64,000 bases of DNA from Blastomussa wellsi. Taxonomy: Eukaryota > Cnidaria > Anthozoa > Scleractinia > Plerogyridae. Shown piece by piece: positions 1 to 64,000 of the stretch (within the stretch, counting starts at the first letter, position 1; the number at the start of each line of letters is the position of its first letter). The stretch covers positions 5,839,820 through 5,903,819 of the forward strand of contig OX393568.1 of NCBI GenBank assembly GCA_947652115.1. Reading direction: 5' to 3'. The translations under genes were made by a program, and so were the position numbers. Under the pieces are notes generated by a model that saw nothing but the letters and a program-made list of their open reading frames with translations, did not search any database and was not told the DNA's origin.

Positions 1-245
1 GTCCGGGTTCGAGCCTCGGCCGGGTCACTGCGTTGTGTTCTTGGGCAAGACACTTTACTCTCATGGTGCCTCTCTTCGTCCAGGGGTCTAAATGGGTAAA
101 GATGAATTGTTAGGGCAACCTAACAGAATTCTATTCTGGCGGTAACCCTGCGATGGACTTGCATCCCAGCCAGCGGGGAGTAGAAATACTCCTAGTCGCT
201 TCATGCTACAGAAACCGGGATAGGCTCCGGTGGTATGGGCGGGTT
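1..245 (+). repeat. tRNA-derived SINE (family A), cut by window edge
   Basis: The sequence begins inside a B-box-like stretch (GGTTCGAGCC) and continues with a body that recurs through the window: a 'tgttcttgggcaagacactttac' type segment, then 'taaccctgcgatggact'. Related copies lie at 8,380, 26,998 (minus), 39,818 and 50,533, so this is a dispersed SINE family. The tRNA-like head lies mostly outside the window. Confidence 0.75.
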
Positions 246-350
246 GGTCTAACTCGGACTTTAACTTTTTAACTTGTAATGGCGAATTCAGGGCATGTAG
301 CGTTACAACCTCGAACACAGCAGACCAGGTGAATTCTCGGTAGCTTCGAT

Positions 351-550
351 TTCAATAGGCCATTTCCGAGTTCTCTTTTGCCTCAGCGTCAAAACGAGTC
401 TAAGTGCGAAACCGTTCATATGAAAATGTGTTTTACTGTAACTGCATCTTCATTCTCATACAAAAAGAGCTTGTTTCCATATGGAATAGTTTCGCACTTA
501 GATTCGTTTTAAAACTGAGGTTAAACGGAACTCGGAAATGGCCTATTGAA
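351..550. mobile_element. Foldback MITE, 200 bp
   Basis: The two ends are inverted copies (TTCAATAGGCC at the left, GGCCTATTGAA at the right) and the similarity extends about 60 bases inward on each side. There is no coding capacity. It lies just upstream of TIMP copy 1 exon 2, in the intron of that gene. Confidence 0.75.
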
Positions 551-686
551 GGAGATGTAAACTGCTCTTTAGTCGCATATATAAACGGTAGTTAAAATGA
601 CTAAAATTGTACATTGAATTGAAAAAATTTAAGATAATACCAACAGCTATTCACCATAAATCTTTTTCCCTCTCTCTTGTATTTAG

Positions 687-1216
687 CGATTCGTGCAAAG
701 GTTCTGTCTCAGCAAGAAAACGCTAAAAATTTCACCCGCATCTTTGATCTGCGAATCCTGAAAACGTTCAAAGGAGGCTGGAGACTAAACCAGACCGGAA
801 GTGTTCAAGTTTACGGCTCAAGACAGCGAAGTCTATTGGCCAAGGCTTTCACTACAACATTTCACTCCTTGTGCGGGGTGACGCTGGAAAACGACAAGGT
901 GTACCTCATCACCGGACGCATTTGGAAAGGAAAACTTCAGCTGAATCTATGCAACTGGAATCAGGAGTGGTCTGAAATTACACTACGACAGCGCATCGGG
1001 GTCAAACGCTTCTATGGGGAAAACTGCCAGTGCCAAATTTCCCCGTGCTTCATCGAACGCTGTAAAAGATTGAACGGATGTGGGAAGTCCTCTGGAATTC
1101 ACACGAACGGCTGTGAGTGGCGCCACTCCTACTGTATTGTAAATGCCGAGGGAACCGCATGCTCGTGGCGCGAGACCGCTGAGTACAACAACTGCACGAC
1201 CAAGACATTGCCTTAA
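687..1216 (+). CDS. TIMP copy 1, exon 2 (exon 1 left of the window)
   Basis: This exon carries most of a secreted tissue inhibitor of metalloproteinases. It opens after a TTTAG acceptor with AIRAKVLSQ, the TIMP strand that follows the N-terminal Cys-x-Cys wedge, and runs 175 residues to a TAA stop. The visible cysteines follow the TIMP pattern: one in SLCGV, one in LNLCNW, then the cluster beginning ENCQCQISPC and ending in AEYNNCT. The netrin-like (NTR) N-domain and the small C-domain are both encoded here. No signal-peptide exon of the CSC...HPQ type is visible in the preceding 686 bases, so exon 1 should lie upstream of the window. The closest relative in the array is copy 2 (shared WRETAEY.NCT tail). 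The gene lies antisense inside the long synapsin intron. Function is inferred from family membership. Confidence 0.88.
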
Positions 1217-3000
1217 GAACGATACATGTTAAATAGCCACAAGACTGTAAGTAGCTCAAGGGACACTGACTCTTGAAGTTCGTGGTCAAACGTCAAGCCA
1301 GTTTCATAATGCGACGTTCCAGCATTTAAATATATAGATGAAATACTGCAAGGTGGGTTAAATCAAAACCTAACAAGCAGTTCCTTCGTGTGGTTTTGTC
1401 GGTTTTTCAGTATTTTGAGAAAATAAAATTTGGGATTTTTTCTAGTTCGAGCATGAGCACATTTTAGATTACATGGTTTAACAACGCAGATCAGTAAAAA
1501 CACAGCAATTAAAGTTTGATCAGCGTAAAACAGATCTCAACAAAAGAATGGAAACCATTGTATTTGAAGCGAGAATAGCGAGGATGGAAATGGTTCACAG
1601 CGATCGACAAGATTAACTGAAAGGGGCTATACTAGCAGTTTACTAAGGAATAAAAACACCAAAGGGGTCATACTAAACCGGGGATAAACAAGGATGGTTA
1701 AGGAAGCATTAAGTAATCTTTCCAAAAATGCGTTTAAAAGAAAACTCAAGCAAATTTTATTCAACATTTTAGGTTCAAGACTCTTATATGGATTTATCTG
1801 AGATAACACAATTGTTAAGTTCTGGTACTATTTCTTCTGATCTGTCCTCTTCTAACTAACATAAACAATAGCTGCGCCTTTAATATTTTAAATTGGGTCA
1901 ATGAAATGGTTTTTCTTTTCTTTACTGCATTTTCCCCTTTTCAATTATTAGTTAATTTCTGTTTTTGCATTCCTTTTTAATCCGGCTATTAAGGCATGGA
2001 CCGCCTAGATTAGCTATTGCTAGTTGCGGGCATGCCCTTTGTTGTAGCATTGTGATGGAAGATTGAGACGGATTAAAATGACAAATTTTAAACAGGCTAA
2101 ATGTTTCAAAATCTACAGACCATGACAACAGGCCGGTGTCAGTTCCAGTCTCGCTCTGCAAGAAACCGGGGGGGGGGGGGTAGCGGAATGAATACTCCCT
2201 ATAACAGACTATACGGGGAAACTTCGCCAGAATGAGTAACCAGTTTAAGGCTGCAAGAATAGAATAGGGGTGTCATTTCCAATCCAAAAAAGAAATGGTT
2301 AACATTTCTGTAAATGAAGATATATAAATTATTATAAAGTAAGGGTGAAGGGTTGGACCTCGGGGGAGCCTAGCTTCCTTCTTCTGTGTGAACCTCTTTC
2401 GTTTTTTGAGAACCATTTTTATTAGGAAAAAGTTTTATTAGGAAAATAGCAAGAAAGAACCCATCTAAGTGTACGTGATCGACGCGTGAATGACAGCTGT
2501 CCAATTAGAAGTTGTTCAAATTGGTTACCCGAAGCTGGCGCAAAACCAATCAAAATCGCGCGCAAAACCAATCAAAATCGAGAATTTTGTAAAAGATACG
2601 ATTATAAAGTCTGAAACAAAATGAATACAGGACGTGCTCGAGACATCATTTAGCATCTTCCTCGAAAATCTTCAGAAGCCATTTCGGAGTAGTATTGTTA
2701 CTACAAGAACGAATTTCGTGAAATTGTAACTTTCTATATACCTTGTGGGCTGTGCTAGGGCCGCAAGGTATTGTGGTAAAATGTACAGCCGCCATCTTTT
2801 TTCCTACGGCGGATTTCTTTTTCGACCCAAGAGCTCTTCTCTTTTGTGCCTAACGTAAGAAGAGAGTCTATGCCAGAGTCTGCTGTTATTGTTTTTCGAT
2901 TGAAACAATAAAACTCATCTGATTGGTTACCTTTTGAATCCATTTGATAAGAAATTTTCAAAAGTAACGTCATGTACGAGGACTCTAGGAAACTCTTAGC
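1217..3000. other. Intergenic spacer between TIMP copies 1 and 2
   Basis: No coding signal is visible. The phrase 'aaacaaggatggttaaggaagc' near 1,684 recurs in altered form downstream of copy 2 (about 10,590) and copy 3 (about 14,060). This suggests the duplication unit included 3' flanking DNA. A run of 13 G lies near 2,168. Confidence 0.5.
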
Positions 3001-3956
3001 CGTGCAGCCGTCTCCGGAAAAGTGACGTCTGCGAAACGGCGTCGTTAATCGTGTTCCAGTATCCTGCTGTTTCTCCAGAATCTGGGGACCGCTCTCTTAT
3101 TGGTTGCTTTGATAGTAGGCATTGTTAGAATCAACCCTGATTGGCTGTCATCGTAAAATACTCAACAAAATTATGCGTTGCATTAACCGTAACTCACGTG
3201 TGATTTTGTGCAGTTTATTTCGCTTGTTGTGAATCTCAACTACAGAAGTCTGGTTCAAGGTAGAGGAGAATTTCAAAGCGACAAAGTCCGCTCTGTACAG
3301 TTTGCTGAAAACTCAAGATCCCTGTGTATCAAGCAATCGATGCGTTGGAAAGCTACGGAAGTGACCCGCGGGGATTATTATGAAAGATCGAAGACGAAAT
3401 CTTACATGAAAGCGGGTTTAAATCTTTCAAGGCTGAGCTGCTAGTGAATAAGGAGTTCCAAACACTTGGAATAAACAGTGTGGAATCCTCGAAGGGCGAG
3501 TACTTTTGGATGAATCGCTTTCGTGATCGTGTACTAAAAGTTACTAAAGGAGTTTACAGGCTGCCGTATATAACTCTTGCGGTTCCTGACATTTGTCTCA
3601 ATTAGACTCGTTTTCGAGCTATTTCGCTTTGTGTTTTTTTGAATGCTTGTTATATTCTGTATAATTAGGGGGAACTTCAACTCAAACAGTCCCGTCCGAC
3701 TCCGACACTTGGCAGATCATGAGCTGTAATTTGCCATATGTTTTGCTACTCACTGTCTTTGCTAGTACTGTTTTTCTGTTTTATTTCTATTGCTTAAGCT
3801 CTCTAAATTTATTCTATTTGACTAAGCGAAATTCTTGAATTAAACCTATAATTTATGATAAATTTAATCTCGAACAGCAGGATACTGGAACACGATTAGC
3901 GACGCCGTTTCGCAGACGTCACTTTTCCGCTTTAGGAAATAGGAGACGGCTGCACG
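3001..3956. mobile_element. Non-autonomous DNA transposon with ~75-bp TIRs
   Basis: The left end CGTGCAGCCGTCTCC and right end GGAGACGGCTGCACG are inverted copies. Homology continues inward through GACGTCTGCGAAACGGCGTC to a GCAGGATACTGG block (left arm to about 3,075, right arm from about 3,873). The right arm carries a short extra stretch (tttaggaaat). The interior has no transposase-like frame. No target-site duplication is certain, so the superfamily is not assigned. Confidence 0.75.
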
Positions 3957-4513
3957 CAGGCTAGTATCCACCTGCAAATGAGCGTTTTGGTCTTGTCACA
4001 CAATCTTTTCCACCATCAGGATTTCGTGACAAGCTTCTCATGAGTAAGGCCAAATCAAGTGGACTGCTTACTCTTGATTAAGCCTGAGAAAAGTGCATAA
4101 TTCAAAAAGCATAATGTTGTGAGGGGTGTGTTCATTCGGTTTAGTGTAACAACTGCTTCTTGTGGTCACTTTCAAGAAATCGCTTCTTTCAACGGATTCG
4201 TTTAAAACAAAACTGTATTTTGACTGTATTTATCTGTTGTTTTAGTGGCTGATCAGTGTTTGTGTCGTTACACTGTCCATAGTACAAAAAAATGTAATAT
4301 ACAATATATTTGTTTTCCTCGTAGCATTGACATCGGATGGTCGATTTTATCTTTCTTTCTTTCCTCGGAGCAAGGGTCTTTCACGGAAGTTCTGTTTAAT
4401 GTACAAGGGCGGAGACACAGATTACGTGATTATGCTTGCAAGAGCATTTCAATGACGTAGACCGAGTAAATGGCCATTTCGGTGAACCGGATATCACGTT
4501 TCAAAAGTGCTGA

Positions 4514-4521
4514 TATATAAG
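4514..4521 (+). promoter_or_regulatory. TATA box candidate of TIMP copy 2
   Basis: TATATAAG lies 86 bases upstream of the copy 2 ATG, a plausible distance for a TATA-driven start with a short 5' UTR. Assignment is by position and sequence only. Confidence 0.5.
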
Positions 4522-4606
4522 TGGTGATCTTCGAGTCAGTGTTTTGACGAAGAGCAATCGGTCCGTTGCAAACCACGTTTTTTTTTACAACAAGGCAACA
4601 AAAAAG

Positions 4607-4715
4607 ATGTTTTTTCTCTTCAGCGTCGCTTTTTTGATGGCGATTGTTGCTTCCAGTAAGGCTTGCTCCTGTATGCCCTTCCACCCTCAGGAAGCCATTT
4701 GTGCTGCGGATTTTG
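4607..4715 (+). CDS. TIMP copy 2, exon 1
   Basis: 36 codons plus one base. It encodes the signal peptide and the CSCMPFHPQEAICAADF start of the mature inhibitor, ending GATTTTG before a GTGAGT donor. The ATG at 4,607 is chosen because it gives a compact signal peptide. Confidence 0.88.
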
Positions 4716-7700
4716 GTGAGTTGTAAAATGCGTCCATTCACACGCTGTTTGCACGTACCAATTAAATTTGACATGCAGATTTGAGAAGCGCAACGCTCGT
4801 GGTAGCTTTGTGTTGATAAGCACCATAGAAGGTACATATATATATATTTTATTGCCTCGTCCACAAGGGGCTTTTCAGAATAAGGGTACACTTTTTCGGT
4901 TTCAAAACTGGAAGTTTCTGTCCGGACAACTGCGCTGCGTCATAAGCTAGTCTTATCACACGCCGGGTCAACAAAAATGAATTTGAGCTTCGCGCAGTTC
5001 GAGAGAAATCATTGTGGCCACGCAGGTATCACTAACAACTTATTATTCTTGAGGCGTTTTTTTTTTGTTACCCTGCTCAACTCGGGCAAATCGTAAAGTG
5101 AAACGTTTACAGGATTTAACATAGGAAGAGCAATAAAACGTTTTATAACATTTATATTTCAACACAGCAAGAATGCTTGGTTGACAGATTGAAATTAGAA
5201 CTTGATTCCTTTAAGATCAAAAGCATTCAGCGCAGCATGGCGTGGTTCAGAATGGATCAAAAGTCCCCAAATTTACTTAAAAGTTATAGTTATTCTATCA
5301 AAGCAACTTGTCCTTAATTAAAAAGAAATTTGGCTAACAGTACCCGCGCGGGCACCTACTGTTTCGATACTGTTCGTCTTAGAGAAAACTGTCCGGTTTA
5401 TAGAGAGTCAAGATACAGTAAAATGACTGAGAATCGGCGCGCAGGGAACAACATCAGTTGTCCGTCGTAAAGGTGTTCGTTTTAATAGAGAGAATTGACT
5501 ATATCATCGTTCTATAGAGACTTTCTGTTGAATTAAAACGTGCACTATCTTTGTTGTTTTATTTAATTTAAATCTCTTGCTTTGTAAAATGAGTTTTCGA
5601 AGAAAAAAGGGGCATTGAAAAGATTTATAACATTCGAGATTCTGTACCAGTCAAATCGAAGCTTCAACATCCCCCCGGGCAACCCCCGGGCACTTGAATT
5701 TTTGAAAAATTTATGTTCAAATTCCCCCCTCCCCAGGCCAAAAAGCCGTTCAAATGCCCCCACCCCCGGGAAAATAAGTGACCAGTTCACCGTTTCAACT
5801 TTTTAGTAGCTTCTATCATGCTACTGAAGTCGAGATCAGACATCTGTTGGTGCCGTTTTAGCTCCGAGAACGCGATATTATCTCAACTACTCAAAGTTTT
5901 ATAGGGTATCTAAAGCCTTAGTACTTTGGTTTTTAGCAAAGCCGCCAAGAAGCTGCAATCTTTTCCTTTAAAACCCTCAAAACTCGCCATGTCGGCCTCC
6001 GCCATGATTTATCAACCCACGTGGAATCGCCGGGACACTTTCAAATTCCCCACCCTATATGAGTGAGGATCAAAGTCCCCACCCCCGGGAAAGGTAAGGG
6101 CGTCAAATGCCCGGGGGGATGTTGAAGCTTCGATTTGACTCGTACATAAAAGAGGACCTTCCAAGCGCTGTGAGAGTTTGGAAGGGAAGTTGCGATATCA
6201 GTCATTGTCTATCTCGGTTTCAAAAACTAGTTTCCTGTTTTAAATGCGCACTGAAGATAACAAATTTTAAAATGCACGAAATCCCTGTTTGCTTTCTCTG
6301 TTATAACCTGCGGTCATGTTCTTGATTGTCCTAAATATTTGTCCACTTGAAATTTCAGTAAAAAACCACATAATCCCATAATTGATGTCACGAACCGATG
6401 GGATGCTCGTCTGAACTAAAAGTTCTACCGCAAACAGTTTTCAAATCAACCGAAGTTTAACCCGGAGTTTATCAGGGACAAAGATCACGGGTTTTTCTCG
6501 TTTCGTCACTCAGACGAAAAATTTGGCGACGAAGTTATATGTTGACCCGCGCACAAAGGAAAATATGCGTTTGTTTGTTTAGATTGTTTTCGAAAAAGCT
6601 TGATACTATCATCGCTTTATCAGCTATTTATCTCCCCAGGGATCGCCTTCCCAAGGGTTTCCTTTACAAACCCACGCCCCGGAAATGGATAATTGGTCGA
6701 AAGCAAAGATCGTTTTTGGATGACTTCCTTTTCAGGTCTATCGACTGATTTTAACTTATTTTAACGCTATATTTGGCTTTGAGTTCTCGCTGTATCACTA
6801 ACCTTTCAGTAGCCGAGAGCGACGGCTGTAATGGGAAATATTGGCTCGAGGTCGTCGTAGTACGGAGCGCAAGCGATCGAGGGACAACAGGCGCGTGTTT
6901 GGCGCGTGCGTCCAGCGGGAAGGCGCCGAAGACGCGTGCGTCTAACGGGTCCGAACTCCAGAGTGCTATTTATGGAGGGTTTCAGTTACTCGTGTTTTCG
7001 CGTTTTTGATGATAAAAACTTTGAAGCATTCCAGGGCGGATCCAAGAATGTTTTATGGGGGGAGGGGGGGGGGGTCCAAAGTTGAGTAATATATCATGAG
7101 CGATCCTGTCGATGCCAGAATTTCAACAAATTCGGTTAGGGAAGGGGGGTTCCGGAGCCCATCCTCCTGGATCCACCACTGCATTCTTTAACAATGCTAG
7201 TGAATTTGCCACCATTTCAAACACCTCCAGCCCGAAAAAGAGGAGCCGACCTGTATATAGTCCGCATTAGAAAGTCCCCCCGGATTTCATGTCAGTTTTC
7301 ACAATTCGGTGGTCCATCAAGCCAATATCCGATCCCATGATTGATTGTTACAGGTATTCTCATCACCAGATCTGCTTGACAATGTATTAACACCGTAAAG
7401 AGAAATTAAAAGTAGATCACATTTAGGAATCTTAACCATCCGCAGTACAGTCGTTTCAATTCTGTGTAGACAAGTTTTGCCTGGCTTCATTTTTTCATCT
7501 AGGCATTTTGCTAACAAAAAAGAACGGCACCGTCAAATTTGCACGGATTGACTTTACAACATGGCGCTAACTGTAGGGGCCAATTTCCCCAAGCCAATTC
7601 GAACAAATTCCACAGGCAATGCACTGAAGTTCACTGACCTTTTATTCCCGAAGCATAACACAGCTTGCTATACATGTATCATTAAAACGTATCCGAGCCG

Positions 7701-9458
7701 TTCGAGTATCTTATCTCATCGTACCTTATCGTTACTTCGAGTGAACGCCACAACCAAGTCATCCAAGTAAAAAAATTGGGGAACAAAAACACAGGGTCAC
7801 TTGACCCGAAAAGGTGGGAAAAAGGGGAATCTAGCAACACTAACTTTTTCAGTCCTAAGATCAAAATGATAACTCTCTTTACCATTTACCACGCATCTAT
7901 AACTCCAAATGGGAGAATTTGGCTCTATTTTAAGGAGCTACGTCACGGAAACTCTTCTTGAAAAAACTGGCAAGTTTTTTCAAGTTTGTCGTTTGTAATC
8001 GGTCTATATCGTTGTCATTCGAAACAATACTTGTATAATTTCAGCATTTTATTATCCCGTTGGTGTTTTTCGGTATTAGAAAACTCTTACTTTTAGATTT
8101 CCTTCAATTTGAAAGTAAATGGTTAAATGGCTTCAAATGCCGTGACACTGCTCCTTTAAAATGGGGGGCACGAGCCCAAATACATATTCAAATAGTGGTT
8201 CAGTTTTGTTAAAAATTACTATGCCAGTACAGTTTACTGAACCTGTAAGAGTAATGCCATTAGGAACAATCGAAAGCTTTAGATCTAAACTTCAGGCTGA
8301 CTTTTTCAAGTTTGGCCATTGTGGCTTGGAAAAAAGTAGATAACTATGAACGTTTTCCCCTTCCTTCAACAATTTTCTTTTGTGTTCTTGTGCAAGGCAC
8401 TTTACTCTTGATCATAATGCCTCTCTCCACCCAGGTGTGTAAATGGGTACTTGCGAATTTACTGCTGGGGGTAACCCTGCGATGGACTAGCATCCCATCC
8501 AGGGGAGTAGAAATACTCCCTGTCGCTTCATGGTATGGAAACCGAGATAAGCTCTGGCATGATGGGCCACTAGGCTCACATGCAGACTTTCCTTCAACGA
8601 TTTACTTGATATTTTCCTCTTGATGTTATAGGCACATTCCGTGTATGAAGGAAAATGCTATGTAATAATTTTAGTGTTGTTTTACTAAAATAAGCAGAGC
8701 AATTCCCATAACAGTGTCATTTTATTGACCTCCTGCGTGGTAGTCTGCGCAAGCGCAAGCGGAACGTTGATCTTTGTGCATGCGCTCTACTTTCTTGGGT
8801 CACGAACAAGGGTAAGAATCATCATCTCTTAGTGGGGGGAGGGGAAGGGGGGAATTATTTAAGCCACACCTGCAGCCGTTCACTGACAAACGAAAAACAC
8901 TTTCAATTTGTTCTGTTTTCAGTGGTCCGAGCAAAAGTCCTGTCCCAGGGAATAGAAGAAGAGTCACGCGTCATCGGTTTGCGAATCCTAAAAACTTACA
9001 AAGGATCATCAGCACTCAACCAGACAGAAGGCATTCAAGTTTACGGCTCAAGAAAGCGTAGTTTACTCGCCAAGGCTTACACACCTAAAAGCGCTGCGGC
9101 GTGCGCAGTGAACTGGCTCACAAATGACAGGGTATACCTGATGACCGGAAAGATTTCCAACGCAAAACTGCGACTGCATTTCTGCAGGTCGTGGGTTTCG
9201 GAGTGGGCACGGGTCAGCCAGCACCAGCGTGCTGGAGTCAGGCGTTTTTACGGCGCAAACTGCGAATGCCAGATCTCGCCGTGCTATTGGAATGACTGCA
9301 GAAAGCTGAAGGGTTGTGATAACTCCCAATACATAAACCCCAGAGACAACGACTGTCAATGGTTTAAAACCTACTGCTTGAAAAATGCTAACGGAACCGC
9401 ATGCGCATGGCGCGAAACCGCTGAGTACAAGAACTGTACGAACAACGCGATGCCTTAA
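4607..9458 (+). CDS. TIMP copy 2, complete two-exon gene
   Basis: Exons 4,607-4,715 and 8,923-9,458 join in phase (G|TG gives Val) to a protein of 214 residues, close to the usual 200-225 of TIMPs. Residues 1-19 are a hydrophobic signal peptide ending in SSKA. The mature protein begins with Cys20 in CSCMPFHPQ, so the free N-terminal cysteine and Cys-x-Cys motif that chelate the protease zinc are present. The rest forms the NTR-like N-domain (VVRAKVLSQ, VYLMTGKI, FYGANCEC) and a Cys-rich C-domain. There are 14 cysteines, two more than the 12 of vertebrate TIMPs. N-glycosylation sequons NQT, NGT and NCT are visible. The expected role is secreted inhibition of matrix metalloproteinases. The 4.2-kb intron holds a foldback element and a SINE. 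Pairing of these two exons is inferred from order and phase. Confidence 0.88.
5649..6140. mobile_element. Foldback element in TIMP copy 2 intron
   Basis: AGTCAAATCGAAGCTTCAAC at the left matches the inverse of the right end GTTGAAGCTTCGATTTGACT. Both arms continue into C-rich (left) and G-rich (right) tracts with CCCCCGGG. Both outer flanks carry GTAC. No coding capacity. Confidence 0.78.
6141..8379. other. TIMP copy 2 intron, unannotated part
   Basis: No exon, RNA gene or clear repeat boundary could be supported here. A G-rich run lies at about 7,058-7,075. Short open frames look random in composition. Confidence 0.4.
8380..8587 (+). repeat. SINE family A, 5'-truncated
   Basis: It matches the SINE body at the start of the window: 'tgttcttgtgcaaggcac', 'gtaaatgggtact', 'taaccctgcgatggactag', ending in 'gatgggccactaggctcac'. 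The tRNA-like head is missing. It lies inside the copy 2 intron. Confidence 0.75.
8923..9458 (+). CDS. TIMP copy 2, exon 2
   Basis: It begins after TTTTCAG with TG-GTC-CGA (VVRAKVLSQ) and ends at a TAA. It encodes residues 37-214, including the NANGTACAW and AEYKNCT tail shared with copy 1. The 5' extension of the open frame before the acceptor is intron. Confidence 0.9.
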
Positions 9459-11893
9459 CAACAATGTATGTATCAAAAACAAGAAAATAGTTATTATGCT
9501 GACGACTTTTTTGATAGACACGATGAAGACAAAACAAAGTTGTCTTTGAATATTTAGCGGTTTACCATAGGAACACTGTGGTGTATTTTCAACGACATTT
9601 CAAAAACATAGGTAGGCCACAGGATTCCCAGCAAAAATGAATTTATTTTTGTAGACAGGAATCTATCAAGATGTGAGGGGAGGATGGAAACGGGTTACAA
9701 CGAGAAATTTTCCAATTTGTATTTGCAACTTCGGTAATTTCGAAGATCAATCACGTCTTAAATGTGAATACAGATGCACAGTTAATTTTGATAATAAAGT
9801 GTTTAAAACTTCAAACATGTGATTTGGTAAAGGCCATTTTTTCCCGCAACTTGCAACACAACAAAGCCTGCATTGCAAGCTCCGAAAAAACGCACGCGTA
9901 GGTCCCCTTATTTTCAACCTTCAATGCAAGAAAATGCTGCGCTGCGGCAAGAGATCTGCAACTGGTAATGTTTTTCACTCGTCATCATTGCGTTGCAAGT
10001 TGCAGGAAAAATTACCTCGTGTAACATGACCTTAAGGACGTTCGCGCTAATTGTTTCTGCGCATCGTTACTGCGCACGGAATTCGTCACGCCACATCATC
10101 CATCGAGCGCGGGCGCTGAGGAAAAACAAAGGGCCAGAAGCCGTTTCGTAACTTTGCTAATAGTTTACTCCCTTAAATGGTCAGTTACCCCTTCTTTTTT
10201 TCCCACGAACTGATTTTATTTGCAATTCTCGGAAGATTGTCAAAAAATGAACAAAAAATCAATGTGGGAAGTTTTGAAGTTTTCTGCCCAGAGGACATCG
10301 AATCCCGCCATCTTGCGGCTGTTAGACAAGTGCATGGAAATGTGGTCGATAAATGCGAATTCTTTCTTCAAGGACCACACCAATCGAAAAAATTCACTTT
10401 AAACAACATTTGACAGAGATACGTTCATTTCAAAGATTTATTTGCATTATTTTTGTGCTTAAAAACACTGTAGCCGTATCCGTTAACGAAGCGCCAGTTT
10501 TCAGATTTAGGGTGTTCTTCTGGGCATGTTATCTCCAAAATGAAGTCGGTGACCCCCAATTTTTTTGCATTTCTGACATCAGTTAGAAAGGAACAAGGAT
10601 AGTTAAGGATGGAGAAGATTGAGACGGATTGCAATTGACCAATTTTAAAAATGTAATCATTTTTCAAAATGCGCAAATCATGACGTAGCATTTTAGCGAA
10701 GCTTTCCAAAACGTAGTTCAAATATTCTAAAACATAAACATTTACACACCGACGAAGACACTTGGAAGTCCATGAAACCTTGAAGAGATTTTAGAGGAGG
10801 AAAGCTGATGTAAGGCCCCAGGGGGGACTCCCTTAACTGGGCTATACGGGGACGTGGTTTTTGACCCCTCAGTCATGAACAGGGTAGGTAATTTAAACGA
10901 GTCTGTCCTAAACAGTGTGTGGATATTAAGGAGTCATCCTATGCAGGATATGGCTTCAAGACGTTTAAGCATATCCGAAATCAGAAACCTTCATCAGCTG
11001 GTTATTAGTCAAACATGGATCGAGTGCCCCCCTCCCCCCTCCCCCTCCCGGGGGTAAGGTACCAGAAAATATAATGAAGTCTCGAATCGTGACCGGTACA
11101 CTTTATAATACTTCTGCAATACTTCTTTCAAACACTCTTTTTTTAAAGAATATTGTTTTTCCTGTACAGGCTGAATATCATTATTTTTTTGCCGATTTTA
11201 GGCTGAAGTATTATTAATTATAGCTTTTGACATTTCCGTTTTAGAATGTATTGGGGTATCCATTACAAGTGTTCGGTGTCTAGATCTGTTCAAGTCTTTT
11301 GCATTGTAAGTATTTTGTACTGCACATATACATTACATGTACATCATTGAACATTGGGTTATAGCTTGTGAAGATTTTTCGTTTTGTTGGGCTAGTTTTG
11401 CCGTTTAGAGAAAGGAATAATTTCATAGAGCTAAGTAAAAACGTATCGGCATTGTAGCTCTCGTAAGGTCTCACTTGAATGGCTAGATACCCTGCGTGAA
11501 AACAATAAAACAAACAACAGGAACAATGCCCCTAGCCCCTAAAACAATAGCAACTGCTACCAGTAGAATTACAAGGTTACGAGGGCTTCTTCACTTCCGA
11601 CAAATTTTCAACACACGAAATTATATTCTTTTCACAATCTCAGCCTCGGGTTTATTCTTAAAATATTCTTAACATTTCGCAAATTTTAGCCTCAATATTC
11701 TTATAAAATGTATTCTTACAAAAACAAGGAGTGTAACATTCTTTGAGATCCATAACTTATTTTAATTCCTAATATCTTTCCTTGAGGACAGTTCGTGTGG
11801 TTTTGGTCACGTCACGCGAGGCTTTTAATTACCTACGTGCGCGAGTTCATTTCCTTTCATTGAAAACTCTTTTATTTGCTAAGAGACAAATAG
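9459..11893. other. Spacer between TIMP copies 2 and 3
   Basis: No gene is recognised. A weak inverted repeat built on GCAACTTGCAAC / GTTGCAAGTTGC spans about 9,850-10,010. The block 'gattgagacggattgcaat' near 10,617 recurs near 2,065 ('gattgagacggattaaaat'), as expected if flanks were duplicated with the genes. Confidence 0.4.
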
Positions 11894-11918
11894 AACTCCA
11901 TAACAACGTGTTTAAATA
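11894..11918 (+). promoter_or_regulatory. Conserved promoter block of TIMP copy 3
   Basis: AACTCCATAACAACG followed by a TATA-like TTTAAATA lies about 120-140 bases before the copy 3 ATG. The same block sits at a similar distance upstream of copy 4 (14,869), where TTTAAATA is changed to TTCAAAATA. Shared position and sequence suggest a copied core promoter. Confidence 0.5.
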
Positions 11919-12036
11919 CCGAATTTGACAGTTGAGTAAAGAAAAAAGTTTGGAAACAACTTCCGCTTTCAAGCGCTCAAGCAAGAAAGGGAACACTCTG
12001 TTTTCTCTGCTGCACGAACTAAGACTGACAAAGATA

Positions 12037-12148
12037 ATGACTGCAATTTTCTATTCTATAGCGGCACTGTTGTGTTTGGTAACCGTGAATGAAGCGTGTT
12101 CCTGCGAAAGCCAACATCCACAGACGAAATTTTGCAATGCGGAGTTTG
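12037..12148 (+). CDS. TIMP copy 3, exon 1
   Basis: 37 codons plus one base. Signal peptide MTAIFYSIAALLCLVTVNEA, then the Cys-x-Cys start, ending GAGTTTG before a GTAAGC donor. The MTAI start is shared with copies 4 and 5, which supports the choice of ATG. Confidence 0.9.
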
Positions 12149-13929
12149 GTAAGCACGAACTTGTCGAAGCCTTTGACATGTATTTCTCGTTTCAGCGACT
12201 TCACAGTCCTGTGTACCCTGGGAACCAGAGGATTTTATCTCTTTGATGGTGGCTACGCCGCGAAAAAAACCCTCTGGCACCCAGGGTAAACCCTGGGCTA
12301 TAATCAGCTATAAACTTCAAGAAGAAAAGGAACTCGCCCGGTTGTTGACGACATGTACACTTCGAGTTTCATAGCGAATGTGAGATAATATCTCGTCACA
12401 ATCATCTTGTTTTCAAATCATACTCTCGCTCGAGCCAATTTTTGTTTCTCTCGAGGTGCGAGAAATCGGTTGACATTGTACTGACGGTAATTATTCTAGT
12501 TGACTGCAGTACTTCGAATCGAATACATGTACTGCGTAATATATGAGTGCGAAGCATCTTGTCACGCTGATCTTGTTTTCATGTTTCCCAAAGGTCAGAA
12601 GAATCCCGATTTCTCAAAAGATACCTCATAGGCCGGATTGGATCTAACCGGCGCGAAAACGACATTTTCCCAGAATTTTCACAACCGTGACCCTCTCTCG
12701 ATATTCAGATTCTCATATTTTTCCGCTTTCTGCGGTCTCACTGGCTCTGTTTTAGAAGCAGCTCCACTTCATCATTTGTTCAAACAATTACGAGTCAGCC
12801 TTGCTATTGCCCTGAATAAGTTCTGGTCGGGTTTTACGACATTATTTACCTATTCCTTGTTGACGAAGACAGACATGCGAAACTATCAAGAGAAGCAAGC
12901 CTGTAAAAAAGAAAAGATAAAAGAACACACACCACCTGCTGACGCACGGGAGCACTTTACTTGCATATGCGCATGAAATTGTGGATGGCCGAAAACGATT
13001 CAAAAACGCTACGTGTGGACGCGAATTTTTGGAAAACCGGTGAAGGGTCGTTTAATAATGTGACCCGCGAGTAGCTATCGTTTTCCATGGACATGGTTTC
13101 GCTCCTCGCCAACTATCAGCCGCAGAATATTTAATTTTAGTGTGCGATGATCTGTGATTTTATCTTTGAGTATGTACATGTCTATAATTTGGTTTTATCG
13201 CTCGAAACGTCAGCTCTTGAATCTCTTTACGGTGGCCAATTCACATTATCAACCCAGTTGATAAAACCAAATTATATTGTTATACTTCCCACCGACGCAG
13301 CTCCACAGTTTCTTTAGAAACTTACCTCCTCTATGTACATGTCTGTTTACTTCAAAACAAACTTTCAACTCTCTCCTTTTTCAGTGATCCAAGTTAAGGT
13401 TTTCTCGCAAGAATTGAAAAACGGGAGTTTTCAGGGCATTCGGGTCTACAATATACAAATCCTACACATCTTCAAGGGGGCGTCAAGAGTCAACCAGAGC
13501 GAAGGCACTCATGTGAACGGCTCCGAGCTCTTCGCCAAGGCTTACACTGAAAGGTACGACGCAGGGTGCGGCGTGTGGCTCCTAAATGGATCGGTCTACC
13601 TTCTGGGAGGATATTTTAGAGAAGGAAAACTCTGGCTGGACTTATGCAGTTTAAACGAGAGGTGGTCCGATGTCACTCCCGGTCAGCGCGTTGGAATCAG
13701 TCGCATTTACGGCCAAAACTGTGATTGCAAAATTACAACGTGCTACAAAAATAAATGCGGTAAGCTGGAGGGATGTCATTACGATGACTTAAAATGGCGT
13801 CATTACTACTGCGGTAAAAATGCCGACGGCACCGAATGTTCATGGCACAGTGCCGCGAACTACACGAGCAAGGCGACGAATATGACCTTTTATTTCGTTC
13901 TGCTGCATTTGCTTAGTTTTCTGTATTAA
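12037..13929 (+). CDS. TIMP copy 3, complete, with hydrophobic C-terminal tail
   Basis: Exons 12,037-12,148 and 13,385-13,929 join G|TG in phase to a 218-residue TIMP. Residues 1-20 form a signal peptide ending VNEA, followed by CSCESQHPQTKFC, so the metal-chelating Cys-x-Cys start is intact. The NTR core (VIQVKVFSQ, VYLLGGYF, IYGQNCDC) and C-domain follow. The mature protein has 12 cysteines, the classical TIMP number. It ends with NYTSKATNM and then a run of about 14 mainly hydrophobic residues (TFYFVLLHLLSFLY) up to the stop. A small-residue region followed by a terminal hydrophobic stretch resembles a GPI-anchor signal, or a short membrane tail. This is an inference; ordinary TIMPs are soluble. 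The intron is 1.2 kb. Copy 4 shares its body and tail region. Confidence 0.9.
12217..12288. repeat. Short inverted repeat in TIMP copy 3 intron
   Basis: ACCCTGGGAACCAGAGG and CCTCTGGCACCCAGGGT can pair across about 38 bases. It may be a small foldback element or the remnant of one. Confidence 0.55.
13183..13310 (+). repeat. Dispersed repeat with truncated hammerhead-like end
   Basis: CGCTCGAAACGTCAGCTCTTG at 13,199 and the next roughly 100 bases recur almost unchanged at 17,023-17,133. A 17-base perfect inverted repeat (TATAATTTGGTTTTATC and its complement, 13,183-13,199 and 13,260-13,276) frames it. CGAAACGTC is the 3' half of the hammerhead core reported in Penelope-like retroelements; the 5' half is missing here. 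The family assignment is an inference. Confidence 0.55.
13385..13929 (+). CDS. TIMP copy 3, exon 2
   Basis: It starts after TTTTTCAG with TG-ATC-CAA and ends TAA at 13,929. It holds the NTR strands, the NCDC cluster, the C-domain and the hydrophobic tail described for the gene. Confidence 0.9.
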
Positions 13930-14216
13930 AAGGGTTTAGTCACCACGGATGGAGTTACTTCAAGTTATGTACAGAATTAGCTATAAAATGAAATGAAACA
14001 TTGTAACAATAGTTTACCAAGGTAAATGACCAAATAGGTAACAATAAACTGACGAGAAACAAGGATGGCATAGAGTAAGGAAGATTGAGAAGGATTGTCA
14101 GGTAGTAATAATCTATATTCCTCTTTTTTCATATATTATAATCACGGAAAAATAGATGACTTTGGAAATAACTTACAATAAAAAAATTATTGTGTTGTAT
14201 TTATTGTTATTTATGC

Positions 14217-14725
14217 ACCAGTCATGTGAATCCCCCGCTACCACCTATTGGGGGATACCCGGGACATTCACTTTTTCTGTCAGTGAAATGCAGTGAAAAC
14301 CCCGCGTTGCGGGGAAAAAATCAGAGTGCACTCCCCCGCCCCCTAAACATCAAGCACAATTCATTTAATAAATATTTTTTAACAACTAGAGCTCACAGGA
14401 TTTTTTTCAAACCACTGAAGTCAAGTTTACTTATTTTTTCCCTTCCTCTTCGTTTTCACTGTTTAAGCAAACATGCCTTCTTCATCTTTTGTTTAACCTC
14501 CATGTTTTGAACGCAATCTTCTAAAAGAGGTATGTCGCGAACCACGAGTGCAATCCCCGCCAAACCCCCGCCCAGTCCACGCATTGTAAAGCGAAGCAGT
14601 TGAAACAGGTGCATTCCCCGACTACCGGGGAACCTAAATCAAGTGACAACGAGGTGAAAACCCCCGGTTTGCCCCGGGTATCCCCCAATGTGGGGGAGGG
14701 GGTTTGGGGGTTTCAAATGACCGGT
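14217..14725. mobile_element. Foldback element with C-rich/G-rich termini
   Basis: The left end ACCAGTCATGTGAATCCCCC matches the inverse of the right end, which includes GGGGGTTTCAAATGACCGGT. Inside, TTGGGGGATACCCGGG on the left answers CCCGGGTATCCCCCAA on the right. No coding frame is evident. It lies between TIMP copies 3 and 4. Confidence 0.72.
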
Positions 14726-14868
14726 GTATTACGAAGTTTGTTGGCTTATTTGCTGCTATTTGACCGTTTTCCAGAAAACTTTGTCTCGTCTTTGGAACGT
14801 GTCGAATATTGTGCCGTCCGCACCCAATTATAACGTTGTTATTTATTTTGTTTTGAACCAGTCGTGAA

Positions 14869-14896
14869 AACTCCATAACAACGGGTTCAAAATAGC
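14869..14896 (+). promoter_or_regulatory. Decayed promoter block of TIMP copy 4
   Basis: AACTCCATAACAACGGGTTC is the counterpart of the copy 3 block at 11,894. The TATA-like TTTAAATA of copy 3 reads TTCAAAATA here, consistent with loss of selection on this copy. Confidence 0.4.
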
Positions 14897-15620
14897 GTAA
14901 CGGGTAATTTTAATATCGAAGTAAACTGGTTTACCTAGATTTTCTGGTTTACGAGACGCTCATGCAGGCAAGAGAGTGAATTGACATTCTGATTTCCTCT
15001 GCTGGATTGACAGCGCTACAATGACTGCAATTCTTTGTTCAATAGCGGTACTGTTGTGTGTGGTGACCGGAAGTAGAGCGTGTATCTGCCCTCGCCGGGT
15101 CCATCCACAGCAGCATTTTTGCATTGCAGATTTTGGTTAGCACAGACTCGTACCCTGTCCTAATTTACGTCCCGTGTGTTTCTCGTTTTGTGCGTCTTCA
15201 CAGTCCCTCAATCTCAACAGCATGGAATGGGCAGGCTACACAAGCCTCCGAAAATTTGAAATTCTATTGAAAAAAGAAACTGCTTCTAGTTGACAGATCT
15301 ACGAATTTAGTAGTGAATGAGCAATGATTGACTACGAAGTATCGTCGCGGTGATCTTGTTTCCATACCACACAAAGAGGATTGTGGAATGCGTGTCTGGA
15401 GCCTCGCTTTCCTAAAACAGGGCCCGATAACTCGAACCAAAACTCGTTTGAGTCTTGCATTTGCTTCACTCAGTCAAATACTGTAATATCAAACCCTGTT
15501 TTGGTTTACTTTCGTTTCCCTTCCAGGAGGTTCGAGAAATCCGGATTCCACTGTGCTGACGTCATAGCTACAGGTGTCATGTCAGTAGTTGAGTACAAAG
15601 TTCCGGTTCAAGGCAGCAAT

Positions 15621-16036
15621 TTAAAGTGCACCTAACCCCAAAATATTTTTTTCGCTAAAATAAACCTTTGCACCAGTTTGAAACGCATTGCAACTTTCGT
15701 TTCTCCTTTTTACCAAATTATGGCTATTTATAGCATTCAAACGTTATGAAAAACTGGGCATCATTTGTTACACGGCCGAGTCAGAAGGGGCGTGGGTCTA
15801 TTCCTGATTTGACGTCACAAAATGATTTGCATCACATCAACTCTTTGTAAACATGCATGCAAATCAGTTTCTGACGTCAAATCGGGAATAGACCCAGGAA
15901 CAAATGATGCACAGTTTATCGTAACTTTTGAATGCTATAAATAGTCAGAATTTGGTAAAAAGGTGCAATGCGTTTCAAATTGGTGCAAAGGTTTATTCTA
16001 GCGAAAAAAAATATTTTGGGGTTAGGTGCACTTTAA
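15621..16036. mobile_element. TTAA-flanked foldback MITE, ~416 bp
   Basis: TTAA flanks both ends. Directly inside are inverted termini AGTGCACCTAACCCC / GGGGTTAGGTGCACT, and the arms stay similar for well over 100 bases (TTTGCACC, GAAACGCATTGCA, AATAGACCC). A TTAA target duplication is typical of piggyBac and Kolobok elements. No transposase frame is present, so it is non-autonomous. Confidence 0.88.
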
Positions 16037-16999
16037 CGTTCAAGTAGTGTATGCGGTTATTTAAATGTAAATTCTCTTAAAAACAGATTTTCGCATTGAA
16101 AACCTATGCGCGTGCTTGTTATTTACTGTGTTTTAATAATGAAGACTAAAAGAAAACTGCCAATTCGGAGAGGAGAATTCAAATTGTTTTGTATTGATAG
16201 ACCTTTTGACAGAGACCCTCGTCAAATGCTAATTGTTTTCACTTGTTTTCAGAGCAAGCACTTGTCTTCATGAGAAACTTTTACTATTCTGTTTTCAGTG
16301 ATCCTTGCAAAGGTTTTATCTCAGGAATTGAACAACGACAGTCGGGTCTTCAATATGCAAATCTTGCAAACCTTCAAGGGGACGTCAAGAATCAAACAGA
16401 CACGCATGTAAACGGCTCCGAGCAGAGCAGTCTATTTCCTAAGGTTTACACTGGAAAAAACAGTGCGGCGTGCGGAGTGTGGCACCCGACTAACACTGTG
16501 TACCTTCTCGGTGGATACATTTGGAAAGGAAAACTCTGGCTGACCTCATGCCGCATCGCCCAGAATGCTAGTCTTTTGCGACATGAACTTACAGCGCCTT
16601 ATTTCACGGCGCACGGCATAATAATTTGCGTGCTCAGAACAAGTCAATTGTAATCGGCTAACAGACTCAGCTTTGGGAATACTCGTGCACTGCCGCTACT
16701 GTCAATCAAACGGTTAGAGTTGCTTTGGGAATACTCCTGCATTCCCTCTGCTGTCAATCAGACGGTTGGAAGTGCGTAACAAGTTTAAAAGTGTGATAAA
16801 GTGCACAATAGCTGTCTTATTAGTTCCCGCAACCTATTCAACCTATTCTAAAACCTATTCAGTAAAAGAGTTCAAAAGATTTTAATGACCTCAATAGAAG
16901 TTAAATCTCTTTTAAACTTCCTAAACGTTATTTACAAGCAAACAAGAGTGCGTTAGCCACGCTTTACAAAATAATCTTCGCAATTCTGATTAGCGTTTA

Positions 17000-17109
17000 A
17001 CTGAGAAGCGACGAAGGGCTAACGCTCGAAACGTCAGCTCTTGAATCTTTTTACGGTGGCCAATTGACATTATCGACCCAGTTGATAAAACCAAATTATA
17101 TTGTTATAC

Positions 17110-17133
<24 letters not shown>
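17000..17133 (+). repeat. Penelope-like repeat fragment with degenerate hammerhead motif
   Basis: CGACGAAGGGCTAACGCTCGAAACGTC contains a hammerhead-type arrangement: GACGA, a GGGC-TAAC-GCTC helix II, GAAA and GTC. The canonical CU before GACGA reads GC here, so the core is damaged. The following ~100 bases match the repeat at 13,199. It lies inside the insertion that splits TIMP copy 4 exon 2. Confidence 0.5.
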
Positions 17134-17140
<7 letters not shown>

Positions 17141-17811
17141 TCACGTGGCCTGAATTGGGTTGCAACAAGGATGTAAACACGTTAGCCGAATTGGTCTATG
17201 GAAGCTTTAAAAGCCGCTATATTTCTTACCAAAAATAAAATACCTAAAACCTAAAACCTAAACCTTACCAGCTCACGTATGTGAGCGCGTGCAAGGCAAA
17301 GTTTGTATTATCCGCGCGCAAATGATGATGCAGTTCATTGACCAATCAGAATGGCGAACGGAGCGGACTTGGCCAGATGTTTCCTACGAAGTGAGTAAAC
17401 ATCTGGGTACGAGATCACCTGCGTGTTGGAGTCAGCCGCGTTTACGGCGGAACTGCGAATGCCGAATTTCACCACGCTACCGCGGAAATGACTGTGGAAA
17501 GCTAAAGAGGTGTCACTACGATGTCTTGAAATGGCGTCATTTCTACTGCGGTAAAAATGCCGACGGTACAGCATGTTCACGGCGCATTGTCGCGAACTAC
17601 ACGAGCAAGGCGACGAATATGACCTGCGGTTATTTTGTTGTATATGAGAACCAAATCAATGCGCGTACAAACCAAGTGGTTTATCAGCCTATAAACCATA
17701 GTAACTTGTGGTCTATTGCTTAATTCACTGTTTATAAGCAGTATCATTTGTGAGCCGTGATGTAACATACTCTTTTAGGTTTGAAAATGTGAGCTGGGTA
17801 AGGTAAAGGCC

Positions 17812-17925
17812 ACTAGTCCACTAGGGGTATCTCTATTCCCCCTAGGTGGGATGCTTGTCCATCGTAGCCCGAGTGGAGTGAGCTAGGCACTTTCGTTGTG
17901 TTGTGCTCTTGGATAACACAACACT
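17812..17925. repeat. Degenerate SINE family A pieces
   Basis: On the minus strand, 'cgatggacaagcatcccacctagggggaatagagatac' resembles the SINE body. Next to it on the plus strand is 'gtgttgtgctcttggataacac', another body segment. The opposite orientations point to two fragments or a rearranged copy. Confidence 0.4.
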
Positions 17926-18555
17926 TCAAGGAGCCGTTCTTAAGATCTCCACCCTTCCATTAGCTAAACTTGTTCTTGGTTGTTCCGAGTTTAAATCTTC
18001 GATAAGGCTTAGCTTTGTAAATAGCCAGCTAGTCCACCTCCTGCCAGTTGGGTTCTTAACGATGTTATGTTCGTTAAAATATGTTTCCTCTTTTTGCGTG
18101 GCATGTTCAGAGCGATCCGCTTGACCACTATAAACGTGATTTGAAGAAGAGGGAGGAGTGCATTTAATTTTTGGGTCAATTTCTTCCAAAATCGCTGCTT
18201 TGTGCCTGTTATTGTGCACAAAATGCTCCAACAGACTCACCAAGGTGAATTTACATGAAATGTTAGCAGGGAAAGCAGACCATAATATTTTTTGGGCGAT
18301 TTTTTCAATGCATAGCTTCAAACTTTGAAAAAAGTGGCAAAGTTTTTCAAATTACAATCTCTTTCCATCCTCGTCATCTGTGACAGCATACAAGAATCAA
18401 TGGTTTCAATATACAGTGCTATAGTCTTCGACAACAAAATTAGACCATTATTGTTAGGTTTTCCTTGTTGCATCGACAGTTTTAAAACAACGTGAAAAAG
18501 GCCCCTTTAAGTAGATAACGAACCTAAAAATTCACGTTAAATTATGACATTTGTA

Positions 18556-18850
18556 AGAGCGCAGGAAACGTGAAACTGGTGGACAGTGCGGGAAAAAGTG
18601 AAATCGGTACAGTGGAAAGCGCGCGAGAACATGAAACCGGGGAAAAACGCGGGAAAACGTAAAGCCGGTCAAAAGGGCGGGAAAACACGAAACCGTGGAA
18701 ACACGCGGGAAAACGTAAAACCGGTCGCTAGCGCGGGAAAATATGAAACTGGGGAAAAACGCGGGGAAACGTAAAACCGGTCGCAAGCGCGAGAAAACAT
18801 GAAATCGTTGAAGTGGAAAGTGCGGGAGAACGTAAAACCGATGGTGAACG
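18556..18850. repeat. Minisatellite, GCGGGAAAACGTAAAACCGGT-type units
   Basis: Imperfect tandem units combine GCGGGAAAACGTAAAACC with GCGAGAAAACATGAAACC and GGTCG-type joins, repeating through about 300 bases. The long open frames on both strands here result from the repeat, not from genes. Confidence 0.75.
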
Positions 18851-19358
18851 GTGAAAGGTTCTCTAACCTAGTTTTTTAAATACGACTGATCGGCTAGCCT
18901 GGAAAATGGCGTCTTAGTCAATATTGCATATATTGGTCAATCAATTATTTACCCGTGCTTATTACTGTTAACGTTAAAGTAGAATCTCCAGTAACCACCT
19001 GCAGTTCCATGTTGACAACAGCAGTCGACAGATGTTAGACGGCTGATGGGTACCCGACCATAACGGCCAGCTTCAAGTATCCTGCCCCAGGCATGCAAAT
19101 TTCTTTCAGCGTGCTGAATCATTATTGACGTGAACGATTTCCAACCAATGACAGAACTCGGCATACGAAAATCCCCAGAGTAAACAAAAACTGCTTTAGA
19201 CACTTCATCGAAAAATATGTTCGGTAACAAATTTCTTTAATCAGATTACGGCTTCCGTTTAAAACGCCAATAGAAGACTGTCAGAAAGGCTCAAAACAAG
19301 ACCAAACAAGACAGTGCATTGAATAGTCTGCTCTCGTGAGTTCACAGTCTGAGCAACA

Positions 19359-19470
19359 ATGACTGCGATTCTTTACTGTGTTACGGTGCTGCTATGTGTG
19401 GCAACGGTGAATGAAGCGTGCAGGTGCGCCGAGCTACATCCGCAGACAAACTTTTGCAATGCAGATTTTG
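19359..19470 (+). CDS. TIMP copy 5, exon 1
   Basis: 37 codons plus one base, ending GATTTTG before a GTAAGA donor. The signal peptide begins MTAI, as in copies 3 and 4. Confidence 0.9.
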
Positions 19471-21812
19471 GTAAGATTTTATTGAGTTTCATAACTTTCT
19501 TTTTCTCGTTTTCACCTTATCACACGGTCTCACACGAGATGAAGACGTTGGACAGGATCGATTAATCGAGGGAATGTGGAAACTTTCCGCTCGTTGGCAA
19601 GTCTTCGATTTACGTAGTACCAGCCGGATAGTTAGCGAAAAATAGACTTGAAAGCCACGAATACCCCTTTTCCATTGACTCACGTATTGATAATAGCTCC
19701 CTAGAAATCGAGACCACGTTTCTCTTTTCTTTTACTCTGGTCCCAAAGGTTTTCTTTTTTCTTCTAAAGCGAAGAAAGTCATTGCGGCAGTCGAAGCCAG
19801 TGGGGACGTTTTCTCCCTCGCCGCTTCGCGACTCGTTTTCGCTGCTTCGCGAACCGTTCGCTGCTTCTCGACTCGTTTTCGCCACTTAGCGACTCATTTT
19901 CGCCGCTTCGCGTTTCTTTGATTGAGAAATATAAAAAGAGAAAACCTCTGAAAACAGAGTACATTTCTTTCATTTTTCAATTCAAAGCCACAATTCTCTG
20001 TCCATTTGTTGACTAATGCGCTGTTATTTCACTCAGATGACGTTTTGCGTTGCGTATAAAAGAAAAAAATATCGGTTTCCTTGTCAATCCCAAAAGAAAA
20101 TTAAGAAGATGAAACACATGTCACAAAAAATCCAAGCTTATTTTTTTCCTTTACCACAAGGTACCACGAGATATATTAAGGACAACATTAAAGTCGTGAC
20201 GGAATTTAGAAAACTTATCTTTTGGAGTTGAAGCCCTACCCGTGATATCCGCTGATCGGACGATAATCTGTCTCAAATTAACTCAAAGGGTTCCTGCCCT
20301 TCAAAGCTGTTATGTTTACGGAATCGTCTGAATATACTTGATGCCAGTGAATTACGGAAATTGTTGTTTGAACGGAAGGTATTTAACGAAAATGTCTTTC
20401 AGTACTGTATCACAGCAACCGCTTTTGTTTGAAGGTTTGACAATGGCCACTTCAGAAACTTTTCTCGTCTTTTCTAGTCATTTCACAGTTGCTATTCTGA
20501 ACAAAGAGCGCAAGGATTTGAGACTTTAGAGAAACAAGCTTACAATTTTGCGAATCTAAGTAAAAGAATAAAACAATGGTAAATTTAACATAAGTCTTAA
20601 GGAACATTATCTTGCACTGTATGATACTCTTCATAAATAGGTTTAACCTGAAATATTACATTATATTCTTCGTAGCTGGTTCAAGATTATTTTATAAACT
20701 CTAGATGTTGTGTGTGCGTGCATGTTATTGTTATGTCTATGTGTATGACAGTACATTCATTCGCTATATTGTACCTCCGCTGTAAACATTTAATTTAATT
20801 TATTTGATCCGGCGCCCTGACATTTTTTACTTTTTAGTTATTTCAGGGTGCTGGTACCCTAAAATTACTACATTTATATTTAATCTCTGTTTTTAATTTA
20901 ATTGATTTAAATCTCTCGGGTACAATAAACGTCGTTGTTGTTGAAGAAGCATTAATTTAATTCCCTTTAATCTATCAGTATATTGGTTAACCCAGTATCC
21001 CCAAATGATATAATTCAAAATTACCCAATTTGAGGAAACCGCAGTTTGAAGATGTTTGAAGTTGTGACCGATATCAGTAACAAACGAATAAGAGAGTTTA
21101 GTGTTTTTCTATAAGCAGACCAATCACAATGGAGGTAGAAAATTTACCACTGATGAAAAAACTTCGATTCATTTGATCTGAACTTTTCTAGGGATTGGTT
21201 AAAAAACGTTGGGTGGCCCCGGTTGAGTTAGTTGCACTACAATATTTATCAGCGCATTTTTCTTTTTTCACAGCCATCCGCATGAAGGTTTTGGGCGAGT
21301 CCCGGAACAATGGAAGCCGAGTTTACAAACTCAAGGTCTTGAAGGCCTACAAAGGAGCTTCAGAAATTTCCCGAATTGCGGCAAGTCAAGCAAAACGCAC
21401 AGGAAAACGCATGAAGAAGTACAAAACGGTTTATGTTACGACCGACCTCGATTCCGCTGCCTGCGGGGTGTTTCTTGACCGAGCTAAAATCTACCTCCTG
21501 CTCGGGTACATCGACGGGCAGACGTTGACCATTGATTCGTGCCAGTGGCATAGGCAATGGACAGAGATCACTGCTCAACAACGCCGCGGGTTCAAGAAGC
21601 TTTATGGCCGAAACTGTGCATGCCGCATCGAGCAGTACTGCTATAAAAGACCGCCCGAGACGTGCGATAACATGATTAATGGGTGCAATGTACGGGATCC
21701 TTACAATGTGGCCTATTGCAAGAGGAATACCGCTTATTGTAAGAAACTAGGGAATGAATGCAAGTGGATCGTTGATAAAACGTCTTTCAAAAAGTGCTTT
21801 GAGAATAGCTAA
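19359..21812 (+). CDS. TIMP copy 5, complete two-exon gene
   Basis: Exons 19,359-19,470 and 21,274-21,812 join G|CC in phase (Ala) to 216 residues. Residues 1-20 are the signal peptide (MTAILYCVTVLLCVATVNEA), followed by CRCAELHPQTNFCNADF. The Cys-x-Cys wedge is kept, with Arg as the second mature residue where vertebrate TIMPs have Ser or Thr. TIMP residue 2 points into the protease S1' pocket, so this change may alter specificity (inference). The body (AIRMKVLGES, IYLLLGYID, LYGRNCACRIEQYC) is the most divergent of the array. It has 14 mature cysteines, a lysine-rich segment at about residues 75-87 (KRTGKRMKKYK) and a different C-domain. It lies closest to synapsin exon 5. Its 3' end is tandemly duplicated immediately downstream. 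Confidence 0.9.
19818..19912. repeat. Short tandem repeat, GACTCGTTTTCGC(T/C)GCTTCGC type
   Basis: About four imperfect units of 20-24 bases built from CGCTTCGCGACTCGTTTTCG follow one another inside the copy 5 intron. Confidence 0.6.
20640..20945 (+). repeat. Possible retroposon 3' tail
   Basis: An AT-rich stretch ends with 'acaataaacgtcgttgttgttg', which looks like a 3' terminus with a short simple-repeat tail. No coding part is seen, so this call is tentative. It lies in the TIMP copy 5 intron. Confidence 0.3.
21274..21812 (+). CDS. TIMP copy 5, exon 2
   Basis: It starts after TTCACAG with CC-ATC-CGC-ATG (AIRMKVLGES) and ends TAA at 21,812. The final 72 bases of the exon lie within a tandemly duplicated unit. 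Confidence 0.9.
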
Positions 21813-22092
21813 GACTTCGAATTTAAGTTGTCTTGGCGTAGTTTTGTTGTAGGTCTGTTTGTCTGTATTCATTTTGTAAACTGTATCCATCAATTTAGAT
21901 GGAAACTGATCTCGTTAAGAAACTGGGGAATGAATGCAAGTGGATCGTTGATAAAACGTCTTTCAAGAAGTGCTTTGAGAATAGCTAAGACTTCGAATTT
22001 AAGTTGTCTTGGCGTAGTTTTGTTGTAGGTCTGTTTGTCTGTATTCATTTTGTAAACTGTATCCATCAATTTAGATGGAAACTGATCTCGTT
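21741..22092. repeat. 176-bp tandem duplication covering TIMP copy 5 3' end
   Basis: 21,741-21,916 and 21,917-22,092 are nearly identical; I find only about two differing bases (CTAG/CTGG and AAAAAG/AAGAAG). The unit starts within the last codons of TIMP copy 5, includes its stop and continues into the 3' flank. The near identity points to a recent event. Confidence 0.9.
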
Positions 22093-22140
22093 AGACTTAA
22101 TAGTATCTAGTTGATAGCTATTCGTTAACCAATAACACGA

Positions 22141-22186
22141 CTCGCCCTCGTTTTCTATGAGCGCCGCTCATAGAAAATGAGAGCGA
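22141..22186. repeat. Perfect-looking hairpin, ~22-bp arms
   Basis: CTCGTTTTCTATGAGCG meets CGCTCATAGAAAATGAGAG with almost no loop. It lies between TIMP copy 5 and synapsin exon 5 and could be a tiny foldback element. Confidence 0.6.
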
Positions 22187-22812
22187 GTATTCGGTCACCA
22201 CTCAAGATTATTTGTGGATGGAAAACTTGTGTTGTATGGCAGTTGTTAATCCCCCAACAATGAACCTCATTTTGCATACTGATCAGGAACAAGATAAAGT
22301 TTCTTTAATGTTTGATTTGTCCATTAGATTATGACAGTAATTAACACTACAGTAACTTCTCCTTTTCATGTTTGTATACAGCGAACTGGACATAATAAAA
22401 ATAGAAGACATATTTGTACAACCAAATTCTGAAAGAGCTATAAAGGACGATATATAGATAAAATAGACTTGAAAGCCACGAATATGGAACCATTCTGAGC
22501 GCAGAAACGCACCGAAAGCAAATTGAAAATGCGGCCTTCTTTCATTGGAAGTAAAATCATTCGGTCTTCATCATTCGAAGTTAAATCGGGAAAATTGTCA
22601 TTTCAGCAAGTTGGAGAAGAAGGGTTGATATGAAAAGATGGATTGTATTCATAGTAGACGAAAACCGCGCTCCATAGAAGATGAAGAACACAGAACAGGA
22701 GTGCTGTAGAAGACGGTTGCAGAGTTGAAACCGATGCCGGAATTAAGTTGATTTGATGATCGCTGTTCGAGTCAATACACTCAAATGAGACAGCCTTGAA
22801 TCCGCAAATACC

Positions 22813-23296
22813 CATTCTCGTCCCCATAGCCCTTTTCGTTTCTCTTAGCTGGCAGGGCCTTGGCACGAAAAACGAAGGGCTCTGGGGACATACGATTTTC
22901 AAAAAAATTCGAATTCTTTTCATTGGCTGTTGAGAACAAAGGAATCTTAAACGGAAGTCAAAATAGACCAATTTCGATATTTTAAAATTCATCCTAAAAC
23001 AATAGACCTCAGCACGAGGCTCCGGGGTATAAATTATAGAGTTTGTGGGATTTATTCCCCGGAGCCTCGCAGTGTTGTCTATTGTTTTAGGCTGAATATT
23101 AAAATATCGAAATTGGTCTATTGTCGCCGGCCGACATATTACAACACACAACATGTAGAAACATTAATTCTATATACATGAAGTCCGGAAGTCCTAGAAT
23201 CTCGGACTTGAAATCGTATGTCTCCAGAGCCCTTCGTTTCTCGTGCCAAGGCCCCGCTGGCTAAGAGAAACGAAAAGGGCTTTGGGGACGAGAATG
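22813..23296. mobile_element. MITE with CATTCTCGTCCCC termini and 8-bp TSD
   Basis: Termini CATTCTCGTCCCCATAGCCC / GGGCTTTGGGGACGAGAATG are inverted. Extra inverted blocks carry ACGAAGGGCTCTGGGGACATACG on one side and its counterpart on the other. GCAAATAC occurs at 22,804-22,811 and again at 23,297-23,304, an 8-base target duplication as in hAT elements. A second copy of the family lies at 25,653. A separate foldback element is nested inside. Confidence 0.8.
22962..23121. mobile_element. Nested foldback element inside the MITE
   Basis: AATAGACCAATTTCGATATT at the left answers AATATCGAAATTGGTCTATT at the right, with inner arms CCTAAAACAATAGAC / GTCTATTGTTTTAGG and GGCTCCGGGG / CCCCGGAGCC. 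Confidence 0.75.
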
Positions 23297-23434
23297 GCAA
23301 ATACAAAGACAATCCACTATTATTACTTTCGATTATTCTTAAAATTTAATGCTTACTATTGAGACCAATTTCAGATTTTTACGCATAAAACCATTTTACC
23401 TACCAGCAAGCAAAAGCTTTTCTTCAGCACTTAC

Positions 23435-23524
23435 CATTTCCTTGTAATTTGGATAATACGCCTGCTCAACCAATGGGAATTCAGTCTTTCCCAGTCTCTT
23501 CTGAAGTTGGATGAGTTGAGCGAA
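23435..23524 (-). CDS. SYN: Synapsin exon 5
   Basis: 30 codons in phase 0, from FAQLIQLQKRLG to YYPNYKEM. It is flanked by a CCAG acceptor and a GTAAGT-type donor (GTAAG). Everything left of it in the window is intron 5. Confidence 0.93.
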
Positions 23525-26500
23525 CTGGTAACGAGAGGGCAATGATTTCAAGAGATTGCATTGCTAATAAATGCAGTAATCTCAAAGGCCGTAAAACTGG
23601 GATTTCATGTTAATTAATAGAGCAGTTGCATCAACTTACCACCCAAGGTTTCTCTGCGAAATTGTAAATCGATGTTAGCGAGTTTATACTGGGTACGTTG
23701 CCAAACTGTAGCCCTAGAAGAATGCTTCTGTAGTCCTCTTTAGGCCCAATGCCCCGCACGCTCTGCCGTACAAGAACAAAATCGGGCCGAAAAGATCTGC
23801 AAACAAATGCGTGTAAATCAGCAATCCCCGATTCGTTCTATCAGACTTGCGCGCAGGGATTCATGGTAGTTGTATATACGTTATTCAAGATGGCCGCCAT
23901 GTTTGTTTTCACATTGTAATGCAAATTACGCACGTGATTTGTGAGGGGGCAAACAAGCCTTATCCAGTGACTATTTTAAACTATTCCTTATAATGAAATC
24001 ATTATTCCATAACTTGTCTCTCAAATGTGGCTTCACCGCAGATACTTCACTATTTAGACCGTCGGATTTTCCGAGAAACGGCATTATTTCAATGTTTGCG
24101 CCCTAACAGCGTGGCTTATTTGCATTACAATGCGAAAACCATCATGGCGGCTATCGTGAATATGGTCTATTCATCACGCGCACGACATGTTAGAGACTTG
24201 GCGCGCGAAGTTGAGTACAACGACCATGATTCCCTGCGCTCACGTCTCATAGAGGGAATCAGCCATTCAAAGCTAAGCATGCGGATGAAAGGAGGATGAG
24301 ATCGCGTTGGATCCAAGAACCAACGGTTCGGGTTGGAACGCCAACCGAGTTTAGGTCATTGTGTTGAGCTTTATACCCCATTCACACCAATTCTAAAGCA
24401 CGTTTAAAGTCTGTTTAGTTAAGCGCGGTTTAAAATTGTTTTCTTTATAGAAGTTTCCAACAGCTATTTGTCATCTTCGCAGTTTATAACTGTTTTCTTT
24501 GTGGAAGTTTCCAACTGATATTTGTCGTCTTTGCAGAGGGTCGACGACGGAACTGACGATTGACAGAATGCCTCTCCTAGTTGAAATAGAATTGATAATA
24601 TGTGATGATCACCGAGTGCCCTTTCAACTGGTAATTTATCGAAATCCTCTGCCAATGACTGGAAGAGACTCGAAAACCAACGTTAGAGCTTTCTTAAATC
24701 CTATGTAAAATTCAGTCTTTCGATTTCCGCCGATTTCTTTTTTTGTTTCGCTGAGCCTGGTTAAACTAAGCATGTTCACTGGTATGAATGGGGGAATGAG
24801 ACACAACCATATAGACGTGAAAACTGCAAAGGATCGCGAACGATAAGCAGCCAAAAATAAACTGTAACACAAACATAACTGCAAGGCTGATACTACGTGA
24901 AAAAATTGACTTTGCGAGACAACAACCCGACAGAAACCGATAAAGCAGGGCAGCAACCGTGGACAGCTGTTTCATTCTTATTGGAACTCGTCAGCACGGT
25001 GTAGCAGTTTTAAATGAAACCAGCCAGAAAGCCAGCTCAAATAAAATGCAACAAAACCCATGCTTTACCAAGTTCCGTACTTTGAACCCGTCCGCATCAC
25101 GTGGCGGCGCGTGATTCGGGGGGCGCACAGGTTCAAAGTACGGAACTTGGTAAAGCATGGATTTTGTTGTATTTTATTTGAGCTGGCTTTCTGGCTGGTT
25201 TCATTAAAAACTGCTACACCGTGCTGACGAGTTCCAATAAGAACGAAACAGCTGTCCACGGTTGCAGCCTTGCTTTATCGGTTTCTGTCGGGTTGTTGTC
25301 TCGCAAAGTCAATTTTTTCACGTAGTATCAGCCTTGCAGTTATGTTTGTGTTACAACCATATAGCTAGTTAACAGATAAATGTTTTGGGAAGGCATCGCC
25401 TTGGTGAAGAGTACTTTAAAATTAAAATTTCTTTACCTGACTACAACAGTTCCTTCGCGATAGACCTGGATATCCACCATTGTGCCGCTATCAGAATATG
25501 AAGCCAGATTTAAGTCTGCAAACTGAGCCTGTAAATGAGAAGACCAAAGCAATGACACAGACGATCACGAAGTCACCGTAATGGACTGGGGACGCGCTGC
25601 GCGTTTGTGTCGCCATAAATTTCGCGCCAATCTAGTAAGCGGGAGAGAATCGCATTCACGTCCCCAGAGCCGATTGTCCCTCTTAGCCGGCTGGACCTGT
25701 GCACGAGGAACAAGTGGCTCTGGGGACACACGATTTGATTCGCTGAAATCAAACAAAGGGAGTCCAATTACATCAGCCGTTTTAAAATCCTTTATCGTTA
25801 GCCCGTTTAAAACGGCTGATGTGATTGGACTTCCATTGTTTGATTTCAGCGAATCAAATCGTGTGTCCCCAGAGCCACTTGCGCCTCGTGCACAGGCCCA
25901 GCCGGCTAAGAGGGGACAAGCGGCTCTGGGGACGAGAATGGAGAGAATCGCCGGTTTCTGGGTTGAGTAGTGCCCACTCTTCCCACTCGGTTTTACATGT
26001 TAAGAGAAAGTACGCGATGCTCGCATTTTTATTCCGCGCAGCACCTATTCAGCCTTGGTTTCATTTCTCATCCTTTCAGATGAAAAGCAACAGTTTCCTC
26101 GATCATCCGTTATATTGAAGTTGATCAGAATCAGGTTCATGGAACGTTTTCTTTCCCTTATCACCACGTTCCACCAAACCAAACAACCCAAAAAAAACCA
26201 TTGCTTTGAGAGGAGTTATATGACAGTCAAAGGGTGAAAGCGGGTGTTTCTTACACACTTTTTAAAACGAAAACATCGCCTACATTCAGAACACACTACT
26301 TTTTAGTTTAGATCCAGTCCGTACTGCGCAGTCTCAGGGATTTGTTTTCATTTTTGTTGTGAATTCGTTGATACGTTACACCTCGGTAATATAGCGTACA
26401 TAAAGTTTTTTTTAGGTTGTTTTGTTCACGAATCTAAACGTCGCCAGACACAAAAAGCAATCAGTGACAATTTACAAACTTTTCCCAGAGTACTTACAGC

Positions 26501-29374
26501 AATCATACACTTGACGCCGCGTTGTATACAATTTGAAAAAACCTAGAAGGTGAACTTTATCTGCCCAAGCCACGCACAAACTATTTAAAAAGAGGTTTTG
26601 GTTCCTTTAGCTTCCAGGGGGGGGGGGGGGGGGGGCACTAATATGACACAATCGGCCCCAAGAAAGGAGGGATGCTAATTCTATTGGGTACTTCAAAAGA
26701 AAGATCTTAAATCGAATCTCTGGCCTATCGGATTACTACAAGGCAATCATCTAAAACAGAGTTTAGGCTTTGTTTAACTATTAACAGTGTGTAAATAAAT
26801 AAAGATTGATTGATTGAATGCTTGAAGAGTTGAAACGCCGAGGTTCTTCTAATCAATGTAAGTGATTGTAAGGATATCTGACGTTAATAATGAAGAAACA
26901 GGTAAGTTTTTCCTGCAATTTTTCGTTGGTTAATGAACATTTCTTAACTTCGTGTAAGACTCGCATAATCACAGCATGCGGAGTTTGCGCAGTAAAGGTT
27001 CAGTGTGCATACGAGCCTGGTGGCCCATCAGGCTAGTCTATCGCAGGGTTACTTTCCCCCCCCCCCCCCCAGCATTAAATTTGCCAGTACCCATTTATAC
27101 ACCTGGGCGAAGCTCGAAGAGAGGCACTGTGAGAGTAAAGTGTCTTGCCCAAGAACACAACGCAGTGCCCTGCCTGAGGCTTGAACCCAGATCGCCCGAT
27201 CCAGAGTCCATCGCACTAACCATTAGGCCACCGTGCCTCCCACGGAGATTGCGCAGTACGGACTGAAAATCAGATTCAGATGTTTAGATTTAGATTGTTT
27301 TGCAGTATTGGTTCAGTGAAATCTAAGTAATATAATACTATAACAAAAATAAGGAAAATAGACAGTAATAAAGTTAAACCAAAGTAACTTATGCTTTTGA
27401 GTTCAGGTAACTGAACAGACACAAGGAACCCACAAGAAGATACTACTAAAAATGGCAACAAATGGCAGCTCTAACTCTAATATTATTACTTTTAAGAAGC
27501 TTACTTGTCACCTCTAGAGCCCAGCCACTTTATTATTAGACATGAAGGGATTTCATTTTACTTCGAGAGACCTCATGGGCTTATCGCAGTCCTGGTGTAA
27601 ATAAATTTGGCGGGAAAAGTTACCGGCTGCTCATCGTGGCGGGAAAACGGGGATCAAAACCAAATATGGAATTGGTTTCAGAATTCTGATTGGCTGCTTT
27701 TTCTAGACGAACCAAATGCTCTCAAAGATGTACAACTTTTCAATGTGCCCATTGGTCCTTTTAATTTATTTTTTAATTTAAAACAAAGACACATTAAAAA
27801 GACACTATGTTGTAAGACTTTTCAAGTCTGTTCGCGTGATGACAAAAGAAAGCATCGAAAACCGCACTCATTAAGTTCTGCTCGATCAATCACAACTTTG
27901 CTAGATATGAAGAGTATTCTGTGAAATTAAAACATGCAAATAGGCACGAAATCTGCGACTTATTAATTTTTCAAGGGAGTAAATTTGTACTTTTTACCTA
28001 ACATTGGTGCTAAGCCAACTAATTAAAAATCACACCTAAATTTTGATAAGTACACTTTTCTCTGAAGGCGCTAAATTGGATAAAAAATGGCTCTCGTTCA
28101 CGCGTTTTTAACAGTTTAGTGAAGTTTGCATAAAGAGCGGGAACTAAATGCTAATTTTTGGTTGTCGCGCTTTCTGATTGCGTCCTTGCGACCTCATTAG
28201 CCGCGCTAACATAACCGATGTGACATTTCTTAATTTCTGTATTTGTTCCAACCGTCCAAACCACATCCATGGCTAAAGATAGCAAATAAGGAATGAATGA
28301 AAAACCTCAAGCGAAAAAGAATCGGGGGATTTCTAATTAATTGCGTCCGTTGTACTTGAAATGTCCCTGGCATATGCAGACCTCAAGAACCCAATTACAA
28401 TGAAATGGAAATTTTCTGAGGGCGAGATTAGAATATAAAAGAAAAACACAACAGTGTTTTCTGTCTGTAGACATTTGTATTCACTGCGTGTTGTCGCGGA
28501 ATGGTTTTGTGTAAAGGTACCTGAATACTTAACAGCTTTAATACAAACATGATAAAGTGGCAATAAAAAATATCATGCACAATACCTGCTCTACTCTGAC
28601 ATCGTAAACTCCTCCATGGAGTTGTCTGCCTTTGAATATCTTTGCCCTGAGGAGAAAAACACAATATAGCTATTAGTTAATAACTGTCTATCCTTGTCGA
28701 AGGCGAGAAATATTGAACTCGGTTAAATAAAATATACTAGTCACAAAGTTTAAGGCTTTAGCTTTGATAAATGATTTCACTGAGTTCCTTTATGATTCCG
28801 ACTAGATAACTGTTTTATATTGATTTATTTCAATACTGGGACAATTTAAAACAAGACCCGTTAGTAAATTGTTACTTTTCCGCGAAATATGATAAGGGAA
28901 GCATGGAATTGCGTTCTACAAACCTCGAGAAACAACATTAAAATGTCGCTCTGTTTGATCAAATTGCAGGTAGCTGGATAGCTAAAAAACGGCTGTCATG
29001 TTGTAAATATTACGATCAAAAGTTGCAATCTTTGATCTACGATCCTTGCGGCTCCGTATTAAATTTATGCCAAAAAATACTCGGCAGATAAAAGGAATAT
29101 ATACAGACGAATTTGTATCCCAGCAAAACGCGAGTTTGGCTAAAATATCAGACAACGCTCACCAGTCAGTGTCCGGAGAATCGATTACCAGAAGAATTTT
29201 CATCTTTTTGGCGGCGGGCGATCCCCTCGGAGGCATCGCAGAATCATCTTCCTTCGATTCGGTTCTCGGGCTTGTTGTAGAAGTGTTAGCAGTTGTTCGT
29301 TCGGTGTCTCGCGATGGGCGGAGGTTACTCAAATTCACGCCACCGGATATCTTTAACTTCTGCAAAAACTCCAT
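23435..29374 (-). CDS. SYN: Synapsin, exons 1-5 (gene continues left of the window)
   Basis: Synapsins are synaptic-vesicle phosphoproteins whose C domain folds like ATP-grasp enzymes. Five minus-strand exons join in phase: 29,374-29,163, 28,646-28,586, 25,528-25,437, 23,796-23,640 and 23,524-23,435. Together they read MEFLQKLKIS..., a Ser/Thr/Pro-rich linker, KMKILLVIDSPDTDWAK, FKGRQLHGGVYDVRVEQ, DLNLASY, VVVRSFRPDFVLVRQ, SINSLTSIYNFAEKPWV, then FAQ...EFPLVEQAYYPNYKEM. These match the vertebrate synapsin C domain nearly block for block, and the exon boundaries fall where I recall vertebrate ones. The start ATG at 29,374 gives a short A-like region; no RRxS kinase site is visible there. The remaining C domain (VVVKxGHAHSG onward) is not seen and should lie beyond position 1. 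The last intron in view exceeds 23.4 kb and carries the antisense TIMP array. Confidence 0.93.
23640..23796 (-). CDS. SYN: Synapsin exon 4
   Basis: 157 bases carrying SFRPDFVLVRQSVRGIG, then LGLQFGNVPSINSLTSIYNF and AEKPWV. The donor is GTAAGT and the intron to exon 5 is only 115 bases. Confidence 0.93.
23828..24262. mobile_element. Foldback element in synapsin intron 3
   Basis: The left end CGATTCGTTCTATCAGACTT and a GCGCAGGGATTCATGGTAGTTGTA block are answered in inverse at the right by TACAACGACCATGATTCCCTGCGC and GTCTCATAGAGGGAATCAG. CATTGTAATGCAAAT / ATTTGCATTACAATG pair further in. A related half-element (CCCTCTATGAGACTTGCG) lies at about 42,711. Confidence 0.72.
24864..25354. mobile_element. 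Large foldback, two ~225-bp arms
   Basis: Arms 24,864-25,088 and 25,130-25,354 are inverted copies around a 41-base GC-rich centre. GTAACACAAACATAACTGC opens the left arm and GCAGTTATGTTTGTGTTAC closes the right arm. The arms differ by only a few bases. ACAACCATATAG occurs outside both ends (24,803 and 25,353). No coding frame. It lies in synapsin intron 3, 82 bases from exon 3. Confidence 0.85.
25437..25528 (-). CDS. SYN: Synapsin exon 3
   Basis: 92 bases encoding AQFADLNLASYSDSG, then VDIQVYREGTVVV and the first two bases of an Arg codon. Acceptor TTACAG, donor GTAAAG. Confidence 0.93.
25653..25940. mobile_element. MITE, second CATTCTCGTCCCC-family copy, with TSD
   Basis: Left end CATTCACGTCCCCAGAGCC, right end GGCTCTGGGGACGAGAATG. 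Inner arms pair CACACGATTTGATTCGCTGAA with its inverse. GAGAGAATCG occurs at 25,643-25,652 and 25,941-25,950, giving a clear target duplication. It lies in synapsin intron 2. Confidence 0.85.
25951..27004. other. Synapsin intron 2, unannotated stretch
   Basis: No exon or gene is recognised. A run of 19 G occupies 26,617-26,635. 'aaataaataaagattgattgattg' near 26,795 looks like a retroposon 3' tail with a short simple repeat. Confidence 0.4.
27005..27243 (-). repeat. SINE family A, near full length
   Basis: Read on the minus strand it starts GGAGGCACGGTGGCCTAATGG with an A-box-like TGGCCTAATGGTTAGTGC, has a B-box-like GGGTTCAAGCCTCAG, then the family body through CTGGGCGAAG... and TAACCCTGCGATAGACTAG. 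This is the best full copy in the window. A C-run (G on the minus strand) sits in the body at about 27,057-27,070. Confidence 0.85.
27244..28585. other. Synapsin intron 2, unannotated stretch
   Basis: AT-rich sequence without a supported gene, RNA or repeat boundary. Confidence 0.4.
28586..28646 (-). CDS. SYN: Synapsin exon 2
   Basis: 61 bases. The first base completes the Trp codon of TDW, then AKIFKGRQLHGGVYDVRVEQ. Acceptor CTCAG, donor GTATTG. Confidence 0.93.
29163..29374 (-). CDS. SYN: Synapsin exon 1
   Basis: It begins with ATG at 29,374 (MEFLQKLKISGG), contains a 35-residue Ser/Thr/Arg-rich linker and ends KILLVIDSPDTD plus TG before a GTGAGC donor. The in-frame codon three positions upstream is GTG, so 29,374 is the first ATG. 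Confidence 0.88.
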
Positions 29375-29383
29375 TCTTTTCAC

Positions 29384-30800
29384 GCGCGCTACACTTGAGC
29401 TTTGTTTAAAATGCTTGAAGACTTGTGTAAAATTCTAGATCACGCAAACAATTCCTCAAAACATACGGTTTGAGCTAGGAAATTATGTTGTATTATTCTT
29501 TCCTCCGCAATCAGTGAGTTCCTCTGGCTTCTAATTCTCGCCAATGGAAATTATTCAACACCCAACAAGAACGAATCTCATGAAGAATCGCTTAAAGTCA
29601 ACCTGCTACTCAATGAATTGCCCCAGCAATTGCTTGGCAAAACCCAGCCATATAACCGTGTTGTGTATTTTTAAAATATTCACAGAACTGACATTCGGCG
29701 ATCGCACCTGTTCGCAAAAATTGTTGAAAGACAATTCTATTGTTTATGTACCAATTGACAACGGCGTTTAATGATTGCATATTCTAATACGGAACAATTA
29801 ACGAGCGAGCATTTTCTCGGCTTCTATTAGAAAGAAAAACACAGCCAAAAAACCCGCTTTGAAGGCGAGTCAGTTTGTAAAATTTGTAAAATTTCAGGAA
29901 ATTTTGGATTCAAACGTTTCGCAGCATGTTTCACGAAATTTCGCCGGCAGTTAGAATTTCAAATTACTAAAATAAGATTGGCAGTTGATGGTACTTCAGC
30001 TATTTTATTATTTCGGCCAAAGATTAATTGTATTTCCAAATCCAGAAAAATTGGTAGTGAACAAGGTTTCGGCAAAGAGAGAATTCGAATTAATGTACCA
30101 AAGAACTTTGATGTCGGAGAGCTGGATCACTAAATCCTGGGATTTAATTTGCGGGTTTCTCATTGCTGAAACACCTGGCCGCTAAGCTAAAAAAAAGCGT
30201 TATTGATATTTTTTATCGTTCGGTAAAATATGTTAAGTCAGCGTTCATCTCCATCTAAAACGACCGTTGCACCGATACAAGAATAAAGAATAAGCTGTTT
30301 TCAACACAATTAAGAGCGACTGTTTTAGCACTGCCCCGTGCCGTAGAACGCTCAAATCTAACACGCGATGACCATGTACAGACCTCGACACCAAATTTCA
30401 TGATCAATGTACATTATAACGGAACTTTGTTTAATTATACATTTATTTCTCTTGTTGTTTTCCGATCTCAGCATAGTTTAGTTCCCATCAGTGATTTACC
30501 CTGGAGCACACGCGCGCTACTCCCACGAGGTCCACAGAGACCATTTTATTCAGCGAAGTACCGTAAAATTCCGAAAATAACCCACCAAAAAATAAATAAA
30601 TAAATATGGTTTATGAACAGTGCAAGCACTGCACAGGCGGTTTTGGATAGGTAGTCAAAACATTTTTTGAAACGTTTTTGATATCAATCTATGTGACAAA
30701 TAATTTGTTTTGAGCTAAAATACCGCAGAAAAAAGGCTGGTTCACACACATTACATAAGCACAAACATAAACATAGAGCGGTTTTCAATTGAGTGTCGAA
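29384..30800. other. Upstream region of synapsin
   Basis: The synapsin promoter and any 5' UTR should lie here. I see no clear TATA box or other element I could defend, and no gene. Confidence 0.4.
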
Positions 30801-31180
30801 AGTAATTGGCCATTTTCTAAACAAGCAGGGACTGGGTACAAATATATTTTTTTTCTTGGTACGAATAGTCAATATCGATTGAATTGAAAATGGGGCGTGT
30901 CATCTGAAAGAGCATCCAAAAATTAGTAAATTTACCAAATGTGATAATTGTTGGTTTAAACGCAAAGGCATGGTATACTTTAAAATAAGAGAGCTTAGTA
31001 TGGATTGGAGGACGCCTGTCCCTCCAATCCATACTAAGTGTACCGTGCCTTTGGGTTTAAACCAATAACCATCAGATGACGTGCCCCATTTTTTCAATTC
31101 AATCGATATTGAACGTTTGTACCAAAGAGAAATATGTTCGTACCCAGTCCCCTGCTCGTTTAGAAAATGGTTAATTATCG
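30801..31180. mobile_element. Foldback element, ~380 bp
   Basis: The arms pair CCATTTTCTAAACAAGCAGG with CCTGCTCGTTTAGAAAATGG, and meet at a centre CTTAGTATGGATTGGAGG / CCTCCAATCCATACTAAG. No coding frame. Confidence 0.78.
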
Positions 31181-31424
31181 AATTGCTTTGGTTTTGCATT
31201 ACTATTCTCGGTGATTGGTTTAAGAATCTCGCGCCACTGTTCCAACAAATCAGAAGTAAAACCCGCGCGCTATTTTAGCCATTAACGATGTTTTGGCTGA
31301 TGGCAGTTTGCCCTTCGCGTTTTGTCTCTTCAACACTCACGTAAAGTTCCTGAACAACGAAGATCACCGAAAAGAAGGCCGATGAAGGTTTGCCCTTCTT
31401 TTCCTCAAAGCGAAGCACGATCAG

Positions 31425-31480
31425 AGCGCAATGCATTCTGGTCGCCGCGCAGTGCATTCTGGTCGCCGCGCAGTGCATTC
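31425..31480. repeat. 22-bp tandem repeat, ~2.5 units
   Basis: GTGCATTCTGGTCGCCGCGCA repeats in tandem with one base change. It lies in unannotated DNA. Confidence 0.7.
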
Positions 31481-31664
31481 CGTCAAATCTCGATTTTGTA
31501 TAGATTTTTTATGCATTCTGATTATAACTGCTGCTTGCTCGCGGTGCTGGCTCCGCAGCAGTAAACGCTCACAAGCGTTTCTGGTGAGGCAGCGTTTCAA
31601 GATGGATGGAGAAACAATTTGAAAAAGGCATAAGTGCGGACAAAAAAAACATTCTCTCCACTTA

Positions 31665-31866
31665 GGCTACGTCGACACTAAGCCGGATAAATTGGAAAAC
31701 GGCGTTTTCGCCTCGAAAGCGGATAAAACGATTTCTGTTCCCACTATACCGTTTTCAAATTGTTTCACCATCCATATTGAGCATACACACATTGCCTGTA
31801 CCACTTTATTCGACTTTTTTGATGTCAGCGTTTTCAAAAAGTTCCGTTTTCGCCGTCAACGTAGCC
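31665..31866. mobile_element. Possible foldback element
   Basis: GGCTACGTCGAC at the left and GTCAACGTAGCC at the right are inverted, with purine-rich GGATAAA...AAAACGGCGTTTTCG inside. Internal pairing is weak, so the boundaries are uncertain. Confidence 0.4.
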
Positions 31867-31939
31867 AGCGTTTTCAAATTTATCCACTTTGGACTTTAGA
31901 GAGCGTTTTCGGTGACCGCGAACGCCGTTTTTAGTGCAG

Positions 31940-34300
31940 AGTGCACTATTGGGATATCGATGATGTGTTGTGGGCTGTCCTCTTCTAACCCACTAAGGAA
32001 CTAAGGCACTATGGCACTAAAGCTATAAAGCGCTAATGTGTAAACGTTAATGTTTGTTTAATTAATTAATACCTATTAATTAATTAGTCTTGCGGAGGGG
32101 GTGGAAATATGGAATCACACTAGAACGTCTTGTACTCTTCCTTGCTGTAGAACACAACGTGTAAGGCGCGTTCGTTTTAATACACTCTGAAGAGAATTAT
32201 TTCTCTCCAGCGTCTTGTCTATTTCTCTTTTTAATGGGCACACGTGCAAACGTTGTTCAGGCTTTCCCCCGACTTTGTCACAGTACGGTAAACTTGCTAA
32301 ATTTGAAGGTATGGTTGCACACTTCCAAGCGCCTCCAGAACTTGCGTTACCGCTATGTCTCTCCCAGGGTTTAATCTTTTGAATTAATGGATAGTTCACT
32401 GAAAAAGAGGAGTCAAAACATTGATGTTTCGATAAGACTTTTTTCAAGGGATGTTACTAATCGAAGAATAAAGAATTACTGAATTGTAAAACCATTTAAA
32501 TCTAAACTCCAAAGGTAATTTAGGAAATAAAAAAATCCTAGCAGTATAAAGTAGAACGGAAATAAACTACAACGATTTTTTAGGTTTTCAGTACATTGCT
32601 TGCTTCGGTTTATTTATTTTGACCGAAAATAATTTAAGTTACCGCGGCTTTGCTCACGATGGCTTAGTCATCTGGTTGGTTTCAAATCGTTTTCAAAACA
32701 CCGACCCACCGGCAGTCCGATATTAAGTTCGAAGTTAAGTTCGAAATACCTTAGCTTATCCAAACTGTGTATCAAGCGATTCAGAGGAGTGCCATAGATA
32801 GAGAGTTGTTCAGTGTCAAGTAACGCAAGAACTGTCACGCAGGCGAAAAGCCAGTGGTGTCAAAAATCACAGCCCAGCACAAACGAAGGGTTCGATTTGG
32901 GTTTGCTCTGTTTGGAAAAGCGCTAGCTAAGACAGATTAAAAAGTATTGGGCTGCCGGTCATTTACCGTAATTAGCCACAGCGAAAAATAATAGCCTAGG
33001 TGAACACAATACACAATAAATACAGACAAGTTATATTATTTTACAATGCATTTCACTGGATTCGAAAAAAAAATACTACCTTGAGCTCGTACAGAGATCA
33101 TCTACAGAAAATATAAAATACACATTTCAAACTTCTCCGAGAAAATATTATTTGGGTAATATATAAACTCCCCTTGGATATCTTCTTTTGTGTGAAACAG
33201 ACCTGAAATAGAACGCGCGACGACCAAGAAAATTAATTTCGTTGTTTCTTCCTGCACAGGTATCGTCGCTTTCTCTTTCCTGGTAATTCTGTGCTGTTGT
33301 TGACGAAAGCCAGTATTTGTTTTTCAAGTATTGTGGCCATTTGTGCCGTAAAATTACGCTGAAAATAAATGAAGCGGTTAGGGAAAAAGACACCATAGCT
33401 GCGACAAATTAAACGTACGAGATGTAGATTAGATAGCATGTGCGAGGCAGCACTTTCGCTTTAAAATTAACAAAGATGGTCATGGAAAAGCCTGACAAAC
33501 CTAAAAACAAAGTAGGTAAAATTTCATTTAACAGAAGCAGAAAGACATAAAAATGTGTTAAATAATACAAAATATGTACTTTTTAAGACCGAATGCTCTG
33601 TCGGCCTCGATGAGCCTCGAGTAATTCATCAACTGGAAAGCTTGAGAAGGCGGCGAAACTCTCGCTGATTTAATCATTCGATCACTTTGGGAATTTCTCT
33701 ACTGACTCTACTGGTTCAGTGAACTAAAAGAAAACAGTGCAGTTTTTCAATATAAAGTCTGGAGAAAACTTAAATCAGGGTCGATCGAAACAAATGCGAG
33801 CAAACTGAGCCACTAGGGAAGGAATATTACTGCACGTTGTTTCAAAGCACTGATGATCAGATTTAACAGAACCCGGCCATCCCTTTGAAAACTGCGTGAA
33901 ACTCTCCCGCCTTGATGTATTCTCTTTTAATTTTAAGCTGCAAAGACGTTTTCTTTGATAAAAACACGAGAGAAATTTGTATTTCGTGCGCGCGTTAGTA
34001 AAAATTCAACTTTCGATCCACTTGCCGCGATGGGAAGAAAAAATAAATCTTTGCGCTCTCTTTTTTTAAAGAAAATCTTCTATATTTCTTTAAAGTCTGC
34101 ACAACAATACCACATTAACAAAATATTTCAGTTCTGATTTATAAATGAAAATAAAAATTTGTCATTTCAATTTTCCCATTTTAAGTTCCCCCGTTCCCCG
34201 TCCCCCGTTCCCCGTCCCCCGTTCTCCCGTTAAATGTAAAGATCTTTTTTTCTCTTTCAAATTTTACATCAGATATTTAACGTTCTACCATCAGATATTT
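31940..34300. other. Unannotated intergenic stretch
   Basis: No gene, RNA or defined repeat was recognised. A short AT palindrome (TTAATTAATTAATACCTATTAATTAATTA type) lies near 32,058. Confidence 0.4.
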
Positions 34301-34306
34301 AACGTG

Positions 34307-34790
34307 TACATCCGGTACACTCGGTACAGCCGGTAAGCTCGGTACAGCCGGTACGCTCGGTACACTCAGTACAACTGGTACCCTCGGTACAGCTGGTACG
34401 CTCGGTACACTCGGTACAGCCGGTACGCTCGGTACAGCCGGTACCCTCGGTACAGCCGGTACGCTCGGTACACTCAGTACAACTGGTACCCTCGGTACAG
34501 CCGGTACGCTCGGTACACTCGGTACGCTCGGTACAGCCGGTACGCTCGGTACAGCCGGTACCCTCGGTACAGCCGGTACCCTCGGTACAGCCGGCACGCT
34601 CAGTACCGCCGTACACTAGGTACAGCTGGTACGTTCGGTACCGCCGGTACGGTCGGTACACTCGGTACAGCGGGTACCCCCGGTACAGCCGGTACGTTCG
34701 CTACAGCCGGTACGCTCGGTACGCTTGGTACGCTCGGTACAGCCGGTACGCTCGGTTAACCCGGTACAGTCGGCTAGTACGCTTTGTAAC
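34307..34790. repeat. GGTAC minisatellite, 9-bp period
   Basis: Units of the form CTCGGTACA and GCCGGTACG alternate for about 480 bases, all sharing CGGTAC. Because 9 is a multiple of 3, stops are absent and long Val/Pro- or Cys/Thr/Glu-rich frames open on the minus strand; these are by-products of the repeat. A shorter block of the same unit lies at about 35,058-35,150. Confidence 0.92.
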
Positions 34791-35345
34791 CTTGTATAAC
34801 ATGAAAGTGGCGAGAAGTGGTAGGCCAAATCTCTGAATTTCGCCATTTTGCTGGCAAAATCATGAACGTCGCGATTTGGCTCGCCAAATTTTGAAATTTC
34901 ACGATTTGAATTTCCCGATTTGGCAGAACAATTCTTGAATTTCACGATTTGGAAGTACAAATCTTGAATTTCACGATTTGGCAGGCCAAAATATCGCGAA
35001 ATTCAAGATTTGGCCAGCCAAATCGCGAAATTCAAGATTGGGCCTGTCAAATCGTGACACCCGGTACACTCGGTACACCCGGTACACTCGGTATAGCCGG
35101 TACACTCGGTACGCTCAGTACGCTTGGTAACCCCGGTACAGTCGGCTAGTACGCTTTGCACGCATGCATAACATTAAAGTGGCGAGAAGTGGTAGGCCAA
35201 ATCTGGATCTTGAATTTTGCCATTTTGCTGGCAAAATCATGAACGTCGCGATTTGGCTGGCCAAATTTTGAAATTTCACGATTTGAATTTCCCGATTTGG
35301 CAGGCCAATTTTTGAATTTCACGATTTGGAAGTACAAATGTTTCC
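34790..35345. repeat. Segment duplication with AAATCGTGAAATTC palindromic repeats
   Basis: About 34,780-34,970 recurs at about 35,135-35,345, starting with ACAGTCGGCTAGTACGCTTTG and including AAAGTGGCGAGAAGTGGTAGG and CATGAACGTCGCGATTTGGC. The link contains short inverted GATTTGGC/GCCAAATC blocks and GGTAC units, so the duplicated unit includes the minisatellite edge. Confidence 0.75.
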
Positions 35346-35520
35346 CTGTTTGCCCGTCTGCGCAACAGAAACATATTTTGTTTTCAAAATTGTTTCCCAG
35401 TTTGCTCAAAAGGAGCAACAATGTGTCCTCGTTTGCCATGGCATGTTAAGTTGTAGATAACACTCTGCACTATCTGAGATCATCTCACTAGTAGTGTAGA
35501 TGGAAGGCCAATCAGGACTA

Positions 35521-35698
35521 AAGGGCAATTGTCACGATAATGCGCATGCGGAGCCTTAATTCGCTCAGAAAGTGTTTTAACCAATAGAAAGTTGTCAAGG
35601 ATGCGCCCTGCACGTCGCTACGAACCACCCTGGCCTTCAGCGATTGTTTTGGAGTTTTCACGTGCGCACGAACACCTCTTTGTACAGCCTCATCCTTT
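35521..35698. repeat. Dispersed repeat R, left part (split by an insertion)
   Basis: It matches the left part of the continuous repeat at 51,520-51,955: TTGTCACGATAATG, AGCCTTAATT, GTGTTTTAACCAATAGAAA, GAACCACC, TGGCCTTC. The right part continues at 36,551-36,785 (GAAGAGGATTTT, TTTGATTTCTGGTCC, CAAATCGTCACACATG). Confidence 0.78.
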
Positions 35699-35709
35699 TG
35701 GTTTAGCAA

Positions 35710-36541
35710 CAGGGAGCAGAGGAGTTATGCTTGAAACATCAATAAAAGAAACGTCTTACCTTCGTTCTTGCATTTATTCTCTTAGTTAAAACCGCATTTG
35801 CGAACCAAACATACGTATATTCATTTGCGATCGATCGTTTTGCACCGCCATCATTCTAAAAAGTGTCGACCGCTGTGCATTCAGTTGGACGAAGTCCAAC
35901 GAATAATTTTCGGAAAGCGAAGCTTCGGAAAGTGAAGCTTTCCGAACGAGGCACGAAGTGCCGAGAAGAAAAATGACAAGGGATGAAACATAGTACCACT
36001 TGACTCGTCGAATGTGAACCGCGACATACTGGTGGCGGAAGTCTCATTCATATACCATATATGGGAATACTGAAATAAATTGTTGTTGTTCTTGGCTTCC
36101 AGTCAAGCGCATGACACCTCATATTACGTACTTCCGCCACCAGCATGTTGCGGTGCACATCGTGCGAAAAGCCAACTGTCAACACGAAATGAGCGATCGC
36201 CAAAGGCCTGTTTCATGAATCTTTTCATCGTAATGGTTTTGGCGTAAATACTATGCCTAATCCAAAAACTGGGTCTTGTTTGGGTCTCGAAAATTCGACC
36301 GAAATCTGTTTCATCCCTTGTCTCTATTCTTACTGCTGTGGCGTCTTTGGCGCCCACAGTTCGTCCAACTGAATGCACAGCGGTCGACACTATTCAGAAT
36401 GATGGCGGTTCGAAACGATCGATCGTAAATGAATAAGTATGTTTGGTTCGCAAATGAGGTTTTAACTAAGAGAATAAATACAAGAACGAAGGTAACACGT
36501 TTCTTTTATTGATGTTTCAAGCATAACTCCTCTGCTCCCTG
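35710..36541. mobile_element. DNA transposon, 832 bp, inserted in repeat R
   Basis: Inverted termini CAGGGAGCAGAGGAGTTATG / CATAACTCCTCTGCTCCCTG continue inward through TTGAAACATCAATAAAAGAAACG and a TGCATTCAGTTGGAC block. TGGTTTAGC flanks both sides (35,699-35,707 and 36,542-36,550), as a target duplication. CAGGG termini and a duplication of 8-9 bases suggest hAT. Two unmatched bases (AA) at the left leave the exact edge uncertain. No transposase frame. Confidence 0.8.
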
Positions 36542-36550
36542 TGGTTTAGC

Positions 36551-36785
36551 TTTCGTCCCGAACCTGTGATATTGATAAGAAAACACAAGCAATGTTTTCC
36601 GTTTGAAACTTCCAAAAATGACCAAATAATACCTAATTAGCTCAATTTTTATAGCTTTTGGAAGCCTCGCGACGTCGATGGAAGAGGATTTTGATGGCAT
36701 AAATTAACTTTGATTTCTGGTCCGTCGGAAGAGAAATCAAATCGTCACACATGCGCAGAAAAGTGACAAAGGCCCTTTAAGTCTT
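36551..36785. repeat. Dispersed repeat R, right part
   Basis: Continuation of the repeat interrupted at 35,699. It contains TTTCGTCCCGAAC, AAACTTCC.AAAATGAC and the GGTCC / CAAATCGTCACACATG end seen at 51,713-51,955. Confidence 0.75.
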
Positions 36786-36899
36786 CCATAAACGTAGTTT
36801 AACGTGACGCAATTCTGTCACACAACGCGCACTAATGGGGGTAACTTTTCTTCATAAATAAATGAGTTCGATGTTGATAAAAGTGCCAATGTTTGAATT

Positions 36900-36945
36900 A
36901 AATTTCCAGACGTTTCGGGCAATGGCCCTTCGTCAGTGGAAACTT
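36900..36945 (-). ncRNA. Hammerhead-ribozyme-like motif
   Basis: On the minus strand the order is AAGTTTCCA, CTGACGA, AGGGC-CATT-GCCC, GAAA, C-G, TC at a GTC cleavage site, then TGGAAATTT. All conserved core bases are present: CUGANGA, GAAA and a GUC triplet. Stem II is GGGC/GCCC. Stem I is nine pairs, AAGUUUCCA with UGGAAAUUU, including one G-U. Stem III is minimal (A-U plus C-G, no real loop), as described for hammerheads of Penelope-like retroelements, which may need dimers to cleave. Activity is inferred, not shown. Confidence 0.72.
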
Positions 36946-38197
36946 TTCTTCTACCAGCTTACTCATATTTTCACGTCTAGCATTGATAACTGAATCAGAG
37001 GCTAGTTAAATTTCTAATATATAACTTTCGTCTCGAGAAAATTCTAATTAAACACTTCGTACGCAACCTCGCTCAGCTTGCAAGATAGTTCGAACGTGAC
37101 AGATTCAAAATGGATTCTTGACGTTACATGACTTTACCTGTATGTCACGCCAAAGACTCCGGAATTGTGATGGACCATTCCTCCTGTTTCAGTAAAAGTG
37201 GTCCTGGTTGTCTTCACCAAAGATTCAAATCTTAGTGTTTAGTCCATTCCGTGAAAAGAACCAGAAAAGTTAAGGCACAAGGAGCGACTATTATGCCGAA
37301 CAGCAGCGCCATGAATAATCCAGTCATCCGACACTAGGGTGCGAAATATTACATTAAGAGTATAACACAAATCATCATTGTAATAAAACTCGAGTTAAAA
37401 ACGACAAAAATGAATCTTCAACAATGAAACTCAGAGCACAGTATGCTGCGCCGAGATAGCGTTTAATACCGGCACTGCTCGCAGGGTTTGCTTGCTTTTC
37501 TACTCACCCATTCTTTCGAGGACCATCTTTGCTTTAAAATCTGTCGAAAAATAAAAAAATGCAGCGTGTCGCAAGAAATTGAGGAAAAACAGTTCACATA
37601 TCATTCCCACAGAAAACTTGGAGGTCAAAAGTTTCTTCCCGCCACGCCAGCGCCATGTTAAATTTTGAATGTTGTGACGTCATTTCCTTTATTCCATTCA
37701 CGCGTTCGTGAACGACGGTGACAGACACACAAGCAAAGAATCTGAATGGATTTTCTCCAGTTGTTAACAGCTTATTGAAGTCAGGTAAATATATCATTTG
37801 AAGCATTTGTAAGTTCTGACAATGTAAATTAAGCTGCAGAAGCCGTCTATAACATTTAGGTAGCGTGTCAGTTCGTGTCAATTTTCGTTTAGGCCACAAC
37901 GTTCGCCATGTGCTTTTCGAAACCAACATTGTATGTTTTGATGCCCTTTGCTGCCCTTATTTCATATATCCTTTCTTTAGCTATACTTTGCTGAATGATC
38001 ATATTTGATTTCTAAATTTCCAGCTTACAATATGCAAGAAAACAGCTGGCAAATAGAGCAATTATTTAACAGTCTACTCTTCATGTATAAAACTGCGAAC
38101 TATAGCTAGCGCGGCGCGTCCTTAATGATTTTTTGTTTGTTTGTTTCTCAATGCTAGATGATGCATTGTCCAAACTAACCAACCTGCTCCAGCAAAA
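36946..38197. other. Upstream region of the RRM gene
   Basis: No coding exon is recognised. A splice-acceptor-like TTTCTCAATGCTAG ends at 38,157, just before the first usable ATG at 38,198. A non-coding 5' exon may therefore lie in this stretch or further left. Confidence 0.35.
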
Positions 38198-38366
38198 ATG
38201 CCCACACTTGATGATATAGCGACTGGTGCAGCAGACAAAAGCAAGGAACAACTTCAGAACGCTTTGCTGGAGTTGTTGAGAGGGAATCCGGACATTTTGG
38301 ATTCTGTCACAAAATCTTCAACTAGGGCAGACAGACAGTTGGGTCGGTCTTCTGACAGAAGTGAAG
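38198..38366 (+). CDS. RRM gene, coding exon 1
   Basis: It starts MPTLDDIATGAADKSKEQ and ends in phase 1 (GAAG) before a GTGTAAG donor. Choosing the GTAAGT two bases later would hit a stop in the next exon, so 38,366 is preferred. The frame is closed by TGA at 38,159-38,161. Confidence 0.75.
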
Positions 38367-41300
38367 GTGTAAGTGGTTCCTTTTCAGTGGCTATAAATTG
38401 GAACAAGGGTGGTGCTGTGATGAGAGGGCTCACCTCCTGTGCCCCATAAATTGTGGCCCACGATCCTTTCCCAGCCCCAAGAATGGTGATTAATGACAGG
38501 GAACCCACTGGGCAGATGAGCAGCACCAGCAGATGCTAGGTGTTCTTGAAGATTATTTCCAATCTGTACTGCACAATCCCCATCTGCAATGTTTATGTAA
38601 TGCACCTATCAAACAATGTAAATCCCGGGGGAGGGAGGTGGGGCATAGGTGGGGTAATTGAACTAAGTGGAGATTTTCTGTTCAATTGCCATGCCCCAGG
38701 GCAATTGTAGATGGTCAAAAGAGTCACTAAAAGTCAATAAAATGCTGCTAGTAAGCTCAATAAAATGGTAATAAGTCCCCACTACAGAACAATAACTACT
38801 GTCAAATCCCTCACCTATGCCCACACCCTCACCCCCGTGATTTACATTGATAGGTGCATACTGTAAGCTTCGCAGGAAGGAATGTAAACAATCCAAAATT
38901 ACATTTTCTTCATTATTAACATCAGATATCCTTGCAAAACAATAATAAAGAGTAGATTTAGAGAAACCTCCACGAAATTCCCAATTTATGTTTCAGCTCA
39001 TCAAGCACTCCAAAATGGAACGACCTGTAATAGTGGACTAAAGACCGTTATGTCCACTGAAATCAAAGTTGAATGTCAGGGGTGTCACCAGGATTTTTCA
39101 AGGGGGGAGGGTCATACTGCATGTCACTATGTTGATTCTTCAGATTTGCGCGTTTTTGTCACCAAAATATTGTATGTTGTTCACTTGAAAAGTCTCACAA
39201 AGGGGGGGGGGGGTGTCATGGGCACCCCAGGACCCCCTAGCTCTTCCATTAGAAAAAAAGCAAATTATTTGCATTCTGTTTAAATAAAAATAGGCGACAA
39301 GAAGTGGAGATGAGGAAGATAGACACTTGCAGAGGAGCCTCTCTGCATCACTCCCTGGACTCAAAAACAGTGTCGACCAGCAGTCAAGAACAAGTTATCA
39401 GTGGCAATTGTCTGACAGTGGTTAGAATATAATTATGCAGTTCCAGGCACTATGTAGCTCCAGAAAATATCCACACTTCTCTTGCAGATTTCTGGGGGTG
39501 GATTGGAGGTATTCAAATACCAAAAAAAATTAAAGAAATGTATGATGCTCAATTGGGATTTCCAGCAGGGTGGGGGCATCTTAATTTATGGAACTACACA
39601 ATATTCATACCCATACTCTAAGGAAGGTTATTGGAGATTCCGAGGCAGTAGGGTTTTCAAAAGCTTAGTATTTTGAAGGGACATTATAGAGCTTAACTTG
39701 AATTTTCCGGAGGAGTAGTAGGTTTTAAACCCAACAAACCTTCTTTGGGAGGGGTGTGCATATTTTCTGGAACAACACATTGATAAAAGAGATTGACAAT
39801 AAATCTGTGTATAATGGTGTGGCGGTCTTATGGTGAGTGTGCTGGACTCAAGTTTGCACTCCAGCCCTGGCCACCGTCAATGTGTTGTGTTCTTGGACAA
39901 GACACTTCACACTCACAGTACCTCCCTTCACCAGATAACCAGTAGAAAACTGCTCTGCAGAAAACATTAGCTGAAGTGAGCTTTCAGTTGTAGATAAGCA
40001 TGTTCTTTGCAGTGACCTCAGGGTCATTGAGTTGAGGTATTTTTAATAATATTGAAGCTTTGACCCTTTGAATGGGTCAGTTGGCCAGCATGACTATGAC
40101 CTTTTTCTGTAAATTTTCATTTTAGGGTGATATAAAACGGACTAAACACAAAGTTTTCTGGAGTCAAAAAATCAAAAACTCTTTAGCTCATATAGGTTTA
40201 GGAAATCTTTGGGAAGAAGCACATTTGTCAGATATAGGAATTGTAAGCATTATTAGACAAAGACTGAAGGATATCGAATTACAAAGGTGGTTCAGTGAGA
40301 TGAATAATGAGATAAGGAAAGATCTTAATCAAAGCAATAAAATGAGAACCTATCGTAAAGTCAAAACAATAGATAATTACAAATGCGAGGATTACCTTCA
40401 CCAGGTCACCAACATCCGGCACAGAATCACGATGACAAAACTGCGACTTAGTAACCATAGATTGGCAATAGAAACAGGGCGTTACATTAGACCGTATAAG
40501 AAACCGAACGAAAGAATCTGCCCTTTGTGTAAGAAAGAAGCGGAAGATGAGAAACATTTCTTAGTCTCTTGTCCAGGTTATCAAGAAAACAGGAAATATC
40601 TTTTTGAATGTTTACATAACGATTTTAAAATCCCAATTGCAAAAATGTCGACAGAAAATATATTCCTGTTGCTATTAACCCCCCCCCCCCCCCAGTCATA
40701 ATGTTGAGTTACTGAAATTAATTGCAAAGCATATCTATGATTGTTATAAAATGAGACAAAATGTAAGTAGCTAACATTTAACGCAAGAAAATTATGAAAT
40801 TGTTAATTTATTTGGAAGAATGTTGACGTACCAGGTAGAAGACACCAAATAAACAAATATGTATGTATGTATGTAACAAAATGGTCACTGTAAAAATTTT
40901 GTTTATTAATTTTGGGTTGCCTTCGTTTTTACCAGATGACGGTTTAGACCCAGCATGGTCGACTGCAACAAGAAACATGACCCCTCGTGAACTTAACAGA
41001 TGGCGAAAAAAACTTTTCTCTATTTATGTTGGACATTTGCCTTATGATATCACAAAGGTATGTCATTGTGTATAATCAGGGTATGAAATTGCGCCTAATA
41101 CAGTCGCCAATACGACTAAAATTACTGTGCTGCCAACCAAGATTCAAAAATTAGTCGCGAAGTTGGTGACCAGAACTCTTTGGGCTTTGTATGTCATACC
41201 TTGATGTATTTTTCAACTAAATAAAGCTTTAAGGTAGATGAATCGGTGTGTATGATGAGGTCTGTTAAGAAAAATCATCACAAATGCTACGAAGCGAACA

Positions 41301-44300
41301 TGTTAACATCCACCATCTTGGATTTTCCAAACGTTACGTTGTATATTGCATACAACATTCCATACTTTTCCAACGGACACCTTGCGACACCTTCCATGTG
41401 AAAAAATGGCTCCTAACTTTTTGGTCTTGGCGACCACTTTGGAAAATTTAGGAGCCAGATGGCTCCTTAAAAAAAGTTAATTTCGTGCACTGATAATTAC
41501 TGTAGCTTTTAGATCAGTCATCACCAGCGGACATTAGCTAAGGACCAGTCAACCACACTGTGCTTGTAGAAAGTACTTGTCCATGCAAAGTAGTTTACTG
41601 TATTTGACATGTACTTGTAGGTTGTATAGTGCAGCATTATTTAGTAGCTGAGTTCACTTCTAATCAATGCTCAGTCACTTTTAAAATGCCTAGGAAAAAT
41701 TATGAAAAAACAAGCTATTCAGGTGAAAAATAGGCTTATATGAAAGGGCTTTTTAAAAAGAAGAAGAATGGTGTGTTCCTTTTTGTCATATGTCTCTCAT
41801 TCCAGAGATACACAAGTTTTTGGCATTATGCAAATTAGATACTGGTGACATCACAAGGTGTGACAGTATGGAGATCAAAACACAAAATAGAGAATATCTC
41901 TGCAAGTAATGACGAAATGCAGTTGAAACTTAGTGAGCTTGTTGTAGCCTAAAAACTGCATGAAAGTGATCACCTCAGGCTTGGTGGTGAATTTTGAGCA
42001 TGTAATGTCATCCTGCATAAGGGCTATTCCCAGGGGATTGATTTGGTACCAATGTGGCTACCTTTTCTTTGCTTTGGAATGCCAATATGGCTATGGTAAT
42101 GTTGGGGCGTACAAATAACAGTCAACATCGGTCAATGGGCAACCAAAATTTGTCAATGTCTGATAAATCCCAATTAGTCGGACAAAAATAATATTATGTA
42201 CAATTATTTACACCTTCCAATGCAAACGCCAATTAATGTTTTGTGCTGAAAACTTTAATTTGTGACATGTGTTGTTTTTGCAGAAAGAGCTTGTACAGCT
42301 TTTTAGTGAAGTTGGTAATGTTCAGGATGTCCATTTGCAGCCGTCAAATAATAAAAAAGGAGGCAGTTATACATATGGGTAAGTATAGTGTACATATAAT
42401 AAATGACAGTAAAATAATAAAGATATAAATTACAGTTGAATTTGAATAACTTGAACCAGCTTTAAGGTAAGTTACATGTACATGGTACAATGTAAATCAC
42501 AAAGGTTGAATTCAAGTTATTGAGGCTTGGACTTTTCAACAGTAAAGTTATTTGGTAATGATGACAATCAAAAAAGGTTCAAGTGATTGAATTCAAGTTA
42601 TTGAGGCTTGAGTTATTGGGATTAAACTGCAATCTTGAATAATAATAATAGCTTGCATATAACAATATTGTATATTTACATATTACTACATCTTGTCCAA
42701 TCCCCAATTCCCTCTATGAGACTTGCGTGCAGAGAATCGTAGTACCGGTAGTCATTATTCATCTTCACACGCCAAGTCTCAAGGATGTCGTGCTTGTGAT
42801 GAACAAAACTACAGTACCATAATATATATGAACATGGCAAATGTTTCACCCTCCAAACTACTTTTTTCTCAACATTTGATTTGTTGATGGAAAGTATCCA
42901 GATTTTTTCGAATTGGACAGTTTGAGCAAAAACTGCCCAGTTCAGTTCAAATCTGCACAGTTCACAAAAATTATAACATTATACCATCATTAATTATATA
43001 GCTACATCATAATCCATTATTGTCCACAGATGCATTTTTTATCAATTTTTACTAACTGTCCAAATTTAAAATAAATTGGACAGTTTTTGCTCAAACTGTC
43101 CAATCAACCAATCAACCAATGAATTGTCAAGAAAAACTAGTTTGGAGGGTGGAACATTTGTCATGTTCATATATTTCTGGATGCTATATAATTAATAGGT
43201 AACAGGACTACATGCTTGTCCAATTTGGAAATAATTGGATTCAAAAAATTCCTTGAACTGCCAAATTGGACTTGGCCTATGGCCTCGTCCAATTTAGCAG
43301 TCCTCAGAATTTTTATCATCCAATTATTTCCAAATTGGACAGCATGTAGTCCTATTACATATACTAAGATAACAATTGTAGTAACACGTAGAGATTGGAT
43401 TTATTTCAATCAGCATTTAATAGAAAAAATAATCAAGGCCAAAGACTGCATTGTCTATAGAAGACTGAGGGGGGCCTAAACACAAATCAAGCTAAGTTTG
43501 GTTGTTTTGACTTAATAACTGTCCTATAATTTATTAGTATTTATGCATATTGCTGTTTACAAGTTTGCAAATTCTGTCTGGGCAAAATGAAGAAGATTTG
43601 ATGACTAAATGTTCTGCAAATATCAAAACCTGATTCCAGTCACCTTACCAGGTCAATGCTCGTGTCAACTAAACCATCAAAATGTAGTAGTCCACCATTT
43701 TAATTTATGTCTTGTCAATTTGGGGGATCTAGGGATCAATGACTTGAGAAAAATTGCAAATTCATCACACTGTAAGAATTTCTGTGTTGCAAAGATTTAG
43801 CTTATCAAGTTTTGTATGGGAACGCAATGGTTTTGTTTTAGATAGTACACTTGTTCAAATGGTTTGAAAATAAAATTGATTTATCCCATTGCTATGTTGT
43901 ATTCTGTGTTTATTCTTGCTCGCCAGTTTTAAGTGCAGGCCTGTGCTCTAAGGGCACCCAGGTGCCTCAGGCGACTAACCTTTGCCTTTGGGCGACCAGA
44001 TAAACTTACTTTTTCTTATAAGCTTTAGTGTTTGGGCACCCTGGATCTCAGGGTTTGGAACCTTTGGGCTCCTTGCAATTTTTCTTAGAGCACAGCGTTG
44101 AAGTGTTTTCATTTATAGATTAAGCCAAGCCCAAAAGTGGAGCTCCACATTTCTTGCTGGCTTGTAATGACTTCTAAGAAAAGAAAAGTAAGAAAAAGTA
44201 ACAATTTATAAGAGAGAAGAAATAAGAAACACGGGTGCAAATAACAGTCAAACATCGGACAATGACCAGCCACAAACGTTGCTTTGCGTTGACATGTTAT

Positions 44301-47300
44301 TGAGCATGACATCCAACTTCACTACAGTTTTTTCCAATCAAAATGGTGACTTGCATGTAGTTGGACACGTGTCCTTCCACTAGAAAAAAATTATTTGCAA
44401 CCCTGAAACACGACAACTGTCACAGAAGGTATGTCGAGTTAGCTCAGGTGCTAAAACACTTGCCTTGCGACCCTGAGGTTATGAGTTTAAATCCCGGACA
44501 CTTCATGATTAGAAAAAGAATCCGGGGATCCGCTGGTGGCCTTTTGGAGCTCCTCTGTTATTGTGTTACAATAAAAACAAATACTTTGAAGGCCGATTGT
44601 GCTTGACAACATTTTGATGGTAGTAATTTATGCCTTTGATTCATGTTTTTGTTACTTGTAACACAGGAATGCTTGAACTACCGTAGTCTCTTATACTGCC
44701 TAGCTTTAGAAAACTGGCGTTGTTGTGTTTTCTACCTCTGGCTGCAGTGTGAAACATTTGATTATCAATAAGCCCTGTTACACTGTATATTTCTGGTATT
44801 CAATTGACAGTAGAGTGGAGGGAGGACAAGAGAGGGATTTCTGAGATGGTGGGAGTGGGAAATTTTGGAACATTGCGTAATGTTTTGTACACCTGATGGT
44901 CCCCCCCCCCCCCCCACATCTCATAGATAACAAACACATCAAGCAAAGAAGTGCATCATTCTTTTATTAGGCACATTCAGTTAATGTACATGTTAGACTG
45001 GAAAATCATTAAAATATTCTTGATTGCCTTTGAGGTGCCAAGTTAGATTATTAAAGGTGACATCCCTATTCAATGTAGTCAAGTCACTTCATAGCTGCAG
45101 CCAACTTCCAGGGAGGCAACTGTCATAAAAACCCATGTACTGGTAATTACAATAATTTTGACTGACATTTTTGTTGGTCAACATTAAGTTGTATACAATT
45201 TTATTTTGAAAAAAAAGAAAAAATAAATGCCATCTATGTCCTTGAGTTAAGATCATACCAGGGGCTCTCTGTATAATTTATATTCCTGGTCTTGCATATA
45301 AAACATGTCGCTGTTTTATCAATACTTTATGGTGTCAGATATTGAAAGAAAATTATTAAAATATTATGTAATTTGTCATAGTTTTTCTGTGTATGTTGTT
45401 GCTTCTTTGGGGCCATGTTGCTTGTTGGGATTTTCCCTGACAAGGCTTTTATTTTGCATACAAACATTCTTTAACAGCTTCTTTGGGGGTAAATCAAATT
45501 TCCATATCTCAATATGAAATATCCCAACGTTCTGACAAGTTCTGTAAATGAACAATCATAATTTTCAGTGCTTTCAATAAGCCGTGGCAGCCACCGAAAA
45601 CCGTCAGTTACTTTGCTCTATTTTGCTTAGAAACATTGGCTACTTTCTTCTTAAAATATTGAATAAATTAAAAAAAAAAAGAAAAAAAAAAACAGTTGGT
45701 TACTCTACTCAAGCTGGCTACCTACTTCAAATTTTATTGAAACCCCTGAATTTTCAAAAATAATTATAAATTATTTGGAATGCATGACGTAATAAGCAAA
45801 TTCACATTTTTCTAAATAGATTGATGGAAAATTACTTCAAAAATATCTACAAGAAAATATTGCTGTAACATTGGAAGTGCTTTTCTGTCGGCATCAGAAT
45901 TTTAACTAAAGCTATCACTACAAATTTCCTTGGACCATCGCCAACATTAAAATTGCTATCGTTAAGTTGAGGAGAAGTCACAAATTAATCAGCTAGAATT
46001 TTACATGTACAAAAACTGGTTAAAGATCAAAAGAAAAGATCAAAAGTAGCCACCCTGTCTAACACAAAATTGCTTTTAGCCTGCTTTTTCTGCGATCAAT
46101 TTGATTACATGAAAGAGTGACATTTCGAAATACTTCCCTATGTTTAAAAGTATTATCTGCACAAAGAAACATCACTGGATAAAATAAACATATAATTTGG
46201 TATTCAATGTACCGCGAAATATTTATACGGCGATAGTTAGCAAACTCGGTCTAAAACATTGCACTTTTGTTAAGGGAGCTCTTGGCCATTCGCTTTGGTC
46301 GCCTCAGATATTCATCTATTGCTCTGACACAGTGCTTCCAAGTATTCAACTTGTCATCGGATGCGATGGCGTACACATCAAAGACGGTCTCCTTTACGAA
46401 GCGAAGTCGGTCGGGATCGACAGCTTCTTTGCCTCGCGTTCCAGTGCAATTCTTGTTGTCCAGTTCCGATTGCGCGAAAATATGCCTGAGCAGCTGAACT
46501 GCAAAGTTGCCGATCGAACAGCTTTTGCATTTGATCTGGGTAAGCTCCTCTTGAGAAATGTACTGGACAGCTCTGACGGCAGTCGCCGGCGGGGCAACAT
46601 CGTTTTCGTTGTCTGACCCAGGCGAAGAAGCCCCGCTAGATGGCAGCGGCTTCAACGGGGTTACCAACGGCGTGGTGGAATTCAATGGAGCTTGAGGCCG
46701 TGTCGGCGTGTTGATTGGAGTTGTGTTTTCCACGCGCGGAGAAGGCGAAACAGAAGGTGGCGGTCTTGCTGGAGATTGTGTGGCGGCGGCCGCTGGTGGC
46801 TGCTCGCCTCGCGAGTTCTCGCCGCTACTGAGAATCGAAGGAATCGGAGCGACAGCCACTGTGGTAGGTACAGTATTCTGTATCGGAAGAGTGCCCTGAA
46901 GCGCCGGGAAGAATGTAAATAGCTGCTCCAGACCTCGCATGATCTTGTTTTGGTTGTGAAGAATGGTCGCTTGGTTGACCATAATGGCGCGCTGGTTTTC
47001 CAAGATGGCGGAAAAGCGATCTTGATTTATCGATTCAGTTGGTTCCATGGCCATGCTTATGTCTCCTTTTCTCGCTAAAGCCGCCCAGTCAATAATTTTC
47101 TTGCGTTAAATGGACGTCAGCAAATATTAACGCCGCTCTGAAGTATTTAAAGTTCACAATTTCAAACGGTGCGAGTAAAATAGCCTCCACGAAAGCGAAT
47201 CGCGAGTAAACCCGCGTGACTCGATGCTGAGGTACCGCGCGTCTCACGTGGTAACGCGCAAACGAGGATGGAACTTTGACGTCACGCGATGTAAACTATT

Positions 47301-50300
47301 TACAGAAGTGTGATAAACAAGTGAAATATTTTAAAAATTGAAAGGAAAGACCAATAATATTGGAGCTTTTTCAAATATATGAAAGAACAGTGAAAAAAGT
47401 GTGAGATCACTAATATTGTGTTACACCTGAATTTGAATGAAAATGTTATAGGTTTAGAGAAGGAAGAAAGAAACTTTTTTTTTTGGAACACCTACAAACA
47501 GTAGCCTGCGTTGCAGCCGGACGTGCCACATAATCTTCGGTATAGTCCATAAATGGAACAAGCTTTTGGGAGCCGTTGCACAGACGGACTATACCGGCAG
47601 TTTTGCCCGTCTGCAATGCAGGCTAACAAAGAGTTGCACATGCACTTTCAAGCATTCTTGTCTGCAGAGCCCACAGTTCTTCTAGTTTGCAGTAGAGATC
47701 AAGACCTCCGGCCGTCCCCAACACTGGAAGTCTGCTTGTGGAATCTGACCAGTGCAATTGGCTGAAAATCATAGAACAAGTACTCTGTGCATGCTCATAA
47801 TTTGGGGCCAGCCCAAGTTCTCAGACCAGAAATATCATGGGCTCACATTTTCAAGAAGTCCAAAATGCCATGTGCAAAACATGAATCCATAGGTACCATT
47901 CAGACAAAGTATCACTCTTTTTAAAATACTTTCCTGGAAACGAATGCTAATCGTCAATATGCTCACTGTCATGGAATTTGTGAAGAGCTTCATGCTTCTA
48001 TGCTATTAAGAAGTGATGCTTTGTTTCGCAAAAGTTTTGGTGGGTTTACTTGATTGTTTAAAAACGCCAAATACTTGCCCAGAATGAAGGAAATCGCTTA
48101 TCCGCAACGTAAATTGTTGAAAAAATTTCTGGTGGTGGTGGGAGACCAGACCCCCCCCCCCCCCCCTAGAAATTTGGCCCTTTGGGCAGTTTTGGATTAT
48201 TTTTGGGTGATTTTGGGTTATGTTTGGGAAGAAAGAGTTTATCTCAAAGGATTTTAAGAAATTATTATTGAAGATAAGTAGAATTTAGTAGATGGACAAC
48301 AAAACGTTTATTTCCAAACGGTATTTCCATCAGCTTATTTATCGTAGTCATTGTTTCCTTCAAAGGGTGACCACTTTTGGGTATAATTTGTTACTTCAGG
48401 ATTATAATGCTATGTTTAAAGCTCCATGTTTAATTATTTTATTTTTTAATTATTATATTATTATTTTTTCAGTTTTATAAGATTTTGCACACTTGATGAA
48501 TGCCGTGATGCAGTTTCAATGCTCCATGGGCGTTTGCTTGGCAACAGGACCATAACCGTTGAGTATGCGTGTGAAACCAAAGAAAGATTAGAAAGTGAAG
48601 ATCCAGATGATTTACCTGTAGACAGTATGTATTCTTGTTTACTTGTCTTGTGTATTATGGTTGTCATAACAGTAATCTTATTAGCAGGAAAAAAAATGAG
48701 AATATTTGCAATGGGTCTATTCACTGTACTGGATGATGAGTCAGAACCGTAATCATCAAATTTTTTATGCCTTGCCTGGAGGCGATCTTGTTTCCAGAGC
48801 CCTCTTTTCTTTTGGTCACTGCCAAGAACATGGCATCTGGCCAAGTCTGATTAGAAAGTCTGCAATTCTTGCACTTCCAGTCATTGTGTGCAGAGTCAAA
48901 GTTTATTATAGACTTGCTGCAAGTTGACTGTGCATGAGTTTCACATTAGAACACCAAGCAAGTAAAGCAAGCTTTTTAGGCCGCAAAGCAGTCATGGCCT
49001 AGTGAGCGACGAAAATCAGGCGGGTCATAAATAAAATAAGACCAAGTACTTTTTTGACCATCTAAAAGCACCCTCGAAGATGACTGGCCAATCTTGGTAC
49101 TAACTAAAAGAAGATCGGGCTCTGGAGATGAGAGTCAATTTTCAATAATGGAATTGGAAATAAAGAAAAGGTTAGTGGGCATGATGAATGGGCATGATAT
49201 AATTTTAGAGATGTTTTACAGAAACTATAGAAACATTTGATAACATTTTTTGGATATAAAGAATACAGTTGACTTGGTTCCTTGAAAAGCTTGGAAGATT
49301 TCTCTAAACATCACTTACTGTAAAAGAAACTGCATGGTTCGTTTTAAATTTTGTCCAGCTGCACTGTAAAGAAGATTTGCCCAAAATCTACCTTTCCCCA
49401 TGTGTCATGTGGTAAAACTGATAATTTTTAAAAGGGAACTTGATGTGGTAGCAAAGAGCCAAATATTTATGGTCACTTCTTCAGTGATTAATTCACAGTC
49501 TTTTGTGTCGATTTAATCCAATCAGAAGTCAACTGGAAGCTGTTTACTGCCTCTCATTGGATACTGACTGTATGATTTTTTATGATAGAAATAGTAATAG
49601 TGAAATAGTGAAATAGTGGTTGCCCTCTCAGGGTCCTTGATGTAGTTCTATAGTACATGTATTAGGGAAGCTGGAGCTTAAGCAAACCACAATTGCAACA
49701 TCAACGAGAACATCACTAAACAAAAGATTCAATGTGTGGTACAGATTTGTAGCTCTGCACGTCCGCTACAATTCTTTGTACATTTCTTTGCTGTCCTCTG
49801 CAAACAACAATGCAAAATGATAAAATTCTTTGTACTTTGTAGTAAGTGAACCAAAACGGCTAAATTTCACTTTTCTTTTTGAAAATAAACGCTGTCCTTA
49901 TATTTTCCACAAGAAATATGATTGTTTGAAAGCAACAGATGCACTGAATACATCAAGGTAATTGTGAGATCCGTACATAAAATATAAATTCAAAATTTTT
50001 AACCAAGTGTTGTCCTTGCCGTTGCCACCATTATTGTTTAAGCTCCCTGTTGTTGTAAATGTTTGACAGAACTGGATTGCTCCTTTTACAGGAAAGGACA
50101 AGCTTCTGAGGAATGACCTCCCGAAGCTTGAACATTTCCGTCCTATGTCTGAAACTGAATCTCAAGAAAAAATGGTTCTTTGGAAACTGCGCTGCTCTGC
50201 AACCAGGCAAAAGTCATCTAATGTAGGAGTTACAGTAAATGGACAAGGTATGGAGAATTGAGATGTTGATGATTTCTGTACTCTCTTTATATACAGGGGT

Positions 50301-53300
50301 TTCCAAACAAGCAGCAACTGCTGGAGTTCTGCCGGTTACCTGATTATTTGTAGCCGGTTACTTTGGTCATAGCAATCATCTTTGTGACAGCCGCCTACTC
50401 TTCCAGTGGCTGATGCTGACTTCAAAGCATTTTGAAACCCCTGATGCAGTTTTGATATCACTGATTACACGAATTGTATTCGTATGAATTTTACAGATTG
50501 GCATAAATATGACATGTATATAGTTCTTTTGTGGGAGGCACGGCGGCCTAATGGTTAGTGTGCTGGACTCTGGATTGGGCAGTCCGGGTTGGAGTACTAG
50601 AGGCGCTAGTCTTAGGGGTGACGAATGGTACATGCAACACTTTACGAGATGGTGAGACTAGCGTTTTTCTCTTAGAGCCTGAGACTTTTGAAGATTTTGG
50701 ATTGCAAGACCAAGATTGAGACACCAAAATGGCCTTGCAAAAAATATATGTATCAAGGCTGTTAGACATTCGGAACTGCTCAAAAATGACACTTCGAGAA
50801 CTGCAAAATTTGAGTAAAATTTGTGAGACCCTGCAGTCTTAAACCACTCTGTTGTATCCTGTCCATCTACTACAGTGCATTCAAAGTCATAGAGTGCTTT
50901 CATCATGTTGATTATCTTGCATGGTATGCCATAGCTTCTCGTAATCAGTCATAGACTATCCCTGTGGACTGAATGAAATGCCTTTTCAAAGTCTATGAAA
51001 TTAACATACAATGATGACTGCCACCCTGTTGACTGTTCAATGATATTTCTTAATATGGAAATTTACTCTGTAGTTCCTCTGCCTGGTTGGAAACCTGCTT
51101 GTTCCTTTCTAAACTTTGATTCCACTCCAGTTCGCTTACTGACAACTGACAGCAGTCCATGCCAGTCTTTGCTCTCCTTCAGATTTCCCTTTTTCGGCAG
51201 TTTGACAATCAGTCCTTTTCTCCATTGTCTTGGTGTCTTTTCTCCTCTCCACACTATGTCCATGATCTCCTTGACTTTAGTGATAGCATAGTCAATGTCA
51301 GCTTTAAGAAGCTCTGCTTGTATGTTGTCGATACCTGGCGCTTTTCCATTCTTCAGATGTCCTATTGCCTTCCTCACTTCTGCTCTTCTGGGTTCAGATG
51401 TATCTCGTCTATTTCATTCGGCAGTTCTATCTCCACTTACTGGATTGCTGGGGTTCTCTCTATTTAGCACCTCGGCAAAGTGCTCCAACCATCGTCTGGT
51501 TTTACTTCCTTTATCATTAAAAGGCCATTGTCACGATAATGTGCATGTGCAGCCTTAATTAGCACAAAAGTGTTTTAACCAATAGAAACTTGGTAAGGTT
51601 GCACACTGCACACTGCCACGAACCACCATGGCCTTCTGTAATTGTTTTGGAGATTTCACATGCATAATGAACAACTCTTTGTCTAGCCTCATCCCTTTGT
51701 CTTAGCTTTCATCCCGAACTGCTTTGTGTATTTCCCATTGAGAACGTCATATTTGCTGTGATGTTCATATGTAAATACAAGCAATATATTTCGTTTAAAA
51801 CTTCCGCAAATGACAAAATAATCATTTACCTCAATTTTAATAGCTTTTGCAAGCCTTGTGAGGTTGATGGAAGAGGATTTTAATCGCATAAATTAAGTTT
51901 GATTTCTGGTCCATCAAAACAGAAATCAAATCGTCACACATGTGCAGAAAAGTCCATCCTCTCTGATCTTGCACCGATTAACTTCTGCTTGATGGCTTTC
52001 CTCTGGTCTATAAGTGCTGCAGTAGCTGAGATATCTGTGTCCTAGTTGTTACAAAATTTGAACCAAAATCCTGGTTGAAGTGTTTGCATATTGTAGTGTG
52101 ACATTCACAGCATGATATACAATTGTCATGCGGGCATGCAAGGTCAGGGCTGAAAATAATTTCCGTAGAGTCTCTGGTCACAATGACCGGCCAAGAACGT
52201 TTTAGCCCGGTCACATCTCATATCTGGCCGGACAAATAAAATTTGTACCCTGCAATTTTCCCCTAGCAGTCCTAAGTTCCCTATTTTTGCCCATGGAATG
52301 AATGAATGAATTCGTAAAATTGTTACATGTATGTTGCAATATTCAGGACGTGTACGTGCAATGTTCAGGAGGTGAGGTCCAGTGTTGACAACAAATACTG
52401 TAAATATTCTGCATCATTATCACATTGTGTGCTGAAGAGTAAAGCGATAATGTGGTGAGCAAATAAAAGGAAAAAACTCGCCGAAAATTTGAAGCGTATC
52501 AGATAACTGTGTGCGAGACTTGAGCCAGATGTTCGTTTTTTCACTTTTAAAACCTAAAATTTTCTGTTAAAGGTGGGCAAATGAAATGAACTTGAAATCA
52601 ACTTTGTTTGATTTAAACTTTCACGCAAAGTGAAACGAACAAACTGGACAAAAAGAGATGAAGTATTTTCAAATTTCAACCCGTGATATCGTGCCATGAA
52701 TTAATTGATTAATTTTGTTACAGTCCGTATCGATTTAGGTTGAAATTCTCATGACATGTGCAGCTACAATTTTTAATGAAACATTTACTCTTTGCCATTA
52801 CCTTTCTGACCTGTTTTTAATTCAAATATTTTCATTAGTTTTTTAGTTTACTGTCACCTTTCTTGTTCATTTTTGCGTTCGGTAGTAAAACTTCAGCTTG
52901 TGTTTCCAGACATGCCGCCGTATAACAATGAAAACAGAACACAAAACACAAATAAATTTGAAAAGAAGCTAAAGTTTTAATTGTACCTGTTACTTTTTTC
53001 TGAGCTTTGGAACTAATTTGCGTGGTGGAAAAAATAAACAACTTTTTAACTTGGGTCTTGCAGTTCGCGAACCCTAAGTCATTTTCCCCACAAATTTATT
53101 TTCTTTTCAGTTTAACAAAACAGCGAGCGAGGTGCATTCTTATAGTAAACAACAACACAGTAACGTTATTTCCTCCATATGGTCGAATGACACCCATCAA
53201 CATGACCGGCAATGCGAAAGGTTGACTAGTCAAAACCCGAATCAGGCCGGACATTGTCCGTTGACCGGTCGTTATTTTCAGCCCTGAAGGTATGTTCAGC

Positions 53301-56300
53301 TACCAGTGTTATCATTGGAAATATTTATTAATTGACTTTTAATTAGTGGTTGATTAACTTTTAATTAGTTGGCGGAGGAGGAGTTTAGGACAGCTCACGG
53401 ACAAGACGAACGAAAATATAAAATTAAGCCTGTGCAGAGCTAGAGCTGTGCTCGCATGTGTGCGCACAGCTAATAAAAATAACAAGTAAGCAATTTTCTG
53501 ATATTATTTTTTGACTTTTAGAAGACAGCAAAGAAGAGGTTCTTATGAGTGCCCTTCAGGAAATAGTAAAGAAAGTAGCCAGCCTTCCATGTGATACTTT
53601 GGCTCCACCCTCGGGATCAGAGGGTTCTCCATGCTCACCTTGGATTTTAAAAGAGTTAAATAGGTATGTTCAAGCCTCTGCATGAGTCAGGACGTGGCAA
53701 ACTAGCTTTTGATAAATTTCCATTTTTTCTTTCGTGGTGTAAAGTTGATCAGTTTATGTGCTCCCATGTCAGTCAAGTTCATCATTTTGACTGTTTTACC
53801 TGATATATCAAACATGAGCAAATGTTTGTATTTTTGCTTGTTCCAACAATTGTCTTAGAATGAGTTTATTACTTGTGTTTCACAGCTGTACATAATATAA
53901 AGTTGGAGTATTTTTGACGAACTTCAAGGTGCTGTGAAATGTCACAAAGAATTCCCTTTTATTGTTTGTTATATGTTCTCAATCAAAACTAAAGCTATGA
54001 AGCAAACATAGAAATAAAAATCTGAGGAGCGAGGGAGGCGCAGTGATAAGAGTGCTTGCCTCCCACCAATGTGGCCCTGGTTCGATTCCCAGACCCGGCA
54101 TCATATGTGGGTTGAGTTTGTTGTTGGTTCTCTCCTCGCTCTGTGGGATTTCCACCCTCCTCACAAACCAACATTTCTGAATTCCAATTCGACCTGGATA
54201 GAGGACCCGCATGAAAACCAGCCGAGGCTAAATATCGTTATTTGCAGGTAAATGTCTTTATTTAAAAATCGGTACTAATTTTTAGTTCACATAATTATAC
54301 AAACTACTGGTAATGGTTCTTATTTCTTTTGTTTTAACCTTATGAAGTATTTATGCTTTGAAAAGCATTTGTTGCAGCCATGGGCCTAATGATTGGTGCA
54401 TTAGACTCTGGATTGAGAGGTCTGGGTTTAAGTCTAACCAACACTGCAGAAAAACAAGAGAAAGTGAAAATTTTGGCAATTGTTATTTAAACCCCTGAAT
54501 TTATACTAGAGGTAGATTGTTCTATGTTTATTTACCTCTCAATTTCCACCTTCATAATTTTGTTTCCAATTTTTGCCTTGAGTTCGCAAGTACATTATCT
54601 TTGATTTTTGACCAAGGTGACATAAAATTACATAAAAATGCACTAATTCTGGGATTTTCCTGTTAATCCCTGATTGTAGAGATTTCCGCAGCCAGAAGGA
54701 GGGAAAATTTAGGCAACCACAAATTGCTGGCTGACTAGCACTTTTTATCAAGTTGCCAGCTGGTGCCAAGGCCAAAAAGTCAATTTCTGACCCTGTGACT
54801 AATGTCATTTATTTCATTATGGTTGTAACAGAGTGAGGGTGGCACACCAATATGGCACGTGTTTGATTCTGGCCCAGTGCCACATGTGGGTTGTTGGTTC
54901 TCTCCTCACCCCAAGGGTTTTTCTCTGGGTTCTCCAGTTTTCTTCCCTCCTCAAAACTGACATTTCTAAATTTCGATTCGATCTGGAAAGAGGACCTGCA
55001 TGAAAATCTTAAATTGCTACAGCAATTGATTGCATTGATCATGGTGGCTGGACATCGTTCTTGCTTACTCTTGAATGCTTGTGCTTTTCTTTGACTGGAT
55101 ATGGAAAATTGTTATCTTCACAAATGCTTCAGTAATGATTTTCCAAACAGTTCTTGTTCCTCTAACTGTCTAAGAATTGGCTTCATTGTTGCAATGAAAG
55201 TAATGTGTTGGTAACTTGGTGCTTTCTTCAACACATGCAGTGGTAGCAGTGGTGTGTTCACACAACAGTCAGATTCAGGCAAGCTTGAGGAGGACGAAGC
55301 AATGAAGTGCAATGGGGCTCACAAAGATGACATACCTCGAGTGGCAGATGTAAAGTATGCTCATGACAAGGAATCAACAGATAATCGGAAAGATCTTAGG
55401 CAACCACAGGCATTGCCATTAATCAGGGAAGGACAAGCACAATCTCCAGAAGATAATGTTCCAAATTTATTTACAACGCCAGACAGCCAAAGGTCCAGAA
55501 ACAACCCATTTCAAGTTAACCTCTCTTCAAATAGCCTAGGAGGTACACCTTCTCCAAGAAGATATTTGTCAGCAAACATCCCAGGGGATACACCCTCAAC
55601 TGGAAATGAGTCCTTTACAAGTAGCCCAGAAGTTACTCCTTCTCCCAGAAGTAGCCCTGGTGTGACACCCTCTTCAGGAAGTTATGTGTCTCGGAGTAGC
55701 CCTGATATGACACCCTCTCCAGGAAATGATTTCCCTCTTAGTAGCCCTGATATTTTACCCTCTCCGGGAAGACATGCATCCCCAAGTGGTGTTGTACCAC
55801 ATGTGTCTCCAAATTCATCTGGAGCTGCACACTCTCCAGGAAAAGATGATAGCTCCTGCAGTGAGCTGGAAGCTAATGCAAGTGACTCTGTTAGCCTTAG
55901 TTCACTCTCACCAGAAAGACCAGTCAGGCAACATTGTAAGTTTTGTCATGGACAGAGCCCAACAAGAGGACATGCTTCAGAATCAAGCCTGTCAGAGAGC
56001 ATAAGTTCTTCGTCCTCTCACCATACAGTTTCATGTGCATTTTGCCATGAAGATACAGAAAGATCAGGTAAACTAGATGATAGTCATGCAATAGCTGATC
56101 AAAAATGTGAGAGACACATTCAATGTGACGGCAAACATTCACTAGAAACTCCCAGTATTAACTGTGGGGCGCATGATGGACAATCTGATGGAAGTAACTT
56201 CTCAAGAATGGGACTCTGTTCCTTTGATTATAATTCACCAAGATTTCTGGCATCAAGGCTACCATTTGGTTTGCCATTTCCTCCAGGATGGCAGCAACCA

Positions 56301-59300
56301 TGGCCTGGAGTTGGACCAAGAGGTCCAGTGGGAAATCCTGCTCTAAGGTACCGACCACCTGTTGGAAGACATGATATGGGCTCCACAGGAAGGGGGCGAC
56401 CCTTTGCACCAAGTTTTCCCAGCGCAAGTAGTGTGCATATAAGAACTCAAGGTGACTTAGAGAAACTTAATGCTAGTGTTCCTTTAACTTTGCATCCAGA
56501 GCAGAGTTCATATGAAAAGAACAATTTAGAGACACAAAAAGACACAATAGAGAACAGCAAATATACATTGAGTGATGGAGGGTCAATCAACTCAAGACCC
56601 TCTCCAACTCTCCCTTCACTCTCAAAAAGTGGAGAATCAGCTAGTGCCAAAAGTATTTCAGTTGGTAGCTGTTCTACAAAGGAACCTGCAAGTCTTTGCC
56701 CAACAAGCGGTTTATCTCCTAAGATTGACTTTTACACAATTCCTAAAGAATCAAAAGACAAGACTGGATGCCAAGGTATTTCACAAAGTCAGGAGCCTGA
56801 CAGAATGGAAAGAGTCAGTGATGAGGAACAGCTTCTTGCCTCACCTCCGAGCTCCACCCTGCCAAAACATGAAGTTAATGTGGAAAGTACTGGTACCACC
56901 AAAACACCACCTTCCAAGATGAACCAAAGTGAATCACTTCTGAAGGAACACAAGGTAAATTTCTAACATATCATGCCAGTTTAGTGGTGTTTGATATTAC
57001 AGCTTCATGTTGTGTTTGCATGCACTGAGTGCAGAGGATTGTAGGTGCTAAATTATTTGTACTATGAGCTCAAATGTTTTGTGGCGAAATGGTTGAGGTG
57101 TAGCCAAATTGACTGTCTCGCAAAGAAAACATGAGTAGGTTTTCTAATTTCCTTAGTGAAGGCTACCCTATTTCCTATTTCCTTGGTCCATTCTATACAT
57201 TTAGAAATGATATTTGCAAATAGCAGAGATATCAACCTAAAAAAATTGAAAGCTGGGAGACCGCCAATTTTGCGTCAAGATACCTCTTAGTCTTCAAAAC
57301 AGAGTTAAAATTAGAGCCCTACCAATTCCTTCTGTATCTGGGAGACTCCTGGATAATCCGGGAGAGTTGGCATGAATGAAATAGCCTGCATTGAAAATGA
57401 GCTTGTATTGCATTGCTGTCATGTCCTTTCCAGGCTTTGTACTCTCATAAACCATAGCTCTTGGCAAAATGTTCCGAAACAGTGTTTGCTTGATTATTCT
57501 CAACATAATTAAAATGGGTGCCACTTTTTAAATCCTGGCTTGACCAGCAGAAAAATATCACTGGCAAAAGTTGAACAACCAATCAAACACACAAATTTGC
57601 TACAGATCCCAAGTAATTTCCAGCAATGTAGTAGTTGTGTTATGATGTATTTGTTTGTTTGTTTTGCTTGTGTGTTTGTTTATTTTCAATCTTTGAAACC
57701 GGTTAGAGGTCCCTATTCTTGGTTCTGGTTATAAAAGGATTGTGTCCTCTGGGGAGAAAATGTTCTTTACTTGAAAATGTTACTCCTTTCCTTTAATTCT
57801 GTTTCTTTCTCCTACTTTAGAGCGAGTTAAAACGAGTTGTGCAGGCAAATGAAATGTTGCGCCAACACATCGACTGGCGAATATCAGGAAGGGTTACCGA
57901 TGACAGCAGGTACTGTATCTTGCAAAATGTTAGTAATAACTGAATGTTGCTCTTTGCTTATTTTATTTATTTTTTGCTGCAGATGACTTCCTTGCGATTT
58001 CAATGATATTTCTGTTTGATATTTTTATTTCCTTTGTTTGTGCAAGTTATTTCGTACTTATTTGCTTGCTCACTTTCAATGTGGTGCTTGCCTTTTGTGT
58101 TTTGATTTAGCACCCATCCTTCTTCTCTCTGGTTTCTCCAACTAGTTTCCTTTCAAATATTTCATTATTCAGTGTGGTAAAGAGGCATCTCTCAAGCCTT
58201 GTGGGGGAACCCAAATCGCAAGGCTTTACCTTTTTTCAGTCTGGTCAGAAATATCTATTCTCATCTGGGTCCCTGGAGCAGTACTGCTTAGGAGCCCACT
58301 TTTTAATGTTAGACCCATGCAGCCCAAAACCCCTCTGAGACCCTCATTGATCTCTTCATCTTTTTTATTTGTAGTCATTGGTTGTTTTGGGAGTGGTTTC
58401 ATTATAATTTCAGTGTAAAAGCTGAGCGTTTCTGTGTGAACTTTTTAGGGAAGCCCTGAAAGGCCAGATTCACATAAAAGAAATGCAGTTGCAGAAAGAA
58501 AAGGAAATTATGCGTGCAAGGTATCCCTTATAAATTAGCTTTTATTCTATTCTATTTGTATTTTTTAATCTTGAGTGTGTTATATTTGCAACGCCTGTGC
58601 AGCAAGATTTTTAGTCGGGTACAGGGGGGGGGGGCTGAAACGCGTAAGCCAAGTTTAGGGGGGAAGAGGAAGCTGGGTGCCTTTCCTTTCTGCATAAAAA
58701 TAATTATCAAACAAAGTCCCTAGATACAAATTAACGCAACAGGTGATTTTAAAGTACCTAACAGATCATAGTACAATAGTAAACCAAACGATTTTCCTTA
58801 ACAACGACTAAAATTTGGTTTTCAAGTGTGATTTTTTAAAGATTCCCAAATTTCTTTAAATCTGTTGCTGTTCCTCTCACCAAAGTCATTCGCGATGTGA
58901 AGTAGACAGAGGTTATTATTGGCGCTCACAAACAAGATGTGTTATTTATTCGGTAATTTTGTTTATTTTTTCGTTTATGGCTTTCTTTGATTTTTTTTAT
59001 GCTTTGTTATTACCAGTTTTTGCCCTAAAATAGTGTGTGGAGGGGGTGCTCCCCCACTTTTTTACGGTAAAAATGATAATATCAAGGAGGGGAGGGGGCT
59101 TCCCTTACGGACTGAGCAACCCTACCCCTAATAAGATTAACCGGACTGCCAACGAAGCTAACCAGGGTGCTTTTCGGGGTAACCAGAATGCTGTTTAGGC
59201 CAACTGGAGTGTTTTCAGGTTAAAATAATAGCTCACGTTTTAACTAGAAATCGATATTTTCGTCTCAGACTTATGAAACAGGCAGACCAAAGGACAATAT

Positions 59301-60258
59301 TGTCATTTCATTTGTTCATTAGAGCGCATTTTCTGCGGTGCTTCTTCGTTGCTTTCATAATGCAGTTTATTAATTCCTTCTTTTGTGTAGGAAAGCAGAA
59401 CAAGAACTTCTGTATGAACGAGCAAAATTAGAAGCTGCCTTCGATCAACAACTGAAGAAAGAGGTTGGTAGGGCTTACACTGAACTAGAGTAGTTTTAAA
59501 CGAACAAACGGAAGCACTTGAGTATCGAAAATAATCCTCACTTTCTTTGATTTTGCATTACTACGTAAAGCTTAGTGATTGGTTTAAAAATTTCGCCCCT
59601 TTTTCTCGACCAATCAATGTCGTGGCTCTTTCGCACGGCGGTACTTCGAGTTTTGATTGGTTCACTGGAATTTGTGTGGATTGTGATTGGTCAGAATGAT
59701 CACTTTGGTTTTGGGTTTTCGACGCTCAATCGGAAACCGCTCTGTCAAGAATTTGCTGCGCGAGCTAAAAAAAATGCCATGTAATCAGGCCTTGGGAAAG
59801 AAATTAATACACACAAATCAGCAGGCTATAAGAGTGTACCTCGAATCAAACAGTCTGTCTGGTGTTCATTTCAATTAATTTCTAATTAAATTCTACTGAA
59901 TTTTTTTCTTCGTTTACATCAAAGTCATGCGCTAATCCAGCCCAACATGTATTGTTTTGAATTCATACTGTTAATGAATGAACATAAACGTGAAATTACC
60001 TATTCCAAATCTGTGGCCACATTTCCACCTTAGAGAAGTGCTAAAATAAATGAAAACATTATAGCATCTTATATAATTCCCTCTTATGTTGGGAAACGTT
60101 AAATACTTTATTTATTCGATTTTTAACAGCTCGAGACAGAACAGCGCATTGGAGAAACTGAAAACAAGATTCGCCTTGCAAAACTGGAGAATGAGCTCTT
60201 ACTCCTTTACCAGGACCTTTATGGAAGCAAAGGAAAAAAGGACTCTTTCGTTGTTTAA
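38198..60258 (+). CDS. RRM protein with Ser/Pro-rich middle and coiled-coil tail, 11 exons
   Basis: Eleven coding exons join without a frame error to 2,913 bases, 970 residues. Residues about 86-165 form an RNA-recognition motif: RNP2 is IYVGHLP and RNP1 is SYTYGFIRF, which is split by an intron after GSYTYG. The following part (KLLRNDLPKLEHFRP) is charged. Exon 7 (1,714 bases) encodes about 570 low-complexity residues with repeated SSPDxTPSPG-like units and two CxxCH motifs (HCKFCHG, SCAFCHED). The last four exons encode a Glu/Lys/Gln-rich region with heptad character (LKRVVQANEMLRQ to NKIRLAKLENELLLLYQ), a probable coiled coil. An RNA-bound, multimerising cytoplasmic or granule protein is plausible, but I do not recognise the orthologue. 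Introns hold LINE, SINE and hAT-like insertions and an antisense BEN gene. Confidence 0.85.
38450..39817. other. RRM gene intron 1, first part
   Basis: Repetitive-looking sequence without a supported feature; GGGGGG tracts lie near 39,202. TACATTG / CCCACCT-type blocks at about 38,630 and 38,815-38,830 suggest a foldback, but the arms were not resolved. Confidence 0.35.
39818..39945 (+). repeat. SINE family A fragment
   Basis: GTGGCGGTCTTATGGTGAGTG corresponds to the tRNA-like head, followed by TGTTGTGTTCTTGGACAAGACAC and CAGTACCTCCCTTCACC from the body. Confidence 0.7.
40130..40875 (+). mobile_element. LINE 3' fragment (C-terminus of reverse transcriptase ORF)
   Basis: An open frame from about 40,130 to 40,701 encodes a protein end with IRHRITMTKLRLSNHRL, followed by a zinc-knuckle-like CPLCKKEAEDEKHFLVSC. 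This end is typical of ORF2 proteins of non-LTR retrotransposons. The 3' sequence carries AATAAACAAATATG and a (TATG)n tail near 40,855. The body upstream is missing, so it is a 5'-truncated insertion in intron 1. A C-run lies at 40,680. Confidence 0.8.
40936..41057 (+). CDS. RRM gene, coding exon 2
   Basis: It encodes DGLDPAWSTATRNMTPRELN and KKLFSIYVGHLPYDITK, including RNP2 of the RRM. Acceptor TTTTTACCAG, donor GTATGT. Confidence 0.88.
41058..42283. other. RRM gene intron 2
   Basis: No feature beyond intron sequence could be supported. Confidence 0.4.
42284..42378 (+). CDS. RRM gene, coding exon 3
   Basis: It encodes KELVQLFSEVGNVQDVHLQP and GGSYTYG. The RNP1 motif is split after TATGG, with a GTAAGT donor. 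Confidence 0.88.
42824..43175. mobile_element. Foldback element in RRM intron 3
   Basis: ATATGAACATGGCAAATGTT and CACCCTCCAAACTACTTTTT on the left are answered by AACATTTGTCATGTTCATAT and AACTAGTTTGGAGGGTGGAA on the right. ATTGGACAGTTTGAGCAAAA pairs with TTTTGCTCAAACTGTCCAAT further in. Confidence 0.8.
43198..43360. mobile_element. Second small foldback element in RRM intron 3
   Basis: AGGACTACATGCTTGTCCAA and GGAAATAATTGGA on the left are mirrored by TCCAATTATTTCC and TTGGACAGCATGTAGTCCTA on the right. Confidence 0.8.
44434..44497 (+). repeat. tRNA-like SINE head
   Basis: GAGTTAGCTCAGGTGCTAAAAC is an A-box-like segment, and GAGGTTATGAGTTTAAATCCC a B-box-like one about 30 bases later. No cloverleaf with intact stems is seen, so it is read as a SINE fragment rather than a tRNA gene. 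Confidence 0.5.
44498..46250. other. RRM intron 3, unannotated part
   Basis: AT-rich intron. C-run at 44,899-44,913 and an A-rich run near 45,670. No gene is supported. Confidence 0.4.
46251..47054 (-). CDS. BEN-domain protein, single exon, nested antisense in RRM intron 3
   Basis: An uninterrupted 267-codon frame starts at ATG (MAMEPTESINQDRF). Residues about 20-50 (NQATILHNQNKIMRGLEQL) look helical or coiled. Residues 70-155 are Pro/Ser/Thr-rich and disordered. The C-terminal part about 180-255 (FAVQLLRHIFAQSEL, then GTRGKEAVDPDRLRF, KETVFDVYAIASDD, WKHCVRAIDEYLRR) fits the BEN domain, a DNA- or protein-binding fold found in chromatin regulators and some viral and transposon-related proteins. 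The gene has no intron, lies wholly within intron 3 of the RRM gene and runs opposite to it. That suggests a retrocopy, or an independent gene that settled in the intron. The exact protein is not recognised; the domain call rests on motif pattern. Confidence 0.78.
   Translation of the reverse strand: MAMEPTESINQDRFSAILENQRAIMVNQATILHNQNKIMRGLEQLFTFFPALQGTLPIQNTVPTTVAVAPIPSILSSGENSRGEQPPAAAATQSPARPPPSVSPSPRVENTTPINTPTRPQAPLNSTTPLVTPLKPLPSSGASSPGSDNENDVAPPATAVRAVQYISQEELTQIKCKSCSIGNFAVQLLRHIFAQSELDNKNCTGTRGKEAVDPDRLRFVKETVFDVYAIASDDKLNTWKHCVRAIDEYLRRPKRMAKSSLNKSAMF
48473..48624 (+). CDS. RRM gene, coding exon 4
   Basis: It completes RNP1 (FIRF) and the RRM (DAVSMLHGRLLGNRTITVEY), ending GAC-A before GTATGT. 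Acceptor TTTTTTCAG. Confidence 0.88.
50092..50247 (+). CDS. RRM gene, coding exon 5
   Basis: It encodes KDKLLRNDLPKLEHFRPMSE and KMVLWKLRCSATRQKSSNVG. It starts GA after TTTTACAG and ends CAA-G before GTATGG. Confidence 0.85.
50533..50600 (+). repeat. SINE family A head
   Basis: GGAGGCACGGCGGCCTAATGG, an A-box TGGTTAGTGTGC and GTCCGGGTTGGAGTAC match the start of the full copy at 27,243 (minus strand). Confidence 0.7.
51063..51470 (-). mobile_element. LINE reverse-transcriptase fragment
   Basis: The minus strand reads LKNGKAPGIDNIQAELLKA, then WRKGLIVKLPKKGNLKESKD and LLSV, which is the fingers/palm start of a non-LTR reverse transcriptase. It breaks soon after (GFQPGRGTTE out of a joined frame). 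It is a short, decayed remnant in RRM intron 5. Confidence 0.82.
51520..51955. repeat. Dispersed repeat R, uninterrupted copy
   Basis: This copy matches the split one at 35,521/36,551, but without the 832-bp insertion. The join reads CCCTTTGTCTTAGCTTTCATCCC where the other copy carries TTTTGGTTTAGC, the insertion, then GTGGTTTAGCTTTCGTCCC. Confidence 0.78.
52145..53286. mobile_element. hAT-like element, ~1.14 kb, 5-bp TSD
   Basis: Termini CAGGGCTGAAAATAA / TTATTTTCAGCCCTG are inverted. Inside, GACCGGCC-type blocks pair with GGCCGGAC / TTGACCGGTC near the other end. AAGGT sits directly outside both ends (52,140-52,144 and 53,287-53,291). CAGGG termini suit hAT, and a 5-base duplication fits the hAT5 group. 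No transposase frame is recognised. It lies in RRM intron 5. Confidence 0.8.
53522..53663 (+). CDS. RRM gene, coding exon 6
   Basis: It encodes DSKEEVLMSALQEIVKKVAS and a Pro/Ser-rich PPSGSEGSPCSPWILKELN. Starts after TGACTTTTAG; ends AAT-AG before GTATGT. Confidence 0.85.
54029..54240 (+). repeat. SINE family B
   Basis: A tRNA-like head (GGCGCAGTGATAAGAGTGC and GGTTCGATTCCCAGACCC) is followed by 'gttggttctctcctcgctctg', 'aaaccaacatttctgaat' and 'gacctggatagaggaccc'. The same body lies at 54,826, so this is a second SINE family. Confidence 0.78.
54373..54440 (+). repeat. SINE family A head fragment
   Basis: GCAGCCATGGGCCTAATGATTGG and AGACTCTGGATTGAGAGGTC match the family A head. The body is missing. 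Confidence 0.55.
54826..55010 (+). repeat. SINE family B, second copy
   Basis: GTGTTTGATTCTGGCCCAG is a B-box-like stretch, followed by 'tgggttgttggttctctcctcacc', 'ctcaaaactgacatttc' and 'gatctggaaagaggacctgcatg', as in the copy at 54,029. Confidence 0.75.
55241..56954 (+). CDS. RRM gene, coding exon 7 (large, low-complexity)
   Basis: A 571-codon exon. It opens GSSGVFTQQSDSGKLEED and closes SESLLKEHK before a GTAAAT donor. It holds about seven SSP(D/E)xTPSPG-like repeats (about 55,540-55,830), two CxxCH motifs and a Gly/Pro/Arg/Trp stretch (LPFPPGWQQPWPGVGPRGPV). Confidence 0.88.
56967..57820. other. RRM intron 7
   Basis: Intron sequence with no supported feature. Confidence 0.4.
57821..57909 (+). 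CDS. RRM gene, coding exon 8
   Basis: SELKRVVQANEMLRQHIDWR followed by GRVTDDSR; heptad-like start of the coiled coil. Acceptor CTTTAG, donor GTACTG. Confidence 0.83.
58449..58520 (+). CDS. RRM gene, coding exon 9
   Basis: EALKGQIHIKEMQLQKEKEI and MRA, joined in phase on both sides. Acceptor TTTTTAG, donor GTATCC. Confidence 0.82.
58521..59390. other. RRM intron 9
   Basis: G-rich runs at 58,625 and 59,040-59,100. No supported element boundary. Confidence 0.35.
59391..59463 (+). CDS. RRM gene, coding exon 10
   Basis: KAEQELLYERAKLEAAFDQQ and LKKE, with clear heptad spacing. Acceptor TGTGTAG, donor GTTGGT. Confidence 0.83.
60130..60258 (+). CDS. RRM gene, coding exon 11 (terminal)
   Basis: LETEQRIGETENKIRLAKLE then NELLLLYQDLYGSKGKKDSF and a TAA stop. 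Acceptor TTTTAACAG. Confidence 0.85.
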   Translation, partial: LETEQRIGETENKIRLAKLENELLLLYQDLYGSKGKKDSFVV

Positions 60259-61270
60259 CTTCATATTTTGTTATCTGTTTTCATAAAATGAAATGAATCT
60301 ATGAAGCTTTTGTTCGAGTAAGCATTTACTTAATTTCTAGTTTTTTGCTTGGAAAGAATCATTTACATATTTTGGATAATTATAACATCGCTCATATTTG
60401 GTTTCGGCCCTTCCCGTTTCCACTTCATAGCATTGTTGTATCGTAAAGTAACATTTAGACAGGTTTTTGTTGGATTTCCTAATTTTTCGACCAATCAAAG
60501 GGCTACAGTACCGCACGTGCAGTTTATTAACACGTGACTGCTTTGATACTTCGAGCTTTGATTGGTCAAGCAACGAGGAAAACCAACATTTGGCCGTTTT
60601 CCATTAAAGGAACTGTGTATCGATGAACACCGAGGCTGTCTGAAACGTTTAGCCGAGAAATTTAAATTTGTTGCATCCTCTTGGAGACAAGCACAAGGCA
60701 GTTTAAAGTTGAAGATGAAAGACATATCAAAGGAGTAGTTTTTGCATATTAAACATAATTTTGGGACAAATGTTTTCTTGATATACTTGATGAACAATAC
60801 CATAGACCACTAGCCTGCGCCAGTTCCAGACATTCTGTCAATTGAGCGATAGGGCGGGCGAGAGACGGAAAGAGGTGGGGCTCGGAAACCTGCCTTTTCG
60901 AGACCCGCCTATATTTTTCTCCGCTTTTTCCTCTCCGGCCGACTTTTCTCCCCACTAACTGAGAGCCACAACAAGGTAATAGCCCCGTTTCATGGTTGCC
61001 AATTTAAACTTCTTTTCTATGCATTTAAATGAACCTGACTTTCCTCGTTTTTGAGTTGGTAATTCAAAAGAACTTTTCACCCAAATGCGTTAAGTGGCGC
61101 TTAGGCTAATTTAAATGCACACAAAAGAATTTTAAATTGGCAGCAATTTATGAAAGAGTGGCAGTTTTTCTACTGTTACGTGTCTTATCGTATACTCAAA
61201 ATCTTGAAATCCGTACCCTGTCACGTACCTCCAGCCTGAAAAAGGTACCATTTTCGGGCCATAAAAGGTT
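60259..61270. other. Spacer between the RRM gene and MFSD12-like gene
   Basis: No gene recognised. Short repeated phrases such as TTGATTGGTCAAG/AAC-type segments occur, without clear element ends. Confidence 0.4.
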
Positions 61271-61383
61271 AAGTCTGCCTACGAGCCCAGTGGCCCATCA
61301 GGCCGGAGCTTATCCCGGTTTCTGTAGCATGACGCGACTTGGAGTCTTTCTACTCCCCCGTGGATGGGATGCTAGTCCATAGG
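61271..61383 (-). repeat. SINE family A fragment
   Basis: Minus-strand match to the SINE body and 3' part: GACTAGCATCCCATCC, GGAGTAGAAA, CCGGGATAAGCTCC and GGGCCACTGGGCTCGTAGG. Confidence 0.72.
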
Positions 61384-61631
61384 CGTATGATCCGGGGGGG
61401 CTACAGCCCCCAGGCCCCCCCCCCCAAAAAAAATGGGAAACGCACATTTTTTTGGAGCAAGAGAAAGGCCAACTACAGGTATGCTTGTGTGCTAGTGCAA
61501 GACAGGGTTAGCCCCAGCATTATTTCTATTGCTTTGATATTCACGTTCCTTGTTAACGTTCTTCTGGATCGTTAAGCCAATTCATTCATAGGTCTTTTAA
61601 AGAACGCTTAAAAACGAGGAATGCATGGTCA

Positions 61632-61760
61632 TTCGAACCCGTGACCACCGCGATATCGGTGTGATACTTTACCAACTCATTAAATTTTCTGTCATTGATA
61701 TTTGCTAGTTTTTGTCTCGGCAAATCTCTATCAATACTACTAATAATAATAATAATAATA
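61632..61760 (-). repeat. tRNA-like SINE fragment plus (TAA)n tract
   Basis: On the minus strand, GAGTTGGTAAAGTATCACACC and GGTCACGGGTTCGAATGACC look like A- and B-box segments. A short TAA repeat lies beside it at about 61,740-61,758. No intact tRNA fold is seen. Confidence 0.45.
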
Positions 61761-62729
61761 CAACAGTACACAAATAATCCATATTGTATGGTGGGGCAGG
61801 CTATGCGACAGGTCTCTGCGAAAAGTCACTCCGTGTGTTCAAGTCTTGGTGCGTGCGTGCGACAGATTGCAACGACAAAGATTTTATAAAAATTCACCGT
61901 GTCAATTGTGTCTCGGCCTTGGCTGTGCTAAACAGAAGGCGTGAGGAACTCATTTTACCTTAATCAGTTTACAAAAAATTGTACATTAAAATTGTATGCC
62001 CTTTCCTATAGCACGTCTCAGAACAATTAGACCCTTCGGGTCCTCAAACGTTGAAAGGGTAATGCTTGTGATTGACAAAGCTCTTCATGACATGGCATGA
62101 CATGTCAAATAAAGGGTAATTTTTGTTGCTGAAATGACGCCCGCGGTGAGATATTACCTTGATTTAGAAGCACATCACCCTAACGTTGTATCGCAGCAGT
62201 ATTGTGGCCCGAACACTGTGACAGCGTTTTAGTACACATGTACAATGTTCTTTATTTTTGTTTATCGGCTAATTTATCGTTCTGGACTTGTAAAGTGCCA
62301 AGAGCATCTGTAGACCCTCTGTACGTTCAGCCACAGCCGAAATCGCAGAGTCACTCTGAGATGTCATTTAGTTTGAAATCGATTTCTTTCCGCAGCTCAG
62401 CATCCGCCGGAAATCTGTGGAATCTGTTTACTGGCTAAAGTCCGTATTTGCAAAATAAGAAAACCTCGTGAAGCTAATAGTAAACCAAGTTTATTTCGAT
62501 GCCTCAACGTGCGCATGACGCCGATTGAATACACCAAACGTTCAAGTGCAAAACTAACAAGTATTGCTCAAGATGACCAATTAAAAAGCGCTTTTGTCGT
62601 CACTCGGAAAAGCGTAGACAGTTTTAGTATACTGTATGGCCACGTGATATCTGTCAAAATATATATATTGGAATAGCGCTCAGAGTGTATCCCAACTTGT
62701 AGCCGAAGAAGCCGACTAGTAAGACCAAA

Positions 62730-63256
62730 ATGGGCGCTTCCAAGTTTTTCACTTGCAACCAGAAGGCCAAAGAACCAGGCATCAAGGAACGCACGCCACC
62801 ACGCCAACGAATCTCATACTGCACGGGACATATCTTCAACGATTTATGCTCCGCAGTTTGGTTCACCTATTTTATCGTTTATTTCAACAAAGTTGTCGGT
62901 CTTTCCACCACAGAAACCGGTCTTCTTTTTCTCATCGCGCAAGGTGCCGACGCCGTTCTTACACCCTTCATGGGTATCGGCTGCGACCGGCTTGTCATCA
63001 AGCGCTTCGCTCGGTACGGCAAGAGGAAGACCTGGCATTTGTTTGGAACAATTTTTGTGGCTCTTACATGGCCGTTTATCCTCAGCCCCTGTTTAGCGTG
63101 CACCGATGGAAGCCCTAGCTGGTTACCGCTCGTTTACTATTCAGTGGCAGTTGTGATTTTCCACGTTGGTTGGGCCGGGGTACAAATTGCTCATCTGTCT
63201 CTGATCCCAGAGATTGCTAAACGACCCGGTGAAATAGTGGAATTGAACGCTGTGAG
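62730..63256 (+). CDS. MFSD12: MFSD12-like transporter, first coding exon (partial gene)
   Basis: MFSD12 is a major-facilitator-superfamily protein of lysosomes and related organelles; the mammalian protein is needed for cysteine import into melanosomes and lysosomes. The exon starts MGASKFFTCNQKAKEPGIKE. It continues ISYCTGHIFNDLCSAVWFTY, a GLSTTETGLLFLIAQGADAV helix, the loop GCDRLVIKRFARYGKRKTWH, and GVQIAHLSLIPEIAKR. These match the family's first half: the N-terminal helix with the NDLC motif, the RYG.RK.WH loop and the HLSLIPE motif. It ends with a split Arg codon (GTGAG) before a GTAAGT donor. About four membrane helices are covered; the rest lies right of the window. The start ATG is the first in frame. 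Confidence 0.9.
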
Positions 63257-64000
63257 GTAAGTATTAATTAAAGCAAGTCTAATCAGGACCGTCATTTTAA
63301 AATTATGCCACAAAGTAGTTTCCTTTCCTTGCACTTGTAATTGTCAACGTCTTCTTCAAAACAAATCGTAAGAAAATATTTGCTTTTTTGTCTAACGTAT
63401 ACCCCACGGTAAGTTTTTCACGCAATGTTTTCCTTTGAAGTAATCATAGTTAATTTTTAATTATTCATTCTATCAGACTCTGATGTTTTTACATCAGAGC
63501 TACGAATGGTGCAAAGTAATGCATTACACATTTTTAAGCTATTTTCCCGACACTTTCCTTCCAAAAGTAAAAAAAGAGTTAAATTCTGAAGGTTATAAAC
63601 ATATCTTTGTTGAAGTGGCCACTCATTAACTTCCTTTAAACTTTGTTTATAAATAAACAGTAAATGTAAAGATTTAGCTCTAAAAATAAACAGTTGAGTA
63701 GGGAATGAGTGCTGAAAACACAACAAAGGCAAACGTTGTCTGTATGAATTAAGTTTTCAGTTGCAGTGAAGAAATTAGTCGATTTAGTTTAGAAGTAAGT
63801 AACGCCCTTTCCTGTGCTGTAAGAAGTTTGAATTCGTCCTCTAAGCTCTTAGAAAACCCACAAACGTGTATTGGTTAAAGATATCACACTCCGCTTGGCT
63901 CAATAACCTTCAGTCCACCCATTTACCATCTCACCATGTTTAACGAGATATCACTTTAGTCAGGTTTAATAGTATCCAACATTAGAAATTATACAGGGTT
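63257..64000. other. Intron 1 of the MFSD12-like gene
   Basis: Intron sequence to the window end. No second exon was recognised. Confidence 0.5.

Follow-up and report, generated by a model that had tools for sequence, protein, structure and literature searches.

Results and Discussion

The question raised by this locus is whether a series of plus-strand genes for TIMPs, secreted inhibitors of tissue-degrading enzymes, lies inside an intron of synapsin, a gene of nerve cells, read from the opposite strand, and what became of the TIMPs in such a nest. The window is the whole stretch of DNA that was analysed, 64,000 nucleotides in length (C12:5839820-5903819, forward strand). The data were best explained by an ancient SYN-TIMP nested locus which expanded in place and whose nested TIMPs A, B, C and E are predicted inhibitors, a reading to which we assign a probability of about 0.85.

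The Synapsin Host Gene

The following synapsin exons were located, the last of them outside the window, 30 kb left of position 1:

29374-29163, minus strand: coding portion of synapsin exon 1, ending in phase 2
28646-28586, minus strand: synapsin exon 2
25528-25437, minus strand: synapsin exon 3
23796-23640, minus strand: synapsin exon 4
23524-23435, minus strand: synapsin exon 5, ending NYKEM, phase 0
C12:5809686-5809624, minus strand: synapsin exon 6

The first-pass annotation had described five minus-strand synapsin exons joining in phase, and this was borne out: exons 1-5 have GT/AG borders and, from the start codon at position 29374, join in phase into a product of 204 aa, which matched Pfam Synapsin (1e-42), positions 1-45 of Synapsin_C and rat synapsin I (1.4e-56). 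Protein searches with joined exons, as that annotation had proposed, matched the metazoan synapsin and TIMP families. A motif search of exons 1-5 for the A-domain phosphorylation site R-R/K-x-S/T gave no match, which does not exclude a synapsin because the Nematostella protein is likewise described, in the part of PMC2825198 that deals with it, as being without a clear A domain.

Exon 6 was found by inspection of the sequence left of position 1, where it had been expected, and exons 7-10 follow beyond it on the same contig, exons 1-10 being annotated. The joined product of 380 aa matched positions 1-202 of the 203 positions of Synapsin_C (2.1e-90), so that the C domain is complete, and the match to synapsin II (2.2e-124) was unbroken over the exon 5/6 joint. 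Chance similarity or a remnant of a gene was ruled out, since exons 1-5 are in phase and exons 6-10 finish the C domain; it is also countered by a genome search with the synapsin families, in which the 2 and 4 exon matches obtained all fell at the nest locus, the single synapsin locus of the genome.

Intron 5 and the Nested TIMP Genes

The window by itself is no proof of nesting because synapsin exon 6 is missing from it: the exon was absent in a motif search of both strands, and a mammalian query from exon 6 onward gave a best E of 0.53 against the window, as compared with 1.4e-21 for an exon 4-5 control. The presence of exon 6 on this contig closes intron 5 at a total length of 53,567 nt, 5,000 of which read N; the window itself contains no N. 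The first-pass annotation had named another scaffold, or a site between the TIMP genes, as placements of the next exon that would speak against it; the position of exon 6 on the contig to the left rules out both, as well as a site within the window, and the exons, which it had also considered as a possible non-expressed fragment, are intact in frame. The intron contains the following features:

1..23434, minus strand: in-window part of synapsin intron 5, extending 30,133 bases further left
C12:5836538-5836646, plus strand: TIMP A exon 1, left of the window
687..1216, plus strand: TIMP A exon 2 (PF00965, 1.9e-25), position 687 being the exon 2 acceptor
4607..4715, plus strand: TIMP B exon 1, signal peptide, CSC
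8923..9458, plus strand: TIMP B exon 2
12037..12148, plus strand: TIMP C exon 1, signal peptide, CSC
13385..13929, plus strand: TIMP C exon 2, hydrophobic tail at the end
15021..15135, plus strand: TIMP pseudogene D exon 1, CIC
16299..17655, plus strand: TIMP pseudogene D exon 2 remnants, disrupted by a frameshift and an insertion of about 0.85 kb
19359..19470, plus strand: TIMP E exon 1, signal peptide, CRC
21274..21812, plus strand: TIMP E exon 2

Intron 5 thus holds seven TIMPs, six with intact frames (Y, X, A, B, C and E) and one pseudogene (D), all of them on the plus strand with synapsin on the minus strand, which shows antisense nesting of the TIMPs on one contig. The claim that the whole array lay in intron 5 stood as regards nesting and strand, but not as regards extent: TIMP A is the leftmost TIMP seen in the window, and its exon 1 and the whole of X and Y lie to the left of position 1. 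The genes are arranged head to tail, each with two coding exons separated by a phase-1 intron, the first encoding the signal peptide and the N-terminal wedge and the second the rest. TIMP B was matched by human TIMP-2 at 2.5e-15. Exon 1 of TIMP Y was not found in intron 5 despite repeated searching, and part of that intron reads N. A predicted structure of TIMP E exon 2 reached a pLDDT of 40.4 and was discarded. At the end of TIMP E a 176-nt duplicate was observed, 99% identical.

The TIMP Family across the Genome

A genome search with PF00965 gave nine genes over the cut-off, six in intron 5 and three outside it (L017, L018 and L019). The intact nested copies share 32-55% protein identity with each other. 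We infer that the array grew through local duplication, because C and D, the closest pair by exon 2, are neighbours, as are A and B, the next closest, with B-D nearly equal to the latter. Values of dN were below dS in the measurable TIMP pairs, although 10 of the 15 pairs were saturated at synonymous sites and constraint is therefore weakly measured. Most forks of the tree were open, and the nested copies were neither joined nor split as one clade.

Of B and E, the nearer to TIMP C was E in exon 1 (+0.237, 95% interval 0.103 to 0.363) and B in exon 2 (−0.152, interval −0.203 to −0.098). Exon shuffling within the array is not claimed, because a single tree with opposite long branches would give the same pattern. 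A search of viral contigs for relatives gave 67 pattern stretches, none of which was confirmed.

Comparison with Known Nests and Persistence of the Locus

The first-pass annotation had dated the nested pair to before the bilaterians, provided that the genome is cnidarian; it probably is, and of a coral-like kind. This is supported, but it is not new, since Candiani et al. published it in 2010 from Nematostella; their report gives one nested TIMP for Nematostella, two for Ciona and ten for the sea urchin, and a nest position conserved across the animals analysed (PMC2825198). Nematostella vectensis resembles the present genome in having a TIMP in reverse orientation in the synapsin intron and extra TIMPs outside the locus, but its nested TIMP is single, whereas six intact copies and one pseudogene are found here. 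Strongylocentrotus also has several TIMPs (ten) in one synapsin intron; unlike the present genome with its three non-nested copies, it is a deuterostome for which the relevant section of PMC2825198 reports no independent TIMP. The vertebrate pairs SYN1/TIMP1, SYN2/TIMP4 and SYN3/TIMP3 share the opposite strands (TIMPs plus and synapsin minus in our locus), as had been proposed, and intron 5, which PMC1867822 gives as the human host intron, where the earlier proposal had allowed intron 5 or 6, the comparison being made at the level of intron number. They differ in having one TIMP per synapsin, with five exons per nested TIMP as against two coding exons here (PMC2825198). In the openly licensed literature we found no account of a TIMP array sited within an intron of a cnidarian synapsin gene, a weak negative, and we have not seen this array or its cysteine pattern in print. 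To the sea urchin and Ciona cases it adds a TIMP expansion inside the nest of a probable cnidarian, and it shows that repeated duplication within a nested pair of great age need not disrupt the host gene.

As to why the nest has persisted, physical lock-in alone, with one TIMP entry, local duplication and rare escape and with neither shared regulation nor selection on the nesting as such, is slightly favoured. It fits with six of the nine intact TIMPs remaining in the nest, with the decay of one nested copy (D), and with a statement in PMC7308558 that there is no evidence of coordinated TIMP3/SYN3 expression or function. Three TIMPs are nevertheless located outside the nest, so that escape or independent origin does occur, yet the nest position is conserved among the animals covered in PMC2825198. 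This explanation concerns the cause of persistence and is compatible with the anatomy of an ancient nest expanded in place.

A second, independent insertion of a TIMP into the same intron in this lineage, instead of inheritance, is improbable: the TIMPs are too divergent to prove orthology, with tree forks mostly open and a similar divergence of invertebrate TIMPs noted in PMC2825198, but host gene, intron number and opposite strand all match those of vertebrates and Nematostella (PMC2825198, PMC1867822). That haplotypes were collapsed or expanded into one contig during assembly, as the N in part of intron 5 and the 176-nt duplicate might suggest, is hardly credible for a contig of 26 Mb with a window free of N, and a protein identity of only 32-55% among the intact nested copies is far too low for a haplotype origin.

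Cysteine Pattern and Predicted Inhibitory Classes

Within the nest, TIMPs A, B, C and E retain a signal peptide-like N-terminus and Cys1-x-Cys3, residue 2 being Ser in A, B and C and Arg in E. In all four, 11 of the 12 conserved cysteines were aligned (C146 in none), with 12-14 cysteines in total in the mature part. Cys1 and its partner Cys72 are both absent from the nested X and from L017, L018 and L019. The loss in L017 is limited to Cys1-Cys72, whereas X and L018 have lost both Cys1-Cys72 and Cys3-Cys101. L019 lacks Cys1, Cys3 and Cys72; in it the residue preceding the conserved Trp is a cysteine, adjacent to the Cys101 column, and its mature part contains 11 cysteines, an odd number. In seven of the eight genes Cys3 and Cys101 are either both present or both absent, L019 being ambiguous, for which reason a perfect pairing of losses is not claimed. 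TIMP Y retains Cys72 and Cys101, from which an intact Cys1-x-Cys3 is predicted for it. Cys13 and Cys126 are retained in X and all three non-nested copies.

On this pattern the TIMPs are predicted to fall into two classes, one that chelates zinc and one that does not. Cys1 and residue 2 are described as acting in inhibition (PMC3679795, PMC9409782). Each TIMP would be transcribed separately, with the synapsin transcript spliced over the whole nest. As judged from their sequences, A, B, C, E and probably Y would be secreted and block metzincin proteases in the usual manner, with Cys1 chelating the active-site zinc and residue 2 entering the S1′ pocket, and the differences at residue 2 and the tail of C may point to differences in target or site of action. 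X, L017, L018 and L019, having no Cys1, are regarded as TIMP homologues predicted to be without such inhibition and are not classed as inhibitors. The parasitic helminth protein Ad-TIMP-1 is a comparable case, predicted not to inhibit MMPs and with N-terminal features not conserved (PMC3679795), but here Cys1 and Cys72 are jointly missing in four paralogues of one genome.

Tentatively, the nest may have kept the classical zinc-chelating TIMPs while a second class of homologues arose via stepwise, pairwise loss of N-terminal disulfides. With Cys13 and Cys126 kept, members of the non-chelating class would fold and be secreted as NTR proteins that serve some other function, and the paired losses offer a testable division of one genome's TIMP family. 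If this is true, E, with its Arg2, and C, whose tail may serve as a membrane anchor, would parallel in nature two engineered forms of TIMP-1, of which one carries Thr2 to Arg and the TIMP-2 AB loop for MMP-2 selectivity and another is GPI-anchored (PMC9409782).

Synapsin Host Gene and Closure of Intron 5

The five minus-strand synapsin exons that the first-pass annotation had joined in phase were confirmed, with consensus GT/AG borders and an in-phase join in every case:

29374-29163, minus: synapsin exon 1 (coding)
28646-28586, minus: synapsin exon 2
25528-25437, minus: synapsin exon 3
23796-23640, minus: synapsin exon 4
23524-23435, minus: synapsin exon 5

Joined, they encode a 204-residue protein with an unbroken frame, in which a profile search found the synapsin N-terminal domain (1e-42) and covered the first 45 positions of Synapsin_C; its best solved relative was rat synapsin I (1.4e-56). 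Exon 6 was absent from the window by motif scan and by a tblastn search that used a mammalian query and included a positive control, and the window alone is therefore silent on nesting. The genome assembly (367.8 Mb, 124 contigs), in which the window was located at C12:5839820-5903819 (contig coordinates), was searched, and the 49,820 bases left of the window were also examined. The next exon, expected left of position 1 with the motif VVVKxGHAHSG, is present there as VVVKVGHANGG:

C12:5809686-5809624, minus: synapsin exon 6, LITPKFPVVVKVGHANGGYGK, GT/AG borders
From exon 6 down to C12:5804453, minus: synapsin exons 7-10, GT/AG borders

The annotated exons 1-10 give a joined product of 380 residues that matched positions 1-202 of 203 of Synapsin_C (2.1e-90), and its alignment with synapsin II (2.2e-124) crossed the exon 5/6 joint without a break. 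Intron 5 is 53,567 nt long, 5,000 of them N. The genome holds at least one synapsin locus, and both synapsin families matched this locus only (2 and 4 exon matches listed).

Nested TIMP Array

The TIMP genes lie on the plus strand with synapsin exon 6 to their left on the same contig, and so are antisense in intron 5. The earlier placement of the array in this intron stands, but not its containment in the window, since exon 1 of TIMP A and the genes X and Y lie further left. The TIMP genes in the window (1-21812, plus) are built of two coding exons separated by a phase-1 intron, and the array order is Y, X, A, B, C, D (pseudogene), E:

C12:5821578-5822167, plus: TIMP Y exon 2, left of the window, intron 5
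C12:5831121-5833073, plus: TIMP X, complete gene, left of the window, intron 5
C12:5836538-5836646, plus: TIMP A exon 1, left of the window, intron 5
687-1216, plus: TIMP A exon 2, the sole A exon in the window
4607-4715 and 8923-9458, plus: TIMP B exons 1 and 2
12037-12148 and 13385-13929, plus: TIMP C exons 1 and 2
15021-17655, plus: TIMP D, pseudogene
19359-19470 and 21274-21812, plus: TIMP E exons 1 and 2

Exon 1 of Y was looked for and not found; part of intron 5 is N. In A, B, C and E the frame of exon 2 matched PF00965 at 71 to 90 bits (cut-off 23.1). D is a pseudogene, because a 7-base deletion relative to C shifts its frame and about 0.85 kb of other sequence breaks its exon 2; part of this insert is a repeat also found in the C intron (96% identical over 121 nt). 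Two tandem repeats were also observed, a 176-nt duplication (21740-22091, 99% identical) that copies the TIMP E 3' end and downstream flank, and a short array of a 28-nt unit in synapsin intron 5 (18618-18812).

An old antisense SYN-TIMP nest, the central claim of the first-pass annotation, is thus correct but already known, as both the nest and its early metazoan origin have been published (PMC2825198, PMC1867822). In the animals examined by Candiani et al. 2010 (PMC2825198), nematodes excepted, TIMP is reverse-oriented within synapsin, with one nested TIMP in Nematostella, two in Ciona and ten in sea urchin, and the authors place the origin of the arrangement at a very early point of metazoan evolution. 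For the human genes the host intron is given as intron 5, in a context said to be conserved in Ciona (PMC1867822). Searches of openly licensed papers listed no multi-TIMP nest in a cnidarian.

History of the TIMP Copies

In the exon 2 nucleotide comparison, which took in A-E, the closest pair was the adjoining C-D (78% identity), followed by A-B (66.0%, adjoining) and B-D (65.6%, not adjoining). The intact nested proteins are 32-55% identical in pairs, and the duplications are therefore old. Synonymous sites were saturated in 10 of the 15 nested pairs; dN and dS were 0.35 and 1.30 for A-B, 0.46 and 1.46 for A-X, and 0.49 and 1.04 for B-C, and dN below dS in measurable pairs would be in agreement with constraint. 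A tree of eleven proteins had one well-supported inner branch out of eight, the mammalian TIMP pair; L017 and L018, C12 copies outside the nest, were grouped at 87/82. Among B, C and E, exon 1 of C is closest to E and exon 2 of C is nearer B, both differences being beyond the bootstrap interval, a conflict to be read as either exon exchange or opposite rate shifts.

The genome-wide PF00965 search scored the best ones only, 16 candidates, and its counts are lower bounds: at least nine matches above cut-off, six being the intact nested copies and at least three lying outside the nest, with no match listed in 14 control genomes. The genome thus holds at least nine intact TIMP genes, at least one TIMP pseudogene and at least one synapsin. 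Outside the nest are:

C12:5957725-5959713, minus: L017, PF00965 match at C12:5957782
C12:5995786-5997278, plus: L018, PF00965 match at C12:5996697
C2:6063926-6067476, minus: L019, PF00965 match at C2:6063980

All three have two exons and a phase-1 intron, as in the nested genes, and lack Cys1; L017 and L018 share the contig with synapsin, at 89-128 kb from its exon 1.

Cysteine Pattern and Predicted Function

The TIMP N-domain disulfides are C1-C72, C3-C101 and C13-C126 (PMC9409782, which uses TIMP-1 numbering; TIMP-2 numbering is used here). By alignment, the six cysteines are all present in A, B, C and E, and Y, seen as exon 2 alone, keeps C72, C101 and C126. X, L017, L018 and L019 lack both C1 and C72; C3 is missing in X, L018 and L019, and C101 in X and L018, while L017 has both C3 and C101. 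In a separate HMMER alignment, the first mature cysteine of L017 faces TIMP-3 residue 3 and its CNW cysteine faces the C101 equivalent. C101 of L019 is scored absent, and is ambiguous because a cysteine stands two columns on, beside the conserved Trp, and the mature cysteine count is odd. With mature starts assumed by eye, the counts were 14 in A, B and E, 12 in C and L017, 10 in X and L018, and 11 in L019, the sole odd one. Among the eight genes with exon 1 seen, C1/C72 are concordant in all, C3/C101 in seven (L019 being the ambiguous one), and C13 and C126 are always kept; the C-domain cysteine C146 was aligned in none of these proteins. Searches of openly licensed papers listed no paired cysteine loss.

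Classical inhibition works through Cys1 as chelator of the protease zinc and through residue 2, which goes into the S1' pocket (PMC3679795, PMC9409782). As they lack this chelator, X, L017, L018 and L019 are predicted from their sequences not to be classical inhibitors. At residue 2, A, B and C have Ser, E has Arg and pseudogene D has Ile; in work cited in PMC9409782, TIMP-1 Thr2 to Arg together with the TIMP-2 AB loop gave MMP-2 selectivity. TIMP C ends (13890-13926) in TFYFVLLHLLSFLY, with 13 hydrophobic residues, a tail not present in A, B and E (mean hydropathy of the last 13 residues 1.92, against -0.92 to -1.09), which could be a GPI signal.

Most likely the array would supply a set of secreted protease regulators that act in matrix remodelling and became diverse once they had been duplicated locally, with the synapsin transcript spliced over them. 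A Nematostella TIMP is expressed around wounds (PMC4229989), and in Calliactis three TIMPs were listed as genes of interest for wound healing (PMC5288695).

Hammerhead Ribozymes and Other Window Features

A motif scan of synapsin exons 1-5 did not find the R-R/K-x-S/T site, which resembles the Nematostella A domain as reported in PMC2825198. Synapsin intron 3 holds, at 24863-25355, two type I hammerhead ribozymes facing each other (gathering threshold 34 bits):

25218-25262, plus: type I hammerhead, 39.4 bits
24956-25000, minus: type I hammerhead, 34.6 bits

The pair sits in an inverted repeat whose 233-nt arms are 97% complementary and 27 nt apart. Type I hammerhead units of ~225-245 nt are known from Acropora millepora, similar ones being described in other stony corals (PMC7229834). 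The palindromic arrangement is odd, since the animal retrozymes described so far, according to the same source, are direct tandem repeats. The missing site and the hammerheads together are only suggestive of a cnidarian. Hammerheads are also found in molluscs and others.

Elsewhere in the window, an open frame of 284 aa at 46254-47105 (minus) contains a BEN domain (4.7e-07), and the frame at 62703-63257 (plus) resembles an exon of a major facilitator transporter (MFS_2, 2.4e-16). A short tandem array at 34277-34836 has several open frames with repetitive translations.
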